In this document: positions 1-64,000 of the stretch, in pieces | Layout of the letters: each line of letters opens with the position of its first letter | Position numbering within the stretch: the stretch's first letter is position 1 | NCBI GenBank assembly: GCA_025716815.1 | Contig: JAIXMN010000005.1 | Location: forward strand, 992,001 to 1,056,000 | Origin: Dichotomocladium elegans | Lineage: Eukaryota > Mucoromycota > Mucoromycetes > Mucorales > Lichtheimiaceae | DNA: 64,000 nt | Reading direction: 5' to 3' | Position numbers and translations under genes: made by a program | The notes under the pieces: generated by a model | Told to the model about the DNA's origin: nothing | Seen by the model: only the letters and a program-made list of their open reading frames with translations | The model's database searches: none

Positions 1-611
1 CAGGTTTCGCAATATCCTTCCTTCAGGTGCCCTGAATAACGCACCCAGCGTGGACTGTACATGTCGTCTTTGTACCTTGGTTTCTGGGGCCGGGGCATGC
101 GCTCTTCGTCCGCCATAAGAATAAAAGAGGGCATCGACTTTGTGCGCTTGCGTTCTCTCGGCGCCTGGGATGGCGGCGGATCGTATGAGGCTAGTAGTGG
201 GGTGCTCTGGCTTGATGCGAGCGGTCGGGCCATCGGAGCCATGACGGAGTCTAGAGTCATTGCTGGTGGTTGTGATTGTGGCGGTGCCACTGATGCCATG
301 ATGGGGTCTGTTTGATGTTCCGTTTAGCCAGCAGAGCAGAGGAGAGAGCATGAGGTTGGGTGCCTTTTAATTTTACCTTGATAACAAGACACCACTGTCA
401 GAGCTTCATCAGGAATCTGCTGCTGCTGCTGTGGTTGTTGTTCAGCCTGTGTATCATAGTATGATATCATGGGGTAGGACATATGGGTATCAGAGTAATA
501 TGGAGTGGAGGCCGCCAGTGGATCAAATGCCTGTAGCGAGACTTCTTCCAGCCAGACCGGAAGGTCCGCCCACAGCGAAAGCGATGTGGTCAGAGCGTCT
601 TGATAATGCAT
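1..611 (-). CDS. Rua1-like transcription regulator (C-terminus beyond window)
   Basis: Partial gene on the minus strand. Exon 1 is 611-377, then a 69-bp intron (donor GTAAAA, acceptor CAG), then exon 2 from 307 to the window edge; the frame is continuous across the junction. The N-terminal part is low complexity with a glutamine run and a proline/serine-rich stretch. Near the edge the protein reads PRYKDDMYSPRWVRYSG and then LKEGYCETC, which matches the start of the fungal Rua1 C-terminal domain (PF14616 type: Y-x-PRWVR, G-x-C-x-x-C). That family is named for a Ustilago regulator of glycolipid synthesis; members have a cysteine-rich C-terminal region and are thought to act in the nucleus. The targets here are unknown. 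The domain's remaining cysteines would lie before base 1, so the assignment rests on about 25 residues. Confidence 0.7.
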
Positions 612-1750
612 TTTGCTTTATTTTTGTTTTCGCTTGGGTGAAGAAAGTCAGAGGGAGAAGAAGAAGAAGAAGAAAAAAAAAGAAGCTTGATATATATGAA
701 GATGGCATTATTTAAATATAACAGAATGAACGCTAAAAAAAGACCTCATGTCTGTCATGTATGGAGGTGTTACCTAGCGCGAATTATGCACATATACACA
801 TGTACATTCTTTTACAAGAAGACGAACATATGAGCATCGCATGGATCGCCATTCGATAGTGCAACAATTAGAGTTCATTGGGGGGGGGGATGCGAGCGAG
901 GGCGGGTAGAACGTTACATTATTACCCCGTGCGGCCCATGGCACGGACTTGCGCATCGGGTTGTTCGCTTTTGGCGGAAACACCAGAGAGTCATGGGGGT
1001 TGTGTTCCGGTTTGAGAGGGACATGGCTAGGAGGGCGGGTTTAGATCGAGAGTAGAACCGTTTTTGACAGTCATGGTCGGGGGTGAATGGACCACCCGCA
1101 CACGGTTGGATCGAAATGGAAGCTGCTTGTCTACTTATGAGCCTTATTGTCTTGCCAGTCTTGATGGCTTGGATTGCATTCGTCGTTGGAAATGCCTAGA
1201 CCGTCAGGTGTCCCTTAAAACAGAAGCCCACCGATGCACAATGTCGGCTCTTTATACGACGGTGACCGTGACCTGCGGTGATCTGCTCTGTCCGCGGGAA
1301 AGAAAAAGCGAGAGAGTCACGGGGCACACTGGAAAGAGGAACAATGTGCTTGATTGATCAGCCGGTACCCACGCACCATCGTCGGGTCTAGCCTGTAAAT
1401 AGAAATACAACGGGGTTTATTAACGCTGGCCCATCTTGTCTTACACCCCCACCCCCCACATACACCTCTCCCATCGGAGGGTCATCAAGATGTTCTTCTT
1501 TACAGAACATCCGCATCGCGCCGGGCCATCCGTTAGTCAGTCGCATTTCTAGGGTCTCCGGGAAACAAACTGCGCCCTTCCGATAGGCTGATGAACCAGC
1601 CCATCCACGCTCTAACCCAAAACAATCTGCTAGAACGGTGTCCGACAAACACTAGTCTTTATATTTTCCATGTGCCTGGTTTATGTGTATGTACAATGTA
1701 ATTGATCTGCAATAGAATGATTGTTAAAAGACGAAGGGGAGGAAGGATCG
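612..1750. other. Intergenic region, no supported gene
   Basis: It lies between the 5' end of the Rua1-like gene and the 3' end of PDB1. It has a GAA-rich purine tract at 655-684 just upstream of the Rua1 start and a G9 run near 881-889. The open frames here (for example 1064-1357 plus and 1388-1648 minus) show no domain, repeat or splice-supported extension, so I treat them as chance. It probably holds the Rua1-like promoter. Confidence 0.5.
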
Positions 1751-3161
1751 CTAAGCAGACCCAATCCGCTTGTCTAGGACCATCCGGACTGCCTTGCAAA
1801 TGACCTTATCATCAGGGAATGCAAGTTTCTCCAGATTCTCGGTATACGGAGTCGGCACATCTGCACCGGCTACGCGCAGGAGAGGACTATCAAGGTAGTC
1901 GAATGCGTCGGCTTGAAGGTTGTGTGTGTGTGTGTGTGTATGCGTGAGGATTTTCTCATTCGTCTTTCCTGCATTGAACACTTACATTCCATGATGCGTC
2001 CTGCAATTTCAGATCCCACACCAAACGACGCCCATGCTCCCTCAACTGTGATGATGTGATTTGTTTTCTTCACGCTCTGGACAATGGTCTCCATGTCCAT
2101 TGGCTTGATCGTGCGCAAATTGATCACCTCGCACTCAATGCCATTCTCCTTGGCGAGCGACTCCGCCGCCGCGAGCGACCAGCCCACATAACGCGAGTTT
2201 GCGACGATCGTCACGTCCTTGCCTGGCCGCTCCACCTTGGCCTTGCCAATCGGCAATACAAAGTCCGGCCCGAGGGCCTCGCGCGACATGGGATACGATG
2301 CGCCGTACTCGACTTCGTTCTCCAGGAAAACCACCGGGTTCGGGTCCCGGATGGCCGCCTTCAGCAGTCCTTTGGCATCTTCCGCATTCCAGGGTGCCAA
2401 GACCTTGAGGCCCGCCACAGATCCATACCATGCAGAATAGTCTTGCGAGTGCTGGGCGGCCACACCTGCAGCAGATCCGTTCGGACCCCGAAACACAATC
2501 GGACAGTGGACAATGCCGCCGGACATGTAGTGTGTCTTGGCGGCCGAATTAACGATTTGGTCAATGGCCTACTAGGACGGATAGATATATTCATGAATCA
2601 TGCACGGACGGTATACCAAAAAAAAAAAGGTCCTGCCTCTGTTTCCACTTGCCTGCATCGCAAAATTGAACGTCATGAACTCACATATGGGCTTAAGCCC
2701 ACCAAAGGCCGCACCTACAGCAAGTCCTGTGAAACCCATCTCGGTGATCGGCGTATCCACCACCCGACGGGGCCCAAATTTGTCCAGCAGGCCACGTGTC
2801 ACCTGTCGATATAAAAAGCATTCAAACATCGGCAAGCGTGTCCACCCCTCAACCACCCTCCGACCGTGTTAAAACCTTGTAGGCGCCGTTGTACTGTGCT
2901 ACTTCTTCTCCAAGGAGAAACACCTTGTCGTCCCGAGACATTTCCTCCTCAAGCGCGTTATTTAGCGCATCGCGTACCGTCATCTATTGCTGTCGTTAGC
3001 AAAATCCTGGGGGCATCTCCCAAGTCCTCTCTTCGCCCCCCCCGTACTTCAGTCCCGTTATCAGACGAATAACTCCGCAGGGCCATTGGGAGACCGACTC
3101 TATGATACCGGGTAGCCATGCGCGGCAGTCGTCTCTTCACGGTAAATGAAAGCACGTTCAT
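1751..3161 (-). CDS. PDB1: Pyruvate dehydrogenase E1 component, beta subunit, mitochondrial
   Basis: Five exons: 3161-3048, 2983-2876, 2802-2653, 2568-1986 and 1911-1751; total 1116 nt, 371 residues. The protein forms the E1 heterotetramer of the mitochondrial pyruvate dehydrogenase complex, which decarboxylates pyruvate with thiamine diphosphate. The N-terminus ([20 protein letters not shown]) is basic and hydroxylated, as in a mitochondrial presequence. It is followed by [46 protein letters not shown] and [16 protein letters not shown] blocks that match the family over its full length. Intron 3 (2652-2569) needs a GC donor (CAG|GCAAGT); without it the conserved [18 protein letters not shown] segment is lost. 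Intron 4 holds a (TG)9 tract on the plus strand. Only 160 bp separate the start from the SEC1 stop, so the promoter and the SEC1 3' end share a very short spacer. Confidence 0.95.
1921..1939. repeat. (TG)n microsatellite inside PDB1 intron 4
   Basis: A perfect dinucleotide run beside the acceptor of PDB1 intron 4 (it reads CA in the transcript). Similar tracts sit in introns of TOM70 and the KH-domain gene. Confidence 0.9.
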
Positions 3162-3321
3162 TATGATTATCGGAATGGTTGTCAGCGATAGAAGCGAAGG
3201 AAATAAAAGGCACGATTTAATAAGAGTGGTATGGGAAGATAAACGAAAAATAAGAGAGAGAGAGGAAGAATTTATGCAAAAGCCCGTCATTGTGTCATAA
3301 AGGGATGGAGCGGGGACTTTT
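3162..3321. promoter_or_regulatory. 160-bp SEC1 3' end / PDB1 promoter spacer
   Basis: The whole space between the SEC1 stop codon and the PDB1 start codon, both genes on the minus strand. It must hold the SEC1 polyadenylation signals and the PDB1 core promoter. The plus strand has a GA-rich run near 3250-3270. No specific factor site is claimed. Confidence 0.45.
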
Positions 3322-6318
3322 CTACTTGCGCTTAGCACCGTTTTTAGACGCAGTAGGGACAGGGGAGTTAGGCGATGTTTTCGACGACAGATGAACACTG
3401 CCGCTGTATTGTGGAACAGCAAGCTTGGGCCCACGGCTCGCATCGTTCAATCTGGCCAGATCCTCAACAAAACGATTGGGCGTGATGATATGTGTCGATC
3501 CTAACCCGATGAAAAGATAAGCGGGAGAATGTGCTTTGCCTCATCCAAGACAGACACTTACCGATGTAAACATCCCGGTCATAAGCCTGCGACAGCTCAT
3601 AGGCAGACCGCATCTCAGAATAGGTTACGCCACCGGCGATAAAGATAATCACAGGCGGCCCAGATGCAGGCTTGGGCTGGGCCTAGGATAAACGTATTAG
3701 ACACCTTAGAAATATCCCAGGGTGGTGGTATATATGTGTCATCCTACATTTTTCCCCGTGGTCTTTTTATGCCATTGCGTCTTGTACACACGCAGCTGGT
3801 AGTTCTCTTTTGGCGCTTGTGTTGGGTCACGTCTCAAGTCTTCTGGGCGTGCTATCCGTATCAATGGGAAGAGACTCTGGTCAATGGTTTCCTTGATATG
3901 CGCCTACATACAACAGATTGCCTTTAGTATGCCATCATTGTTTTTCTATACCTCGACCATGGGCGTTTTTTCATGCCATACCTCTGCTACACGCTTCACA
4001 ATTGGGACGTAACGTGAGAGGTCAAACGGCACGTCCTGCTGGGCAGGCGTGCTCTCCCGTTTGTGCTTCTTGTGCCAACGCGATGATTTTTCGCCTTGCT
4101 TGCCCGCCGATTTGCCATGCTGTACGCCGAGCAACGAAAGGTTTTCGATTGCATCCTTGTGCTCCTTGTCCAGGCGTGCATGCGAGAGAAGGAGTGTAAG
4201 ATCTTCTTTATCCACCTTGTCGCGTGTTGCAAACCAGATCATGATCAAGCGTGCCTTTGTCATTTGGCTAGTTTGGTTGTCAGCATCATAGTAAACGTCT
4301 GCATCCTATCAAGCAGAACACGGTCTATCTCGTCCAACCGTCCTCTCTCGTACCTCGTATAGGGATCGTCTAGAATCGGCAGAAGCTCCTCCACAAGATT
4401 CTTTGGCACCTCATGCTCAGGCGTTTCACCAACTGCCATGTTCTAAATCCATAGTCAGTCTGGATCGTCCTTCAACATAGATGTCATATCTACGTCACCT
4501 GCTCAAGAAGACCAATAGCACCCAGGTTTTGCTCGCGGAACTCGTTCATGCAATCGCTAGCAATCGTCATATGTGCCGAAAACTACTTTCAAATGCATCC
4601 TGAGGACCCACTCTCCTCCTTAGGGTTTTCTTTTCCTTCCTTACCTTGGTTTTCATCTCCTGAAATTGTGGCAGATTGGCGATCATATTCTTCATATCAT
4701 GCAAGCTGCGGGCAGATGCATGGCCCGAGGTTGAACCGCCACCTTTGTTTTCATCCATGAACTTGTTAAAGTCATTGATCAGCTGATCGGTGGTGATAGC
4801 AATGTGGATATGTCGGATGGAGGTGTACACTGCGTCCTGATCGGTCAGGCTTGCTTCTTGCTCCTTCGTAGTGCCATCTTCCTGGACGAATTCGTAGGTA
4901 TATTTGAGGCCACCAGCAGTCTCTTCGACCTTCAGCAGATCGGCTACCATAGCCTGGTAGGTAAACTCGTGCAGCAGAGGCGCAACGGGATCAATCGTTC
5001 GGTCGAGGATAATCATGGTTGCTCGTCCCGCAGACCCCTCCTTGGGGGCTATCAACGTGTAACAAATCAGCATTCTATATAGATTAATCCCCACCACCAG
5101 CGAACCCCATGCAAAATGGAAGCATGGAAACACCCACCGGAAATTTTGGATTCGATTTTGTAAAGATGTCCAACTGCTCCTGGAAGACCTTGGCCAGATG
5201 GCCAGGAATATTGCGGTTGACCGAGTCTGGATCATCCAAGGGGCGATGGTACCGGACCAAAGGATTCTCACCGAGGGCAACACAGACGCAGAGCAACTAG
5301 CGAAGGCCATTGTGAACTTCTTACCGTTATCTCGAATGCGTCTTCGTTTTTTACCTGCTTCGCCATATCCTCCAGATCACCTGCAATCTCGTCGATTGCA
5401 CTCGTGGATTGGTTAAAATTGCTGTTGCCAAATAAGGTAAAGAATTTTTGGTCGTCATCCAGCGTGAACACGGCAGGTTCACGCACTGAAGAGGTTACAG
5501 ATAAGCTTCTTCAGGAAGTAGGGTACGTTCACACCTGTATAAGGGACGCTACGCTATCTCTCTCTCTCTCCCTTTGTCTGTGTGTATGCTCATGTCTGTA
5601 CACCTACCTACGAAATCCATATAGAGATCTTTAAGTTGCTTGACATATCCAATGACCTTTGCTTCATTTAGCCACTGCCGTAAGTTCCCAAATAGTCGTT
5701 GATCAACGGGTTGGATAAAGTGTATGTGAGCAGCGGCATACATCGGACCAGCGGGCCTGGCCAGATCATCGACAAGACGACGGCAGGATGCCTCGCAAGG
5801 CGTCAAGATATAGACGGCCTCGACACTTGGATAAGGCTGTCTTTGCTTTTCGATATTCTCCACAACTAAAAAGTAAGCAGCCATCAGCCTCCACCTCCTC
5901 CCAGAAAAGGAGCTTATGCCAACAGCATACCTGTCACCTGAAAAACGGGAAAAAAAAACGAGTTGAGTAATAGGCCGGTAAAGTGTTGTTTCGTTATGCA
6001 GCTTCTTTTGTCCCTCCTCTAGCCCGCTAATCCAACCGCTCATCCTTTTTCGGTCATCTCTTTTTTTTTCCCGACTTACATTTTCCTCGAGAATGTCATA
6101 CATTTTGCAGGCCGAATTAAGGATCTTCAGCGAGAAGCTGTCGACCACAACGAGTTTCCAACGGCCTGCGGGCTGGACAGACTTGATGATCTCCAGGAAT
6201 TCTAGTCCTCAACAATCAATACTGGATCCATGACGCCCAGAGCGAGATGATAGACCGTACTGTTTCGAAGCGTCTGGTCAACACCATTGCGAATTGTTAT
6301 GCTGGTTTCGGTTGACAT
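3322..6318 (-). CDS. SEC1: Sec1/Munc18-family exocytic SNARE regulator
   Basis: Thirteen exons: 6318-6261, 6201-6080, 5937-5931, 5865-5608, 5485-5355, 5296-5134, 5048-4645, 4582-4499, 4442-4354, 4267-3982, 3903-3748, 3682-3562 and 3500-3322; total 2058 nt, 685 residues. Sec1 proteins bind syntaxin-type SNARE bundles and drive vesicle fusion at the plasma membrane, at the hyphal tip in fungi. Family landmarks in order: GRWKLVVVDSFSLKILNSAC, KMYDILEENV, MIILDRTIDPVAPLLHEFTY, NLPQFQEM, NMAVGETPEHEVPKNLVEEL, RYVPIVKRVAE, PPVIIFIAGGVTYSEMR and an N-R-F-V-E-D-L-A-R-L block near the end. Exon 3 is only 7 nt (GTGACAG) and joins ...EEN to VVENIEK in frame. The basic tail ends GAKRK. The start was chosen because its short first exon splices in frame into the conserved domain. 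Confidence 0.95.
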
Positions 6319-7073
6319 GAGTCTTCGTTTTCTTTCTTTCTTTTTTTCCGGTTTGTAACTTTATATGAACGCCTAGGTTTGGAATAGGTTGGAAGGCGAG
6401 AAAATGGGAAGGGGACTCGGCTCGGCGCCCATCCGGAGTCTGAATTCTTGACCCAGCCCACACCGTTTTCATTTGTGCTCCGTTTTCCCCTCTCTCCCCT
6501 CTATCTCTATATGTATATTCAATATGTGTGCATTTTTGCATAGAGCATGAGTGAGCCAAAAAAAAAAGCTAGCTGAGCGCAGTCAAAGTGGACGAAATGG
6601 CAATAGATATGCTAAAGGAGAGGTTTTCCGATGATTTTCCCCGCCTCCAAACAACCTAATCCAGGTACCGTGTGCGTTCCTCGCAGAGAGACAACAGATA
6701 ATGTAAGAGATAAGAAGAACAACAACAATAAGCACCAGAGAGCAGCAAAGGAAAAAAAGATCGGGATCAACCAAAGGACTTGTTATGCAGGTGCTACAAA
6801 GTGATGACCTCTTTCGCATTGGGGTCGATCCGATTTTTCTATCATCTAACAGAGAGAGGGATACAAGACTCGGGTACCAGAGAGGGATTGTCATGGCAAC
6901 ACAAAAGTGCAGAAAGAGAGATCATCGATGCCAATTTTTTACAGTTGAGAGAAGAGAGAGAAAGATGCTGTGTATGTTCGGGATATGAATGTAATGGTTT
7001 TGGAAAAAGAAGATGCATGCGTATGAAAACAAAGTGATACAAGGCAGCAGCCGAGTTGCACGCCCACCCCCGT
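6319..7073. other. Intergenic region upstream of SEC1
   Basis: About 750 bp between the SEC1 start and the end of the next gene. It presumably holds the SEC1 promoter and the 3' UTR of the glycosyltransferase. Only short frames without recognisable content were seen. A pyrimidine-rich CTTTCTTTCTTT run (6330-6348) lies just upstream of the SEC1 start. Confidence 0.5.
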
Positions 7074-9184
7074 TTAACCTAGACTCCATTGGGTAGCCAA
7101 CCAGTCGTACGACGTGAGCGCATCTGGGCTTGCACAGTCCGGTGCGCGACTTTTAAGGGAGTACTATTGTTGAATGTTTATTTGTCAGTGGGAGTCAATC
7201 ATTATTGCAGAACACGAGAACTTACGCGTGGCATCGAAATTGTGCTATCGTCTGACCGAGAATGGAAGGCAGCTAACTTTCCATAACCTTGTGGGCTGAT
7301 CACTCGATAGTCGGTATAACTTAGCAACCAGTTCTCGATGACAGCACTGTTGACGCCGGGCGTCATGCGCTCCAGGGTGACTGCCTTGGGGTTCTCGACA
7401 TTGATATACTTGCGTACCTGCTCGGGCTCAATATGCTCCAGAGGCAGGCCTGTGATCACCGTCGACGTGATATTATGGAATTTCCCGAGATACTCAACTG
7501 CGCGAGTCCGGTTCGTGTTGAGCGAGTTGAAGTCATCACGAAGACGACCCGAATCGGTAATCATAAAATAGACGATACGCTTATGATGCGGCTGCAGCTT
7601 GGTACCCACGAGCTGGTTGGCACACGTCATAAAATGATCCCACATCTCAAGCGTATTGTGATCATACTGAGGATTAGCCAAAGCGTTATCATCTGTGCGA
7701 ATCTATAAGAGGAATTGGGAAGGCAAATCGTATCGATGAATTTTCTGGCTATGCGTTGCATTGCACAAAGAAATTGCTTGGCCGTTTGATTTTTTACCTG
7801 AAGACCAATACTCAAAACGCTGTCCATCTGAAAGAGCTCTCGATAAGCATTGATAAACCGACGAGAACCTATGGTAGGACGGAAGAGATAGTCCGCCAGG
7901 CAGCCGAAGGCGTTTTCCTTTGTGAGACCCATCTCGTGAAGAATCGGTGGATATCGATCAGATTCCTTAAAGGTACGAATGATGTAGGCGCGATTGGATC
8001 TCACTTGTACGTACTACGCAGGGCGGGGAAGGAACATAAAAAAGAAACGGAGGAATCGTGTAATTAGCATGGCTGGATAACCAGACCGCGCGGTGCGGGA
8101 AGTGAGCAGATCTCCTGTACACTCCCACCCCCCAAAAAAATCTTACTGTTGCATTCCAGAGATCTTGGAAATCTTGCATCGGACCACTGGGAAACATCGT
8201 TTCTCCCAGGGTTGGATATTTTTGGTTTAGCGTGTCCACGAACTGTACCGAGATGCCGGCTTCTGCGTTGTTGTAAAGGTCGCTCAACTCGTCAGGATCA
8301 AAGCTCCAATCAATGTTTGGCTTCTCAAAGAGCACTTCGAGGGGGATTGGGTTCTCATCATCCCAGTGAGCAAGATAACCGCGGTCGGTGAGTAGCGCGA
8401 AAAAGAAGGTAGAAATCATGCCTTCATGGAGTGTGTGTAGGGGGAAGGGGCGCAAAAAAAAGGATTAGCCGAATTCCTCATTATACTGTCATCATGATGG
8501 ATTTACCACTCATGCGGTCAGCAAGTCCACCACAGCCGCGATTCGAGTTCACCGGAACCTTCATACAAAGATACGAAATAAACCGCGGTGCCTCTTTGGC
8601 GGGATTGACCAGATCGCCTGTCTTCAGCTTTTCAAGTTGTTCGAGTCTTTGTTTCTGCTGCGCACGATAACTCTCTTGCCAGTTGCCGCATTCGCCATGA
8701 ACATTGTAGGTCATTGCATCCTGGAACCCATGCTGAGGATCGTAGGCATTCTTGCAATACTTCTCCACATCCTCGGGAGCGATCAGTCGGACAGCATTCA
8801 GGAGAGAGGGATCAGGTGCAGGTGGAGTGTAAGAGCCATCTTCGCTCTTGGCAATGAAGAGCTCATTGGGCAGTTCGCAAGTTGCAAGTTCGTTGTTCTG
8901 CGCAAGGGAAGTTTCTTGCGCTTGCTCGTCAGCGTCAGTAACTAGTCCCCACCCATATTCTGTAATTTTATTTTTGGCAAGCAGAGCATGTACGTAAGGC
9001 TAATTGTCTCGACAGGTTGATCGATGGGGGGCAAGAGAAACTTACGAGGATAGAGAAACGAACAAAGAGCCATGATAACCACAGCAAGAAGACTGAGGAG
9101 GGTCAGGGCCTTTGCAAGTTTGTACTTGAACATCAGGCTATCATTGTTCAAGCCGACACGCTTGTAGGAGGGGCCGGAAACCAT
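7074..9184 (-). CDS. Type II membrane glycosyltransferase, fucosyltransferase-like
   Basis: Six exons: 9184-9046, 8959-8507, 8421-8147, 8013-7798, 7702-7226 and 7163-7074; total 1650 nt, 549 residues. Residues about 24-43 (LAKALTLLSLLAVVIMALCS) form one hydrophobic anchor after a basic cytosolic tail, as in Golgi type II transferases. The lumenal domain has NRGCGGLADRMSGMISTFFF followed by ALLTDR, which resembles the GLGNR...LLSLASTFLYALLT block of GT37-type fucosyltransferases. Further on are LSIGLQIRTDD, YFMITDSGRLR and VISPQGYGKLAAF, in the order expected of a donor-binding GT-B half. Many cysteines suggest a secreted fold. It could add fucose to cell-wall glucuronans or to glycoproteins; substrate and linkage cannot be read from sequence. 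Exon borders were set by frame and conserved blocks; the last short exon is the least certain. Confidence 0.75.
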
Positions 9185-9794
9185 GGTGGAGGAGTAAAGA
9201 GGGGAATGAGGATACTTCTTCCCAAAGAGCGGACAGGATGTTTCAGTAGAAACAACGGTTTGAGAAGGAACAGAAAGCGAAAGAGAGGAAAGACTCGATC
9301 GACAGAGTTAAGCTTTATTGGTCGTGCTGCACAGAGACAAATTGACTCTCCCCTCATTAACCGCGTTACACAGAATATCATTCATTCAACTCCTTTCATC
9401 CAACCCTCCCCCCAACCCATTGGCGCCTACACACTTGCCAATTACACCTCGGTATCCGTCTTGTCCGCTCTGACATTAAACAACCGATCATCGAAGAAAA
9501 ATAAACAGAACAAGTTGATGCGGGAATACATATAGCACCCCTTTGTGTGTACTCACTTCTGCGGGGATGGTGGAGGGGGGGGTGTGCAGATGAGGGGATC
9601 AACAGGCGGTGGAGGAGGGACTGTCGAATCAGAACGGCTGACGACGCTCATGAACAAATTTAGACGGGTCGTTGCGGCTCATGCCGGAATGCAATGAAAT
9701 AAAAAAGCACCAGCCACTCCCTCCTGTCCGTACTTCTTCCTTCTTTTCCCACCCATACCCTCCCCTCCCATATCCGAAAAATAGATATATTACA
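9185..9794. promoter_or_regulatory. Shared divergent promoter region
   Basis: 610 bp between two head-to-head genes, the glycosyltransferase (minus) and the aftiphilin-like gene (plus). It must contain both start regions. A pyrimidine-rich stretch occurs at 9730-9775, shortly before the plus-strand start. No defined operator was recognised. Confidence 0.55.
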
Positions 9795-11764
9795 ATGGAG
9801 ACTACGCGCTGCTGTCAACAAAACCAGCATTCCGAAGAAGACGACATGGGCTTTGAAATGGCGAGCCCCGCTTGCTATCGTAACATTCTGACCAACGTCA
9901 ACGCCTATGCTGACGACGGCTTTGAGAAGTTCTTCAGCCAGCAATCGTTCGACGCTTCGTCCAAGAACCCTATGTCTTTGCACCAACAGCAACAGCAGGA
10001 CTCTGGAGTGGGTCCGCTGGCGGATTCGGCCTCAGATAATCATCCTCGTGCGGAAGCCAGTTCGCCGCAGCCTTGCTCCTCAGACGAACAACCGCCTATC
10101 AACAGCGGTTCCTCTGACGATGACTTTGGTGATTTTGAAGGCTTCGGTCCATCCCCAGTGATGCCTGTTGTGGAAGACCAGGCAAGTACCCTGTCTCAAC
10201 AGATGTCACCGTCTTCAACGCCTGCCTAGCATGAAGAGGCAAGGCTGAAATAAAGTGAACAGAACAGAGTATCTGACCCCCCTTGCTTCTTTACTTGGGC
10301 ATCCTAAAGGATGATGGGCTCTTTGGGTCTGTGGAACATGCCCTCAGCCGCTGGAAAAAAACATTGGCTGAGGTATTTCCTCTGCCCAACCTGCATGAGG
10401 AGTGGGTAATGGGCAGCCCTTTGAATATCAAACAATATGTGCTCGAGGAAGCCCATGAGTAAGTAGACCGGATTGCTGTTATTGGATCAGGCATGAGATC
10501 TTTCTTCCTATTTATTGCTCATGATCTTTTTTCTCTACGTGGTCATGTTAGATCAGTCCATAGCAGGATAACGTGGACTTCGGTCACACATGTAATGGAT
10601 GATGATACTGGAGTTCCCAAGGTCAGATGGACTCACTCCAAGAGCGAGGACTTGTATCTTGCGAGCCTTGGCTGCAAGCGACAAGAGGTATATGAGTAAG
10701 AGCAGCAAGGGTGCGAAGCGAGCTTTGAAACTGAAATGTAAACAACTATGGTAGACCATAGCCCAGGCGTTCCCAAGGTTGTGCATTGCCGAAGAAACAG
10801 AAAAGGACGAAAATACACCGACACCGCCACCCACCATTGCAGCTGAGATACCATCCGTGAAAGATATCTCTGAGGTAAAAACTCCGGGACATCTTTTAAA
10901 CCCCCGCGTTTCCCGTATCGCAATACTAGTGTGTAACGACTTCCTTAGGTCCATCACCAAATCGCACCGTCTGTCAAGAGCTTCGGGCTGTCGTCCTTTG
11001 CAAAGTTCCTTCCGCGTCTATCCACTTCAACTCCCCGCACATCAATACCAGACCCCCCTACGCCCCTCTCCACATCCTCGTCCACCAATCGATGTTCCAT
11101 CGATAGCCAGCCGTGGACATCATCCGCAAACAGCGATAGCACACAGCATTCGTCGCCCGCTTCCTCGACACATCCATCTCCTGTATTCTCATCCACAAAG
11201 CCTGTTGCAGGCCTCCACCAGCAGCAATCGACGATACCCAGCAATGATGATCATGCTAGCGTAGCCGAATCCACGCGTGACAAGCGACATACATTGCCCC
11301 CTGCAATCAATACACTCGCTGCGAACAAAAGCACCATGTCCAAGGCCCCATTGACCGCAAGCTTGTTAGATCTTGACGATGACAGTGAGGTCTTCGTCTC
11401 CAGCCCATCCGCATCACGCTCCTTTTTTTCGTTCACACCCTTGTCACCAACAGCCGCCTATCATGCGGCGAATGATAAGCGGCATACACTGCCGCTCGCT
11501 TCTTGGAATCTACAGCCACTTGTTCCCAAAAAGCACATGCCCGCACCACTGCAGCCGGTGCCCATTGCTGTTACTCCCGCACCGGCATTACAATCCACAA
11601 CAGGCCAAGCACCTCCTCTGTATCCTACATCATTTGCATCATCCATGGTCTCGTTCCCTCAAGAGACCGTTCGCGATTGTGACGACGATGACTTTGGTGA
11701 CTTTGTTGCTTCGAATGATGTCGATGCAGACGATGACGGTTGGGGCGGCTGGAGCAGTGCATAA
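9795..11764 (+). CDS. Aftiphilin-like clathrin/AP-1 accessory protein
   Basis: Five exons: 9795-10181, 10310-10458, 10552-10687, 10767-10874 and 10949-11764; total 1596 nt, 531 residues. The protein is mostly disordered and serine/proline-rich but carries two copies of the acidic DDDFGDF motif, one near residue 110 (SSDDDFGDFEGFGPSP) and one near the C-terminus (CDDDDFGDFVAS, followed by DDGWGGW). Such motifs bind the gamma-ear domains of AP-1 and GGA adaptors, and aftiphilin-type proteins use them at trans-Golgi/endosome clathrin coats. The middle segment (VEHALSRWKKTLAEVF ... VPKVRWTHSKSEDLYLASLG) looks like the folded core. Intron 1 (10182-10309) uses a GC donor, CAG|GCAAGT; reading through it hits a stop at 10227-10229. 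An AT-rich polyadenylation-like stretch follows the stop. The family call is moderate; the exon chain is better supported because all phases close. Confidence 0.7.
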
Positions 11765-12090
11765 ATTCATGTATTAGACGGTCTATAAAATAAAAAAAAT
11801 CTCAAAATTCTCATCATTCTCAATGCGTGGAATGGATGAGAGAAAAGGCAACGTTGCGCCATGCCCAAAGAGAAAGTAAAAAGCGTCACGTTAAGCCTCT
11901 AAACCACTTTTTTAGGCCCTGCATACCGGCGAATCTGCTCTCTCAGCCAGTCCCCGCCCCGCCCCCACGCCCCCCGCCGCTGCCGCCCCCGAAATATTAA
12001 TCTGTATCAAAGGACTGGCCAGTCCCCCCTGTCGCATCTCGCTCATTTCTTTTTTTTCTTTCCGCCTCCAAATAAAATTAACATTTTAAA

Positions 12091-14863
12091 ATGGCCTCGG
12101 ACAGCACGCGAACTGCCACCGAACGCATGAAGAAGTTCCTGGAGGACAAGGACTGGAAGTTTTACTGCACTGTTGCGGCCGGTCTTGCTGTTGCCGGTGC
12201 CGGTGCCTATTATCTGGCTTCGTCGGGCGCTAGCAGCTCCAGCACGACCAAAAAGCAACCAAAGAAACGTGACGCCAAAAGGAAGCCAGGTAAAACAAAA
12301 GTGAAAGTGAACAGAGTAAACAAAAGCGTAGTGATGGTGAAAGCGAGGACGAGCTCTTTTGAGGGAAGGGAGGGAAGAACGGCAATGAATCCGGTTCTTA
12401 TATCAATCGTGTCTGCCTTCCTTCATAGATGTTACAGGCGAAGCAAAGTCGGCTTCCACCGAACAAAATGTCTCCGAGAACGTGCAAGCCACCAAGGCTG
12501 CTGCTGCTCTCCCCGAGGAGCAGCTTGAGACAATGACCGACGAGGAAATCGAAGCCTTGAGCACCGAGGTAATCAACCAAAAGTTTTTTCCCCCTCGACT
12601 CTCCACCCTAATTCCCCAACCCTCCACTACGCCTCTTCCTCCATCCTCTCCCACACACACACACAAGAGATACTCGCTCGCTCGCTCTCTTTCTCGCGCC
12701 GCGCATGTGGTTTTGTAAGCAAAAAATTGAAACGAAGCCAACGATGTCACTATAGAAACGCGCCGAGGCCGCGCAGGCGCTGAAGGCCAAGGGAAACAGC
12801 CTATTCACTAGCAAGAACTATGAAGAGGCCGTCCGACTCTACACCCAAGCCATCCGCTTCAAGCCCGATGCTATCTTCTTCGCCAACCGCGCTGCGTGCT
12901 TCGCCAACCTCGGAAAGCACGACAATGTGATTGAGGACTGTAACGAGGCGCTCAAGATGGACTCCGTCTACGTCAAGGCCCTCAATCGACGTGCACTGGC
13001 TTACGAAAAGAAGGGCGATCTTGTCAACTCGCTTTATGGTATAAACGCATTTCAGCCGAGAGGAGGGGGGTTGCTGCTCACTGACGAAAATACTGTAATA
13101 CTCATCTTACACTTCCACTCATTTATTTAGATTACACCTGTGTTTGTATCTTGGATGCCTTCCGTAACGAGGCCGCTGGCAAGTCCATGGAGCGTTTGTT
13201 GCAGCGTGTTGCCCAGGAACGCGCTGACGAGATTATGAAGGTATAACAAAGGAAACACACGCACACACACAGAGCATATATATATATATATATATACATG
13301 TGTGTGTGCGCGTGTGCAAGGGGAGGTATCGTTGATGGATCTATTTAACGTGATGCTGTGGGTTTTTGCGCTTTTAGACCAAGAAACCCCGTCTTCCTTC
13401 AGCGACGTTCGTGAACGCCTATTTTGAATCATTCCGCCCTAGTACGTGGTAAAAGGAGGGAAAAAAGTGCGCGTAGCCAAAGAGAGTATAGATCTCACCG
13501 GATGGCTCGATTTTTTTTTTGGTAGTGAATTTCGAATTCCCTGCGGAGCTGGATGAATCGAGCGGCGACGGTTACTTTGCCAAGGCCTTCCGCGCTGTGA
13601 AAGCCAAGAACTTTAACGAGGCTTTGGAGGCATGCGAAAAGGCCATTGAGCTCGGATGTTCTCGCCAATACCAGGCGTACGCTTACAATCTTTTGGGCAC
13701 CTTCGAGTTCTTGAAGGGCAACAACCAGGGCGCGCTTGAGGCTTTTAACAAATCGATTGAGCTTGACCCTAAGCTTATTCAGAGCTATATCAAGCGCTCA
13801 AGCTTGTACATGGAGCAGAGTAAGTGGTAGACTGACTGGGGAAAGAAGACTGTGCGTGTGTGGTGGAGACTCCTCTATTTGCTTAACATCCATGGGTCTT
13901 TACCAGGTGATGTGGTTAATGCGTTCAAGCAGTTCGATGATGCTATTGCCATCAATTCCAGTGATCCTGACGTCTACTATCACCGGTAAGAGAACGTTTT
14001 ATGAAAGGCAAAAAGAAGTATGACTGATTGGATCATGGGGTTTTTCGCCATTGGATTCCTCACAGCGGTCAAGGTGAGTAAGCGACCTGGCAACTGTATT
14101 TGTTATAGGGAGACAATGAGACATTGACATGCGAATGGCATCATAGTGAATTACATCACCGGCAATTTTGAAGCAGCAGCCAAAGATTACACTGAGAGCC
14201 TGAAACTTGATGACACTTTTGTGTTTGCACATATCCAGCTTGGTGTTGTCCAGTACAAGCTCGGCTCAATCAGCTCGGCCATGGCCACGTTTAACAACAC
14301 CCTCAAAAAGTTCCCTCAATCCGCCGATGTCCAGAACTACTACGGTGAGCTTCTTGTCGACCAGCAGAAGGTCAATGAGGCCATCGAGGCCTTCAGCACT
14401 GCCATTGAGCTTGATCCCAAAAACACCCTTCCTTATATCAACAAGGCCATGATCTTGTATCAAGCACGGGGTGATGCCAACGAGGCGATCGCGCTCTGCA
14501 AGAAGGCGCTTGAATGTAAGTTCTGGATGGATGGAGATGGGCGAGCAAGTAAGTAACGATTTTTTTTGAACCAGGTGATCCTGCATCGGATGCTGCGGTT
14601 GCGTCATTGGCTCAGGTGTTGCTCGAGTTGGGCAAGGCGGACGAAGCGCTCGGCTACTACGAGATGGCCATTGACTTGGCACGAACCGCGCCTGAGCTTC
14701 AGCACGCGATCTCCTATGTCGAGGCAACGAAGGCACAAATAAGGTAGGATTGGCATGAACAAGGCGTCAAAGGTGTTCATTGGCTCATTTGTGATATGAT
14801 AGATTTGCACAGGAATACCCTGAAGCTGCGGCGAAGATGCGGGCAGCTCGAGGTGGCATGTAA
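12091..14863 (+). CDS. TOM70: Mitochondrial import receptor Tom70 (TPR protein)
   Basis: Eleven exons: 12091-12289, 12429-12568, 12756-13038, 13131-13240, 13378-13441, 13526-13819, 13907-13985, 14066-14073, 14147-14515, 14575-14743 and 14803-14863; total 1776 nt, 591 residues. Tom70 sits in the outer mitochondrial membrane, receives Hsp70/Hsp90-bound preproteins and passes them to the TOM channel. Visible features: one membrane span at residues about 27-46 (YCTVAAGLAVAGAGAYYLAS) after a short N-terminus, a charged linker, then many TPRs. The first TPRs (AKGNSLFTSKNYEEAVRLYT, FANRAACFANLGKHD, KALNRRALAYEKKGD) form the chaperone clamp; later ones include YYHRGQVNYITGNFEAAAKD and YINKAMILYQARGDANEAI. 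Exon 8 is only 8 nt (CGGTCAAG) and completes the conserved H-R-G-Q-V inside a TPR. Intron 4 holds CA/TA dinucleotide tracts. Confidence 0.95.
13255..13318. repeat. CA / TA / TG dinucleotide tract inside a TOM70 intron
   Basis: Consecutive CA, TA (9-10 units) and TG runs within the intron between exons 4 and 5 of TOM70. Such a tract can form a cruciform or Z-DNA and is likely to vary in length. Confidence 0.85.
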
Positions 14864-15097
14864 AAAACCCGGGGGAGGGGTAGGGTGAATTTTCTCAACA
14901 CACACACACCGAAAAAAAAAAGAAAAAAATAAAATTTCATACACACGCATAGAGGAATTTAAAACAGAAGCATGAACTTTTTCCCCCACCCCCACTTGCA
15001 CATTTCCCAACAGCGAACATTCTAGGCCAAAGCACTTGGCAGCGACTTTGACACCCCTTTTCCTTCGATTAAAAGCACAGCAAACCTTGATTTCAAA

Positions 15098-15409
15098 ATG
15101 AAAGGTATGAAGAACCATTCTCCCTCTTCAATCATGGGATGGATCAGTAAAAAAAAAAAGAAAGAGATCCTCATCAAGACGACGCATCGCGACACTATTG
15201 AAATACCCATTGATGGTACCACGGCCACGATTGTGCTGTCACACCGTCGACCGGTCAGTGATGAACTGCAGAATTGGCAGCTCTACGAAATCCAGCAAGA
15301 TGGCGATGCGGTTCCGGTAGAATGGATTTTGCAGAAACTCAAAAGTATGCCGATTGTGCAGGATGCACAACGGAACGAGACCCGGGCGCGAGCGAAGAGA
15401 TCAACATGA
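15098..15409 (+). CDS. Hypothetical small protein (103 aa)
   Basis: A single open frame 235 bp after the TOM70 stop. It begins in an A-rich context (TTCAAAATGAAAGG) and ends ARAKRST. The N-terminus is rich in lysine (ISKKKKKEILIKTTHRD); the rest is a mixed alpha/beta-looking sequence (TIEIPIDGTTATIVLSH, WQLYEIQQDGDAVPVEWIL). I recognise no family. No signal peptide or membrane segment is visible. In favour of a real gene are its position in the same direction after TOM70 and its ordinary amino-acid composition; against it are the short length and the lack of a known homologue. A longer spliced form continuing after 15410 cannot be excluded. Confidence 0.45.
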   Translation: MKGMKNHSPSSIMGWISKKKKKEILIKTTHRDTIEIPIDGTTATIVLSHRRPVSDELQNWQLYEIQQDGDAVPVEWILQKLKSMPIVQDAQRNETRARAKRST

Positions 15410-16200
15410 GTTCCACTCCGCACTTTCCCTGAAGAGGACCAGGAGCTCTATTCTACTGATACCCATCCGATCTTGACGTTGTTGCGCATGACTGGTGCTA
15501 TTCATTGGCTACACTGTAGACGCTGTTTGCAATATAAGAGGATAAGTCATTGTGGATGGGAGTTTTTTTTTTTCAGCAATAGTAAGGAGTTTTCAAAACC
15601 CTGCCCGTTGTGTCCGACATGCAGACGAAGACCGAATTTGACGTGTCAAATGGATAGAGTGAGCCATCAGACTGATCGGCTTACATAAGAGATGTCTTTC
15701 GATTGATGTAACCGGACGATGATGGTATGGTGGTACTTTATTTTCAAAAATATAAAATTTGTCGCATGCATACCCATTAGTCAACAGAATTATCAGTCCC
15801 CTTCTTACTCTACAACTTACCCCGAAGGCAGCTAAGTGTGCCATTGCGGTAACAACAGCGGAAAAGGGAGGGAAGGAAGGAGCCGGAGCTGTTGAGCATC
15901 GACGGCGGAAGGATTGGAAGAAGGAACGAGGAGGGACGACGACGGACCAGCAACAACACCAGCGGCAGAAACATCAGAGGAAGCAACAGAGGAAGCAGAC
16001 GAAGACAAAAGCACCTCGACGAAATTATAGTGGGAGACATGCGCGGGTGCAGCCAAACCACGGTCCCACCCAAAGCCCACATCCTCTCTCTCGAAGCACT
16101 CGAGTTAGGCGGATATCGTTATCTACAGAGGATCCGCAATATTAGAATATTGCAGAATGGGAACAAGGGTATCCTATTGCCTTTTGCTTTGGCTCTTGAC
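15410..16200. other. Intergenic region, no supported gene
   Basis: The frames at 15759-16145 (plus) and 15810-16082 (minus) are low-complexity products of a purine-rich stretch around 15860-16020 (GGAAGG, GACGAC, CAGCAACA runs) and show no domain. The right end borders the transposase relic. Confidence 0.45.
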
Positions 16201-16202
16201 GA

Positions 16203-17245
16203 CTGACCAATGCTGCGCAATCGGATTGAGTTCGGGCGAGTATCGTGGAAGATAACCACATCGATATCCTCAGCCTTATGGATAGGTGCATTATTCATTA
16301 CCAAATAATGGCCCTTCATATGTTTATACTTATCCATCTCGTCCATCGTAGCCTTAAGGAAAGTTGAGATAATGTCCGGTTACAGTTCCTTTGCTCGTAG
16401 CTTCAGATTGACCTGCCCTTTTTTTTCTTGATCGGGAGCTGTGGGGGGCGCAAAGCTGCATTTAATGATTCCTGATGCTGAGATTGTTCCCAAGATTGTG
16501 GTTGTTTTTGGTATTGTGACCACTGCAGGAGTCCCTTTCATGGACCATGCCAAGCTACATTTCATATTAATATGGAATCCAGACTTGTCAAGGAAAACAC
16601 AGTTTTTTCTAAAGGCGATGTCAGTTCAGTCCCATTTTCGTACCTAGTCAAGGGCGCTGTTGGATCTTCGCAGCACCATTCCTGTCTACAGGCTGAAACC
16701 GAGTCATTTTCAATGACAAGTTGCATTCCTTTTTCATACATCGATGGTGCATCGTTTCAAATACTTTGATACCCTTAAATCTTTGAAGCCGTTGCTCCAT
16801 CAGCTGCTCAAGGACAATGCATGGATTCTCATCAGCGCATTCTAAAATAACACTTTATGTCCTTCACCGAGAATATGCAAACGACCCCTCGCTTAAATTT
16901 TCTTAAAGATCCGCCCAGGGCCCTTCTCGTACTGTTATTCCCATCGCTGGGCTGAACGAACATTGATTCCTAGCAGCTGATGCACTCGATACCCTTCTCA
17001 AACATCCGTTTGAAAAATCTGACCTTATCTTGGTCAGTGCACGCTGTGTAACGGCGTTTGGTTCCCGCTTCTTTCATCTGAATATCCGTATCCTTTCGCT
17101 TGGGAATGTGTGTGGTAGTAAGATCAGAGTTATCTCTGCAAGATACGCTGCGCAGATATTCAGTGTGAGAGCAAACGGATTTGCAGAGAGTACATATCTT
17201 TGTCAGCAGCATGACATTGGCCATTTTCGTAGAAAAATAGGTTGC
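16203..17245 (-). pseudogene. Broken Tc1/mariner-type (DDE) transposase relic
   Basis: Pieces of one transposase lie in order on the minus strand but in different frames. At 17245-16970 are a leader with SVCSHTEYLRS and then the helix-turn-helix start KRRYTACTDQDKVRFFKRMF. At 16565-16380 is SLAWSMKGTPAVVTIPKTTT and an ILGTISASG stretch, the segment after the first catalytic Asp. At 16346-16203 are KGHYLVMNNAPIHKAEDID and, after a frame change, YLPRYSPELNPIAQHWSVVK. The second catalytic Asp of the usual VMDNAPIH is Asn here, and the expected C-terminal region is not seen. The leader motif recurs in both arms of the giant inverted repeat, so this copy belongs to the same transposon family. It is inactive. 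Confidence 0.75.
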
Positions 17246-17299
17246 TCATCTCAGAATGTAAAAATGTATAAAAGAGAAAGAGTCTAAGGATGAATTTAT

Positions 17300-18595
17300 A
17301 TAGAGATGGAAGCGACATGTTTCCGTGTATGTGCATGACATTTGCTTTGTCATCCCGCGTAAAGATTTCTGGGCAAAACGCAGAACTGGCGGGGGGTACG
17401 ACTTCAATTTTGGGAAACCCCCTGTGTCTCTCTCCGCGCAGCAAAAGATCTCCGGGTCTCGGTGAATCATTTCTCCGTTGGCTCGAGCGTTCTCTTTTCC
17501 TGTTACTGCGGGGCCGAAGCATTCCTGGATAGACCTCGTCATTGATCCTCTTCCCCCTTTTTCTTTCAATAACTCTGACCAGCCCCCATTGAGCACACCT
17601 GCATGCGCGTGCATCATTTTCCCTCGAATAAATGCCTCCGTCTTCACCATCGCTAAAAAACAAGTGCAAAGTAGCTCTCAGCGTCATAGTAACATAGTCG
17701 AGCAAACTTTCCAAATCAAAAACTTTCGATAACACTAAAGACTTGTGATGTCGTGAAAAACATCGCACACGGGTAAAGAAAAAAAAAGATATTCCTGTAC
17801 CAGAACCATGCTTGCAAGGAAGGACGGTACCAAAGACACACCAGTTTTCGGATCGTAATGGTTTTGCAAAGTACGTGGTTGTTTATATCTTCATAGCGGT
17901 CGCGTTGTTCGCAGTTCCTGCTGTTCATGATACAATGCGTTCCTGTGGTCCAATAACAAAGCTGGGCTACCGATTGACATGCAAGCAACGCTTTGACACC
18001 CCATGTCTGTCCCGTCGGCGATTTCCCTCCATGTGAAATTCGGAAAGGAACAGAATCCCGGAAGGAAAATCGCGAGTAGCAGCAAACCCTTGTTCCCGTC
18101 AGGGCTGCTGGAACGCGCCAATGAAAAAATACTCTAACACCGGCGCTTGGCCTTCTGTCGCAGGACACATATTCCCTCACATATAATCGCTTACAACAAC
18201 GTCCGCTGGTCGAAAGACAAAAATAATCTGGGGGGTTTGCTCCCACTTTGTGTTGAACCAGTACTTTTCTGTTTTGTCTTTTTGGCGTGGGGTATCTTGT
18301 ATTGAAAGAAATTACCATATATGAGAAAAAGAGGGGGAGGCTTTTGCACAATGCTCAGATCATCATCCCAAGTAATATGGATTTGCTGTAACCTTGCCAT
18401 ACAAGAGAGAACGAATGATGATTCATTATATTTAAATGTTAAAGCCTGGAGTACGACCTCCGGGGCGAGGCTTTACACTTTGCTGCTGTGTACGTGGGTA
18501 TGGGGAGCTTTGAGAAGGAGTAGGAATAGCAGACTTGGTATCTAAGGGCGGCGAAGTCGCTGTATAAAGACGTGGGTCAGTCACTGAGCCTGAGG
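17300..18595. other. Intergenic region, no supported gene
   Basis: About 1.3 kb between the transposase relic and the 3' end of the KH-domain gene. A 211-codon minus frame (17716-18351) has no recognisable domain, is rich in cysteine and arginine and carries no splice-supported extension; I consider it chance. It may include more decayed transposon sequence. Confidence 0.4.
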
Positions 18596-21500
18596 TCAAT
18601 AAAAAATGTGCGGTGGTGTATCATTATCATTACCATGGAAGGCCGCCGTCACAGTCGTCGTGTTTTCGTCCAATTTGCCATGGATCTGAAGTTGGTGGTG
18701 GTGATGGTGATGGTGCAGTGATGGAGGCGGCGTGGGTAGCTGCTGCGACGCAACCCATCTGGTGAACATCCGATCAGTAGCTGCCGGTGGTGGAGACATG
18801 CACGTACTGGGCGTAACCACTCCAGCTGCTGTTGCCGTCGTTGCCGTTGTGAAATGCTCGCTATAATGCTGGTGATGAGGTGACGGGATCCCACTGACCG
18901 CTCCCGAAGCCTGGAATATGTCTCGACCGAAGAATAAGTCAGGCATGGACTGGTGGTAACTGTTATTTGGCCGATTGGTGCTCGTCGTTGCCGAGAAGGA
19001 GGTATAGGGCACGGGGGGAACATGAAACCGTCTGGATGCCGGGTCTTGCATTAAGCCCTGGAGGCTACGCGGGGAACATGACTATATCATTGCATAAGCA
19101 CATACCACAATTTTGACTCACTTCAAACAGCCCTTGATGTACTCACATTGCTCGCCTGCAGTCGAGGAGACGCCCAGATATTCTTGCCAGGCATGGGTGT
19201 TGACAGCACGGCGGTTGAGGCGCGCCGGCGGTCAAGTGGATGCGGCGGCGAGCTTGGCATATTTTCAAAGATTGCTCGCAACGGACCGTCCTTTAGTGAC
19301 AAATGCGATTCAGACAGCTTGCCTTTCTTTTCATCCGCAGGGAAGATCGACCACGATGATCCGTCAAATGCAGATAGCGAAAGGGACCCATCAAAAAGTT
19401 TATACCCGCCTCCTTCTTGCTTCTTGCCATCTTCATTGGGCGATGAAATCGTAGCAAGAACCTCTTGATCGATGTTCAGACATGAATCATCCGATACCGG
19501 CGAGATCAACGTCTTGCTCCCGGTGCCGCTAACGCTATTGACAAATTCGCAGACTACACCATGATCCTTGAAGTAGCTGCACAATTTTTCCTTTGCGTCC
19601 GAGATCACGTGTTCGTGTTCTTGAAAGTATCGAAGTCGGATAACACAAGGACCGGTTTTGCCAAGATCCCCGGATGGTGGCGTTGTAACGATTAGGGAAG
19701 GTAGCTTCCATTGAACGAAGGCGGTTGACATTCGGCTGGTGTTAAAGTCCTGGGAGATGATGACATTGATGTGGTATTCATTTTGGATAAGTTGGACGAG
19801 CTCGCGAAGATCGTTCGACGAAGGTGATGTCGAGATGATATGTTTAAGATCATCAGTAACGGGAATCATCAAGTGCGATTCACGCAAGACAATGGTGTTC
19901 ATGAACTGTAACACAGATGTGATCTGAGACGCTGGACCAACGACTGAGATTTCCTCAATGCCTAAGCGTGGGGGCCACCAAATCTTGGTATTATGAGCTC
20001 GGCATACTTCGCGGATCTCGGATCCATATACATGGACAAGATCACGATGGAGGTAAGCAGGGACGCGATAGGTGCTTGTGATATAATCGCGGTCTTTTTC
20101 AAACGTGACAAACTCCATCACAGCGGCCTTGAGGTTCTCGAGGTTTGTATGATTCTTCATTGGGGTGCGCGCAACGACATTGTGCTCGTTCTCAAAATAG
20201 CCTCCGAGAGAGGCAAACTCTTCGGCACCGGAAAACTTAACGTATACACCGAATCGTTTCATGACTCTCTGGATGTTTTTCCCGGCAACACCAATAATAC
20301 GACGATGGTATATTTCCGGAACAAAGAATGACATTTCAGCTGGAAGTTCGTCTTGCAACATTTGCACACCTTCCATGGCCTTATCAGGATCGTCACTCTC
20401 AACCGTGATGACAAAATTGTACTCGTTGAATGCAAGGAACTTGATTCGGACGCCACAAGTTTTCATGATCTTGTTCACCTTTCCATTTTTCTTCCCGCTA
20501 AGGAACTCTCGTTGATCGGATGCGAGCTCGACAGCAAATATGCTGAGGCTGTGGTGGACCTAGTGGATCAATCTTCATATCAGCATATGTTTTGGAGGAA
20601 GATTCATCTATGTACCTTGAGGACGGGTATGGCAGCAAGGAATTGGTAGGCAGTTTGAACAGCTTTCTCGGTTCCGAACGCTTCAAAGCGGCCAGTTTCT
20701 GTTCTATAGCTAAGCTCAGCTCCTGATGCTTGAGAAATACGGTGGAGAAGTTGGGTCAAAGCTTCAGAAGAACCGAAGAGTTGGCTGAAATCTTCTGCGC
20801 GCATGAATCCATCATTCTGCTGCTTGATACAAAATGATACTTCGTAAATCTTATATATCTGTCAGCATGTAGATGAATGATGAGAACATCGTTTGCATCT
20901 TTTGATCCTTTTCATCATCACGGTTACCAAATAGTTGAGAGATCTCAGAGTTCGTTCTGCATTGATTCTGTTCTCGGCATAGACAGTCACCGTATTACTT
21001 CCAGATCCAAGTGCTGGAAATGCAACAAACGAGCCTGTTCAATAATAATAATAATAATGCATAGAGTCAGACGGAATCTTGCATGCGTATGACCCATACG
21101 CTCATGTGTGTACACATGAATATGAATGTGCATGTGCAATTACCATTATCCTTCATGATTTTGCGTAATTGGTCCTGTTGATGTTGTATGCTCCAGTCCA
21201 ATTTTCGTGGATGCATAGTTGACTGTTTATGGTACAAAGACTTGGTCTATATAGAATGTGAGTCAGCAAAAAAAAAGAAAAGAAACAAGAAACGTCTACC
21301 TTCTGAGATGCTAGTTTCTTGAGGGTTTCATGAGCCCGAGAGATACCGACACTATCGCCAGTCAGGTGGATTGTCCCGGATCGCTCACTCACGGGAGTGG
21401 CCATGTGCTGGGTGCAGCCCAGTTTTGTGAAGGGGGATTGCAGGTAAACATTGGTGTTTGTTTCTTCCATGATTGACTGGATGTTGGCATGTCTGCGCCC

Positions 21501-21988
21501 AGCGACGAGATTATGGAGGTAATAGGGTATCTGTACCGTTTCTGTATGCAAGCCCATCTAGGTGATAGCAATATGAATAGGGAGCTCGAGAAGAGCAAGT
21601 AGAAATGACTTACCAGTTGGTCGAGCAGTACAAGGGAACGGACGCGTGCGGACTCTACGGCATCGAGAGAACCGCATAGAATGAGGTCAGGCTCTGGGGC
21701 TTCCTGAATGATGATATGACACCGGGTGCTGGTCGCAATTTCATCGAGTCCGGCGACAAGGGCCTGCCTCTTGCCAGGAGCATAGATGCAATCGGGATTG
21801 AAAGATTTGATGGCCAGCCTAGTCTGATACTATATGCGTTGGTATGGTTCGTTTCTAAATGGCATTTATTCTTCCGAGAGAGAGGAGGAGGAGGTGCGTG
21901 TGCGTGTGCGTGCTTGGATGATTGCCAGAGCAGCAGCTGAGGGCGGGTTTAGAGAGAGGTTTTGTGTACACATATGTGTATACATGTA

Positions 21989-22022
<34 letters not shown>

Positions 22023-22334
22023 CTTATGTGTGGTATGCCGATGCTTTGGGCCTGACTCACAACAGAAACCCAAAGAACAGAAAAACCCTACCTCAATAGG
22101 ACTTTGGCGTAAGAGATCGCTTCTGGCCGTTTGTACAGCAGTGAGTGGTCCGTCGACAACAACATTGAGCATCGTTTTGGATGAAAGCCGTATAGTCGAA
22201 AAAAGAGCATTCTGCAACTGCGGGTGGCGTGCAGTGAAGCGATCTCGCATCGTCGCAATCGTAGAGGGATCATTTGCTCCAATGAGGTCGTCGGGTATCT
22301 CTAGGCATATTGAGTATGCCATGTAGCCAGCCAT
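18596..22334 (-). CDS. Multi-KH-domain RNA-binding protein
   Basis: Eight exons: 22334-22092, 21829-21614, 21557-21300, 21246-21144, 21034-20928, 20858-20616, 20559-19147 and 19057-18596; total 3045 nt, 1014 residues. KH domains bind single-stranded RNA; fungal proteins of this vigilin/BicC-like type are thought to act in mRNA localisation or stability in the cytoplasm. Visible KH-type cores include VQIPYYLHNLVAGRRHANIQ (GRRH in the GxxG loop), KKNGKVNKIMKTCGVRIKF and RRIIGVAGKNIQRVMKRFG, with further diverged copies near the N-terminus and around YRVPAYLHRDLVHVYGSEI. The C-terminal 250 residues are low complexity: serine/proline-rich, then a histidine run (SLHHHHHHHQ). Intron 1 holds a long (TG)n tract. 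The last splice (19147 to 19057) was chosen because only CTCCAG|GGC keeps the frame. Exact KH number is uncertain. Confidence 0.85.
21985..22022. repeat. (TG)n microsatellite inside intron 1 of the KH-domain gene
   Basis: About 17 TG units on the plus strand (CA in the transcript), preceded by TATA-rich alternation. It lies wholly inside the intron 21830-22091. Confidence 0.9.
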
Positions 22335-23206
22335 TTTTCGCGTGCGCAAGAATGGACAAATTGACAATCCAGAAGCGTAAAAAAAAAAAGTAAGGAAGGG
22401 AAAAAGGAAAGAAGTTGGTTTGGCTGGTGGGTGAATGTGTGTGAGTGTGTGTAAAGGTGTATGTGTGTGCCCGTCTGTATATATTTTTTTTTTTACTCGC
22501 ACTCGCACTCTTCTCTCTTTCTCCCTGTCCGGCTGCCTCTGCTGTGTTTGTTTTTTTTTTTTTTTGCTGAGCACAATAGACGTTCCCTTCCCGTATGTAT
22601 ATTTATTTGTTTCGTACTGTAACTTAGAAACTCCATTTTAGACGGTTCAACTGCGTATATTTTACGCGGGAGTTTTAAACTCTGCGTATGCGTGCCACTC
22701 ATTTGAGGGTTTTCTCCTAAGATCATTAACCTTTTCATCTATTCTTTCCGAGCCCTTAAACTCTACCCTGTCCCCTTATGTAACTGCTACATGCTGCGGC
22801 TAAAAGATATGGTCGGTCATCCTATATCCCCACATTCCATTGGCGCCACTTGCTTGTCAACGCATTCTGACCGGCTAATAAATCGCCACAAACCCTTTCT
22901 TTGACAGCAAATGTCGCTGGCCCACCTATTTATCCGCAAAACGCTGTTACTTTTTTTAAGTTCGGCAGGATCAGAATTACTAAAAGTATCATCATCTGGC
23001 AGTAAAAGAACATGGTTTATACGAAAAACTTCTCCTTTAATGACAAAATATTGCCCAGAGCAAGAGTAGAAAGGAATGTAAGGCCAGCAAAGAGGAGGCG
23101 GGAAGGAGAATATACCGAACTTAAAGCAATAGAAGAAAAGACAGGAGACGCGTGCGTAGTTGCGAATGCAAGGGTGGAGGGAAAGTGTGTATTTATTTGT
23201 CGGTGC
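22335..23206. other. Intergenic region upstream of the KH-domain gene
   Basis: Probably the KH-gene promoter and the 3' UTR of the kinase gene. The plus strand has TG/CT-rich stretches (22436-22550) and a T16 run at 22550-22565. No gene is supported. Confidence 0.5.
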
Positions 23207-25140
<1,934 letters not shown>

Positions 25141-28100
25141 ATTGTCAGTTTCTCCTGATGGGCGTTTGAGAATATTGTCGTATTAAGTTCGGGGAATGTC
25201 TGCAAATCCAGTAAAATGTGATTTAAATGCAAGGTTCAGGCGTGCCTTGGGTTTTTCCCTCCGTTCTTTCAAGCCGGTAGAAAGTGAAAAAAAGGTTACT
25301 GGAGAGAGTGGTGCGTGTGTGGCACCTAAAGCAGAGCCAGAGCGACCTTTTCCTTAGAATCGATCTGCAACCAATTAAATTTCAAGCACGGGTTATCCAG
25401 ATAGTCCGTCTCTGGCTCCTTTCTAGAGCCTGCACATCCCGCTGACCGTGGCCATATATCAGACCAACGTAAAGATCAGATAAATTGGCTGTATGTCTAA
25501 GGCACGAATGGTCATCCTAAAATGTTTGCATCTAGAAAAATCAATACTATCAGCCAACGAAGAGATTGTCGTAATTTCAAATACTGTATACAGGTATGCC
25601 ACACCGGGGAAAAGACCAAACTTGCAAAATCTGGAGGACCATGCATGAAAGGGACGTCATTGCAACCCCGCCCAAACTACCTCCTCAGCTATCTACTGCT
25701 ACTTAATCTCTGCTTATTTGGATTATTATGTATGTGTGTACAGTCAGTGCTCGATCTACTTGTCGCCATACAGTGTACTGTATTTATCTTCTCCTTCGAC
25801 CAAACTTGGAGCGTCTCTGCTATCGAATGAATCCAGCAGTTTGATGTCTGCTATGTAACTGATCCCTTTAAAACAATGATACGCAGACAAACTACAAGCA
25901 AGATCATTACAATGATATGTCCAACACCAAAACTGGCGGGACAAACTTGTGCTTGCTCTCAACTGGGTAGCTGGATACAGATCATTCATCAATGTAAAGA
26001 GCAGGATCGTGGGTTTCTCGTTTCAATTGCCGCGGCATCAGCCATGTTACAGATAATCCGCCAGCGGGGGAGTGGCGATCTCCCGATCCAAACACCTCTT
26101 ATAATCAATTATCGGTCCAAATGAATGAAGCTATGTTAATTATGCGCATAAAATTTGGCAGATAAATCACAATTGAGGACCTTTTGTTTTCTTTTCACTC
26201 CTTCCTTCTTTTCTCTTTTATTTTGGGACAAGCTATGCGCAATTAACTGAAGCCGGGTGTGGTGGTCAGTTAGAGAGCTGGAGCCATGCGTAAAACGCAT
26301 ATGAGAAAAAAGTCGAGTATTTGATACGAGATTCTCTCTACTGAATGTTAAAAAACTCCAGCCATTTCTTTATTGAAAAGCTTCGTAGCGTCAGATTGAC
26401 TGGACAGGCGATTAGGCTGGAGGATATTCAGGTTGCTACTTAGTACTGTCTGTCGACGCGTAATGTCATGACAGTAGCGTTACGGTATTGTATGTAAAGT
26501 TCTCAACCAAGGCTGGTTTGAATACCCTCACCTCCGATATTGGCTGAATGCGAATGATGCAAGATGGAGTATTGAATTTGGCGAATACTTCCATGCTTGA
26601 CGCTTGTGGCCAGCTCGTCAAAGCTCATTTATGAACGAAGAACTATGGAATCTCCATCATCATTTCCAACTACACCTTGCTGTTATGCTTTTCTACTAAT
26701 TGGCGTATATCCCATAAATGTTGTTTAGAAACTGGACATAAGCACATGATTCAATTAATATGACTCTGCCCACAATTCATTTTATCCCAACAGTGTCAGC
26801 CAAGATATTTTGGACTGCCTTTCTATCAAACTTGCCAAATCGTTGCCCCCATCCGTATACTAACTCAAACAAATGCGGGGAATATTGGTGTGGCTACCAA
26901 AATATACTATGTGCCGTTTGTCATCCACCATGGCTTCGTCTTTAAACCTCGGCCGTCCACCATTAGGAATCAGTAAACAAAGGACCCAACGGCACATCTA
27001 TGTCGCACGAAAATATATGTTCTTTTTTGTTCAGTGTTAGCTTTCCCCAAGCCATCAGGTACCGAGGAAATTCAAACAACTCCGGGATACATCCCAGAAC
27101 GAAGACGGAACTCACCGATAAATCAGGATCTTCATTCAACCCCCACTACGATCGCTGACTCTCGGGGATTTTGACTTTTTAGGGATCACTTCTTATGGTG
27201 AAACGGAAAGGATGGAAAGGGTGCAAAAATGCTAGATACATACATATGTGCATATGCTTTATTGTTTTGACTTGCATTCTTCGCCTTGAAAAGGACTCAT
27301 GCCCAGTAATTTAAACAGGAGGAATAATAAAAAACGCACAAAATCACCTGCGTTTTAACGTTCGCCGGCTGCTGCTTACCGGAGCTCTGGATACACATCT
27401 TAGCCAGCTACCTAATGAGTGGTGAGCAATGAAGCTCGAAATGGTAAGCGATTTATTTCGTAATCCTGAGGGTAAATGCATGTGTGTATTTTGCTAGATC
27501 TTGCAATCGTATACGTAAATGTTTCTCCATGGCACTTATCAACTGGGGGTCTTTGAATTTGTCTTTATTGCACGGACACCGCAAACACAACTGGCTAAGC
27601 GTCGAAAAAAATACTAGGTATCCCTAGGTGACATTTGAGCTTTATGACTATGCGATACCATGCTATATATATATCGTCAATTGCCGAGAAGGGCTTGACG
27701 GGTTTGTCATAGAATCGGGAGTAATCAAATGTATTAATTCTCTCGGAGGCTGAAAGGGTCTCGCCCTAAAATGCTGCATGGCTAGATAATCCCAAAATAT
27801 TTTTCATATGAAATGGATTGATGGGTACATCCCATGCAAACCACAAGGCGTCATTGCAGCTTCATCACCAGAAGTCACTGTTGATCCATGCTTACTACGA
27901 ACCAGAAGAATTTAAATAGCCATGATACGTTTCCACGCTTTAAGGAAACTTTGCAACTGTCCGGACTAATGTCATCATTCAAGAGATTTAGCATCCATTG
28001 ATTCTATTATATTATCACATCAGCAGCAGCCTCGAGAAAAGAAGAAGTAACGGATGGTCCATTCATACTAAACAAAGACAAAAGTTTGCTAGTAATGTGA

Positions 28101-28783
28101 TCTGCTTACAATAGTCACCTCGATATATAAGTTCATTTATGTATATATTGGATTGACTACTAGGTTTTTGTATCGTAGTGTCTCACATACGGAGTAGCTA
28201 CCGGGGTGCTTTCCCATCGTGAGGGAATAATATATCTCTGAAGTACCTTCGTCACGTTTTTAAAAAAGTTCCTCTCTGCCCAGGGTTCTCTCCTACGCAT
28301 CGAGTCACGTCGTACCCATCACGGGTTCCTTTCCTCAAGTTACATATACATTCGTACCTATCCCTATCGCGCGGTAGTATATCTTATGAAGTACCTGAGT
28401 ACAGAAAAGAGGAACCCTGAGTAAGGGAGAAACGAGAGTAGGAGAAACCTAGGTAGGAAGCATTCACGGAGTAGTTACCGGGGTACTCTTCCATCGTAGG
28501 GGAATAACGTATCTCTAACTTTCTTATACAAGTTTTAAAAAACGTAGATTGGACACTAACGCGGTGACTATTCACTACGTCTGCTGCCGAATACAGAGTT
28601 AGGTTTGCCGAATTTAAGCTTACGCGTGGAGTCTTGAATAGATTGAATACCCGAGAAGAAAGGTTAGTTGTTCCCGGAGCGGCTTATGCTTCTTTAGGTC
28701 ATTTATCTTGGGAATGGCACCTAAATGGAGAGCAAACTCAAGGTCATATACCGGCTCAGAGGAAGAATCTAAGGTATTAAAAT
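25141..28783. other. Gene-free flank of the inverted-repeat island
   Basis: About 3.6 kb with no supported gene or RNA. AT-rich stretches and short frames without recognisable domains (for example 25756-25992 minus, 26760-26945 plus) suggest decayed repeats. The one structure I can point to is the imperfect direct repeat at 28191-28540. The first few hundred bases hold the kinase promoter. Confidence 0.5.
28191..28540. repeat. Imperfect direct repeat pair, about 75 bp, 275 bp apart
   Basis: 28191-28267 and 28466-28540 share GGAGTAG-TACCGGGGT and then CCATCGT-GGGAATAA and TATCTCT. The interval also holds GGGTTC / GAACCC elements in opposite orientation. It could be a mobile-element end or a decayed LTR, but no partner or target-site duplication was identified. 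Confidence 0.5.
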
Positions 28784-29107
28784 CTATCTTAGCCAACTCA
28801 TTGTAGATATTGGTATAGGTACCGTAGAAGAATTATCATATATCTCTTTCTGTTTGAGTTCGATACCCTGAGGTAGTTCCTGTTCTATTGCCTGTTGTTT
28901 ACGAACGATGGCTGATGACAGATGTTGCATACCATCTTGGATACGCCTGTATTGCCATCTAAAGGCTATCTTTCTCATCGCTGTCTTGAACTTGTCTCCA
29001 ATACATTTCCACATATTAGCGTAGTCAGTGGAACCAGGTAGAGCCCGAGTAATGTCTAATATCTTGTCACCACATTGTTTAACCTCGGGAACGTCTTGTG
29101 AATTACC
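28784..29107 (-). pseudogene. Decayed ORF fragment at the outer edge of the left arm, possibly non-LTR retroelement
   Basis: The minus-strand frame reads outward from the arm: DKILDITRALPGSTDYANMW, then FKTAMRKIAFRWQYRRIQDG and AIVRKQQAIEQEL. Tryptophan/phenylalanine spacing followed by a basic helical stretch resembles the linker between endonuclease and reverse transcriptase in LINE elements, but no catalytic motif is visible. Its first codons lie inside the arm, so the repeat boundary cuts through it. The matching flank at the right arm (after 59880) is different. Low confidence for the class; that it is a decayed coding piece is more likely than not. Confidence 0.3.
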
Positions 29108-29719
29108 GCGTGAGACAGTCAAAAAGTCAAAATAAAGAGCCGTCGAGAGTCAAGATCCAATGCTTACGCGGTTGCATGAATGCTTGTGATTGCTTCCAGG
29201 GTGTCCCCTCCATAGACTGCAGTATGTTGTTCACCGTATTGCTCTCTGATTTCCTCAGTGCCAGCACCGATTTTCTGATTTTGGATAGATTCTTCCTAGC
29301 TCCTCCTGATCTTTACATGCGATCACAAAAGAGGTTGACCGCCACATTTTAAAAATATATATAGGGAGTGTATCAAAGATCAGGATCTCGAAACTCGAAT
29401 CAACGTAGAGAGCACCAATGGCATTCACATGGTCACCAGCGGTGACATGGTGGGCTGCATTGTCTAAGGACGCGGCCACATGCTTAATGCTTCTTGAATG
29501 GTAATCCTTCCATTTGTTTTCTAGGCTGCTGGAGCGTGGAATGGGGATTGCTTCAGCACCCGTTTGTAGCCCGTCTTGGGATTAAACAGGATACTTGGTT
29601 TGGGTTGGGGACGGCAGTGGTTGCTTATGTTACCAATCATTGAGAGCGCCAAGATCGATTGGATTTATGTACACCGCCCATAGTAACGTTGAGTGCAAAA
29701 ACTATGTCCAGCGCGCCGA

Positions 29720-29881
29720 TCATACGGTCAGCAATCTGCCATCTGCCTTGTGCTTTGACGGATGATCATCTGGATACCATTCTGAACGTTCTATACAATT
29801 CTCGTATTCTGTTGGAGAGAGTCCTAGACGTAGCATAGATCTAAGATTGTGTATAGCGCGTAACGCAATGGTCTCACTCAT
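29720..29881 (-). pseudogene. Short ORF (53 aa), start lost in the other arm
   Basis: The minus frame starts MSETIALRAIHNLRSMLRLG and contains ERSEWYPDDHPSKHKADGRL. The mirrored copy near 59110-59270 has ACG in place of the ATG. The sequence is well composed (WYPDDHP, charged) and may be one exon of a former element gene, but I do not recognise it. Confidence 0.25.
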
Positions 29882-31220
29882 TTAAGGACGCTAATAAAAC
29901 ACATAACGGGGAATATCTGCTACACTTCAACACAACGGTCGCTGAGGGTTGTGCAAGTCACCACGTCAGGAAGGAGATGCTGATTATGATCCTTACGCCC
30001 TATCCTGCATTGTCAAGTTGTACGCGGTATGGAGGAGCAATTCAGAACGTACGATACCCGACATATTATCGGGTACCGGTAGTAACGGAGAGGGGGGTGT
30101 GCTTCGCCATGAATAAGCATTCAATCTGTTATTTGTGCATAAAACTGTATATGTGATTTACTTTATTTTTTTACAACGTCTATTATTTACATATGTCGTC
30201 TATAATACATAAGAAATACGGTATAATTGGGGAATATTCGCAAGCATCTGGAGATCTTGTTTCTGTCCTCTCAATGTAGACTGTCGCCGTGCGTCCAGAG
30301 TAGTAGTTCTAACGTGTTCTGAACCAGACAAACGAAATAGTTAGCATATGAGATAATTGATGATGAAGATATTCGCACAAAACATACCTGATAATTTAGT
30401 TCAGCATATGGGAGGCATTGTAAGCCTTTCACTTGTTGTAAAGTGATCTGTGAGTTGTAAACAGTAGCCCGCTAGGTGGTCTTTCCAGATTGACAAGTAA
30501 AGGCGGTTCATCAGATGAAACCTTATCGCAACCGGGTTGTGGTTTGATGCGCGTGAATAAGATCCATGTCAAAAATGTTCTTGGATGTTCTTGAAATGAG
30601 CTCTGCTGATTGCATTCGACGAAGACCGGCGGGAACTGTTCTTGTGTTCATTGTGTGTGTGTGTTGTTTTTCGCGATCTTTTTGTGCTTCTCGACTGTTT
30701 GTATACACCTTTTCTTGTAATGATAGATATGGTTGGGTGTTTTTCCCTCTGAGGATGAGGGCAATGTCCAGGTTTGCTTCATAGACTTTATCATAAAATG
30801 CTCCTTGACTTGACATGATAAGGTAGTCGTCGCCTTCGTGTTATGATCAGAAGCAGCTGAATGGATGCATCGTTCCGCCAAAAGTATTTTTGTGGACAAG
30901 GTTATTGACGTAGTAGATATCTTCGTTTGTGAAATACACCGCCTGGGATCCATGTCAATATGTTGTGTCTCCAAAGTAGTTTCGGTTCAAAATAAAAGCG
31001 TGCTGGCCACCCGCTGTTATAATGCCAATAGTTCCGGTTAAATTAGACCACTGTAGCGAATTATCCCCATAACGATTTTGTCTCGCTCAGAGATCTCCCG
31101 AGAAGAGCGCGTAAGGTCTGTAAGCGTAGTAACGGGGAAACCGCTGCATATGCGAGAATATAAACTCGCTGCCTTCGCCGAAAGAGTGCAAGTGCACGGA
31201 AATGCTGTGCACAAAGCACG

Positions 31221-31995
31221 TCATGATCACATTCCCGAGGGGCATTGGGATCCCCCGTCAAGAGAATCATCCACAGCAGGAGAGGATAATCTCCCCTACA
31301 TCCCTCTGTGGCTTCCCAGGCGCCGCCGAACCGCCTACACCAATGGTGACCCTGTAGAACAACAGAGAAGACACACCGCAACAAACCCCTCGTGAAGGAG
31401 ACGCCGCACGAAAGCGGATATTGATATCCACAAGGACATGCAATGCTATATATCCGTTAATACGCTGATGCAGATGCTGTACATACCGTCAGTATACAAC
31501 ATATTGCGCAAGAAAGAGAATTCGAGGTCAGGAAACATCAACGCTCCAGCCGGAGTCTGGGTGCTATTCCATACTAAAGCGTAGTTAGTAAAGCCATATC
31601 ATGCAAAACGATGGAAAATAAAGCTCAACATACCTTTGTATACTTCTTATAGAGGAGACCATGACAGCCAGTCCACATTTGGAGTGGTTGTCATGGTCTC
31701 CAGTACTGGTGCGCTGATGGGTCTGCCCTCGAACAATCTTTCTTGCTCAGAATGTGTGTACTGACGGTATGTGCATCACCTGCATTCAGTGTGCTAACGG
31801 GTATATAGTATTGCATGTTCTTGTGGATGTCAATATCCACTTTCTAGCGGCGTTCCTTCACGAAGGACTTGCTACGGTGTGGCTTCTCCGTCATCCTACA
31901 GGGGCACCATCGGGTAGGTGATTCGACAGCACCTCGGAGACCACCGAGAGATGCAGGAAAGATCATCCCCTCCAGCCATGGATGACTTCCATCAG
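31221..31995. repeat. Nested imperfect palindrome inside the left arm
   Basis: 31221-31600 is similar to the reverse complement of about 31710-31995. Both sides contain GTGAAGGAG-CGCCGC-GAAAG and then GATATTGA-ATCCACAAG, followed by CATACCGTCAGTA. Identity looks like roughly 80 percent. The centre is a long hairpin at 31654-31701. The same structure is present in the right arm. Confidence 0.8.
31654..31701. repeat. 13-bp perfect stem hairpin at the nested palindrome centre
   Basis: GGAGACCATGACA at 31654-31666 and its exact reverse complement at 31689-31701, with a 22-nt loop whose ends (CCAGTCCA / TGGAGTGG) nearly pair. Confidence 0.95.
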
Positions 31996-32269
31996 GGTTC
32001 ACCCGCCGCCCAAGGGACCACGAAAAGACACCAGTGGTCCCCTCAGAGACTGCTGGACTACACAGGTCGATGTGCGCTAATTAGTAACATAGCTATGTAT
32101 TTGGTTTCTAGATTTGACTTACGACAGCCCCTGACTCGGGAAGCCACCACAGAGCGGAGGAGCGGAAAACAGGAAGAAAAGGAAGGCGGAACAAGAGGAA
32201 GCGGAACTATAGAAGAGTTGGACAACGATAAGCTTTGATTTTCACAGTATATATTACATGCCAGCGGTT

Positions 32270-32790
32270 AATACATACCCAAGGAGCGGAAAGGAACGAA
32301 AGAGGAGCAGGAGGCGGAAGAAGAGGAAGGCGGCAGGAGAGGAAGCTACAGAGGCGGGTAGAGTCAAAGATAAGCTTTTGGAATTCATAATATCGTGCAT
32401 TACAAAAAAGACGTTAAACATACCAATAAGGAGCGGAAGGAGGGCACACCGCCCTACATGTCATCGTCGCGGACGGGAGAGGCAGGCATGTAGGGCGGGG
32501 ACGGAGAGCGAGAAGAGGACGAGAGAGAAGTAAGGGAGGAAGGACAGGACGAGAGAGTGGAGGGAGAGGAAGGAGTCGCAAGGTGGAGAAGTGACGGGGA
32601 CAAGGTTCAATGAACGGAGAGGAAGAAGGAAGGGGAGGAGTTGATGAAGGAGAGGAAGGTGAAGACAAAGGAATGGAAGGAGGGAGAAGGAGAGGAGACA
32701 ACGGCGGAAGAAGAGGAGAGGACAGCGGAAGAGGAGGAGAGGACGACGGAAGGAGAGGAGAATACAGAGAGGAGAGGACTGAGACGATGG
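32270..32790 (+). repeat. Polypurine tract with a 12-bp inverted repeat
   Basis: About 520 bp almost wholly A/G on this strand (GGAGCGGAAAGGAACGAAAG-type runs, GAGGAGAGGAC units). Two direct copies of about 140 bp can be seen at 32147-32290 and 32290-32440, each ending in GATAAGCTTT and a CATACC-A-GGAGCGGAA block. A perfect inverted repeat CCGCCCTACATG / CATGTAGGGCGG lies at 32449-32460 and 32487-32498. Long proline/serine-rich minus frames here are composition artefacts. Confidence 0.8.
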
Positions 32791-33070
32791 CGACGGGGGG
32801 CATAGGTCCATAGGCTCGGGACCAGCCCGAGCAGAGAGAAGAGTTGGCGCGGCGACGGGGGGCATAGGTCCATAGGCTCGGGACCAGCCCGAGCAGAGAG
32901 AAAAGTTGGCGCCGGCGACGGAGGGCATAAGTCCATAGGCTCGGGACCAGCCCGAGCAGAGAAAAAAGGAGAGTCCGGACATATCTCCATCGGCTCGGGA
33001 CCAGCCCAAGCCGACAGAAGAGGAGACTCCGGACATATCTCCATCGGTTCGGGGCCAGCCCACGAACCGA
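32791..33070. repeat. Hairpin minisatellite, five units
   Basis: Five tandem units of 54-63 bp. Each carries a hairpin around G-G-G-A/G-C-C-A-G-C-C-C: GCTCGGG/CCCGAGC in units 1-3 (32813, 32875, 32938), TCGGCT/AGCCGA in unit 4 (32990) and CGGTTCG/CGAACCG in unit 5 (33045). Stem bases change on both sides in units 4 and 5, keeping pairing. On the minus strand the units translate to repeats such as SARAGPEPMDLCPPSP. Confidence 0.85.
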
Positions 33071-33599
33071 AAAGCCAAGGAGCAAGAGAAAAAGAAGAGC
33101 GCGAGAAGACGGGTGCAGAAAACATGTTATAATAACTGTTACGAAATCCAAACTAACATTCTGCTCGTATTTATATACTTTTTTTTTGGTGGGGGCAAGG
33201 AAAATCGATGGGGGGATTCCAGGATTAAGCGTCTTCTTACGAAACCACATACTTCCTACTCCACCCATGGCGATTCACCTTATTCTTTACCCTTCGAGCA
33301 GCCTCATCTCTGGTTTGATGATGATATAGCCGGTCTGTCTAGCTGGGTAGTATTTGGTCCACACGTCGATTAACGGTTGTAAAGAGTTTCTGTAAGAAAA
33401 CGTTCTCTCCCCCCAAGTAAGCAACATATATGATATCATTTTTTTTATTCTTTCCCCATCGTCGTGTATGGCTTCCTTTACATTGCTTGATATTAAATTC
33501 TCGATAAAATCGATGTTTGCGATTCTCCTCGTACTAGTCTCGTCTTTTTCCGTTGCGTTTTGACATACTTTCGCCCATTACCACCATAACACTGGTTGT

Positions 33600-34030
33600 C
33601 ACAGTGGCTGCGTGCGGGGGATCAGCGCTCTGCAGCTCCGCTAACTAAGGTAAAAAATACACACATGCTGTTGTGTAGAAACATCAGGATTCACACGCCC
33701 TGTGGTGGGGGGATATGGCAGAGATGAATCCTGATGTGTTTGAGAAATGGATATACTGGTCTGTGCATTCCGGAGGCAAGGTTGCACAGAAAGCTTTCTA
33801 TGGTTCACAGGTCACACGCTCCCCCCAAATGGAAAGCATGCGAAAATGTCAATGCACCATAAATGCGGATGGTTGCTCTCTCTTTGAACTTCACTCTTGC
33901 AGCAAACGTTTCATAGCTGCCCCATCAATGAGTAACACGTAAGATATATGAGATACGAAATCTACTGATAACACTGCAATGTCTCTTAACGAAAGAGCGC
34001 CGAGTGTTATATGTGATGGTAAAAAAATTT
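33600..34030 (+). repeat. Internal dispersed repeat, copy 1
   Basis: Similar in the same orientation to 38765-39230: both contain ACTGGTTGTCACAG-GGCTG, then GGGGATCAGCG, GTGTAGAAA, a degenerate CAGAAAGC-CT-TGGT block, and AAATGC-GATGGTTGCT. Both copies are frame-broken. It is mirrored in the right arm at about 54.96-55.39 kb. Confidence 0.75.
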
Positions 34031-35559
34031 CTCAGCAGCATGGCGCCAAGACATTTATTCCATCCGCTCTTTTTTATGATGTCAATGTTTATTTTTTGTC
34101 GGGTCCCGCGGGCTTCCTGTTCCCTCCTTCTGGCACCGCCACAGTCCAGACTGATTCACCCATGCATTCCTCCTCGACTACCTCGAAGGAAGCCAAGAAT
34201 ACTTGGCCATTTGAAGTAGCAAAATCGTTGGTAGATGCAGTCCTGGTTCCACCATTCCTCAGGTCGCGCGACGCTCTATGACCTCATTGTCAAAGCAAAA
34301 AGATGGAAGGCTGGAAAGAATGCTGGCGCAACCCGGGTAGTGACCTCTTGGTGCCAGATACTTAAGCAATCCCAGACAAGTGCGAAAGACCTTATGCAAC
34401 GCTGGCTTTGGCCTTGACTTGGACGATTATGCACGAAGCATGAAGACGATCGAGCAGTAGAAAGAGTATCATTGCTGCTTCTACGATCGACCTGATGGCA
34501 TGCTGGGTAAAAAGGAAGCTCCGGCAACCTGTCGCAATGGACGTTGGTTTTTACAATAGCTCTATCTCAGTTGCCCAACGGCATTTATCAAGCTGTTCAA
34601 TTTGGCATTTGATTTTCCTTAGCTAATGTGTAGTATCCATGATGAAGGGTCAGCGGCTGCTGCTTTAGAAGCCCTCACCACTGAGAGGGATGAAGAGGGG
34701 AGCTCGTGCGCGTTTTACCAAGAGGTGACCATCTCATCTCTTTTGCTGACCATTGGGACTTTTTCGACACCGAGTAAAATAGCCAGTCCTGGCGGTCGCG
34801 CTCCTAAGATGAGAACGGGTTGATCTTGTTTCGCGCCAGATGGTTTGCGTGTATCATGATGGTACGTGGTAACTCAAACTACATAGGGTATCGCTAAAGC
34901 GCTCTTTGTTGATTTTTATCTTTATTTTTGCACAATCTGTAAACATACCAATAGGACAAGTCCTGTATGGAAGCCGTTAAATATTTCCACAGAGCATCAC
35001 AGTTCGGCTTCTGTAAAATTAAAGCGGATTGCGTTTGTACGGCCTATTGCGCTTGGGTCGTTTTGCCAAGGGATGAGAGGAAATTGAAACGTACATCGTC
35101 ATCCAGATAGTTTGTGAATCTAATTAGTACTATATTTCTCCATATGACTTGGTTATTGATGGCCATTTTCTAGGTCCATATATATCGCGTTATACATAAT
35201 GAAACTATTGGCTTCCGGCTTCTATTCCCTTGTGAATCTCGTGACTGAAGTATTATGATTGTGCAAAGAAAGTCGTGATACAGTAAAGATCCCATGGGTT
35301 GCTGTGGATGTTGTGTCAAATGCCGTCGATAAAGTAAAACTTGTATTAGCGAGGTGTAATTGTATGGGCTTCGTTTCCTCTTGGCCCTGATTTATCATCG
35401 CAGGCTGGCGAGAATCATGTGTCATGCATAGATAATGATAATGAGTGCCAGTATTGAGGCGAATGAGGGTGATGATATCGGTACCTTGAGCATGTAGAAT
35501 AACGGTCTCGTTGATATCGACTGTTGGGCCCGATCGACTTCTACTTTGTTGTAATCAAT

Positions 35560-37010
35560 ATACGTCATTCATCAGCAGCATAGCAATAAAAAGTAGGGTA
35601 TCATACCTTGGCGATGCAAAAGTGTTGTTTTGTTGCAGTGTCTTGCCGCGGTCAGTCGCCGTAGGACACTGCTAGAATCTATGTATATATATTCACCATG
35701 AGCAACAAAATAATACACATCATAATATCATACCTTTTGGACATATATGTGTGGATGTGTAGATGGGGAATGTCGGCATGCACTTTGACAGGATGGGATC
35801 ATACTAGTGAAACCACCCAAGTCTGGCGTGCCCTTTCAATCTCGGCAAGGTGTTGTCTGAGTGGAATCTATAGAAGATACCACCCAGGTCAGGCCTGCCT
35901 TGTTTACCGTCCTCCTGGGCGGGGAGGACTTTGCGCTCCACCGATGCGCCGCGACCAGTCTTACTACTTACCCGCCGTTCCCGCGTTGCAATACAATGCT
36001 GCTCAGATACCAACCATACTGGCCCAGAATGAGCTCGATGTGCGCGCACCCCCTCCTGAAGAGCACCTCTGGGACAGTCAATGCATTGCCTTGGCGAGTA
36101 GCCTCTAAGAGCAGCGAACTCCTCGCACCAGAGGGCTTTTACGCCTCGGGGCGGACCATTGCATCGAGGACTTGTTGATGAATGGCCTAGAAAAATAAAA
36201 ATACATGCATGGTTCAGTATTGAGTGTATGGATTATACAGTTAAAAAAGAAAGGTAACTTACTTGAAAAAAGGGACGAAGACGAAAGGGACGACGAAAAC
36301 CACCCACTCCACCTCTCCACACTCCACACTCCACACTCCACACTCCACACTCCACACTCCACACTCCACACTCCACACTCCACACTCCATCTCTCCACAC
36401 TCCAACACTCCACACTCCACCACTTCACCTCTCCACCTCTCCACACTCTACCTCTCCATCACTCCACCACTCCACAACTCCACCACTCCACCTCTCCACA
36501 CTCCACCACCCCACCTCCCTACCTCCCCACCTCTCCAACAACTCAAAAGCAAACAACTCAAAAGTGCGGGCAGTTTTAGGGCATGCCCAGGCCCAGCCGC
36601 CAGTCGCCAGTCGCCAGTCACCAGTTGACAGTTGCCGTAGGCATTGCTACGGTAGACATGTATCATTCATCAGCAGCATAGCAATACACACCATGATATC
36701 ATACATCCAAGACAGGTATGTCTTGCTTAAATATCCTCGATGGACTGGAGGAGGTGCACCACGATCGGTCGTTCTATGTACTTGCCGGTCCGGCAAGTCA
36801 ATACAACGCTGTGCTGATACCAACAGCAGAGGTCCATTTCAACTTGCAGGTGCACGCGCCACAAGAGCTACTCCAGTTCAACCAGTGTAAGGCCGGGACA
36901 GGTAGCCTCAGAGCGAAGCACTCCCAGCACTAGTTCATCGAGGTCTCCCTGATGGATGGACTAGAAGAGTAAAATGAATGCGAAAGAAAAAGAAAAGAAA
37001 AAAGACAGCT
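35560..37010 (-). repeat. Two paralogous modules with intron-like borders
   Basis: On the minus strand, two modules each start with a donor-like CAA|GTAAG and an acceptor-like TTCTAG, then a related segment C-C-A-T-x-C-A-T-C-A, a degenerate gap and CCTCGATG, and later a GGTATGATAT element with TGCTGATGAATG. That last element occurs three times in this stretch. Reading frames are broken (the best pieces contain QYNAAQIPTI and QYNAVLIPTA). It looks like a decayed, duplicated spliced gene, or a non-coding transcript that keeps splice sites. Mirrored at about 51.96-53.45 kb. Confidence 0.5.
36316..36389. repeat. (CCACACT)n heptamer satellite
   Basis: About ten tandem heptamers, flanked to 36545 by degenerate CTCCAC-type repeats. 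The counterpart at 52520-52690 keeps the GTGGAG composition but is heavily rearranged. The G-rich strand (AGTGTGG) could form quadruplex-like structures. Confidence 0.9.
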
Positions 37011-37544
37011 TACTTGGAAAGACAACGTGGACAAAAAACCACCCACCGTGCTTCGCTCACACCCATCCGAAGGATAAGCTACCTAAAAAAAAAGTGCCAA
37101 TATAAAGAGGAGCTGTGGAAGAATTTTGTTGGGCAGCGTTTCCGGTGGGTCGTAAAGCTTCAAAGCCTTGTCACCTAGATAGTCGCTTGCCGCAGTCGCC
37201 TAACGCTTGTGCTGCAACCTTTAGTCGGCCAGTAGTAACATAAAGCACCCAGCATGGTATGGTACCCCTTCTTCTAGATATGGCTTCGTGCACGAGAAGA
37301 AGGGAAAGACAGAAGGAAGCGTAGAAGAGGTTTTTGGGGAAGGGAAAAAAGGAGAAAGAGGGAAGAAGTGCGAAGAACGAACAAATGAGGAAATCTTAGA
37401 CTATATTTTTTTGTCTTTCACGCTTTCGCTCCTTCACACGTCTCGCATGCGGTGTCCACAATTCAACCTATCATATCCGCGATTGCTTGCCATGTATCCG
37501 ATTTTGCCAAGAAACCATCTTGATCTTCTCTTCACGACACTGTC

Positions 37545-37784
37545 TTGGAGCAATTGGCAACGCCTCCCCCGCAAAACGGAGCGCAGCAAGTACGTAGAGT
37601 AAACCAAGAGGGCGACGATATCGACGCACGTGACATTGGCCGAAATTCAATCACAGAAATGGATCATACCGCCCTCCCATTCTCCAGCTGTAATAAAGAT
37701 CGATCCCGTAAAAGCAAAAACCCGCATTACTCGCCTGATTACTTCTCGACCTCGGTTAGCTCCAATCCTCTCGCCATGTCATAA
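37545..37784 (+). pseudogene. ORF fragment of an unidentified element (left copy)
   Basis: The frame carries ATPPPQNGAQQVRRVNQEGD and ends early. Compared with the right-arm copy the start codon is TTG in place of ATG, and about 40 bp are missing near 37780. The sequence is hydrophilic and proline/serine-rich, as in structural ORFs of retroelements, but I recognise no family. Confidence 0.3.
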
Positions 37785-38639
37785 TCCAGAGATCCCCACC
37801 GATCCCGCCCTCATTCACTTTAAAAACCATATTGCATCTCCACTTGCACTACATACAATAACAGGTGCCTCCCCCTTCTATCCTATACCAGACCCTCGCC
37901 TTCTATCATCCGCTCGCCATTCTTACTCTTAGCTGATCACCCGCTCTGGCATATTCTTCATTGATTTGTTGTTTCTTGTGTAACTCCAACGCCCCTCGTC
38001 CGCTTCATCTCCCCCCTCTCCCCCACCCACTCCACTTTCGGGGCCGTTTTCCCTCCGTCCTTCTCACCTTCTTGTATCCGCCTCTATCAACCAAGAAAAC
38101 CACAACCACCATCACCCCAAAAATCCTCTTGCCCTATTTAAATGTTACTTCTATTTTGCGGGTAGTACAAGGCTTTCCAAACCAAAGCGGAGAGGTCGAG
38201 ATTCTATCGCAGGCATACCTAATTCGAAAACTGCTTCTTGACAGCTGGAAATAAATGCTCACAGCGTGTATTCGGCACCATGACCTCTTTCCCATTTTGT
38301 ACAGTATATATCTCTATGTTCATTAGAAATGCACACGTTAGGCCGAGGATCTCTCATGTCTCATCTCGATCTTCAATCCGTCATTCCAGATAATTCGGCT
38401 ACTTGCAGGTCGGAGTTGAGGTAAAGTTGAGTAGCGGCTTAACATGAGCCATGATGATACCAGCAGCTCGTTTATTGTCATCGTCTACATTGGGGTATGC
38501 ATGTCCAATTTTTTTCTCATGTAATTTCCGGCCGTCCTCGCTTCAAACTGGTGCAATAGCAGGGAAAATGGAATTGGTCATCGTGTTCCTTGACCTGCTC
38601 CGTCCCAAATGACTTTGTAACAGTACATGCACCGTTATG

Positions 38640-39660
38640 CGAACACTTACGAAAAGCATATGATATACAACGCGGAGGAAGCGCAAATACAGCGAGAAGA
38701 ACGATGATTATAATAATACAACTTGGGGTTACCCGACGTCCCAGGGCATTCTTGTTTGATTAGTACACACTGGTTGTCACAGAGGCTGGATGGGAGGGGA
38801 TCAGCGATCTGTAACTCAGCTACAAAAAGTAAAAGATACATACGTGGGGCTCTGTGTAGAAAGGTTCGGATCCACCCGCCTATGGGGCGATACGACAGAG
38901 ATTGATGCTGATGAGTTTGGGAAATGAATATAATGGTCCGTGCATTCTGGGTACAAGATCATACAGAAAGCACTCTGTGGTACACACCTCCCGCCATTCC
39001 CAAAAAGAGAAATATGTGACAATGTCAATAAGACAACGGGTATCCATACAATGTGGAGTAATCCACAGCATAAATGCAGATGGTTGCTTTCTCTTTGGGC
39101 TTTCAAATAGCAACACACATTTTATAACTGCTCCATCGATGAGTACGTAGCACAAGATATGAGGTTTATTGCTGACATCCAAATGCCTCTTATGCAGAGA
39201 GCACCGGGTATTATATGTGGTGGCTTCGCTCTGTTTCACCAGTGTGAACCTGGCATATCGATCGCCTTTGCAAGTAATTCTTTTGCTGAATGAGACCAAC
39301 ACATCCTACCCATCCTCCTCTTGTATTAAGAAAACAGTTATTTTTGCCCTGGCCTGCGGTGTTCCTGTTCCCTCATCCCAGTCCAGATTAATTGATCATT
39401 CCATTCCTTCTCGATTACCTCAATGGAGACCAGGTGGCCTCGGCCATTTCCCGAGAGAGATTTGGACGAGGCTTACGAAGGTGACAGTCGTACGAGTATG
39501 TATATCGACGGGTAAATCAAGCTGTAACATTACAGGCACTGTTGTGCGAGCACTTACAAAGAGCGCCTGGTATACAGCGTGGAGGAAGCGCGAACGCGAC
39601 GAGAAGAACGATGATTATAATAATACAACGTGGGGATGCCCGACGTCAGAGGGCATCCTT
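38640..39660 (+). repeat. 0.9-kb segment between imperfect direct repeats, absent from the right arm
   Basis: Copies at 38650-38740 and 39553-39650 share GGAGGAAGCGC-AA, then ACGATGATTATAATAATACA (from 38701 and from 39608, offset 907 bp), and a CCCGACGTC block. The right arm has one hybrid copy near 50285-50385: on the right-arm strand its first part follows the 39.6-kb copy and its last part the 38.65-kb copy. The interval also contains copy 2 of the dispersed repeat (38765-39230). Confidence 0.85.
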
Positions 39661-40975
39661 GTTTATATAGCAAACAGTTGCGGGGTAACAACAGTGGTAT
39701 GCATATAGGATCGTCGCACAGGGGAAGTGGGTATGGTACATAATATCGTTGCCGGAGATGCAGTTACGATATTTCATATCCGTATGCGTGACCGGAAACA
39801 TCGCACCTATCAAAGGTACTTCCTCTGCCCTGTACTCGTCACTGGTCTTAAAAGAGAACAATGAAAAGGGTTGCCTCCATTCGGCAAGTCCCCACAGGTT
39901 TAATCGCTCCCATCACCGTTCTAATAGAACTATTATAAAGATATTCCTCTAACCCACCCATCCATCTCAATCGCCGCGCACTCAAGTACAATAAAAGAAT
40001 ACTCCTTCAACGCTATCGAGAAATAGTCAATCTTTCTCCAATCGAACCAAATCGGTTCCTTGGGCAGTGACCAACACATCCTTCAGATGGCAAGGAGAGC
40101 ATAACGCTGAACAAAAAGCGAATGTCAACACATCCTGTTCCACTCGAATGTTGCGTCGGCTGGAGGAGGGTTTGTCCCACTCCTGCCGCTTTAAGTTGGG
40201 AGGTAGAAAGGATAATCAGGGCAATACTGCATTGGATATTTTGTCTTGTGCCATGCTTATATAGTGTTCATGTCGCTCATTGGTAGTACATATCACGGCT
40301 TCATCAAGAGACAAAGCTCGCAGTTCAATTAAGTTGTTTTAAATCGACTGGGAATGTCAGTGTCTCCATCCCCATAGCAAGGTTATCTCATGCGTCAATA
40401 TTGAACAATTCAAGACCCAAACACGAAAAGCTTGTGTTTTTCCTTAGTTCAACGACCGATTGAGCTCATGTTGAAATTGAAAGACTGTCTATATCTATTA
40501 TCTTAAATCGCACCCGCAGTCGCGTCGCTTTGTCAGGTTGAATTGAAGTTACTGCATTACGGGTGAAAGACTGCGAAGATGCATATGAATGCGCAAGGAA
40601 CAATTGTGAAAGGCAAAGGCTGCTTACGCATGACCCTGATCCTTCAGGCTGATGGCTAAAGTCGGTTGGTGAAAATTTGGTATCCGGTGATTTAAACCAC
40701 GACCCCCGCGCTTTTCATGTATTCATCCAATGTCTCTACTCCTTCCTTCTCCCATTTCTTTTGATAACTATCCATATCACCCAATTCGCTTAAGTATGCA
40801 ACTGTATGTGATTATATACGTGACCCAAACCTATCGATAGTAATAAAAATCTAGCGGAATACAACGCAAAGTCACCAGATATAATGACGCGCTGACTTCC
40901 AAAATAGACCCACAACTTGCGATAGAATCGGAGGTGCCGTGTGTGCAAGGAAAATTTGAACAGATGTCCAGCAAC

Positions 40976-41088
40976 AAGTCTTCGGACCTCTGTTACTTCT
41001 TAAATTTGGAACGATACAGAGAAGATTAGCATGGCCCCTGCACAAGGATGACACTAAACTTCCTGAGTTGGATTGCTCTATTGAGCAC
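40976..41088 (+). ncRNA. U6 spliceosomal snRNA-like gene (left arm)
   Basis: Contains the U6 core: a 5' GTC-TTCG-GAC stem-loop, AAATTTGGAACGATACAGAG, AAGATTAGCATGGCCCCTGC and ACAAGGATGACAC. The invariant ACAGAGA box (41016) and the AGC triad region are intact. The 5' end is placed by the usual distance to ACAGAGA (about 40 nt) and is approximate. The 3' part differs from animal U6: it ends in a stem-loop TGCTC-TATT-GAGCA directly before a T12 run, which would stop RNA polymerase III. A TATA-like element is not obvious. The right-arm copy gives the same sequence on the opposite strand. Known role of U6: catalytic core of the spliceosome. Whether these copies are expressed cannot be told. Confidence 0.88.
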
Positions 41089-41100
41089 TTTTTTTTTTTT
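41089..41100 (+). terminator. T-run, RNA polymerase III terminator of the left U6 copy
   Basis: Twelve T residues directly after the 3' hairpin; four or more T are enough for Pol III termination. Confidence 0.8.
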
Positions 41101-41371
41101 ACAAAAATGAAAATGAAAACATAGGAGAGACGCTCGGTTAACAGACGGGCTGCCCTCTCTGCGTGTGGGAAGTTGGGGGTGTAGAGTTGGGGGGCAGATT
41201 CCCTAAACCACCAATGCGTACCGTCGGAGGCTCAACAGGTTACGGCTTGCGTCAGCTTGTAATGCAGAGCATTTAAGCATTTATTGTTCATTATACAACT
41301 ATTTTTCAAAATCGAAGTCGCAGGATCGTACAAAAAAAGAAGCTTTCTCTTCTATACATTTTCCATTCTGA

Positions 41372-41626
41372 ATGGGCAACCTATTTTTCTACCAAGATGG
41401 CCAAGGCCATGTCGTTGATGAGCGTGGCTGCCCTGAACCTATGGACTATGCCATTGATAAGGAAATGTACTCACTTCAGTCCGTTTGTTCTCACACTGAA
41501 TATCTGCGTAGCATATGGGATTTTCGTAAGCGCAATGTTTTTAAAACTCGAAATCCGCACAATTACACGGTCTCCGCTTTTACTGTAGGGATTGCCGTTA
41601 CTTGTGTTGATATCGAATTAAGGTAA
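41372..41626 (+). pseudogene. Transposase leader ORF (84 aa), left arm
   Basis: Starts MGNLFFYQDGQGHVVDERGC and contains KEMYSLQSVCSHTEYLRS. The same leader precedes the helix-turn-helix of the transposase relic at 17.2 kb, and the DNA just upstream (AATAGGTTGC-CAT on the opposite strand) is also shared. Here the leader runs into unrelated sequence and stops, so the transposase body is missing. The translation is identical in the other arm. Confidence 0.55.
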
Positions 41627-42138
41627 GGTCAAATGCTGCACTTCGACATGTATAATAGTCAAGCTCGCAGTGCAGGCGGCATCTCCCGTAAATAAGCTCT
41701 TTTCCACTTATTCCAAAGAGATTACGTTATAAAGCTGTTGGCGTCTGTCCTCTCTTGTCTGGCGAAGCATTCAATCGCTGCGGAAGAAGAATATATACAT
41801 ACACAGTGTAGCGATGCGGAGAGATCGCTCAGAAAATAAAAAGACGAAGTAAAGCTAATCTTTGAAAGAGTTGGAAGCGAAGCTACGGCCTGAGAGAAAG
41901 GAATGGGGCATTGCACACCTGTACGTACAACACATGTGGCCGAATGCGCAATATGAAGCGTGCACTCATCAATGTACGGCACAAGAAGAGGAGTTTTTGC
42001 TTTAGAATGTTGGTGAAGGCAAGTCAATATCCGCGTTTGGGGGGGGGATTATGCAGTGAAACATTCTCCTCCTTGAAGTTTCAACAGGCGCCGACAAAAA
42101 AGGGACAGCGTAACAATCCTATGTGTCTTTCAATAATT

Positions 42139-44626
42139 CTTCCTTCAATGGCGAAATTGAAGCATAAATCAACTACAGCTAAGTTGAAGTCGTTGAATGC
42201 CGCCTCTACGTCAGGTGGCTTGGTGTCTCTTGTTGCGGCTATTCAGAGGATTCAACAAAGCCGCGCAAGGCAACATGAAAGACGGCGAACCTGTTCATCT
42301 GCATGAGGTGTTCGAAAGATTGACTCTAGAAGTACTGCCAAGTTAGTATGAAATATCGCACACATTATCTTGTGGATTTGTTGATTCATATTTTAGGGTG
42401 CAAGCATGTTATTGCTTCTATATGTTCAGCAGACGAGACTTTGCGGATGTCCCACTACTGCCTATGAAGAAAGGGTTTTAATGTCTCCGGGCAAGTCAGA
42501 AAGGGAACCAGACGATTACAACCGTTGCTTCCCCTTGATGCCTTTAGCGAAAAAAAAGAAGATCGAAGACTACCCTAAGGCTTACAGGACGATCAATCTA
42601 TTTGATTTGGTGAGTAGATGGCAAGTGCTTGCATCCATAGATATTCCTGTGGGATACCTAAGACTGTAAGCCGTAATTCCAACAAAATAAAAGTGAACGT
42701 AATGCCGAGAGGCTTTCTATCAGCATCAGCAGGCACTAATGGATTTACGAGAAAATAAATATCTTGGATCCACAAAGGATCATCCATACCTCCGCTTCTA
42801 TAATGTTGGGCCGGATAATTTCTCTACTTTTGCATCGAGAGCATGGATAATACAGAAGTGCCCATTGCTCTAAGAGTTCGAGGCCCTGCTGTGCTTATGA
42901 TGCTTCTACAAATCGAACGGAGATGCATCATTTGTCGCTGCGAATCTCGAGCCGCTTTCCATCAAAGAAACGTTCCATTATCACCAGAAAGCGCGAAATC
43001 TCCTCTGCGTTGTCATGACATATGGCTCACTTCCCTATAATGGCCAAACATCTAGAACCCTCGGTGCCAAGTTTCTTTTTCGTACCACTTTCCTCATTCC
43101 TGTCCTCCTTCGGCAGAGCAGCAAGCCGCGGCGATAACGCCTACACCGCGATCATATCTCTTGCGGCTGGTTTTCTTTCAATGAAAAAGACATAGCAAGT
43201 GCGATCTGAAGCATCTCATCCGCTAGCTGGCCTCGGAATTTGTAAGTTTTCCGCGACAATCTGCAGGCTGAGTGTTGAGCTCTACATCATACGTTGTCGT
43301 ACCAATCACTTCCTAGAAACAGCCGCCACAATTTATTCGCCTTTGTATCTGTTGCCATTCATCTGGGCATGCCTAGAGAAGCTCAGTCCAGTCACACCTA
43401 CTTATTGCTAGGCGTACCTCATCGTCGTAACACCCATTCCGAACGTATTTGCGCTGTTTCCCATCGTTGCTTGCTGCTGGTGAATGCGTATATCGCTCCC
43501 ATGAATGCCAATCCAACAGATTCTAGCCGAGACATGAGCACTTGAAGTGGCTCTAACACTGCTGCTCTACTTGCGACCGTCTGATGACTGTTCACTTCAA
43601 CACCTTTTTTCATGTCGCTGAAAAATATTTAATTCCCGCAATAAACAACGTATAAACTAAACGAGTTTCACCGCTTCGATCTGCCCCCCGCCTCGGCTCA
43701 ATCAATATGATGTCGTAGTGGCATATAGGCATCATTCCACTGTTCTATACGCTTTGTTCTGTTCGTATTAATTGTTTTTCATTGCGCTCGATCTTTCAAA
43801 ACCGTACGCATCAATTCTTCGCCAGCAGGTTGTTTTTCTCTTCGATCTTCTTTAATCGATCTTAGCCGCCACGATCGGTTTCCTCTATACTGGATGGATA
43901 AAATACTCGATTCCAGTAGTTATTGTATAACGGCAACGGCACATTATTGATGAAAATGCTCGTCAAACCGACAACGAATGCGTTTGTCTAAGTCTCTTTT
44001 TATTTGTCTTATTCTGTCTAGCTCTATCCTGTGATTCTGTCAGACCTCAAGACGCTTTCCAAGTTTCAACCTCTGGACGGCCTATGCGACTTCCTCCGAC
44101 TTGAGTATATACCGGTATTAACTTTAAGGGAAGTGTATCTACTGCTGCTTTTTGTTAGTGTCTACCTATCTGTATATGCGACTTCACTCCATACGAAGCG
44201 CTTAAACTGCATTCAGCTATTCTCTTTGTTATGCATTTCTAAAGTGGAATAATCCGAGTGATGGTCGGCGTACATACATACATACCTTTAGCGAAAAGAA
44301 AAACAACCTGGACCGCTCGATTGGTGTGCGAAGGATCACGGATGAGAAACACTTTCTCGTATAGACGATTTGCTAGGGCATAAAAGGTACGTACCGACTT
44401 GTCTGCTTGGATATTTTATATCACCATGTTCCTACATGTCTCTATCTGGAACCGCTTCAAATGAAAGGCAATATCATATTTTGGTTACAGCTACCTACTT
44501 AATTAATCATGGTGAATTCACGAGTGTCAACATCAACTGCACACGCGAAGAATTTAATGTGGATACCGAGCAGAGTGATCAGAATCAATGCATATCATTG
44601 AAGACTTCAGCGATGTAGAAAATTGA
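42139..44626. other. Left part of the unique spacer, no supported gene
   Basis: Sequence between the arm and the first spacer transposase. Short frames (42406-42669 plus, 43199-43545 plus) have no recognisable domain. Several broken frames in the same direction suggest a decayed element. Confidence 0.4.
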
Positions 44627-46025
44627 TTAGAATCTAAAATTATCCAACAAAGAAAGGAGCACTGCGAAGCTGAATACCTCGCGAATGGCGCCAAGGAACG
44701 TTTCGCTGGGCAGGTTTCTGGCTGTATTTTGCAGCCGCTGGGAGATCCGATCTCTGTCATCGGTTTTCTTGTGTCGTGGACATAATTCTTGAAGTTTGGC
44801 AAAGATGGCCTCCGCAGGGTTTAGCGATCCAGATGTGAGAGGAGGGAGGAAGAATGCAATAAACCCATACTTCATTGCCAGTGCTCTGATCTTATTCACC
44901 GCAGTTTCAGGCATTGCGTCAAACACCAGCTTGGGGTGCTCGCAAGGAGCCTCTTTCAAGTAATTGATGACTTTTTCACGAAGACATCAGATGGTCTTCG
45001 GTTGTTCGAAGTGCAGGGGCGCGCACAGTCATCTCCACAACGTTGTACGAGTTCATCGCCAAGAATAAGGAGTGGGAGGGGACGGAGTTATCGTTCTCCA
45101 TATGCGCCTTTGTAGGCGGTGCCTTGCTCCAGACCTTGCTCGGCTCAACACGCCAGGTCGCTTCACCAACAAAGACGCAATTTGTCTCGGGGAAAACATT
45201 TCCCCGCTCCATCCTCTGGCGCACGCCTTCAAGGGCAAACGCAGCTGAGTCCTCTGAGACGGGACCAGCTTCACCGGGGTAAGACTAGCATCGCCGCATT
45301 GCGATCTTGCAATTTTTGCGAAGGAATGCGGCGAGAGTAGTCTTGGCGTAATCTACGCTGCTAAACACTCCGTTCATCACATGAGCCGCTTTCAAGATGT
45401 TCTCGGCTTCAGCAACCGAAAGGGCGAAATTCTCATCCATTGCACGGACGATTATCTTTGCCTGGTTTGGTCCAAGTTCCGCACCACCAGAACGGCCTCT
45501 CCGGAGATTCTCCACCCTTCCGGTTTCGAAATATCGTCTGTGGAGGGACCTCAGAGTGCTCACACTGATGGCCATCCTTGCAGCCACCGTGGAAGGGGGC
45601 GTGCAGGTGTCAAGCATGTTACTAAGAGCATGGATGCGGCGTTCGTACGACGTATTATCGTAAGTTTTAGACCTAGGGATCTTAATCCTCTCCTTCCGTT
45701 GGTCGGTAGGTTTCGCCTGAGGACTTCCTGCATGCTCTCGGTGACTTATATGAAGAATACTTAATCATTGATATTGTCGACTCACATGTACTATGTCTTA
45801 CTTCGATCGGAGGATGACGCTTCAACTCTGATCTCTCCAGCATCGAGAACTTCTACTTCGAATACATTCAGTCGGTTTATCCAAATATATCCGGACTTTC
45901 ACCGATATACCAATGGAATTAGGGGCGTCGATTGTCATATCTGACATAGTCCTTGAAAGCTGGCGAACGAGGCGAGGCTCAGCATGGTTGCTAGCATTAT
46001 TCACGGACGAGTCAGATGAGGACAT
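44627..46025 (-). pseudogene. Decayed IS630/Tc1-type transposase
   Basis: Fragments in order on the minus strand: an N-terminal piece (46025-45822), helix-turn-helix region ISVSTLRSLHRRYFETGRVE (45617-45285), the first catalytic block CVFVGEATWRVEPSKVWSKA (45224-44976; Gly where Asp is expected before E-A), then LVFDAMPETAVNKIRALAMK and LTSGSLNPAEAIFAKLQELC (44959-44627). Several frame changes and the altered first Asp show it is inactive. Confidence 0.7.
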
Positions 46026-46193
46026 GGTAATAGGTAGCTTTTCATTTGCCCCTGTAGTTTTTAAAGACGTTGTACGGTCCTCATGGAGTTGTATCGTATT
46101 TTTTGTTTCTAATGGATGATGCGTGCGAATAACCGAACCCCATTCCGGCTTGTTCTTTGAAAATCACTTTATAACAGAAAAAGAAAAGAGAAA

Positions 46194-47411
46194 CTAAAGC
46201 ATATCCTCACGCCCAAGGCATGGCTGAAAAAAAGTGGTTGCATGTCGTGCCCATCCAGCATAGTCTTCTGGCCGGACTTCTGCAATTGCTCGTGTCAAGC
46301 GTTCGTGCAGCATTGGTGCGTTCTCTAGATAAAGGTCTACTGCTACTCGTCGAAACACCGTCTTCACCTTCGAGAAGAATTCCTCAATTGGGTTGAGGAA
46401 TGGTGAGTATGGAGGTAAGTAAACCATACAGTGCCTTCTACTCTCAACAGCCTCGCGAATGATCTTAGTTTTTTTGTGTCGATGCGTTGTCGCAAACAAG
46501 ATACCATCCTTTCCGTCCGTTACGGTCTAAATCGTCCATCACCTCCTGAAGGAAAGCAAGGAAATCAGTGCTTTTGGTACCACCTTTACCTTCCTTGATT
46601 GAAGCACCATGAAGCCCTGCATGCGAAATGGCGGCGATAAGAGTGCGGGACTTGGTTCGCATCTTCTTAACTATCACCCGAGATGGCTGGCCAACTCTAG
46701 ACCATGCATAGTTGCGTCCCATTGAAAGATTGTAAGACGCTTCGTCAATGAACACTTGATTTTTCTCATAACCAAGTGCGCCCGATGTGATCCATTCCCT
46801 GACGTATGCTTCTCGCTTCTCCTTCGTCTCTTCGGCGTTGCGTTTCTCTGGGTACATTACAGCCCGCATCAATGACACCTGAAGTTGCTTTGCCAAATGA
46901 TCATAAATAATTGTTAATCCTAGTTGGGTTCCGAATTTCTCAAGATATGCCGTTTGAATCTGCTGAAGGATAGCCGAGTTATACGTGCTAAGAAACTCAA
47001 CAATGTAGGCATGTCCTTCTTCCGTGACCTTCCAGGTGCGTCCTGCTCTTGCTACTGTCCTTTCGACTTTAGCACCAATATTGAGCTCCCCGCGGGAATA
47101 CTGCTTGATGATATTGCCAACAGCAGATGTGCTCATGCCAAAAAGCTTTCCTGCAGCTGAATAGGAAAACAGTTTATCGTGCACTGCATTAACAACGAGG
47201 AGCTTCTCCGCAACTGTGCGATGCACTCGGGTTCCTTCTTCGTATTCCTTCCAGACACAGAGCTGGTGTCATTGCTGCGCACGGAATTGGCACGGCTCGA
47301 TGAAGGCGAAGAGGCATCTAGATCTTGCACGCGCATGCGGATCGCCGCCATAAGCGACCGCGGCGGAGGGTCCACCTCTCTGTCAACGTCCATGGCAGCG
47401 CTCTCGTTGCT
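46194..47411 (-). mobile_element. Tc1/mariner-superfamily transposase, nearly intact but frame-broken
   Basis: Three consecutive pieces in different frames. 47411-47220 is an acidic N-terminal region (MDVDREVDPPPRSLMAAIRM). 47226-46465 carries the helix-turn-helix (KLFSYSAAGKLFGMSTSAVG), the first catalytic Asp in QVFIDEASYNLSMGRNYAWS and the second in YLVCDNAS. 46499-46194 carries YLPPYSPFLNPIEEFFSKVK with the catalytic Glu. About 35 residues separate the second Asp from the Glu, as in D35E enzymes. The second frame change coincides with a 7-nt homopolymer (46469-46475). All three catalytic residues are present, so this is much younger than the neighbouring relic. Terminal inverted repeats were not found by eye. 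Confidence 0.75.
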
Positions 47412-48348
47412 CAACTGGTTTTCCTCTTCCGCTTCCTCTTCCAGATCACTGACACATTCGATTGCAATCTCATTGATGCACTCATCCGGTTCCTCATCTA
47501 AATCTAATTATCTCATAAATGTTATGGCGTAGAAATATTCAATTCCGGAGTGTCCTTATAATACTACAAACCCAATCGAAGTTGACTCAGAACATCGGCC
47601 AAGTCAGGAACATGAAACTGAGGAGCTGTTTGGTTCACCGCACTTGCTCTATGATTTCGCTTTGCGACTCTGTCGGACCGACGAGCTGTGATTTGAGTAC
47701 CTCTGGTGTTGGTAATTGCCATGATAGAATAGAGTTTGGAAGATTGTTGAAGTAAAAATACTGCAAGCTGCTAAGTTTAAACCCATCAACTGATCAATAC
47801 CAGCACAATTATTGAAAGACACATAAGATTGTTACGCTGTCCCTTTTTTGTCGGCGCCTGTTGAAACTTCAAGGAGGAGAATGTTTCACTGCATAATCCC
47901 CCCCCCAAACGCGGATATTGACTTGCCTTCACCAACATTCCAAAGCAAAAACTCCTCTTCTTGTGCCGTACATTGATCAGTGCACGCTTCATATTGCGCA
48001 TTCGGCCACATGTGTTGTACGTACAGGTGTGCAATGCACCATTCCTTTCTCTCAGGCCGTAGCTTCGCTTCCAACTCTTTCAAAGATTAGCTTTACTTCG
48101 TCTTTTTATTTTCTGAGCGATCTCTCCGCATCGCTACACTGTGTATGTATATATTCTTCTTCCGCAGCGATTGAATGCTTCGCCAGACAAGAGAGGACAG
48201 ATGCCAACAGCTTTATAACGTAATCTCTTTGGAATAAGTGGAAAAGAGCTTGATGCTTCTAGGACCATCACCGAAGCACTGATTTACGGGAGATGCCGCC
48301 TGCACTGCGAGCTTGACTATTATACATGTCGAAGTGCAGCATTTGACC

Positions 48349-48603
48349 TTACCTTAATTCGATATCAACACAGGTAACGGCAATCCCTACAGTAAAAGCG
48401 GAGACCGTGTAATTGTGCGGATTTCGAGTTTTAAAAACATTGCGCTTACGAAAATCCCATATGCTACGCAGATATTCAGTGTGAGAACAAACGGACTGAA
48501 GTGAGTACATTTCCTTATCAATGGCATAGTCCATAGGTTCAGGGCAGCCACGCTCATCAACGACATGGCCTTGGCCATCTTGGTAGAAAAATAGGTTGCC
48601 CAT
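48349..48603 (-). pseudogene. Transposase leader ORF (84 aa), right arm
   Basis: Mirror copy of 41372-41626 with an identical translation; contains SVCSHTEYLRS. The transposase body is missing here as well. Confidence 0.55.
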
Positions 48604-48886
48604 TCAGAATGGAAAATGTATAGAAGAGAAAGCTTCTTTTTTTGTACGATCCTGCGACTTCGATTTTGAAAAATAGTTGTATAATGAACAATAAATGCTT
48701 AAATGCTCTGCATTACAAGCTGACGCAAGCCGTAACCTGTTGAGCCTCCGACGGTACGCATTGGTGGTTTAGGGAATCTGCCCCCCAACTCTACACCCCC
48801 AACTTCCCACACGCAGAGAGGGCAGCCCGTCTGTTAACCGAGCGTCTCTCCTATGTTTTCATTTTCATTTTTGTAAAAAAAAAAAA

Positions 48887-48999
48887 GTGCTCAATAGAGC
48901 AATCCAACTCAGGAAGTTTAGTGTCATCCTTGTGCAGGGGCCATGCTAATCTTCTCTGTATCGTTCCAAATTTAAGAAGTAACAGAGGTCCGAAGACTT
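48887..48999 (-). ncRNA. U6 spliceosomal snRNA-like gene (right arm)
   Basis: Mirror copy of the left U6, on the minus strand, with ACAGAGA, the GTC-TTCG-GAC 5' loop and the TGCTC-TATT-GAGCA 3' hairpin all unchanged. It is followed by a T12 run (48886-48875). The two copies transcribe toward the spacer, in opposite directions. Confidence 0.88.
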
Positions 49000-51104
49000 G
49001 TTGCTGGACATCTGTTCAAATTTTCCTTGCACACACGGCACCTCCGATTCTATCGCAAGTTGTGGGTCTATTTTGGAAGTCAGCGCGTCATTATATCTGG
49101 TGACTTTGCGTTGTATTCCGCTAGATTTTTATTACTATCGATAGGTTTGGGTCACGTATATAATCACATACAGTTGCATACTTAAGCGAATTGGGTGATA
49201 TGGATGGTTATCAAAAGAAATGGGAGAAGGAAGGAGTAGAGACATTGGATGAATATATGAAAAGCGCGGGGGTCGTGGTTTAAATCACCGGATACCAAAT
49301 TTTCACTAACCGACTTTAGCCATCAGCCTGAAGGATCAAGGTCATGCGTAAGCAGCCTTTGCCTTTCACAATTGTTCCTTGCGCATTCATATGCATCTTC
49401 GCAGTCTTTCACCCGTAATGCAGTAACTTCAATTCAATCTGACAAAGCGACGCGACCGCGGGTGCGATTTAAGATAATAGATATAGACAGTCTTTCAATT
49501 TCAACATGAGCTCAATCGGTCGTTGAACTAAGGAAAAACACAAGCTTTTCGTGTTTGGGTCTTGAATTGTTCAATATTGACGCATGAGATAACCTTGCTA
49601 TGGGGATGGAGACACTGACATTCCTAGTCGATTTAAAACAACCTAATTGAACTGAGAGCTTTGTCTCTTGATGAAGCCGTGATATGGATGCAGTATTGCC
49701 CTGATTATCCTTTCTACCTCCCAACTTAAAGCGGCAGGAGTGGGAGAAACCCTCCTCCAGCCGACGCAACATTCGAGTGGAACAGGATGTGTTGACATTC
49801 GCTTTCTCTTCAGCGTTATGCTCTCCTTGCCATCTGAAGGATGTGTTGGTCACTGCCCAAGGAACCGATTTGGTTCGATTGGAGAAAGATTGACTATTTC
49901 TCGATAGCGTTGAAGGAGTATTCTTTTATTGTACTTGAGTGCCCGGCGATTGAGATGGATGGGTGGATTAGAGGAATATCTTTATAATAGTTCTATTAGA
50001 ACGGTGATGGGAGTGATTAAACCTGTGGGGACTTGCCGAATGGAGGCAACCCTTTTCATTGTTCTCTTTTAAGACCAGTGACGAGTACAGGGCAGAGGAA
50101 GTACCTTTGATAGGTGCGATGTTTCCGGTCACGCATACGGATATGAAATATCGTAACTGCATCTCCGGCAACGATATTATGTACCATACCCACTTCCCCT
50201 GTACGACGATCCTATATGCATACCACTGTTGTTACCCCGCAACTGTTTGCTATATAAACAAGGATGCCCTCTGACGTCGGGCATCCCCACGTTGTATTAT
50301 TATAATCATCGTTCTTCTCGCTGTATTTGCGCTTCCTCCGCGTTGTATATCATATGCTTTTCGTAAGTGTTCGCATAACGGTGCATGTACTGTTACAAAG
50401 TCATTTGGGACGGAGCAGGTCAAGGAACACGATGACCAATTCCATTTTCCCTGCTATTGCACCAGTTTGAAGCGAGGACGGCCGGAAATTACATGAGAAA
50501 AAAATTGGACATGCATACCCCAATGTAGACGATGACAATAAACGAGCTGCTGGTATCATCATGGCTCATGTTAAGCCGCTACTCAACTTTACCTCAACTC
50601 CGACCTGCAAGTAGCCGAATTATCTGGAATGACGGATTGAAGATCGAGATGAGACATGAGAGATCCTCGGCCTAACGTGTGCGTTTCTAATGAACATAGA
50701 GATATATACTGTACAAAATGGGAAAGAGGTCATGGTGCCAAATACACGCTGTGAGCATTAAAATCTTAATTCTGCTATTCTTTTCTTTATTGCCAGCTGT
50801 CAAGAAGCAGTTTTCGAATTAGGTATGCCTGCGATAGAATCTCGACCTCTCCGCTTTGGTTTGGAAAGCCTTGTACTACCCGCAAAAATAGAAGTAACAT
50901 TTAAATAGGGCAAGAGGATTTTTGGGGTGATGGTGGTTGTGGTTTTCTTGGTTGATAGAGGCGGATACGAGAAGGTGAGAAGGACGGAGGGAAACGGCCC
51001 CGAACGTGGAGTGGGTGGGGGAGAGGGGGGAGATGAAGCGGACGAGGGGCGTTGGAGTTACACAAGAAACAACAAATCAATGAAGAATATGCCAGAGCGG
51101 GTGA

Positions 51105-51516
51105 TCAGCTAAGAGTAAGAGTGGCGAGCGGATGATAGAAGGCGAGGTCTGGTATAGGATAGAAGGGGGAGGCACCTGTTATTGTATGTAGTGCAAGTGG
51201 AGATGCAATATGGTTTTTAAAGTGAATGAGGGCGGGATCGGTGGGAATCTCTGGATTAGCCGCGATTGGTGAATTTGATAGTGGTGAGTATGACATGGCG
51301 AGAGGATTGGAGCTAACCGAGGTGGAGAAGTAATCAGGCGAGTAATGCGGGTTTTTGCTTTTACGGGATCGATCTTTATTACAGCTGGAGAATGGGAGGG
51401 GGGTATGATCCATTTCTGTGATTGAATTTCGGCCAATGTCACGTGCGTCGATATCGTCGCCTCTTGGTTTACTCTACGTACTTGCTGCGCTCCGTTTTGC
51501 GGGGGAGGCGTTGCCA
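51105..51516 (-). pseudogene. ORF fragment of an unidentified element (right copy)
   Basis: Keeps the ATG lost in the left arm (MATPPPQNGAQQVRRVNQ) but lacks one G soon after, which shifts the frame; downstream it keeps the roughly 40 bp missing on the left and continues as DPALIHFKNHIASPLALHTI. The two arms thus carry different lesions in the same ORF. Confidence 0.3.
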
Positions 51517-51960
51517 TTGCTCCAAGACAGTGTCGTGAAGAGAAGATCAAGATGGTTTCTTGGCAAAATCGGATACATGGCAGCAATCGCGGATATGATA
51601 GGTTGAATTGTGGACACCGCATGCGAGACGTGTGAAGGAGCGAAAGCGTGAAAGACAAAAAAATATAGTCTAAGATTTCCTCATTTGTTCGTTCTTCGCA
51701 CTTCTTCCCTCTTTCTCCCTTTTTTCCCTTCCCCAAAAACCTCTTCTACGCTTCCTTCTGTCTTTCCCTTCTTCTCGTGCACGAAGCCATATCTAGAAGA
51801 AGGGGTGCCATACCATGCTGGGTGCTTTATGTTACTACTGGCCGACTAAAGGTGCAGCACAAGCGTTAGGCGACTGCGGCAAGCGACTATCTAGGTGACA
51901 AGGCTTTGAAGCTTTACGACCCACCGGAAACGCTGCCCAACAAATTCTTCCACAGCTCCT

Positions 51961-53450
51961 CTTTATATTGGCACTTTTTTTTTAGGTAGCTTATCCTTCG
52001 GATGGGTGTGAGCGAAGCACGGTGGGTGGTTTTTGTCCACGTTGTCTTTCCAAGTAAGCTGTCTTTTTTCTTTTCTTTTTCCTTTCGCATTCATTTTACT
52101 CTTCTAGTCCATCCATCAGGAGACCTCGATGAACTAGTGCGGGAGTGCTTCGCTCTGAGGCTACCTGTCCCGGCTTACACTGGTTGAACTGGAGTAGCTC
52201 TTGTGGCGCGTGCACCTGCAAGTTAAATGGGCCTCTGCTGTGGTATCAGCACAGCGTTGTATTGACTTGCTGGACCGGCAAGTACGTAGAACGACCGATC
52301 GTGGTGCACCTCCTCCAGTCCATCGAGGACATTAAGAAAGACATGCCTGTCTTGGAGGTATGATATCATGGTGTGTATTGCTATGCTGCTGATGAATGAT
52401 ACATGTCTACCGTAGCAGATGTCTACGGCAACTGTCAACTGGCGACTGGCAACTGGCGACCGGCGATGGGCCTGGGCATGCCCTAAAACTGCCCGCACTT
52501 TTGAGTTGTTGCTTTTGAGTTGTTGGAGTGGGGTGGGAGTGGGTGTGGAGTGGAGGTGGAGTGTGGAGTGTGGGGGTGGAGTGTGGAGAGGTGGAGTGTG
52601 GAGTGGAGAGGTGGTGTGGAGTGTGGAGTGTGGAGGTGGAGAGTGGGTGTGGGTGTGGAGTGGGAGTGTGGAGAGTGGAGTGGGTGGTTTTCGTCGTCCC
52701 TTTCGTCTTCGTCCCTTTTTTCAAGTAAGTTACCTTTTCTTTTTTAACTGTATAATCCATACACTCAATACTGAACCATGAATGTATTTTTATTTTTCTA
52801 GGCCATTCATCAACAAGTCCTCGATGCAATGGTCCGCCCCGAGGCGTAAAAGCCCTCTGGTGCGAGGAGTTCGCCGCTCTTAGAGGCTACTCGCCAAGGC
52901 AATGCATTGACTGTCCCAGAGGTGCTCTTCGGGAGGGGGTGCGCGCACATCGAGCTCATTCTGGGCCAGTATGGTTGGTATCTGAGCAGCATTGTATTGC
53001 AACGCGGGAACGGCGGGTAAGTAGTAAGACTGGTCGCGGCGCATCGGTGGAGCGCAAAGTCCTCCCCGCCCAGGAGGACGGTAAACAAGGCAGGCCTGAC
53101 CTGGGTGGTATCTTCTATAGATTCCACTCAGCCAACACCTTGCCGAGATTGAAAGGGCACGCCAGACTTGGGTGGTTTCACTAGTATGATCCCATCCTGT
53201 CAAAGTGCATGCCGACATTCCCCATCTACACATCCACACATATATGTCCAAAAGGTATGATATTATGATGTGTATTATTTTGTTGCTCATGGTGAATATA
53301 TATACATAGATTCTAGCAGTTTCCTACGGCGACTGACCGCGGCAAGACACTGCAACAAAACAACACTTTGCATCGCCAAGGTATGATACCCTACTTTTTA
53401 TTGCTATGCTGCTGATGAATGACGTATATTGATTACAACAAAGTATAAGT
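51961..53450 (+). repeat. Two paralogous modules with intron-like borders (right copy)
   Basis: Mirror of 35560-37010. Donor-like CAA|GTAAGC near 52054 with TCTTCTAG near 52107, and CAA|GTAAGTT near 52728 with TTTTCTAG near 52800; GGTATGATAT elements near 52358, 53255 and 53380. Acceptor-like TAG ends follow two of them. No long reading frame connects the pieces. Confidence 0.5.
52520..52690. repeat. GTGGAG-type satellite (diverged counterpart of the heptamer array)
   Basis: Irregular GTGGAGTG / GGTGGAG repeats replacing the regular heptamers of the left arm; one of the few places where the arms differ strongly. Confidence 0.8.
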
Positions 53451-55918
53451 CGATCGGGCCCAACAGTCGATATCAACGAGACCGTTATTCTACATGCTCA
53501 AGGTACCGATATCATCACCCTCATTCGCCTCAATACTGGCACTCATTATCATTATCTATGCATGACACATGATTCTCGCCAGCCTGCGATGATAAATCAG
53601 GGCCAAGAGGAAACGAAGCCCATACAATTACACCTCGCTAATACAAGTTTTACTTTATCGACGGCATTTGACACAACATCCACAGCAACCCATGGGATCT
53701 TTACTGTATCACGACTTTCTTTGCACAATCATAATACTGCAGTCACGAGATTCACAAGGGAATAGAAGCCGGAAGCCAATAGTTTCATTATGTATAACGC
53801 GATATATATGGACCTAGAAAATGGCCATCAATAACCAAGTCATATGGAGAAATATAGTACTAATTAGATTCACAAACTATCTGGATGACGATGTACGTTT
53901 CAATTTCCTCTCATCCCTTGGCAAAACGACCCAAGCGCAATAGGCCGTACAAACGCAATCCGCTTTAATTTTACAGAAGCCGAACTGTGATGCTCTGTGG
54001 AAATATTTAACGGCTTCCATACAGGACTTGTCCTATTGGTATGTTTACAGATTGTGCAAAAATAAAGATAAAAATCAACAAAGAGCGCTTTAGCGATACC
54101 CTATGTAGTTTGAGTTACCACGTACCATCATGATACACGCAAACCATCTGGCGCGAAACAAGATCAACCCGTTCTCATCTTAGGAGCGCGACCGCCAGGA
54201 CTGGCTATTTTACTCGGTGTCGAAAAAGTCCCAATGGTCAGCAAAAGAGATGAGATGGTCACCTCTTGGTAAAACGCGCACGAGCTCCCCTCTTCATCCC
54301 TCTCAGTGGTGAGGGCTTCTAAAGCAGCAGCCGCTGACCCTTCATCATGGATACTACACATTAGCTAAGGAAAATCAAATGCCAAATTGAACAGCTTGAT
54401 AAATGCCGTTGGGCAACTGAGATAGAGCTATTGTAAAAACCAACGTCCATTGCGACAGGTTGCCGGAGCTTCCTTTTTACCCAGCATGCCATCAGGTCGA
54501 TCGTAGAAGCAGCAATGATACTCTTTCTACTGCTCGATCGTCTTTATGCTTCGTGCATAATCGTCCAAGTCAAGGCCAAAGCCAGCGTTGCATAAGGTCT
54601 TTCGCACTTGTCTGGGATTGCTTAAGTATCTGGCACCAAGAGGTCACTACCCGGGTTGCGCCAGCATTCTTTCCAGCCTTCCATCTTTTTGCTTTGACAA
54701 TGAGGTCATAGAGCGTCGCGCGACCTGAGGAATGGTGGAACCAGGACTGCATCTACCAACGATTTTGCTACTTCAAATGGCCAAGTATTCTTGGCTTCCT
54801 TCGAGGTAGTCGAGGAGGAATGCATGGGTGAATCAGTCTGGACTGTGGCGGTGCCAGAAGGAGGGAACAGGAAGCCCGCGGGACCCGACAAAAAATAAAC
54901 ATTGACATCATAAAAAAGAGCGGATGGAATAAATGTCTTGGCGCCATGCTGCTGAGAAATTTTTTTACCATCACATATAACACTCGGCGCTCTTTCGTTA
55001 AGAGACATTGCAGTGTTATCAGTAGATTTCGTATCTCATATATCTTACGTGTTACTCATTGATGGGGCAGCTATGAAACGTTTGCTGCAAGAGTGAAGTT
55101 CAAAGAGAGAGCAACCATTCGCATTTATGGTGCATTGACATTTTCACATGCTTTCCATTTGGGGGGAGCGTGTGACCTGTGAACCATAGAAAGCTTTCTG
55201 TGCAACCTTGCCTCCGGAATGCACAGACCAGTATATCCATTTCTCAAACACATCAGGATTCATCTCTGCCATATCCCCCCACCACAGGGCGTGTGAATCC
55301 TGATGTTTCTACACAACAGCATGTGTGTATTTTTTACCTTAGTTAGCGGAGCTGCAGAGCGCTGATCCCCCGCACGCAGCCACTGTGACAACCAGTGTTA
55401 TGGTGGTAATGGGCGAAAGTATGTCAAAACGCAACGGAAAAAGACGAGACTAGTACGAGGAGAATCGCAAACATCGATTTTATCGAGAATTTAATATCAA
55501 GCAATGTAAAGGAAGCCATACACGACGATGGGGAAAGAATAAAAAAAATGATATCATATATGTTGCTTACTTGGGGGGAGAGAACGTTTTCTTACAGAAA
55601 CTCTTTACAACCGTTAATCGACGTGTGGACCAAATACTACCCAGCTAGACATACCGGCTATATCATCATCAAACCAGAGATGAGGCTGCTCGAAGGGTAA
55701 AGAATAAGGTGAATCGCCATGGATGGAGTAGGAAGTATGTGGTTTCGTAAGAAGACGCTTAATCCTGGAATCCCCCCCATCGATTTTCCTTGCCCCCACC
55801 AAAAAAAAGTATATAAATACGAGCAGAATGTTAGTTTGGATTTCATAACAGTTATTATAACATGTTTTCTGCACCCGTCTTCTCGCGCTCTTCTTTTTCT
55901 CTTGCTCCTTGGCTTTTC

Positions 55919-56197
55919 GGTTCGTGGGCTGGCCCCGAACCGATGGAGATATGTCCGGAGTCTCCTCTTCTGTCGGCTTGGGCTGGTCCCGAGCCGATGG
56001 AGATATGTCCGGACTCTCCTTTTTTCTCTGCTCGGGCTGGTCCCGAGCCTATGGACTTATGCCCTCCGTCGCCGGCGCCAACTTTTCTCTCTGCTCGGGC
56101 TGGTCCCGAGCCTATGGACCTATGCCCCCCGTCGCCGCGCCAACTCTTCTCTCTGCTCGGGCTGGTCCCGAGCCTATGGACCTATGCCCCCCGTCGC
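55919..56197. repeat. Hairpin minisatellite (right copy)
   Basis: Mirror of the five-unit array at 32791-33070, with the GGGCTGGTCCCGAGC-type hairpins retained, including the variant stem in the unit nearest 55920. Confidence 0.85.
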
Positions 56198-56718
56198 CAT
56201 CGTCTCAGTCCTCTCCTCTCTGTATCTCTCCTCCCTTCCGTCGTCCTCTCCTCCTCTTCCGCGTCCTCTCCTCTTCTTCCGCCATTGTCTCCTCTCCTTC
56301 TCCCTCCTTCCATTCCTTTGTCTTCACCTTCCTCTCCTTCGTCAACTCCTCCCCTTCCTTCTTCCTCTCCATTCATTGAACCTTTGTCCCCGTCCTTCTC
56401 CACCTTGCGAGTCCTTCCTCTCCCTCCACTCTCTCGTCCTGTCCTTCCTCCCTTACTTCTCTCTCGTCCTCTTCTCGCTCTCCGTCCCCGCCCTACATGC
56501 CTGCCTCTCCCGTCCGCGACGATGACATGTAGGGCGGTGTGCCCTCCTTCCGCTCCTTATTGGTATGTTTAACGTCTTTTTTGTAATGCACGATATTATG
56601 AATTCCAAAAGCTTATCTTTGACTCTACCCGCTTCTGTAGCTTCCTCTCCTGCCGCCTTCCTCTTCTTCCGCCTCCTGCTCCTCTTTCGTTCCTTTCCGC
56701 TCCTTGAGTATGTATTAA
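56198..56718 (+). repeat. Polypyrimidine tract (right copy)
   Basis: Mirror of the polypurine tract; reads TCCTCTCC-type runs on the plus strand. Differs from the left copy by small length changes near 56230-56280. Confidence 0.8.
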
Positions 56719-57286
56719 CCGCTGGCATGTAATATATACTATGAAAATCAAAGCTTATCGTTGTCCACCTCTTCTATAGTTCCGCTTCCTCTTGTTCCGC
56801 CTTCCTTTTCTTCCTGTTTTCCGCGTCCTCCGCTCTGTGGTGGCTTCCCGAGTCAGGGGCTGTCGTAAGTCAAATCTAGAAACCAAATACATAGCTATGT
56901 TACTAATTAGCGCACATCGACCTGTGTAGTCCAGCAGTCTCTGAGGGGACCACTGGTGTCTTTTCGTGGTCCCTTGGGCGGCGGGTGAACCCTGATGGAA
57001 GTCATCCATGGCTGGAGGGGATGATCTTTCCTGCATCTCTCGGTGGTCTCCGAGGTGCTGTCGAATCACCTACCCGATGGTGCCCCTGTAGGATGACGGA
57101 GAAGCCACACCGTAGCAAGTCCTTCGTGAAGGAGACGCCGCTAGAAAGTGGATATTGACATCCACAAGAACATGCAATACTATATACCCGTTAGCACACT
57201 GAATGCAGGTGATGCACATACCGTCAGTACACACATGCTGAGCAAGAAAGATTGTTCGAGGGCAGACCCATCAGCGCACCAGTACT

Positions 57287-57334
57287 GGAGACCATGACAA
57301 CCACTCCAAATGTGGACTGGCTGTCATGGTCTCC
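57287..57334. repeat. 13-bp stem hairpin (right copy) in a nested palindrome
   Basis: GGAGACCATGACA at 57287-57299 and its complement at 57322-57334; the surrounding nested palindrome spans about 56.99-57.77 kb. Positions sum with the left copy to 88,988, the axis of the giant repeat. Confidence 0.95.
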
Positions 57335-59880
57335 TCTATAAGAAGTATACAAAGGTATGTTGAGCTTTATTTTCCATCGTTTTGCATGATATGGCTTTAC
57401 TAACTACGCTTTAGTATGGAATAGCACCCAGACTCCGGCTGGAGCGTTGATGTTTCCTGACCTCGAATTCTCTTTCTTGCGCAATATGTTGTATACTGAC
57501 GGTATGTACAGCATCTGCATCAGCGTATTAACGGATATATAGCATTGCATGTCCTTGTGGATGTCAATATCCGCTTTCGTGCGGCGTCTCCTTCACGAGG
57601 GGTTTGTTGCGGTGTGTCTTCTCTGTTGTTCTACAGGGTCACCATTGGTGTAGGCGGTTCGGCGGCGCCTGGGAAGCCACAGAGGGATGTAGGGGAGATT
57701 ATCCTCTCCTGCTGTGGATGATTCTCTTGACGGGGGATCCCAATGCCCCTCGGGAATGTGATCATGACGTGCTTTGTGCACAGCATTTCCGTGCACTTGC
57801 ACTCTTTCGGCGAAGACAGCGAGTTTATATTCTCGCATATGCAGCGGTTTCCTCGTTACTACGCTTACAGACCTTACGCGCTCTTCTCGGGAGATCTCTG
57901 AGCGAGACAAAATCGTTATGGGGATAATTCGCTACAGTGGTCTAATTTAACCGGAACTATTGGCATTATAACAGCGGGTGGCCAGCACGCTTTTATTTTG
58001 AACCGAAACTACTTTGGAGACACAACATATTGACATGGATCCCAGGCGGTGTATTTAACAAACGAAGATATCTACTACGTCAATAACCTTGTCCACAAAA
58101 ATACTTTTGGCGAAACGATGTATCCATTCAGCTGCTTCTGATCATAACACGAAGGCGACGACTACCTTATCATGTCAAGTCAAGGAGCATTTTATGATAA
58201 AGTCTATGAAGCAAACCTGGACATTGCCCTCATCCTCAGAGGGGAAAAACACCCAACCATATCTATCATTACAAGAAACGGTGTATACAAACAATCGAGA
58301 AGCACAAAAAGATCGCGAAAAACAACACACACACACACACAATGAACACAAGAACAGTTCCCGCCGGTCTTCGTCGAATGCAATCAGCAGAGCTCATTTC
58401 AAGAACATCCAAGAACATTTTTGACATGGATCTTATTCACGCGCATCAAACCACAACCCGGTTGTGATAAGGTTTCATCTGATGAACCGCCTTTACTTGT
58501 CAATCTGGAAAGACCACCTAGCGGACTACTATTTACAACTCACAGATCACTTTACAACAAGTGAAAGGCTTACGATGCCTCCCATATGCTGAACTAAATT
58601 ATCAGGTATGTTTTGTGCGAATATCTTCATCATCAATTATCTCATATGCTAACTATTTCGTTTGTCTGGTGCAGAACACGTTGGAACTACTACTCTGGAC
58701 GCACGGCGGCAGCCTACATTGAGAGAACAGAAACAAGATCTCCAGATGCTTGCGAATATTCCCCAATTACATTGTATTTCTTATGTATTATAGACGACAT
58801 ACGTAAATAATAGATGTAAAAAAATAAAGTAAATCACATATACAGTTTTATGCACAAAAAAACAGATTGAATGCTTATTCATGGCGAAGCACCCCCCCAT
58901 CTCTGTTACTACCGGTACCCGACAATATGGCGGGCATCGTACGTTCTGCATTGTTCCTCCATACCGCGTACAACTTGGCAATGCGGGATAGGGCGTAAGG
59001 ATCATAATCAGCATCTCCTTCCTGACGTGGTGACTTGCACAACCCACAGCGACCGTTGTGTTGAAGTGTAGCATATATTCCCCGTTATGTGTTTTATTAG
59101 CGTCCTTAAACGAGTGAGACCGTTGCGTTACGCGCTATACACAATCTTAGATCTATGCTACGTCTAGGACTCTCTCCAACAGAATACGAGAATTGTATAG
59201 AACGTTCAGAATGGTATCCAGATGATCATCCGTCAAAGCACAAGGCAGATGGCAGATTGCTGACCGTATGATCGGCGCGCTGGACATAGTTTTTGCACTC
59301 AACGTTACTATGGGCGGTGTACATAAATCCAATCGATCTTGGCGCTCTCAATGATTGGTAACATAAGCAACCACTGCCGTCCCCAACCCAAACCAAGTAT
59401 GCTGTTTAATCCCAAGACGGGCTACAAACGGGTGCTGAAGCAATCCCCATTCCACGCTCCAGAAGCCTAGAAAACAAATGGAAGGATTACCATTTAAGAA
59501 GCATTAAGCATGTGGCCGCGTCCTTAGACAATGCAGCCCACCATGTCACAGCTGGTGACCATGTGAATGCCATTGGTGCTCTCTACGTTGATTCGAGTTT
59601 CGAGATCCTGATCTTTGATACACTCCCTATATATTTTTAAAATGTGTCGGTCAACCTCTTTTGTGATCGCATGTAAAGATCAGGAGGAGCTAGGAAGAAT
59701 CTATCCAAAATCAGAAAATCGGTGCTGGCACTGAGGAAATCAGAGAGCAATACGGTGAACAACATACTGCAGTCTATGGAGGGGACACCCTGGAAGCAAT
59801 CACAAGCATTCATGCAACCGCGTAAGCATTGGATCTTGACTCTCGACGGCTCTTTATTTTGACTTTTGACTGTCTCACGC

Positions 59881-61769
59881 TTCCATAGGAAACAGGAGAT
59901 CTGGTACGTAGAGCCATTAGGTCGCAGGAAAAGGACTCGGCATATGCTGATAGCTGCTCCTAATCGAACAATCCGTACGATGGAGCTCGAAAAAGAAGCG
60001 TAGAGTGGCATCATATTTTTTTTTTCCTTTCGTGCGCACCTGGAAGAGCGCAAGAAAGATGATTCTTACTGATTCCGATTGAAACCGCGCTAGCCTTATC
60101 GAAAACGAGTGAATGAAGACTCTCCTCTTCTCTTTCAAGCAACAAGTTTGTCAAGTTATCGCAACCGAACAGGTAATCTGCGACGAAGGGGTGTGTTATG
60201 CACGTTTTTCTCAACCTCTCCAGGGATTTCGGTCCCAAGTGCTAGGCTTGAGTTGCCGCCTTCAACCGGTCTTCCCTTTTTTGTACACAATCTGCTCCGC
60301 ATTTCATGTGAACGACGGGAATGTCGAAAACTGAAAATCTTTCTTCCCTCTTCAACGCGCCCGGTTGGTCAGATTGCCACTACCCCCCGCCCAAGATAGT
60401 TCGCGACTAACAGTCGCTTAGGCAGAGAAGAGAATCTTCCTATGGATTACCTGCTTCTCTTACGTTAATGTTGCCTCCATCTTTTATTGTAGATGCTAAA
60501 ACGATTGCAAAGGCATCCCTTTTTGACCAGGTCACATATATCTTGTTGAAAATTGATATAAAGGTTCATCAAGAATGACATAATTTGTTATGAATCCAAG
60601 CCATTTCTGTAGATACCCGGTCATATCTCTGTTGCATCTTCCCCACTCATTTTTTCCTGCTGCCGGGAACTGCGTCTACTTTATAAACGGATTGTACTCA
60701 GTCGCCATGAAGCTACATTAACATCCACAAAGATTTACATTTCGGATTTCTAAAGCTTCAGTTACAATACGTAGCAGAAGGATTTTCATCAATATAATTT
60801 AGAAGAAACTATCAAAGCCCATTTTTCAAGAATACGACGGCGAACCTGACCTTTTTTTTTTTCTTCTTCCCAAAGATGCATTGAGGGCCTTTTCATCTTT
60901 GCGCTACTCAGATATGAATAACTAGTTGCCTCACAGCAGCAGAAACATGGGAACAATTGCTTATTAAATAGCCTGCAAAGAACTCGATTATTCATATAGA
61001 ATAGGAGTATTCGCACATAAAAGCGATCTAGCTGAGGTTATTAACAACCTTGGTCGTGCATCGCCTGCTAACGAAGGAGTATACCATATATTAACCTGCT
61101 TGCAGCATGGTCATACGAAAAGAATTTATGCATTATATATCCCCTATACATAACCGAGTTTCGAGTAGACTGCTTTCCTCCATCGAACACATCCTTATAC
61201 ACACACACACACACACTCTCTCTCTCTCTCTCTTTCATACTCAGATAAGAGCATGGATTTTTACCATGTTGGCTAGCCTGCCATTCGATCCTACACCCAC
61301 TGTCCGTTTGTAGGTCGACCAAATGCGCCACTACCTGGTGAGTGAGTGATGGAAGTGGAAAGTCTAAAGCGTATCGGACTCCGGGAGGGGGTTATGATTT
61401 TGGTGGGCATGCACAGAGTCATTGTGTTCCTCAAAACTGCTTTTCTTTCTCGATGCTGCTTCTGGCGGGGTCTTGTCTCAGAGTGTTCCTCTATGTTCAA
61501 GCTCTCTTTTTATGCAAATCCAGCGCCCACTGCTCGCTTAAGCAAAGACATTGACATGTAATCCATCTAACACTGCCCATCCGCTTCTGTCTCTACTTAC
61601 GCGTCGTCCTAGATCTCCCGTGGTGGTTAAAGCAAGCGTGCATCGATCAGAATCGTCACATAGGTGATGGACGTCAAGTTAGAGAAAATGGAAGACAGTG
61701 ATAACAGTTATCCAATGAATCACAGTCCATAGAATTTGAAATGTTTCTTTTTGAAAAAAAAGCTTAGTG
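59881..61769. other. Right flank of the inverted-repeat island, no supported gene
   Basis: Sequence after the right arm, unrelated to the left flank. The short frames at 60011-60399 on both strands are not convincing. The rest is AT-rich with no RNA gene seen. It also contains the 3' flank of the DML1 gene. Confidence 0.45.
61201..61231. repeat. (AC)n(TC)n microsatellite
   Basis: A CA run passing directly into a CT run, both perfect. Confidence 0.9.
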
Positions 61770-64000
61770 CTATGGGAAATCGTTTATGTCGTCTGAATAA
61801 ATATCAGACAAATGCATAAGGTCCTCCTTGATATCCAGGAAGTCACTCTGCGAGAGACCATGGTCGCCCTCGCTGTACTCCATCATCTGCTTGAACGGTA
61901 CAGTTACAAATTGCTGCGTGAGACGATGGATCTCGGGAACAAGGCTTGCTCCACTATACAGTCGTGTCAAAACCGGGATTGAGGCTGGTGCAGACGGCCA
62001 TGCTTGTTGGGTTCTAACGACAAGAAATGTTCTGATGAGTTACACATCAGCGGACATCGCTAAGACATTTGACTTGCATGTATCCATTGCCGTTTAATAA
62101 GGACGAAAATAAGCGAGGATAAGAAGATGGCAAGGGGTACGGCACGCTATCCAAGAATGTTCTTTTTGTTTTGTTTTGTAGAAAATATTAGCCATTGATG
62201 CCTAGAAGAAATAAAGTATCCACTTACGGTTGGGATTGTAAAAATGTATTGTCGAGGCGGCGGGTGTATTCATAAAGACCTTGATCACTCGAGCGGACTG
62301 CTGATCTCGGTAAGCCGCGAACTACTACCTCCTCTGCAAAAACGTCAAGTGTCTATTGAAAAAGGCCATTAAACCACTGCATTATTAATCGTTTCGTTAT
62401 CAATATTACTCGTCCCATGGGCGATGATGTTGTAAGGTCCAAAAGCGGTACGATATCGTCATGGAACTGCTCAACCGTGGCAGAGAAGCCCTCGTTTTTA
62501 AATGGAAGAGGTAAAGCTACTGCAAGACCCGCCAGCTTCGTTGACCCTTGACCATTCAGTTTGCTTGTCAAATCCGACATCGTGGCCGGATGGTGCTTCA
62601 TTCTATAAGAAAGCGATACTGTTTCGATCGCAGCAGCAAGGATCGCGCTTGAATGGTACATTAGGTTACACTGACCCTTACGTTAGTCGATTATCTTCTC
62701 TCCCTCCCTCCTTCGCTCTCTCTCTGTATACTTGCATTTGGCTTGAGATATGGTGCAAGGCCAGACTTCTGGATCTGCTTAGTCGACGGTGTGGAGAGAG
62801 GGATATAGGCCGATGATAGATCCAAAAGTCGCGTCATTGCAAGCGCTCTGTTTAAAGTCACTTTATGCCTAGAGCGCTATAAGTGGTGCATGAGTCCGCC
62901 GTCTGAATCATCCAATTCTTGAACCTACCTCTTTCTCGCGTGGGGCGGATGATTGCAGACCGTATATCATAACAGGTGTTTTCGCGAAATCATCTCGAAT
63001 GTCATGCATCATACCTTCGGTAAATCCTCCAAAGGCATCATCAACATCTGTAAATATCTGAAAACCTTGAAGATTGTCACATTCTTCTGTAAAACGGCGA
63101 AAGTTATCCTCAAATGTCTCGGTCTCCTGCGAAGGTTGTCAGCTCGACTACTGTATCGTCACGAGAAAAAAAAAAGATCACTTACGCGCTCGTACTCGGC
63201 ATACGACTGGCGTCCCACGGTATAAGCGTCGTACGGTTTGATGGAATCATTCATTTGATGGGTTGTAATCTGGTTGATAGACCGAGGGTGATAATAGAGT
63301 CGATTAAAATCGGACCATGTAGTGACCGAAGTGTCCAATGATGCAATCGCCTCCGGTTCTATCTCGAAATTTTGGTCCTAGATGGATACACTTTTCGTCT
63401 GAGTGGATGTCCGGTGCCCAAAGCTTGGGGAGGGGCGTTTGATTACATATTCCATTCGTTCTAGCTGTTGCTGATACATATTCTTTGGATATCTATCCGA
63501 GACCACTCGGTTGACGCCTTGGTCCCTGGAGTTTTGTTCCCGTTTAAAACCCTCCAAGTATTGCCAAACGAAATTAATTTACCAATTGACTGGTGCCGAT
63601 CCTTCGTCTTGTGCTGCAAACAGTGCGTTGTACTTGTTGAGCGACCCAAAACCACCTGTGAGTTTAAGGTTTATCAATACGATAGATCTGGTACAACCGT
63701 GCGGTTATGTGGCACCTTTTAAATCATACACGAGCACGCGAGGCGTATATGTTTCCACACCCTTAAAAAAAAAGGAAACGAGTCTGTTTAAAATCATTAG
63801 GATATGGTGGAGTCAAATTACTGTCGAGGACATTCCCGCGCGGTAAAGAACATCGTGCTCGAGCTGAGTGGGTGGAAGATTGTCTTGATCAGGACCATAA
63901 CAGAAGTACTCCTCCTAAACACCACCTGTCAATGAATGCAAGGATTCACAGGATTGTGCACACAACGCTCTTTATTGAACCTGCGTATTCCAAAAATGAG
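61770..64000 (-). CDS. DML1: Misato/DML1 tubulin-like protein (N-terminus beyond window)
   Basis: Eleven exons are visible: 64000-63981 (partial), 63914-63822, 63761-63716, 63655-63583, 63525-63447, 63377-63186, 63126-62929, 62876-62736, 62670-62410, 62352-62228 and 62013-61770, all in frame. Misato proteins have a tubulin/FtsZ-like fold and act in mitochondrial inheritance and morphology. Landmarks: HFWNTQ then EEYFCYGPDQDNLPP, HDVLYRAGMSS, GVETYTPRVLVYDLKGGFGS and LNKYNALF (family-typical), TTWSDFNRLYYHPRSINQI, EECDNLQGFQIFTDVDDAFG, SSAYIPLS and SSAILAAAIETVSLSYR. The acidic C-terminus ends YSDDINDFP. The intron 62735-62671 needs a GC donor (AAT|GCAAGT) with a strong CTAAC branch site; the alternative GT donor two bases on gives a stop. 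The first exons lie beyond base 64000. Confidence 0.93.

What the first reader, a model, noticed from the sequence alone, without database searches (positions are those of the whole stretch)
29108..59880. Giant inverted repeat: arms of 13.0 and 12.1 kb around a 5.7-kb spacer in a gene-free island
Seen directly: paired positions keep a constant sum (88,988 for the outer two thirds, about 89,920-89,975 inside), and the edges can be placed at 29108/59880 and 42138/47807. Nuclear palindromes of this size are rare and unstable. This one is old enough to have collected substitutions and indels, yet most of it is still nearly identical, so something keeps the arms alike (gene conversion) or it formed fairly recently. 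The transcribed arms could give long double-stranded RNA and feed RNA interference.
Basis: seen in the sequence. Interest (0 to 1): 0.9.

Follow-up and report, generated by a model that had tools for sequence, protein, structure and literature searches.

The report
Transposon-seeded giant palindrome in a fungus
A 31-kb DNA palindrome in a mould chromosome most likely arose when a broken end folded back on the inverted ends of a jumping gene and copied its own flank, and its two arms seem to have been kept alike since by copying from one to the other; this is an unusually readable example of known mechanisms.

Summary
The palindrome is real. Arms 29108-42138 and 47807-59880 (reverse complement) match at 98.8% over 11,970 aligned positions around a 5.67-kb spacer. 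The genome (39.4 Mb, unnamed) looks like Mucorales near Zychaea. The right edge (59880) is native: 15 places elsewhere match across it (67-78% identity). No match continues across the left edge (29108), so the left arm is the derived copy. The centre is a decayed long-TIR Tc1/mariner transposon whose own TIRs form the innermost ~0.6 kb of the arms. It sits at a TA inside another element, H; the same half of H lies on both sides, inverted, where a plain insertion would leave two different halves. Best reading: fold-back synthesis primed by the TIRs copied the right flank outwards. Arm divergence is strongly patchy (0.35% to 5.3%) while left-arm divergence from paralogue C24 is flat. I read this as gene conversion of an old palindrome, though some paralogue pairs are patchy too. 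Each arm carries a U6 snRNA gene, two of four found in the genome, so the island is not gene-free. Centromere and mobile-element readings are not supported; dsRNA is untested. Side finding: the transposon family carries a second, apparently catalytically dead transposase under purifying selection.

The parts
29108..42138 (+). Left arm (13.0 kb), inferred to be the derived, copied arm
   Evidence: polarity
47807..59880 (-). Right arm (12.1 kb), inferred to be the native arm; lacks 907 bp that the left arm has
42139..47806 (.). Spacer = inner part of the central transposon
   Evidence: pieces of C56:222272-228005 and C20:3-7217 match at 87-95%
41516..48459 (-). Central Tc1/mariner element, shortened; its remaining TIRs (~0.6 kb each) are the innermost part of the palindrome arms; roughly 0.7 kb of TIR missing on both sides at the same place (terminal bases recognised by eye)
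46197..47420 (-). Remnant of transposase gene A (DDE_3)
44651..45722 (-). Remnant of second, transposase-like gene B; stop and frame break in this copy
41328..41516 (+). 5' fragment of repeat H (itself Tc1-like), left of the central element
   Evidence: 93.7% to L008 copy
48459..48647 (-). Same 5' fragment of H, inverted, right of the central element; the rest of H is on neither side
40973..41082 (+). U6 snRNA gene, left arm
48893..49002 (-). U6 snRNA gene, right arm, same as the left one in the 360 bases printed
38693..39599 (+). 907 bp present only in the left arm; the right arm reads as a crossover product between two 83%-identical direct repeats (38616-38757, 39523-39664)
29869..30322 (+). 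Most diverged patch of the arms (24 mismatches, 5.3%), read as unconverted
33336..36207 (+). Long stretch with few differences (10 mismatches in 2.87 kb, 0.35%), read as converted
59881..60374 (+). Right flank that is contiguous with the right arm in paralogues, showing that 59880 is not an ancestral boundary
   Evidence: C90:407397-408375 (81%), C67:7531-8559 (66%)
29100..29112 (.). Left junction: novel joint, 2-bp GC overlap

Best explanation
The structure is a fold-back inverted duplication seeded by a long-TIR Tc1/mariner transposon and since homogenised in patches by gene conversion, mainly from arm to arm. Inferred order: (1) the transposon inserted at a TA inside repeat H. (2) The chromosome broke or was resected just left of it. 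(3) The exposed 3' strand, ending in the left TIR, annealed to the right TIR of the same strand, and synthesis ran outwards along the right flank, copying it up to 59880. (4) The free end was joined to unrelated DNA at 29107 with a 2-bp overlap. (5) Afterwards the arms collected substitutions, the right arm lost 907 bp by direct-repeat recombination, and patches were overwritten. Shown: polarity of the junctions, TIRs at the centre, the duplicated half of H, patchy divergence, the chimeric deletion. Inferred: the break, the annealing step, and conversion as the cause of the patches.
For: Native right and novel left junction: of 43 matches to 59700-64000 (40 of 89 candidates scored), 18 besides the trivial self-match overlap the arm end; 15 of those 18 span 59880 by at least 30 bp on each side, and the other three are the left arm itself and two C24 copies that stop before it. 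The 15 are about 11 elements, several counted at both ends. Of 6 non-self matches to the left flank none comes nearer than ~980 bp to 29107. The 14 places that match the first bases of the left arm begin at 29108-29113. TIRs at the centre: C56 carries the same core with 1315-bp arms, 99.92% identical, whose inner edge maps to the palindrome's inner edge within about 10 bp. The same 189-bp half of H lies, inverted, on both sides and no other half nearby. Both TIRs lack the same ~0.7 kb, as expected if one side was copied from the other. Conversion: relative variance of divergence (index of dispersion less its shuffle mean, over the mean count; my own measure) 1.05 for L-R against 0.019 (L-C24), 0.065 (R-C24) and 0.108 (L-C90a). 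Derived changes fall on both arms (62 L, 46 R, 15 ambiguous, 17 without outgroup, of 140). Precedent: yeast inverted repeats up to 30 kb apart and up to 25% divergent fold back in long ssDNA and give inverted duplications (PMC10164571; abstract, passages and Discussion read).
Against: TA target duplications are palindromic, so the sequence cannot exclude that the transposon landed at the centre of an existing palindrome. The left arm may once have been longer and been trimmed later. Patchiness is not unique to the arms: R versus C24 (9 of 5000 shuffles as high; repeat tract not masked there) and L versus C90a (0 of 5000) also exceed chance, and direct repeats on C90 are patchy as well (relative variance 2.15 and 0.54), so ectopic conversion from other copies could contribute. 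Over the shorter interval compared with C90a (30137-33634) the arms' own signal is weaker: index 2.25, 19 of 5000 shuffles. Most of the 15 right-edge matches are only 67-71% identical. The left junction rests on the assembly alone.
Confidence: 0.7

Rival explanations
1. Palindrome first: a spacerless palindrome formed by some other route, and a Tc1/mariner element inserted at the TA at its exact centre. The element then survived because an interrupted centre is more stable.
For: The joined flanks without the element would read as a perfect palindrome centred on TA (read). TA flanks are seen in both family members checked (C56, C59).
Against: Needs a hit at one particular TA in ~25 kb, unless hairpin tips attract it. 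Needs the shared ~0.7-kb TIR loss to have arrived with the element or to have been converted later. The pre-existing centre would have had to fall inside H by chance.
Confidence: 0.12
2. Two independent copies of a dispersed segmental repeat happened to land in opposite orientation on either side of a transposon.
For: Parts of the arms recur on C24, C90, C43, C67 and others, and C24 holds its own inverted pair (5.6 kb, 92.8%, 16 kb apart).
Against: The inverted match runs through H and U6 and into the TIR on both sides, and both TIRs share one truncation point; independent copies would have arbitrary inner ends. No scored match outside C68 holds the whole arm (33 of 33, 40 of 83 and 40 of 335 candidates scored).
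Confidence: 0.06
3. Inverted-repeat centromere of the Candida tropicalis / fission-yeast kind.
For: Size and layout resemble it (core 5.7 kb, arms 12-13 kb; putative C. sojae centromeres have cores of ~2 kb with 3-12 kb arms, PMC7292649, passages read). It lies in a stretch without long reading frames outside the structure itself, near the middle of a 1.88-Mb contig.
Against: The core is a decayed transposon whose near full-length copies were found only on C56 and C20 (34 of 34 candidates scored; ~73% cousins sit on other contigs), not a core-plus-arm unit shared by chromosomes. Mucor centromeres as described have pericentric Grem-LINE1s (PMC7377519, passages read); none of the 150 scored reverse-transcriptase matches lies here, though that test is weak.
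Confidence: 0.04
4. Assembly artefact (false join or duplicated arm).
For: No reads were available; the left junction has no independent support.
Against: The arms differ by 140 substitutions and 47 indels with changes derived on both sides. The right arm reads as a recombinant over a direct repeat. The right junction is matched by paralogues. The spacer is a coherent element known elsewhere in the genome.
Confidence: 0.05

Closest known systems
Fold-back inverted duplications primed by spaced inverted repeats (yeast Alu-IR assays, PMC10164571; human inverted duplications, Hermetz 2014, seen only as a reference there)
   Same: Pre-existing inverted repeats kilobases apart at the centre; one native and one novel junction; flank copied in inverted orientation.
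   Different: Seen here in a natural fungal genome, with transposon TIRs as the seeds, old, and interstitial on both sides, not terminal.
Gene-converting palindromes (human Y P6, PMC3723533, abstract read; Caenorhabditis inverted repeats, PMC1803023, passages read)
   Same: Arms kept alike by conversion, in kilobase tracts in P6; arms here show stretches of low and high divergence.
   Different: 98.8% identity overall, not >99.9%; no protein gene recognised in the arms; conversion inferred from one genome.
Large palindrome on chromosome 14 of Zymoseptoria tritici (PMC3681731, passages read)
   Same: Tens-of-kb palindrome in a fungal genome, associated with transposons.
   Different: There transposons flank the palindrome; here one sits at the centre and supplies the innermost arms.
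IS630-Tc1-mariner transposons
   Same: TA target site, DDE_3 transposase, TIRs.
   Different: 8.4 kb (C56), TIRs of 1.1-1.3 kb, and two transposase-like genes of which B lacks the first catalytic Asp.

Membership tests
Fold-back inverted duplication | Pre-existing inverted repeats at the turning point | tested here: met
   Transposon TIRs, shared with C56 and C20
Fold-back inverted duplication | One junction native, the other novel | tested here: met
   15 of 18 non-trivial matches over the arm end span 59880; 0 of 6 non-self left-flank matches reach 29107
Fold-back inverted duplication | Repair signature (microhomology or inserted bases) at the novel junction | tested here: inconclusive
   2-bp GC overlap only
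Fold-back inverted duplication | Dicentric or break-induced-replication intermediate | not testable with these tools
   Historical event, no strain data
Gene-converting palindrome | Divergence between arms clustered, not explained by local rate | tested here: met
   0 of 5000 shuffles; relative variance 1.05 against 0.019-0.108 for three comparisons with C24 and C90a; paralogue pairs within C90 are also patchy (2.15, 0.54), and the arms' signal is weaker over 30137-33634 (19 of 5000)
Gene-converting palindrome | Conversion events observed between individuals | not testable with these tools
   One genome only
Inverted-repeat centromere | Core or arms shared by all chromosomes | tested here: not met
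   Near full-length core only on C56 and C20, as transposon copies without these arms; ~73% cousins elsewhere. Contigs were not assigned to chromosomes
Inverted-repeat centromere | Kinetochore binding | not testable with these tools
   No ChIP data
Mucor-type mosaic centromere | Pericentric Grem-LINE1s nearby | tested here: inconclusive
   No reverse transcriptase among 150 scored matches (of 528 candidates) lies in the window; the one read out, on C56, looks Ty3/Gypsy-like by eye, so the matches are not all LINEs
Whole palindrome as a mobile element with 13-kb TIRs | Both outer edges are element ends | tested here: not met
   Right edge is internal to a longer repeat in 15 places
IS630-Tc1-mariner (central element) | TA target site duplication | tested here: met
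   C56 and C59 ends, read by eye
IS630-Tc1-mariner (central element) | DDE_3 domain and catalytic triad | tested here: met
   Gene A: DDE_3 E 2.6e-27, FIDE/CDNA/NPIE read by eye; gene B matches DDE_3 only at E 0.0099, below its cut-off, and lacks the first Asp in 6 of 6 copies

The most novel reading that the evidence does not exclude
The long-TIR, two-transposase Tc1/mariner family is itself the palindrome maker. One-ended cleavage by its own transposase supplies the break, its kilobase TIRs supply the fold-back, and the palindromes that result become conversion-maintained pockets that can carry host genes such as U6. Other copies of the family would then seed palindromes in related strains.
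Probability: 0.12. Interest if true: 0.72.

Novelty: new member of a known kind. Interest (0 to 1): 0.42.

Why it matters
Fold-back at spaced inverted repeats is shown in yeast assays and inferred in disease chromosomes. Here a natural, old case still shows its polarity, its seed and its later history. It gives a route from an ordinary transposon with long ends to a giant palindrome, and a system in a normally haploid fungus (recalled, not tested) for measuring arm-to-arm gene conversion. The second, apparently dead transposase under purifying selection would be a notable arrangement for Tc1/mariner elements if it holds in other species.

Tried and rejected
Mobile element with 13-kb TIRs: the first ~200 bp of the arm recur as inverted pairs 6-7 kb apart on C28, C30, C37 and C48, which first suggested that 29108 was a transposon end. 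Rejected because those copies continue past the right edge.

Second palindrome on C56: a 66% inverted repeat outside the C56 transposon looked like an older palindrome around the same element. It is two retroelement pol frames in opposite orientation, so it is not a second case.

Subtelomeric origin: arm part 35.0-38.8 kb recurs on many small contigs and near contig starts, but other copies lie inside longer contigs (for example C28, C50, C90); not pursued.

Pfam found nothing in the four arm reading frames tried; the arms were not scanned in all six frames. The homology search with gene B found nothing at E <= 1e-3 among 4612 candidates, which says little beyond that word-limited search. One literature search on two-transposase IS630/Tc1 elements (listing only) showed no obvious match; I make no claim that it is not in print.

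Outgroup polarisation used the twelve stretches of DNA fetched by then, alignments of 300 bp or more. Two repeat tracts (32600-33070, 36290-36650; 35 of 140 mismatches, 755 of 11,970 columns) were dropped before the clustering test. The left arm's copy of both tracts was masked in the paired tests, except in R versus C24 and the C90 pairs. The most and least diverged stretches were picked after seeing the data.
Full report
What is there. The window is C68:992001-1056000 of a 39.4-Mb, 122-contig genome; C68 is 1,881,682 bases. A KH-domain protein at 19123-20559 has its closest named relative in Zychaea mexicana (59%), with two unnamed hits at 65-66% and other Mucorales behind. So the organism is inferred to be a mucoralean mould near the Lichtheimiaceae. 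Self-comparison confirms the inverted repeat at the coordinates given: 98.83% over 11,970 aligned columns, 140 substitutions, 47 indels. Pfam-supported protein genes lie between 1.9 and 24.1 kb. From 25.2 to 64 kb the only stop-to-stop frames of 150 aa or more lie in the arms or the spacer; this is not a gene prediction, and genes with short exons could be missed.

Polarity of the junctions. I searched the genome with the DNA on each side. With 59700-64000 (43 matches, 40 of 89 candidates scored), 18 matches besides the trivial self-match overlap the last 181 bases of the arm. Of these, 15 run across 59880 by at least 30 bases on both sides; the other three are the left arm itself and two C24 copies that end earlier. 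The 15 are about 11 elements, because several are matched at both of their inverted ends; identity is 67-71% except C90 (78%; C90:407397-408375 at 81% in a local alignment). With 25300-29107, the 6 matches other than self all end about 980 bases or more before the left junction. The 14 places that match the very start of the left arm begin at 29108-29113, and those re-aligned do the same. So the right arm with its right flank is the older contiguous unit, and the left junction is new. Either copying stopped there or a longer left arm was later cut back.

The centre. The spacer and the innermost ~0.6 kb of both arms match a transposon present on C56 (220936-229328) and C20. On C56 it has 1315-bp inverted ends that are 99.92% identical, flanked by TA on both sides; a cousin on C59 (18011-24676, ends 1143 bp, 99.56%) is alike. 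In the window both ends lack the same ~0.7 kb and begin at the same place, in a TA inside another repeat, H (terminal bases recognised by eye). H continues past that point in the two other copies I looked at (L007, L008), with a frame that looks Tc1-like by eye. Around the central element the same 189-bp half of H appears on both sides, inverted, and the other half on neither. A simple insertion would leave two different halves, so one side was copied from the other.

Mechanism. Fold-back synthesis from the transposon TIRs explains these facts together: symmetric centre, symmetric TIR loss, duplicated half of H, native right edge, novel left edge with a 2-bp overlap. In yeast, inverted repeats up to 30 kb apart and up to 25% divergent fold back in long single-stranded DNA, with DNA synthesis from the fold and a duplication as result (PMC10164571, abstract, passages and Discussion). 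The spacer here, 5.7 kb, is well inside that range. The break itself and the annealing are inferred.

Later history. Outside two repeat tracts there are 105 mismatches in 11,215 columns, strongly clustered: index of dispersion 3.3-4.4, against about 0.9-1.0 in shuffles, and 0 of 5000 shuffles as high at any of three window sizes. The patch 29869-30322 has 24 mismatches (5.3%); 33336-36207 has 10 in 2.87 kb; both were picked after seeing the data. Divergence of the left arm from C24 is flat (92.7-93.8% identity in 1-kb bins; index 1.19, 714 of 5000 shuffles as high), where the arms over the same 29474-34548 have index 4.14 and 0 of 5000. So neither local mutation rate nor constraint readily explains the patches. 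Scaled to the mean, relative variance is 1.05 for the arms, against 0.019, 0.065 and 0.108 for L-C24, R-C24 and L-C90a. Against a purely arm-to-arm reading: R-C24 and L-C90a also depart from chance (9 and 0 of 5000 shuffles; R-C24 without masking); paralogue pairs on C90 are patchy too (2.15 and 0.54); and over the C90a interval, 30137-33634, the arms themselves give index 2.25 with 19 of 5000 shuffles, a relative variance of about 0.47 by hand. Conversion may therefore act among these repeats more widely. In the 5.3% patch the distance to C24 is 5.7%, which suggests that the palindrome is not much younger than that paralogue split, with the caution that the patch is the extreme one. Derived changes lie on both arms: 62 left, 46 right, 15 ambiguous, 17 without outgroup, of 140. 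The right arm lost 907 bp by crossover between two direct repeats: it matches copy 1 up to the middle of the repeat and copy 2 after it. Against that order, C43 and two C67 copies also have the short form, but they follow copy 1 through most of the repeat, so they do not look like the same deletion.

U6. Four matches in the genome: these two and two on C50 (47 of 2868 candidates scored, so a lower bound). The two arm copies are the same in the 360 bases printed. The RNA body matches the C50 copies at 95.5% (110 positions), while the flanks match at 49-57%, so the RNA seems to have been constrained. By eye, a TATA-like stretch upstream of the C50 genes is missing in the arm copies while an upstream CCCACAACTTGC is kept, so expression is uncertain. 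The longest mismatch-free run of the arms (832 columns from 40770) holds U6.

What it is not. It is not a mobile element bounded by its own ends. It is not shown to be a centromere. Near full-length copies of the core were found only on C56 and C20, as transposon copies, unlike the shared centromeres of Candida tropicalis (PMC7292649 passages). No reverse transcriptase lies here among 150 scored matches, though that test is weak because the one retroelement I read out looks Ty3/Gypsy-like by eye, not like a LINE. The dsRNA idea remains open; Piwi-domain matches exist on C68 (far from here, 1.39 Mb), C31 and C32, with an in-frame stop in the longer C68 match and in the C32 match.

Side finding. 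The central transposon family encodes two proteins. A is a DDE_3 transposase with relatives across Mucorales (364 proteins at E <= 0.001 among 4783 candidates, best named Circinella minor 44%). B is 25% identical to A. Its first catalytic aspartate, as aligned to A, is glycine in 6 of 6 copies, the second is D or N, and the glutamate is kept; the 6 copies fall into two close groups (C59, C72, C94; C56, C20, window). Between the C59 and C56 elements dN/dS is 0.11 for A and 0.17 for B by a simple Nei-Gojobori count, with dS near 1, so the values are rough. B therefore appears to be a maintained, catalytically dead partner. No relative was found at E <= 1e-3 in one word-limited search.

Verdict. 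Observation confirmed; interpretation partly supported. A real, old, transposon-seeded fold-back palindrome with signs of gene conversion: a new member of a known kind, with an unusually complete record. The left junction and the conversion claim need reads and sister strains.

Noticed in passing
L033:6456-9411 (C59), L020:7614-8834 and C56:224348-225466; window 44651-47420: Long-TIR Tc1/mariner family with two transposase-like genes; gene B has lost the first catalytic Asp in the 6 copies read, yet seems under purifying selection (dN/dS 0.17) and had no homologue at E <= 1e-3 in one search.
   Followed up: partly
C50:177521-177630 and 202532-202641 (L031, L032): The other two U6 genes found in the genome also form a pair, same strand, 25 kb apart, bodies identical over 110 positions and downstream flanks 61%.
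   Followed up: no
C30:729257-737688, C48:1135-10000, C28:128002-136726: A separate family of elements with inverted ends of at least 1.7-1.9 kb at 99.1-99.6% identity and ~70-bp tandem repeats at the outer side.
   Followed up: no
C24:156159-161748 / 177706-183240: Another inverted pair holding the same arm unit, 5.6 kb at 92.8%, 16 kb apart; direct copies on C90 show very patchy divergence.
   Followed up: no
window 15769-17280: A 1.5-kb copy of repeat H (79%) in the gene-bearing part of the window.
   Followed up: no
window 31267-31549 / 31706-31985: Internal ~280-bp inverted repeat (79%) inside each arm, also present in the paralogues on C24 and C90.
   Followed up: no
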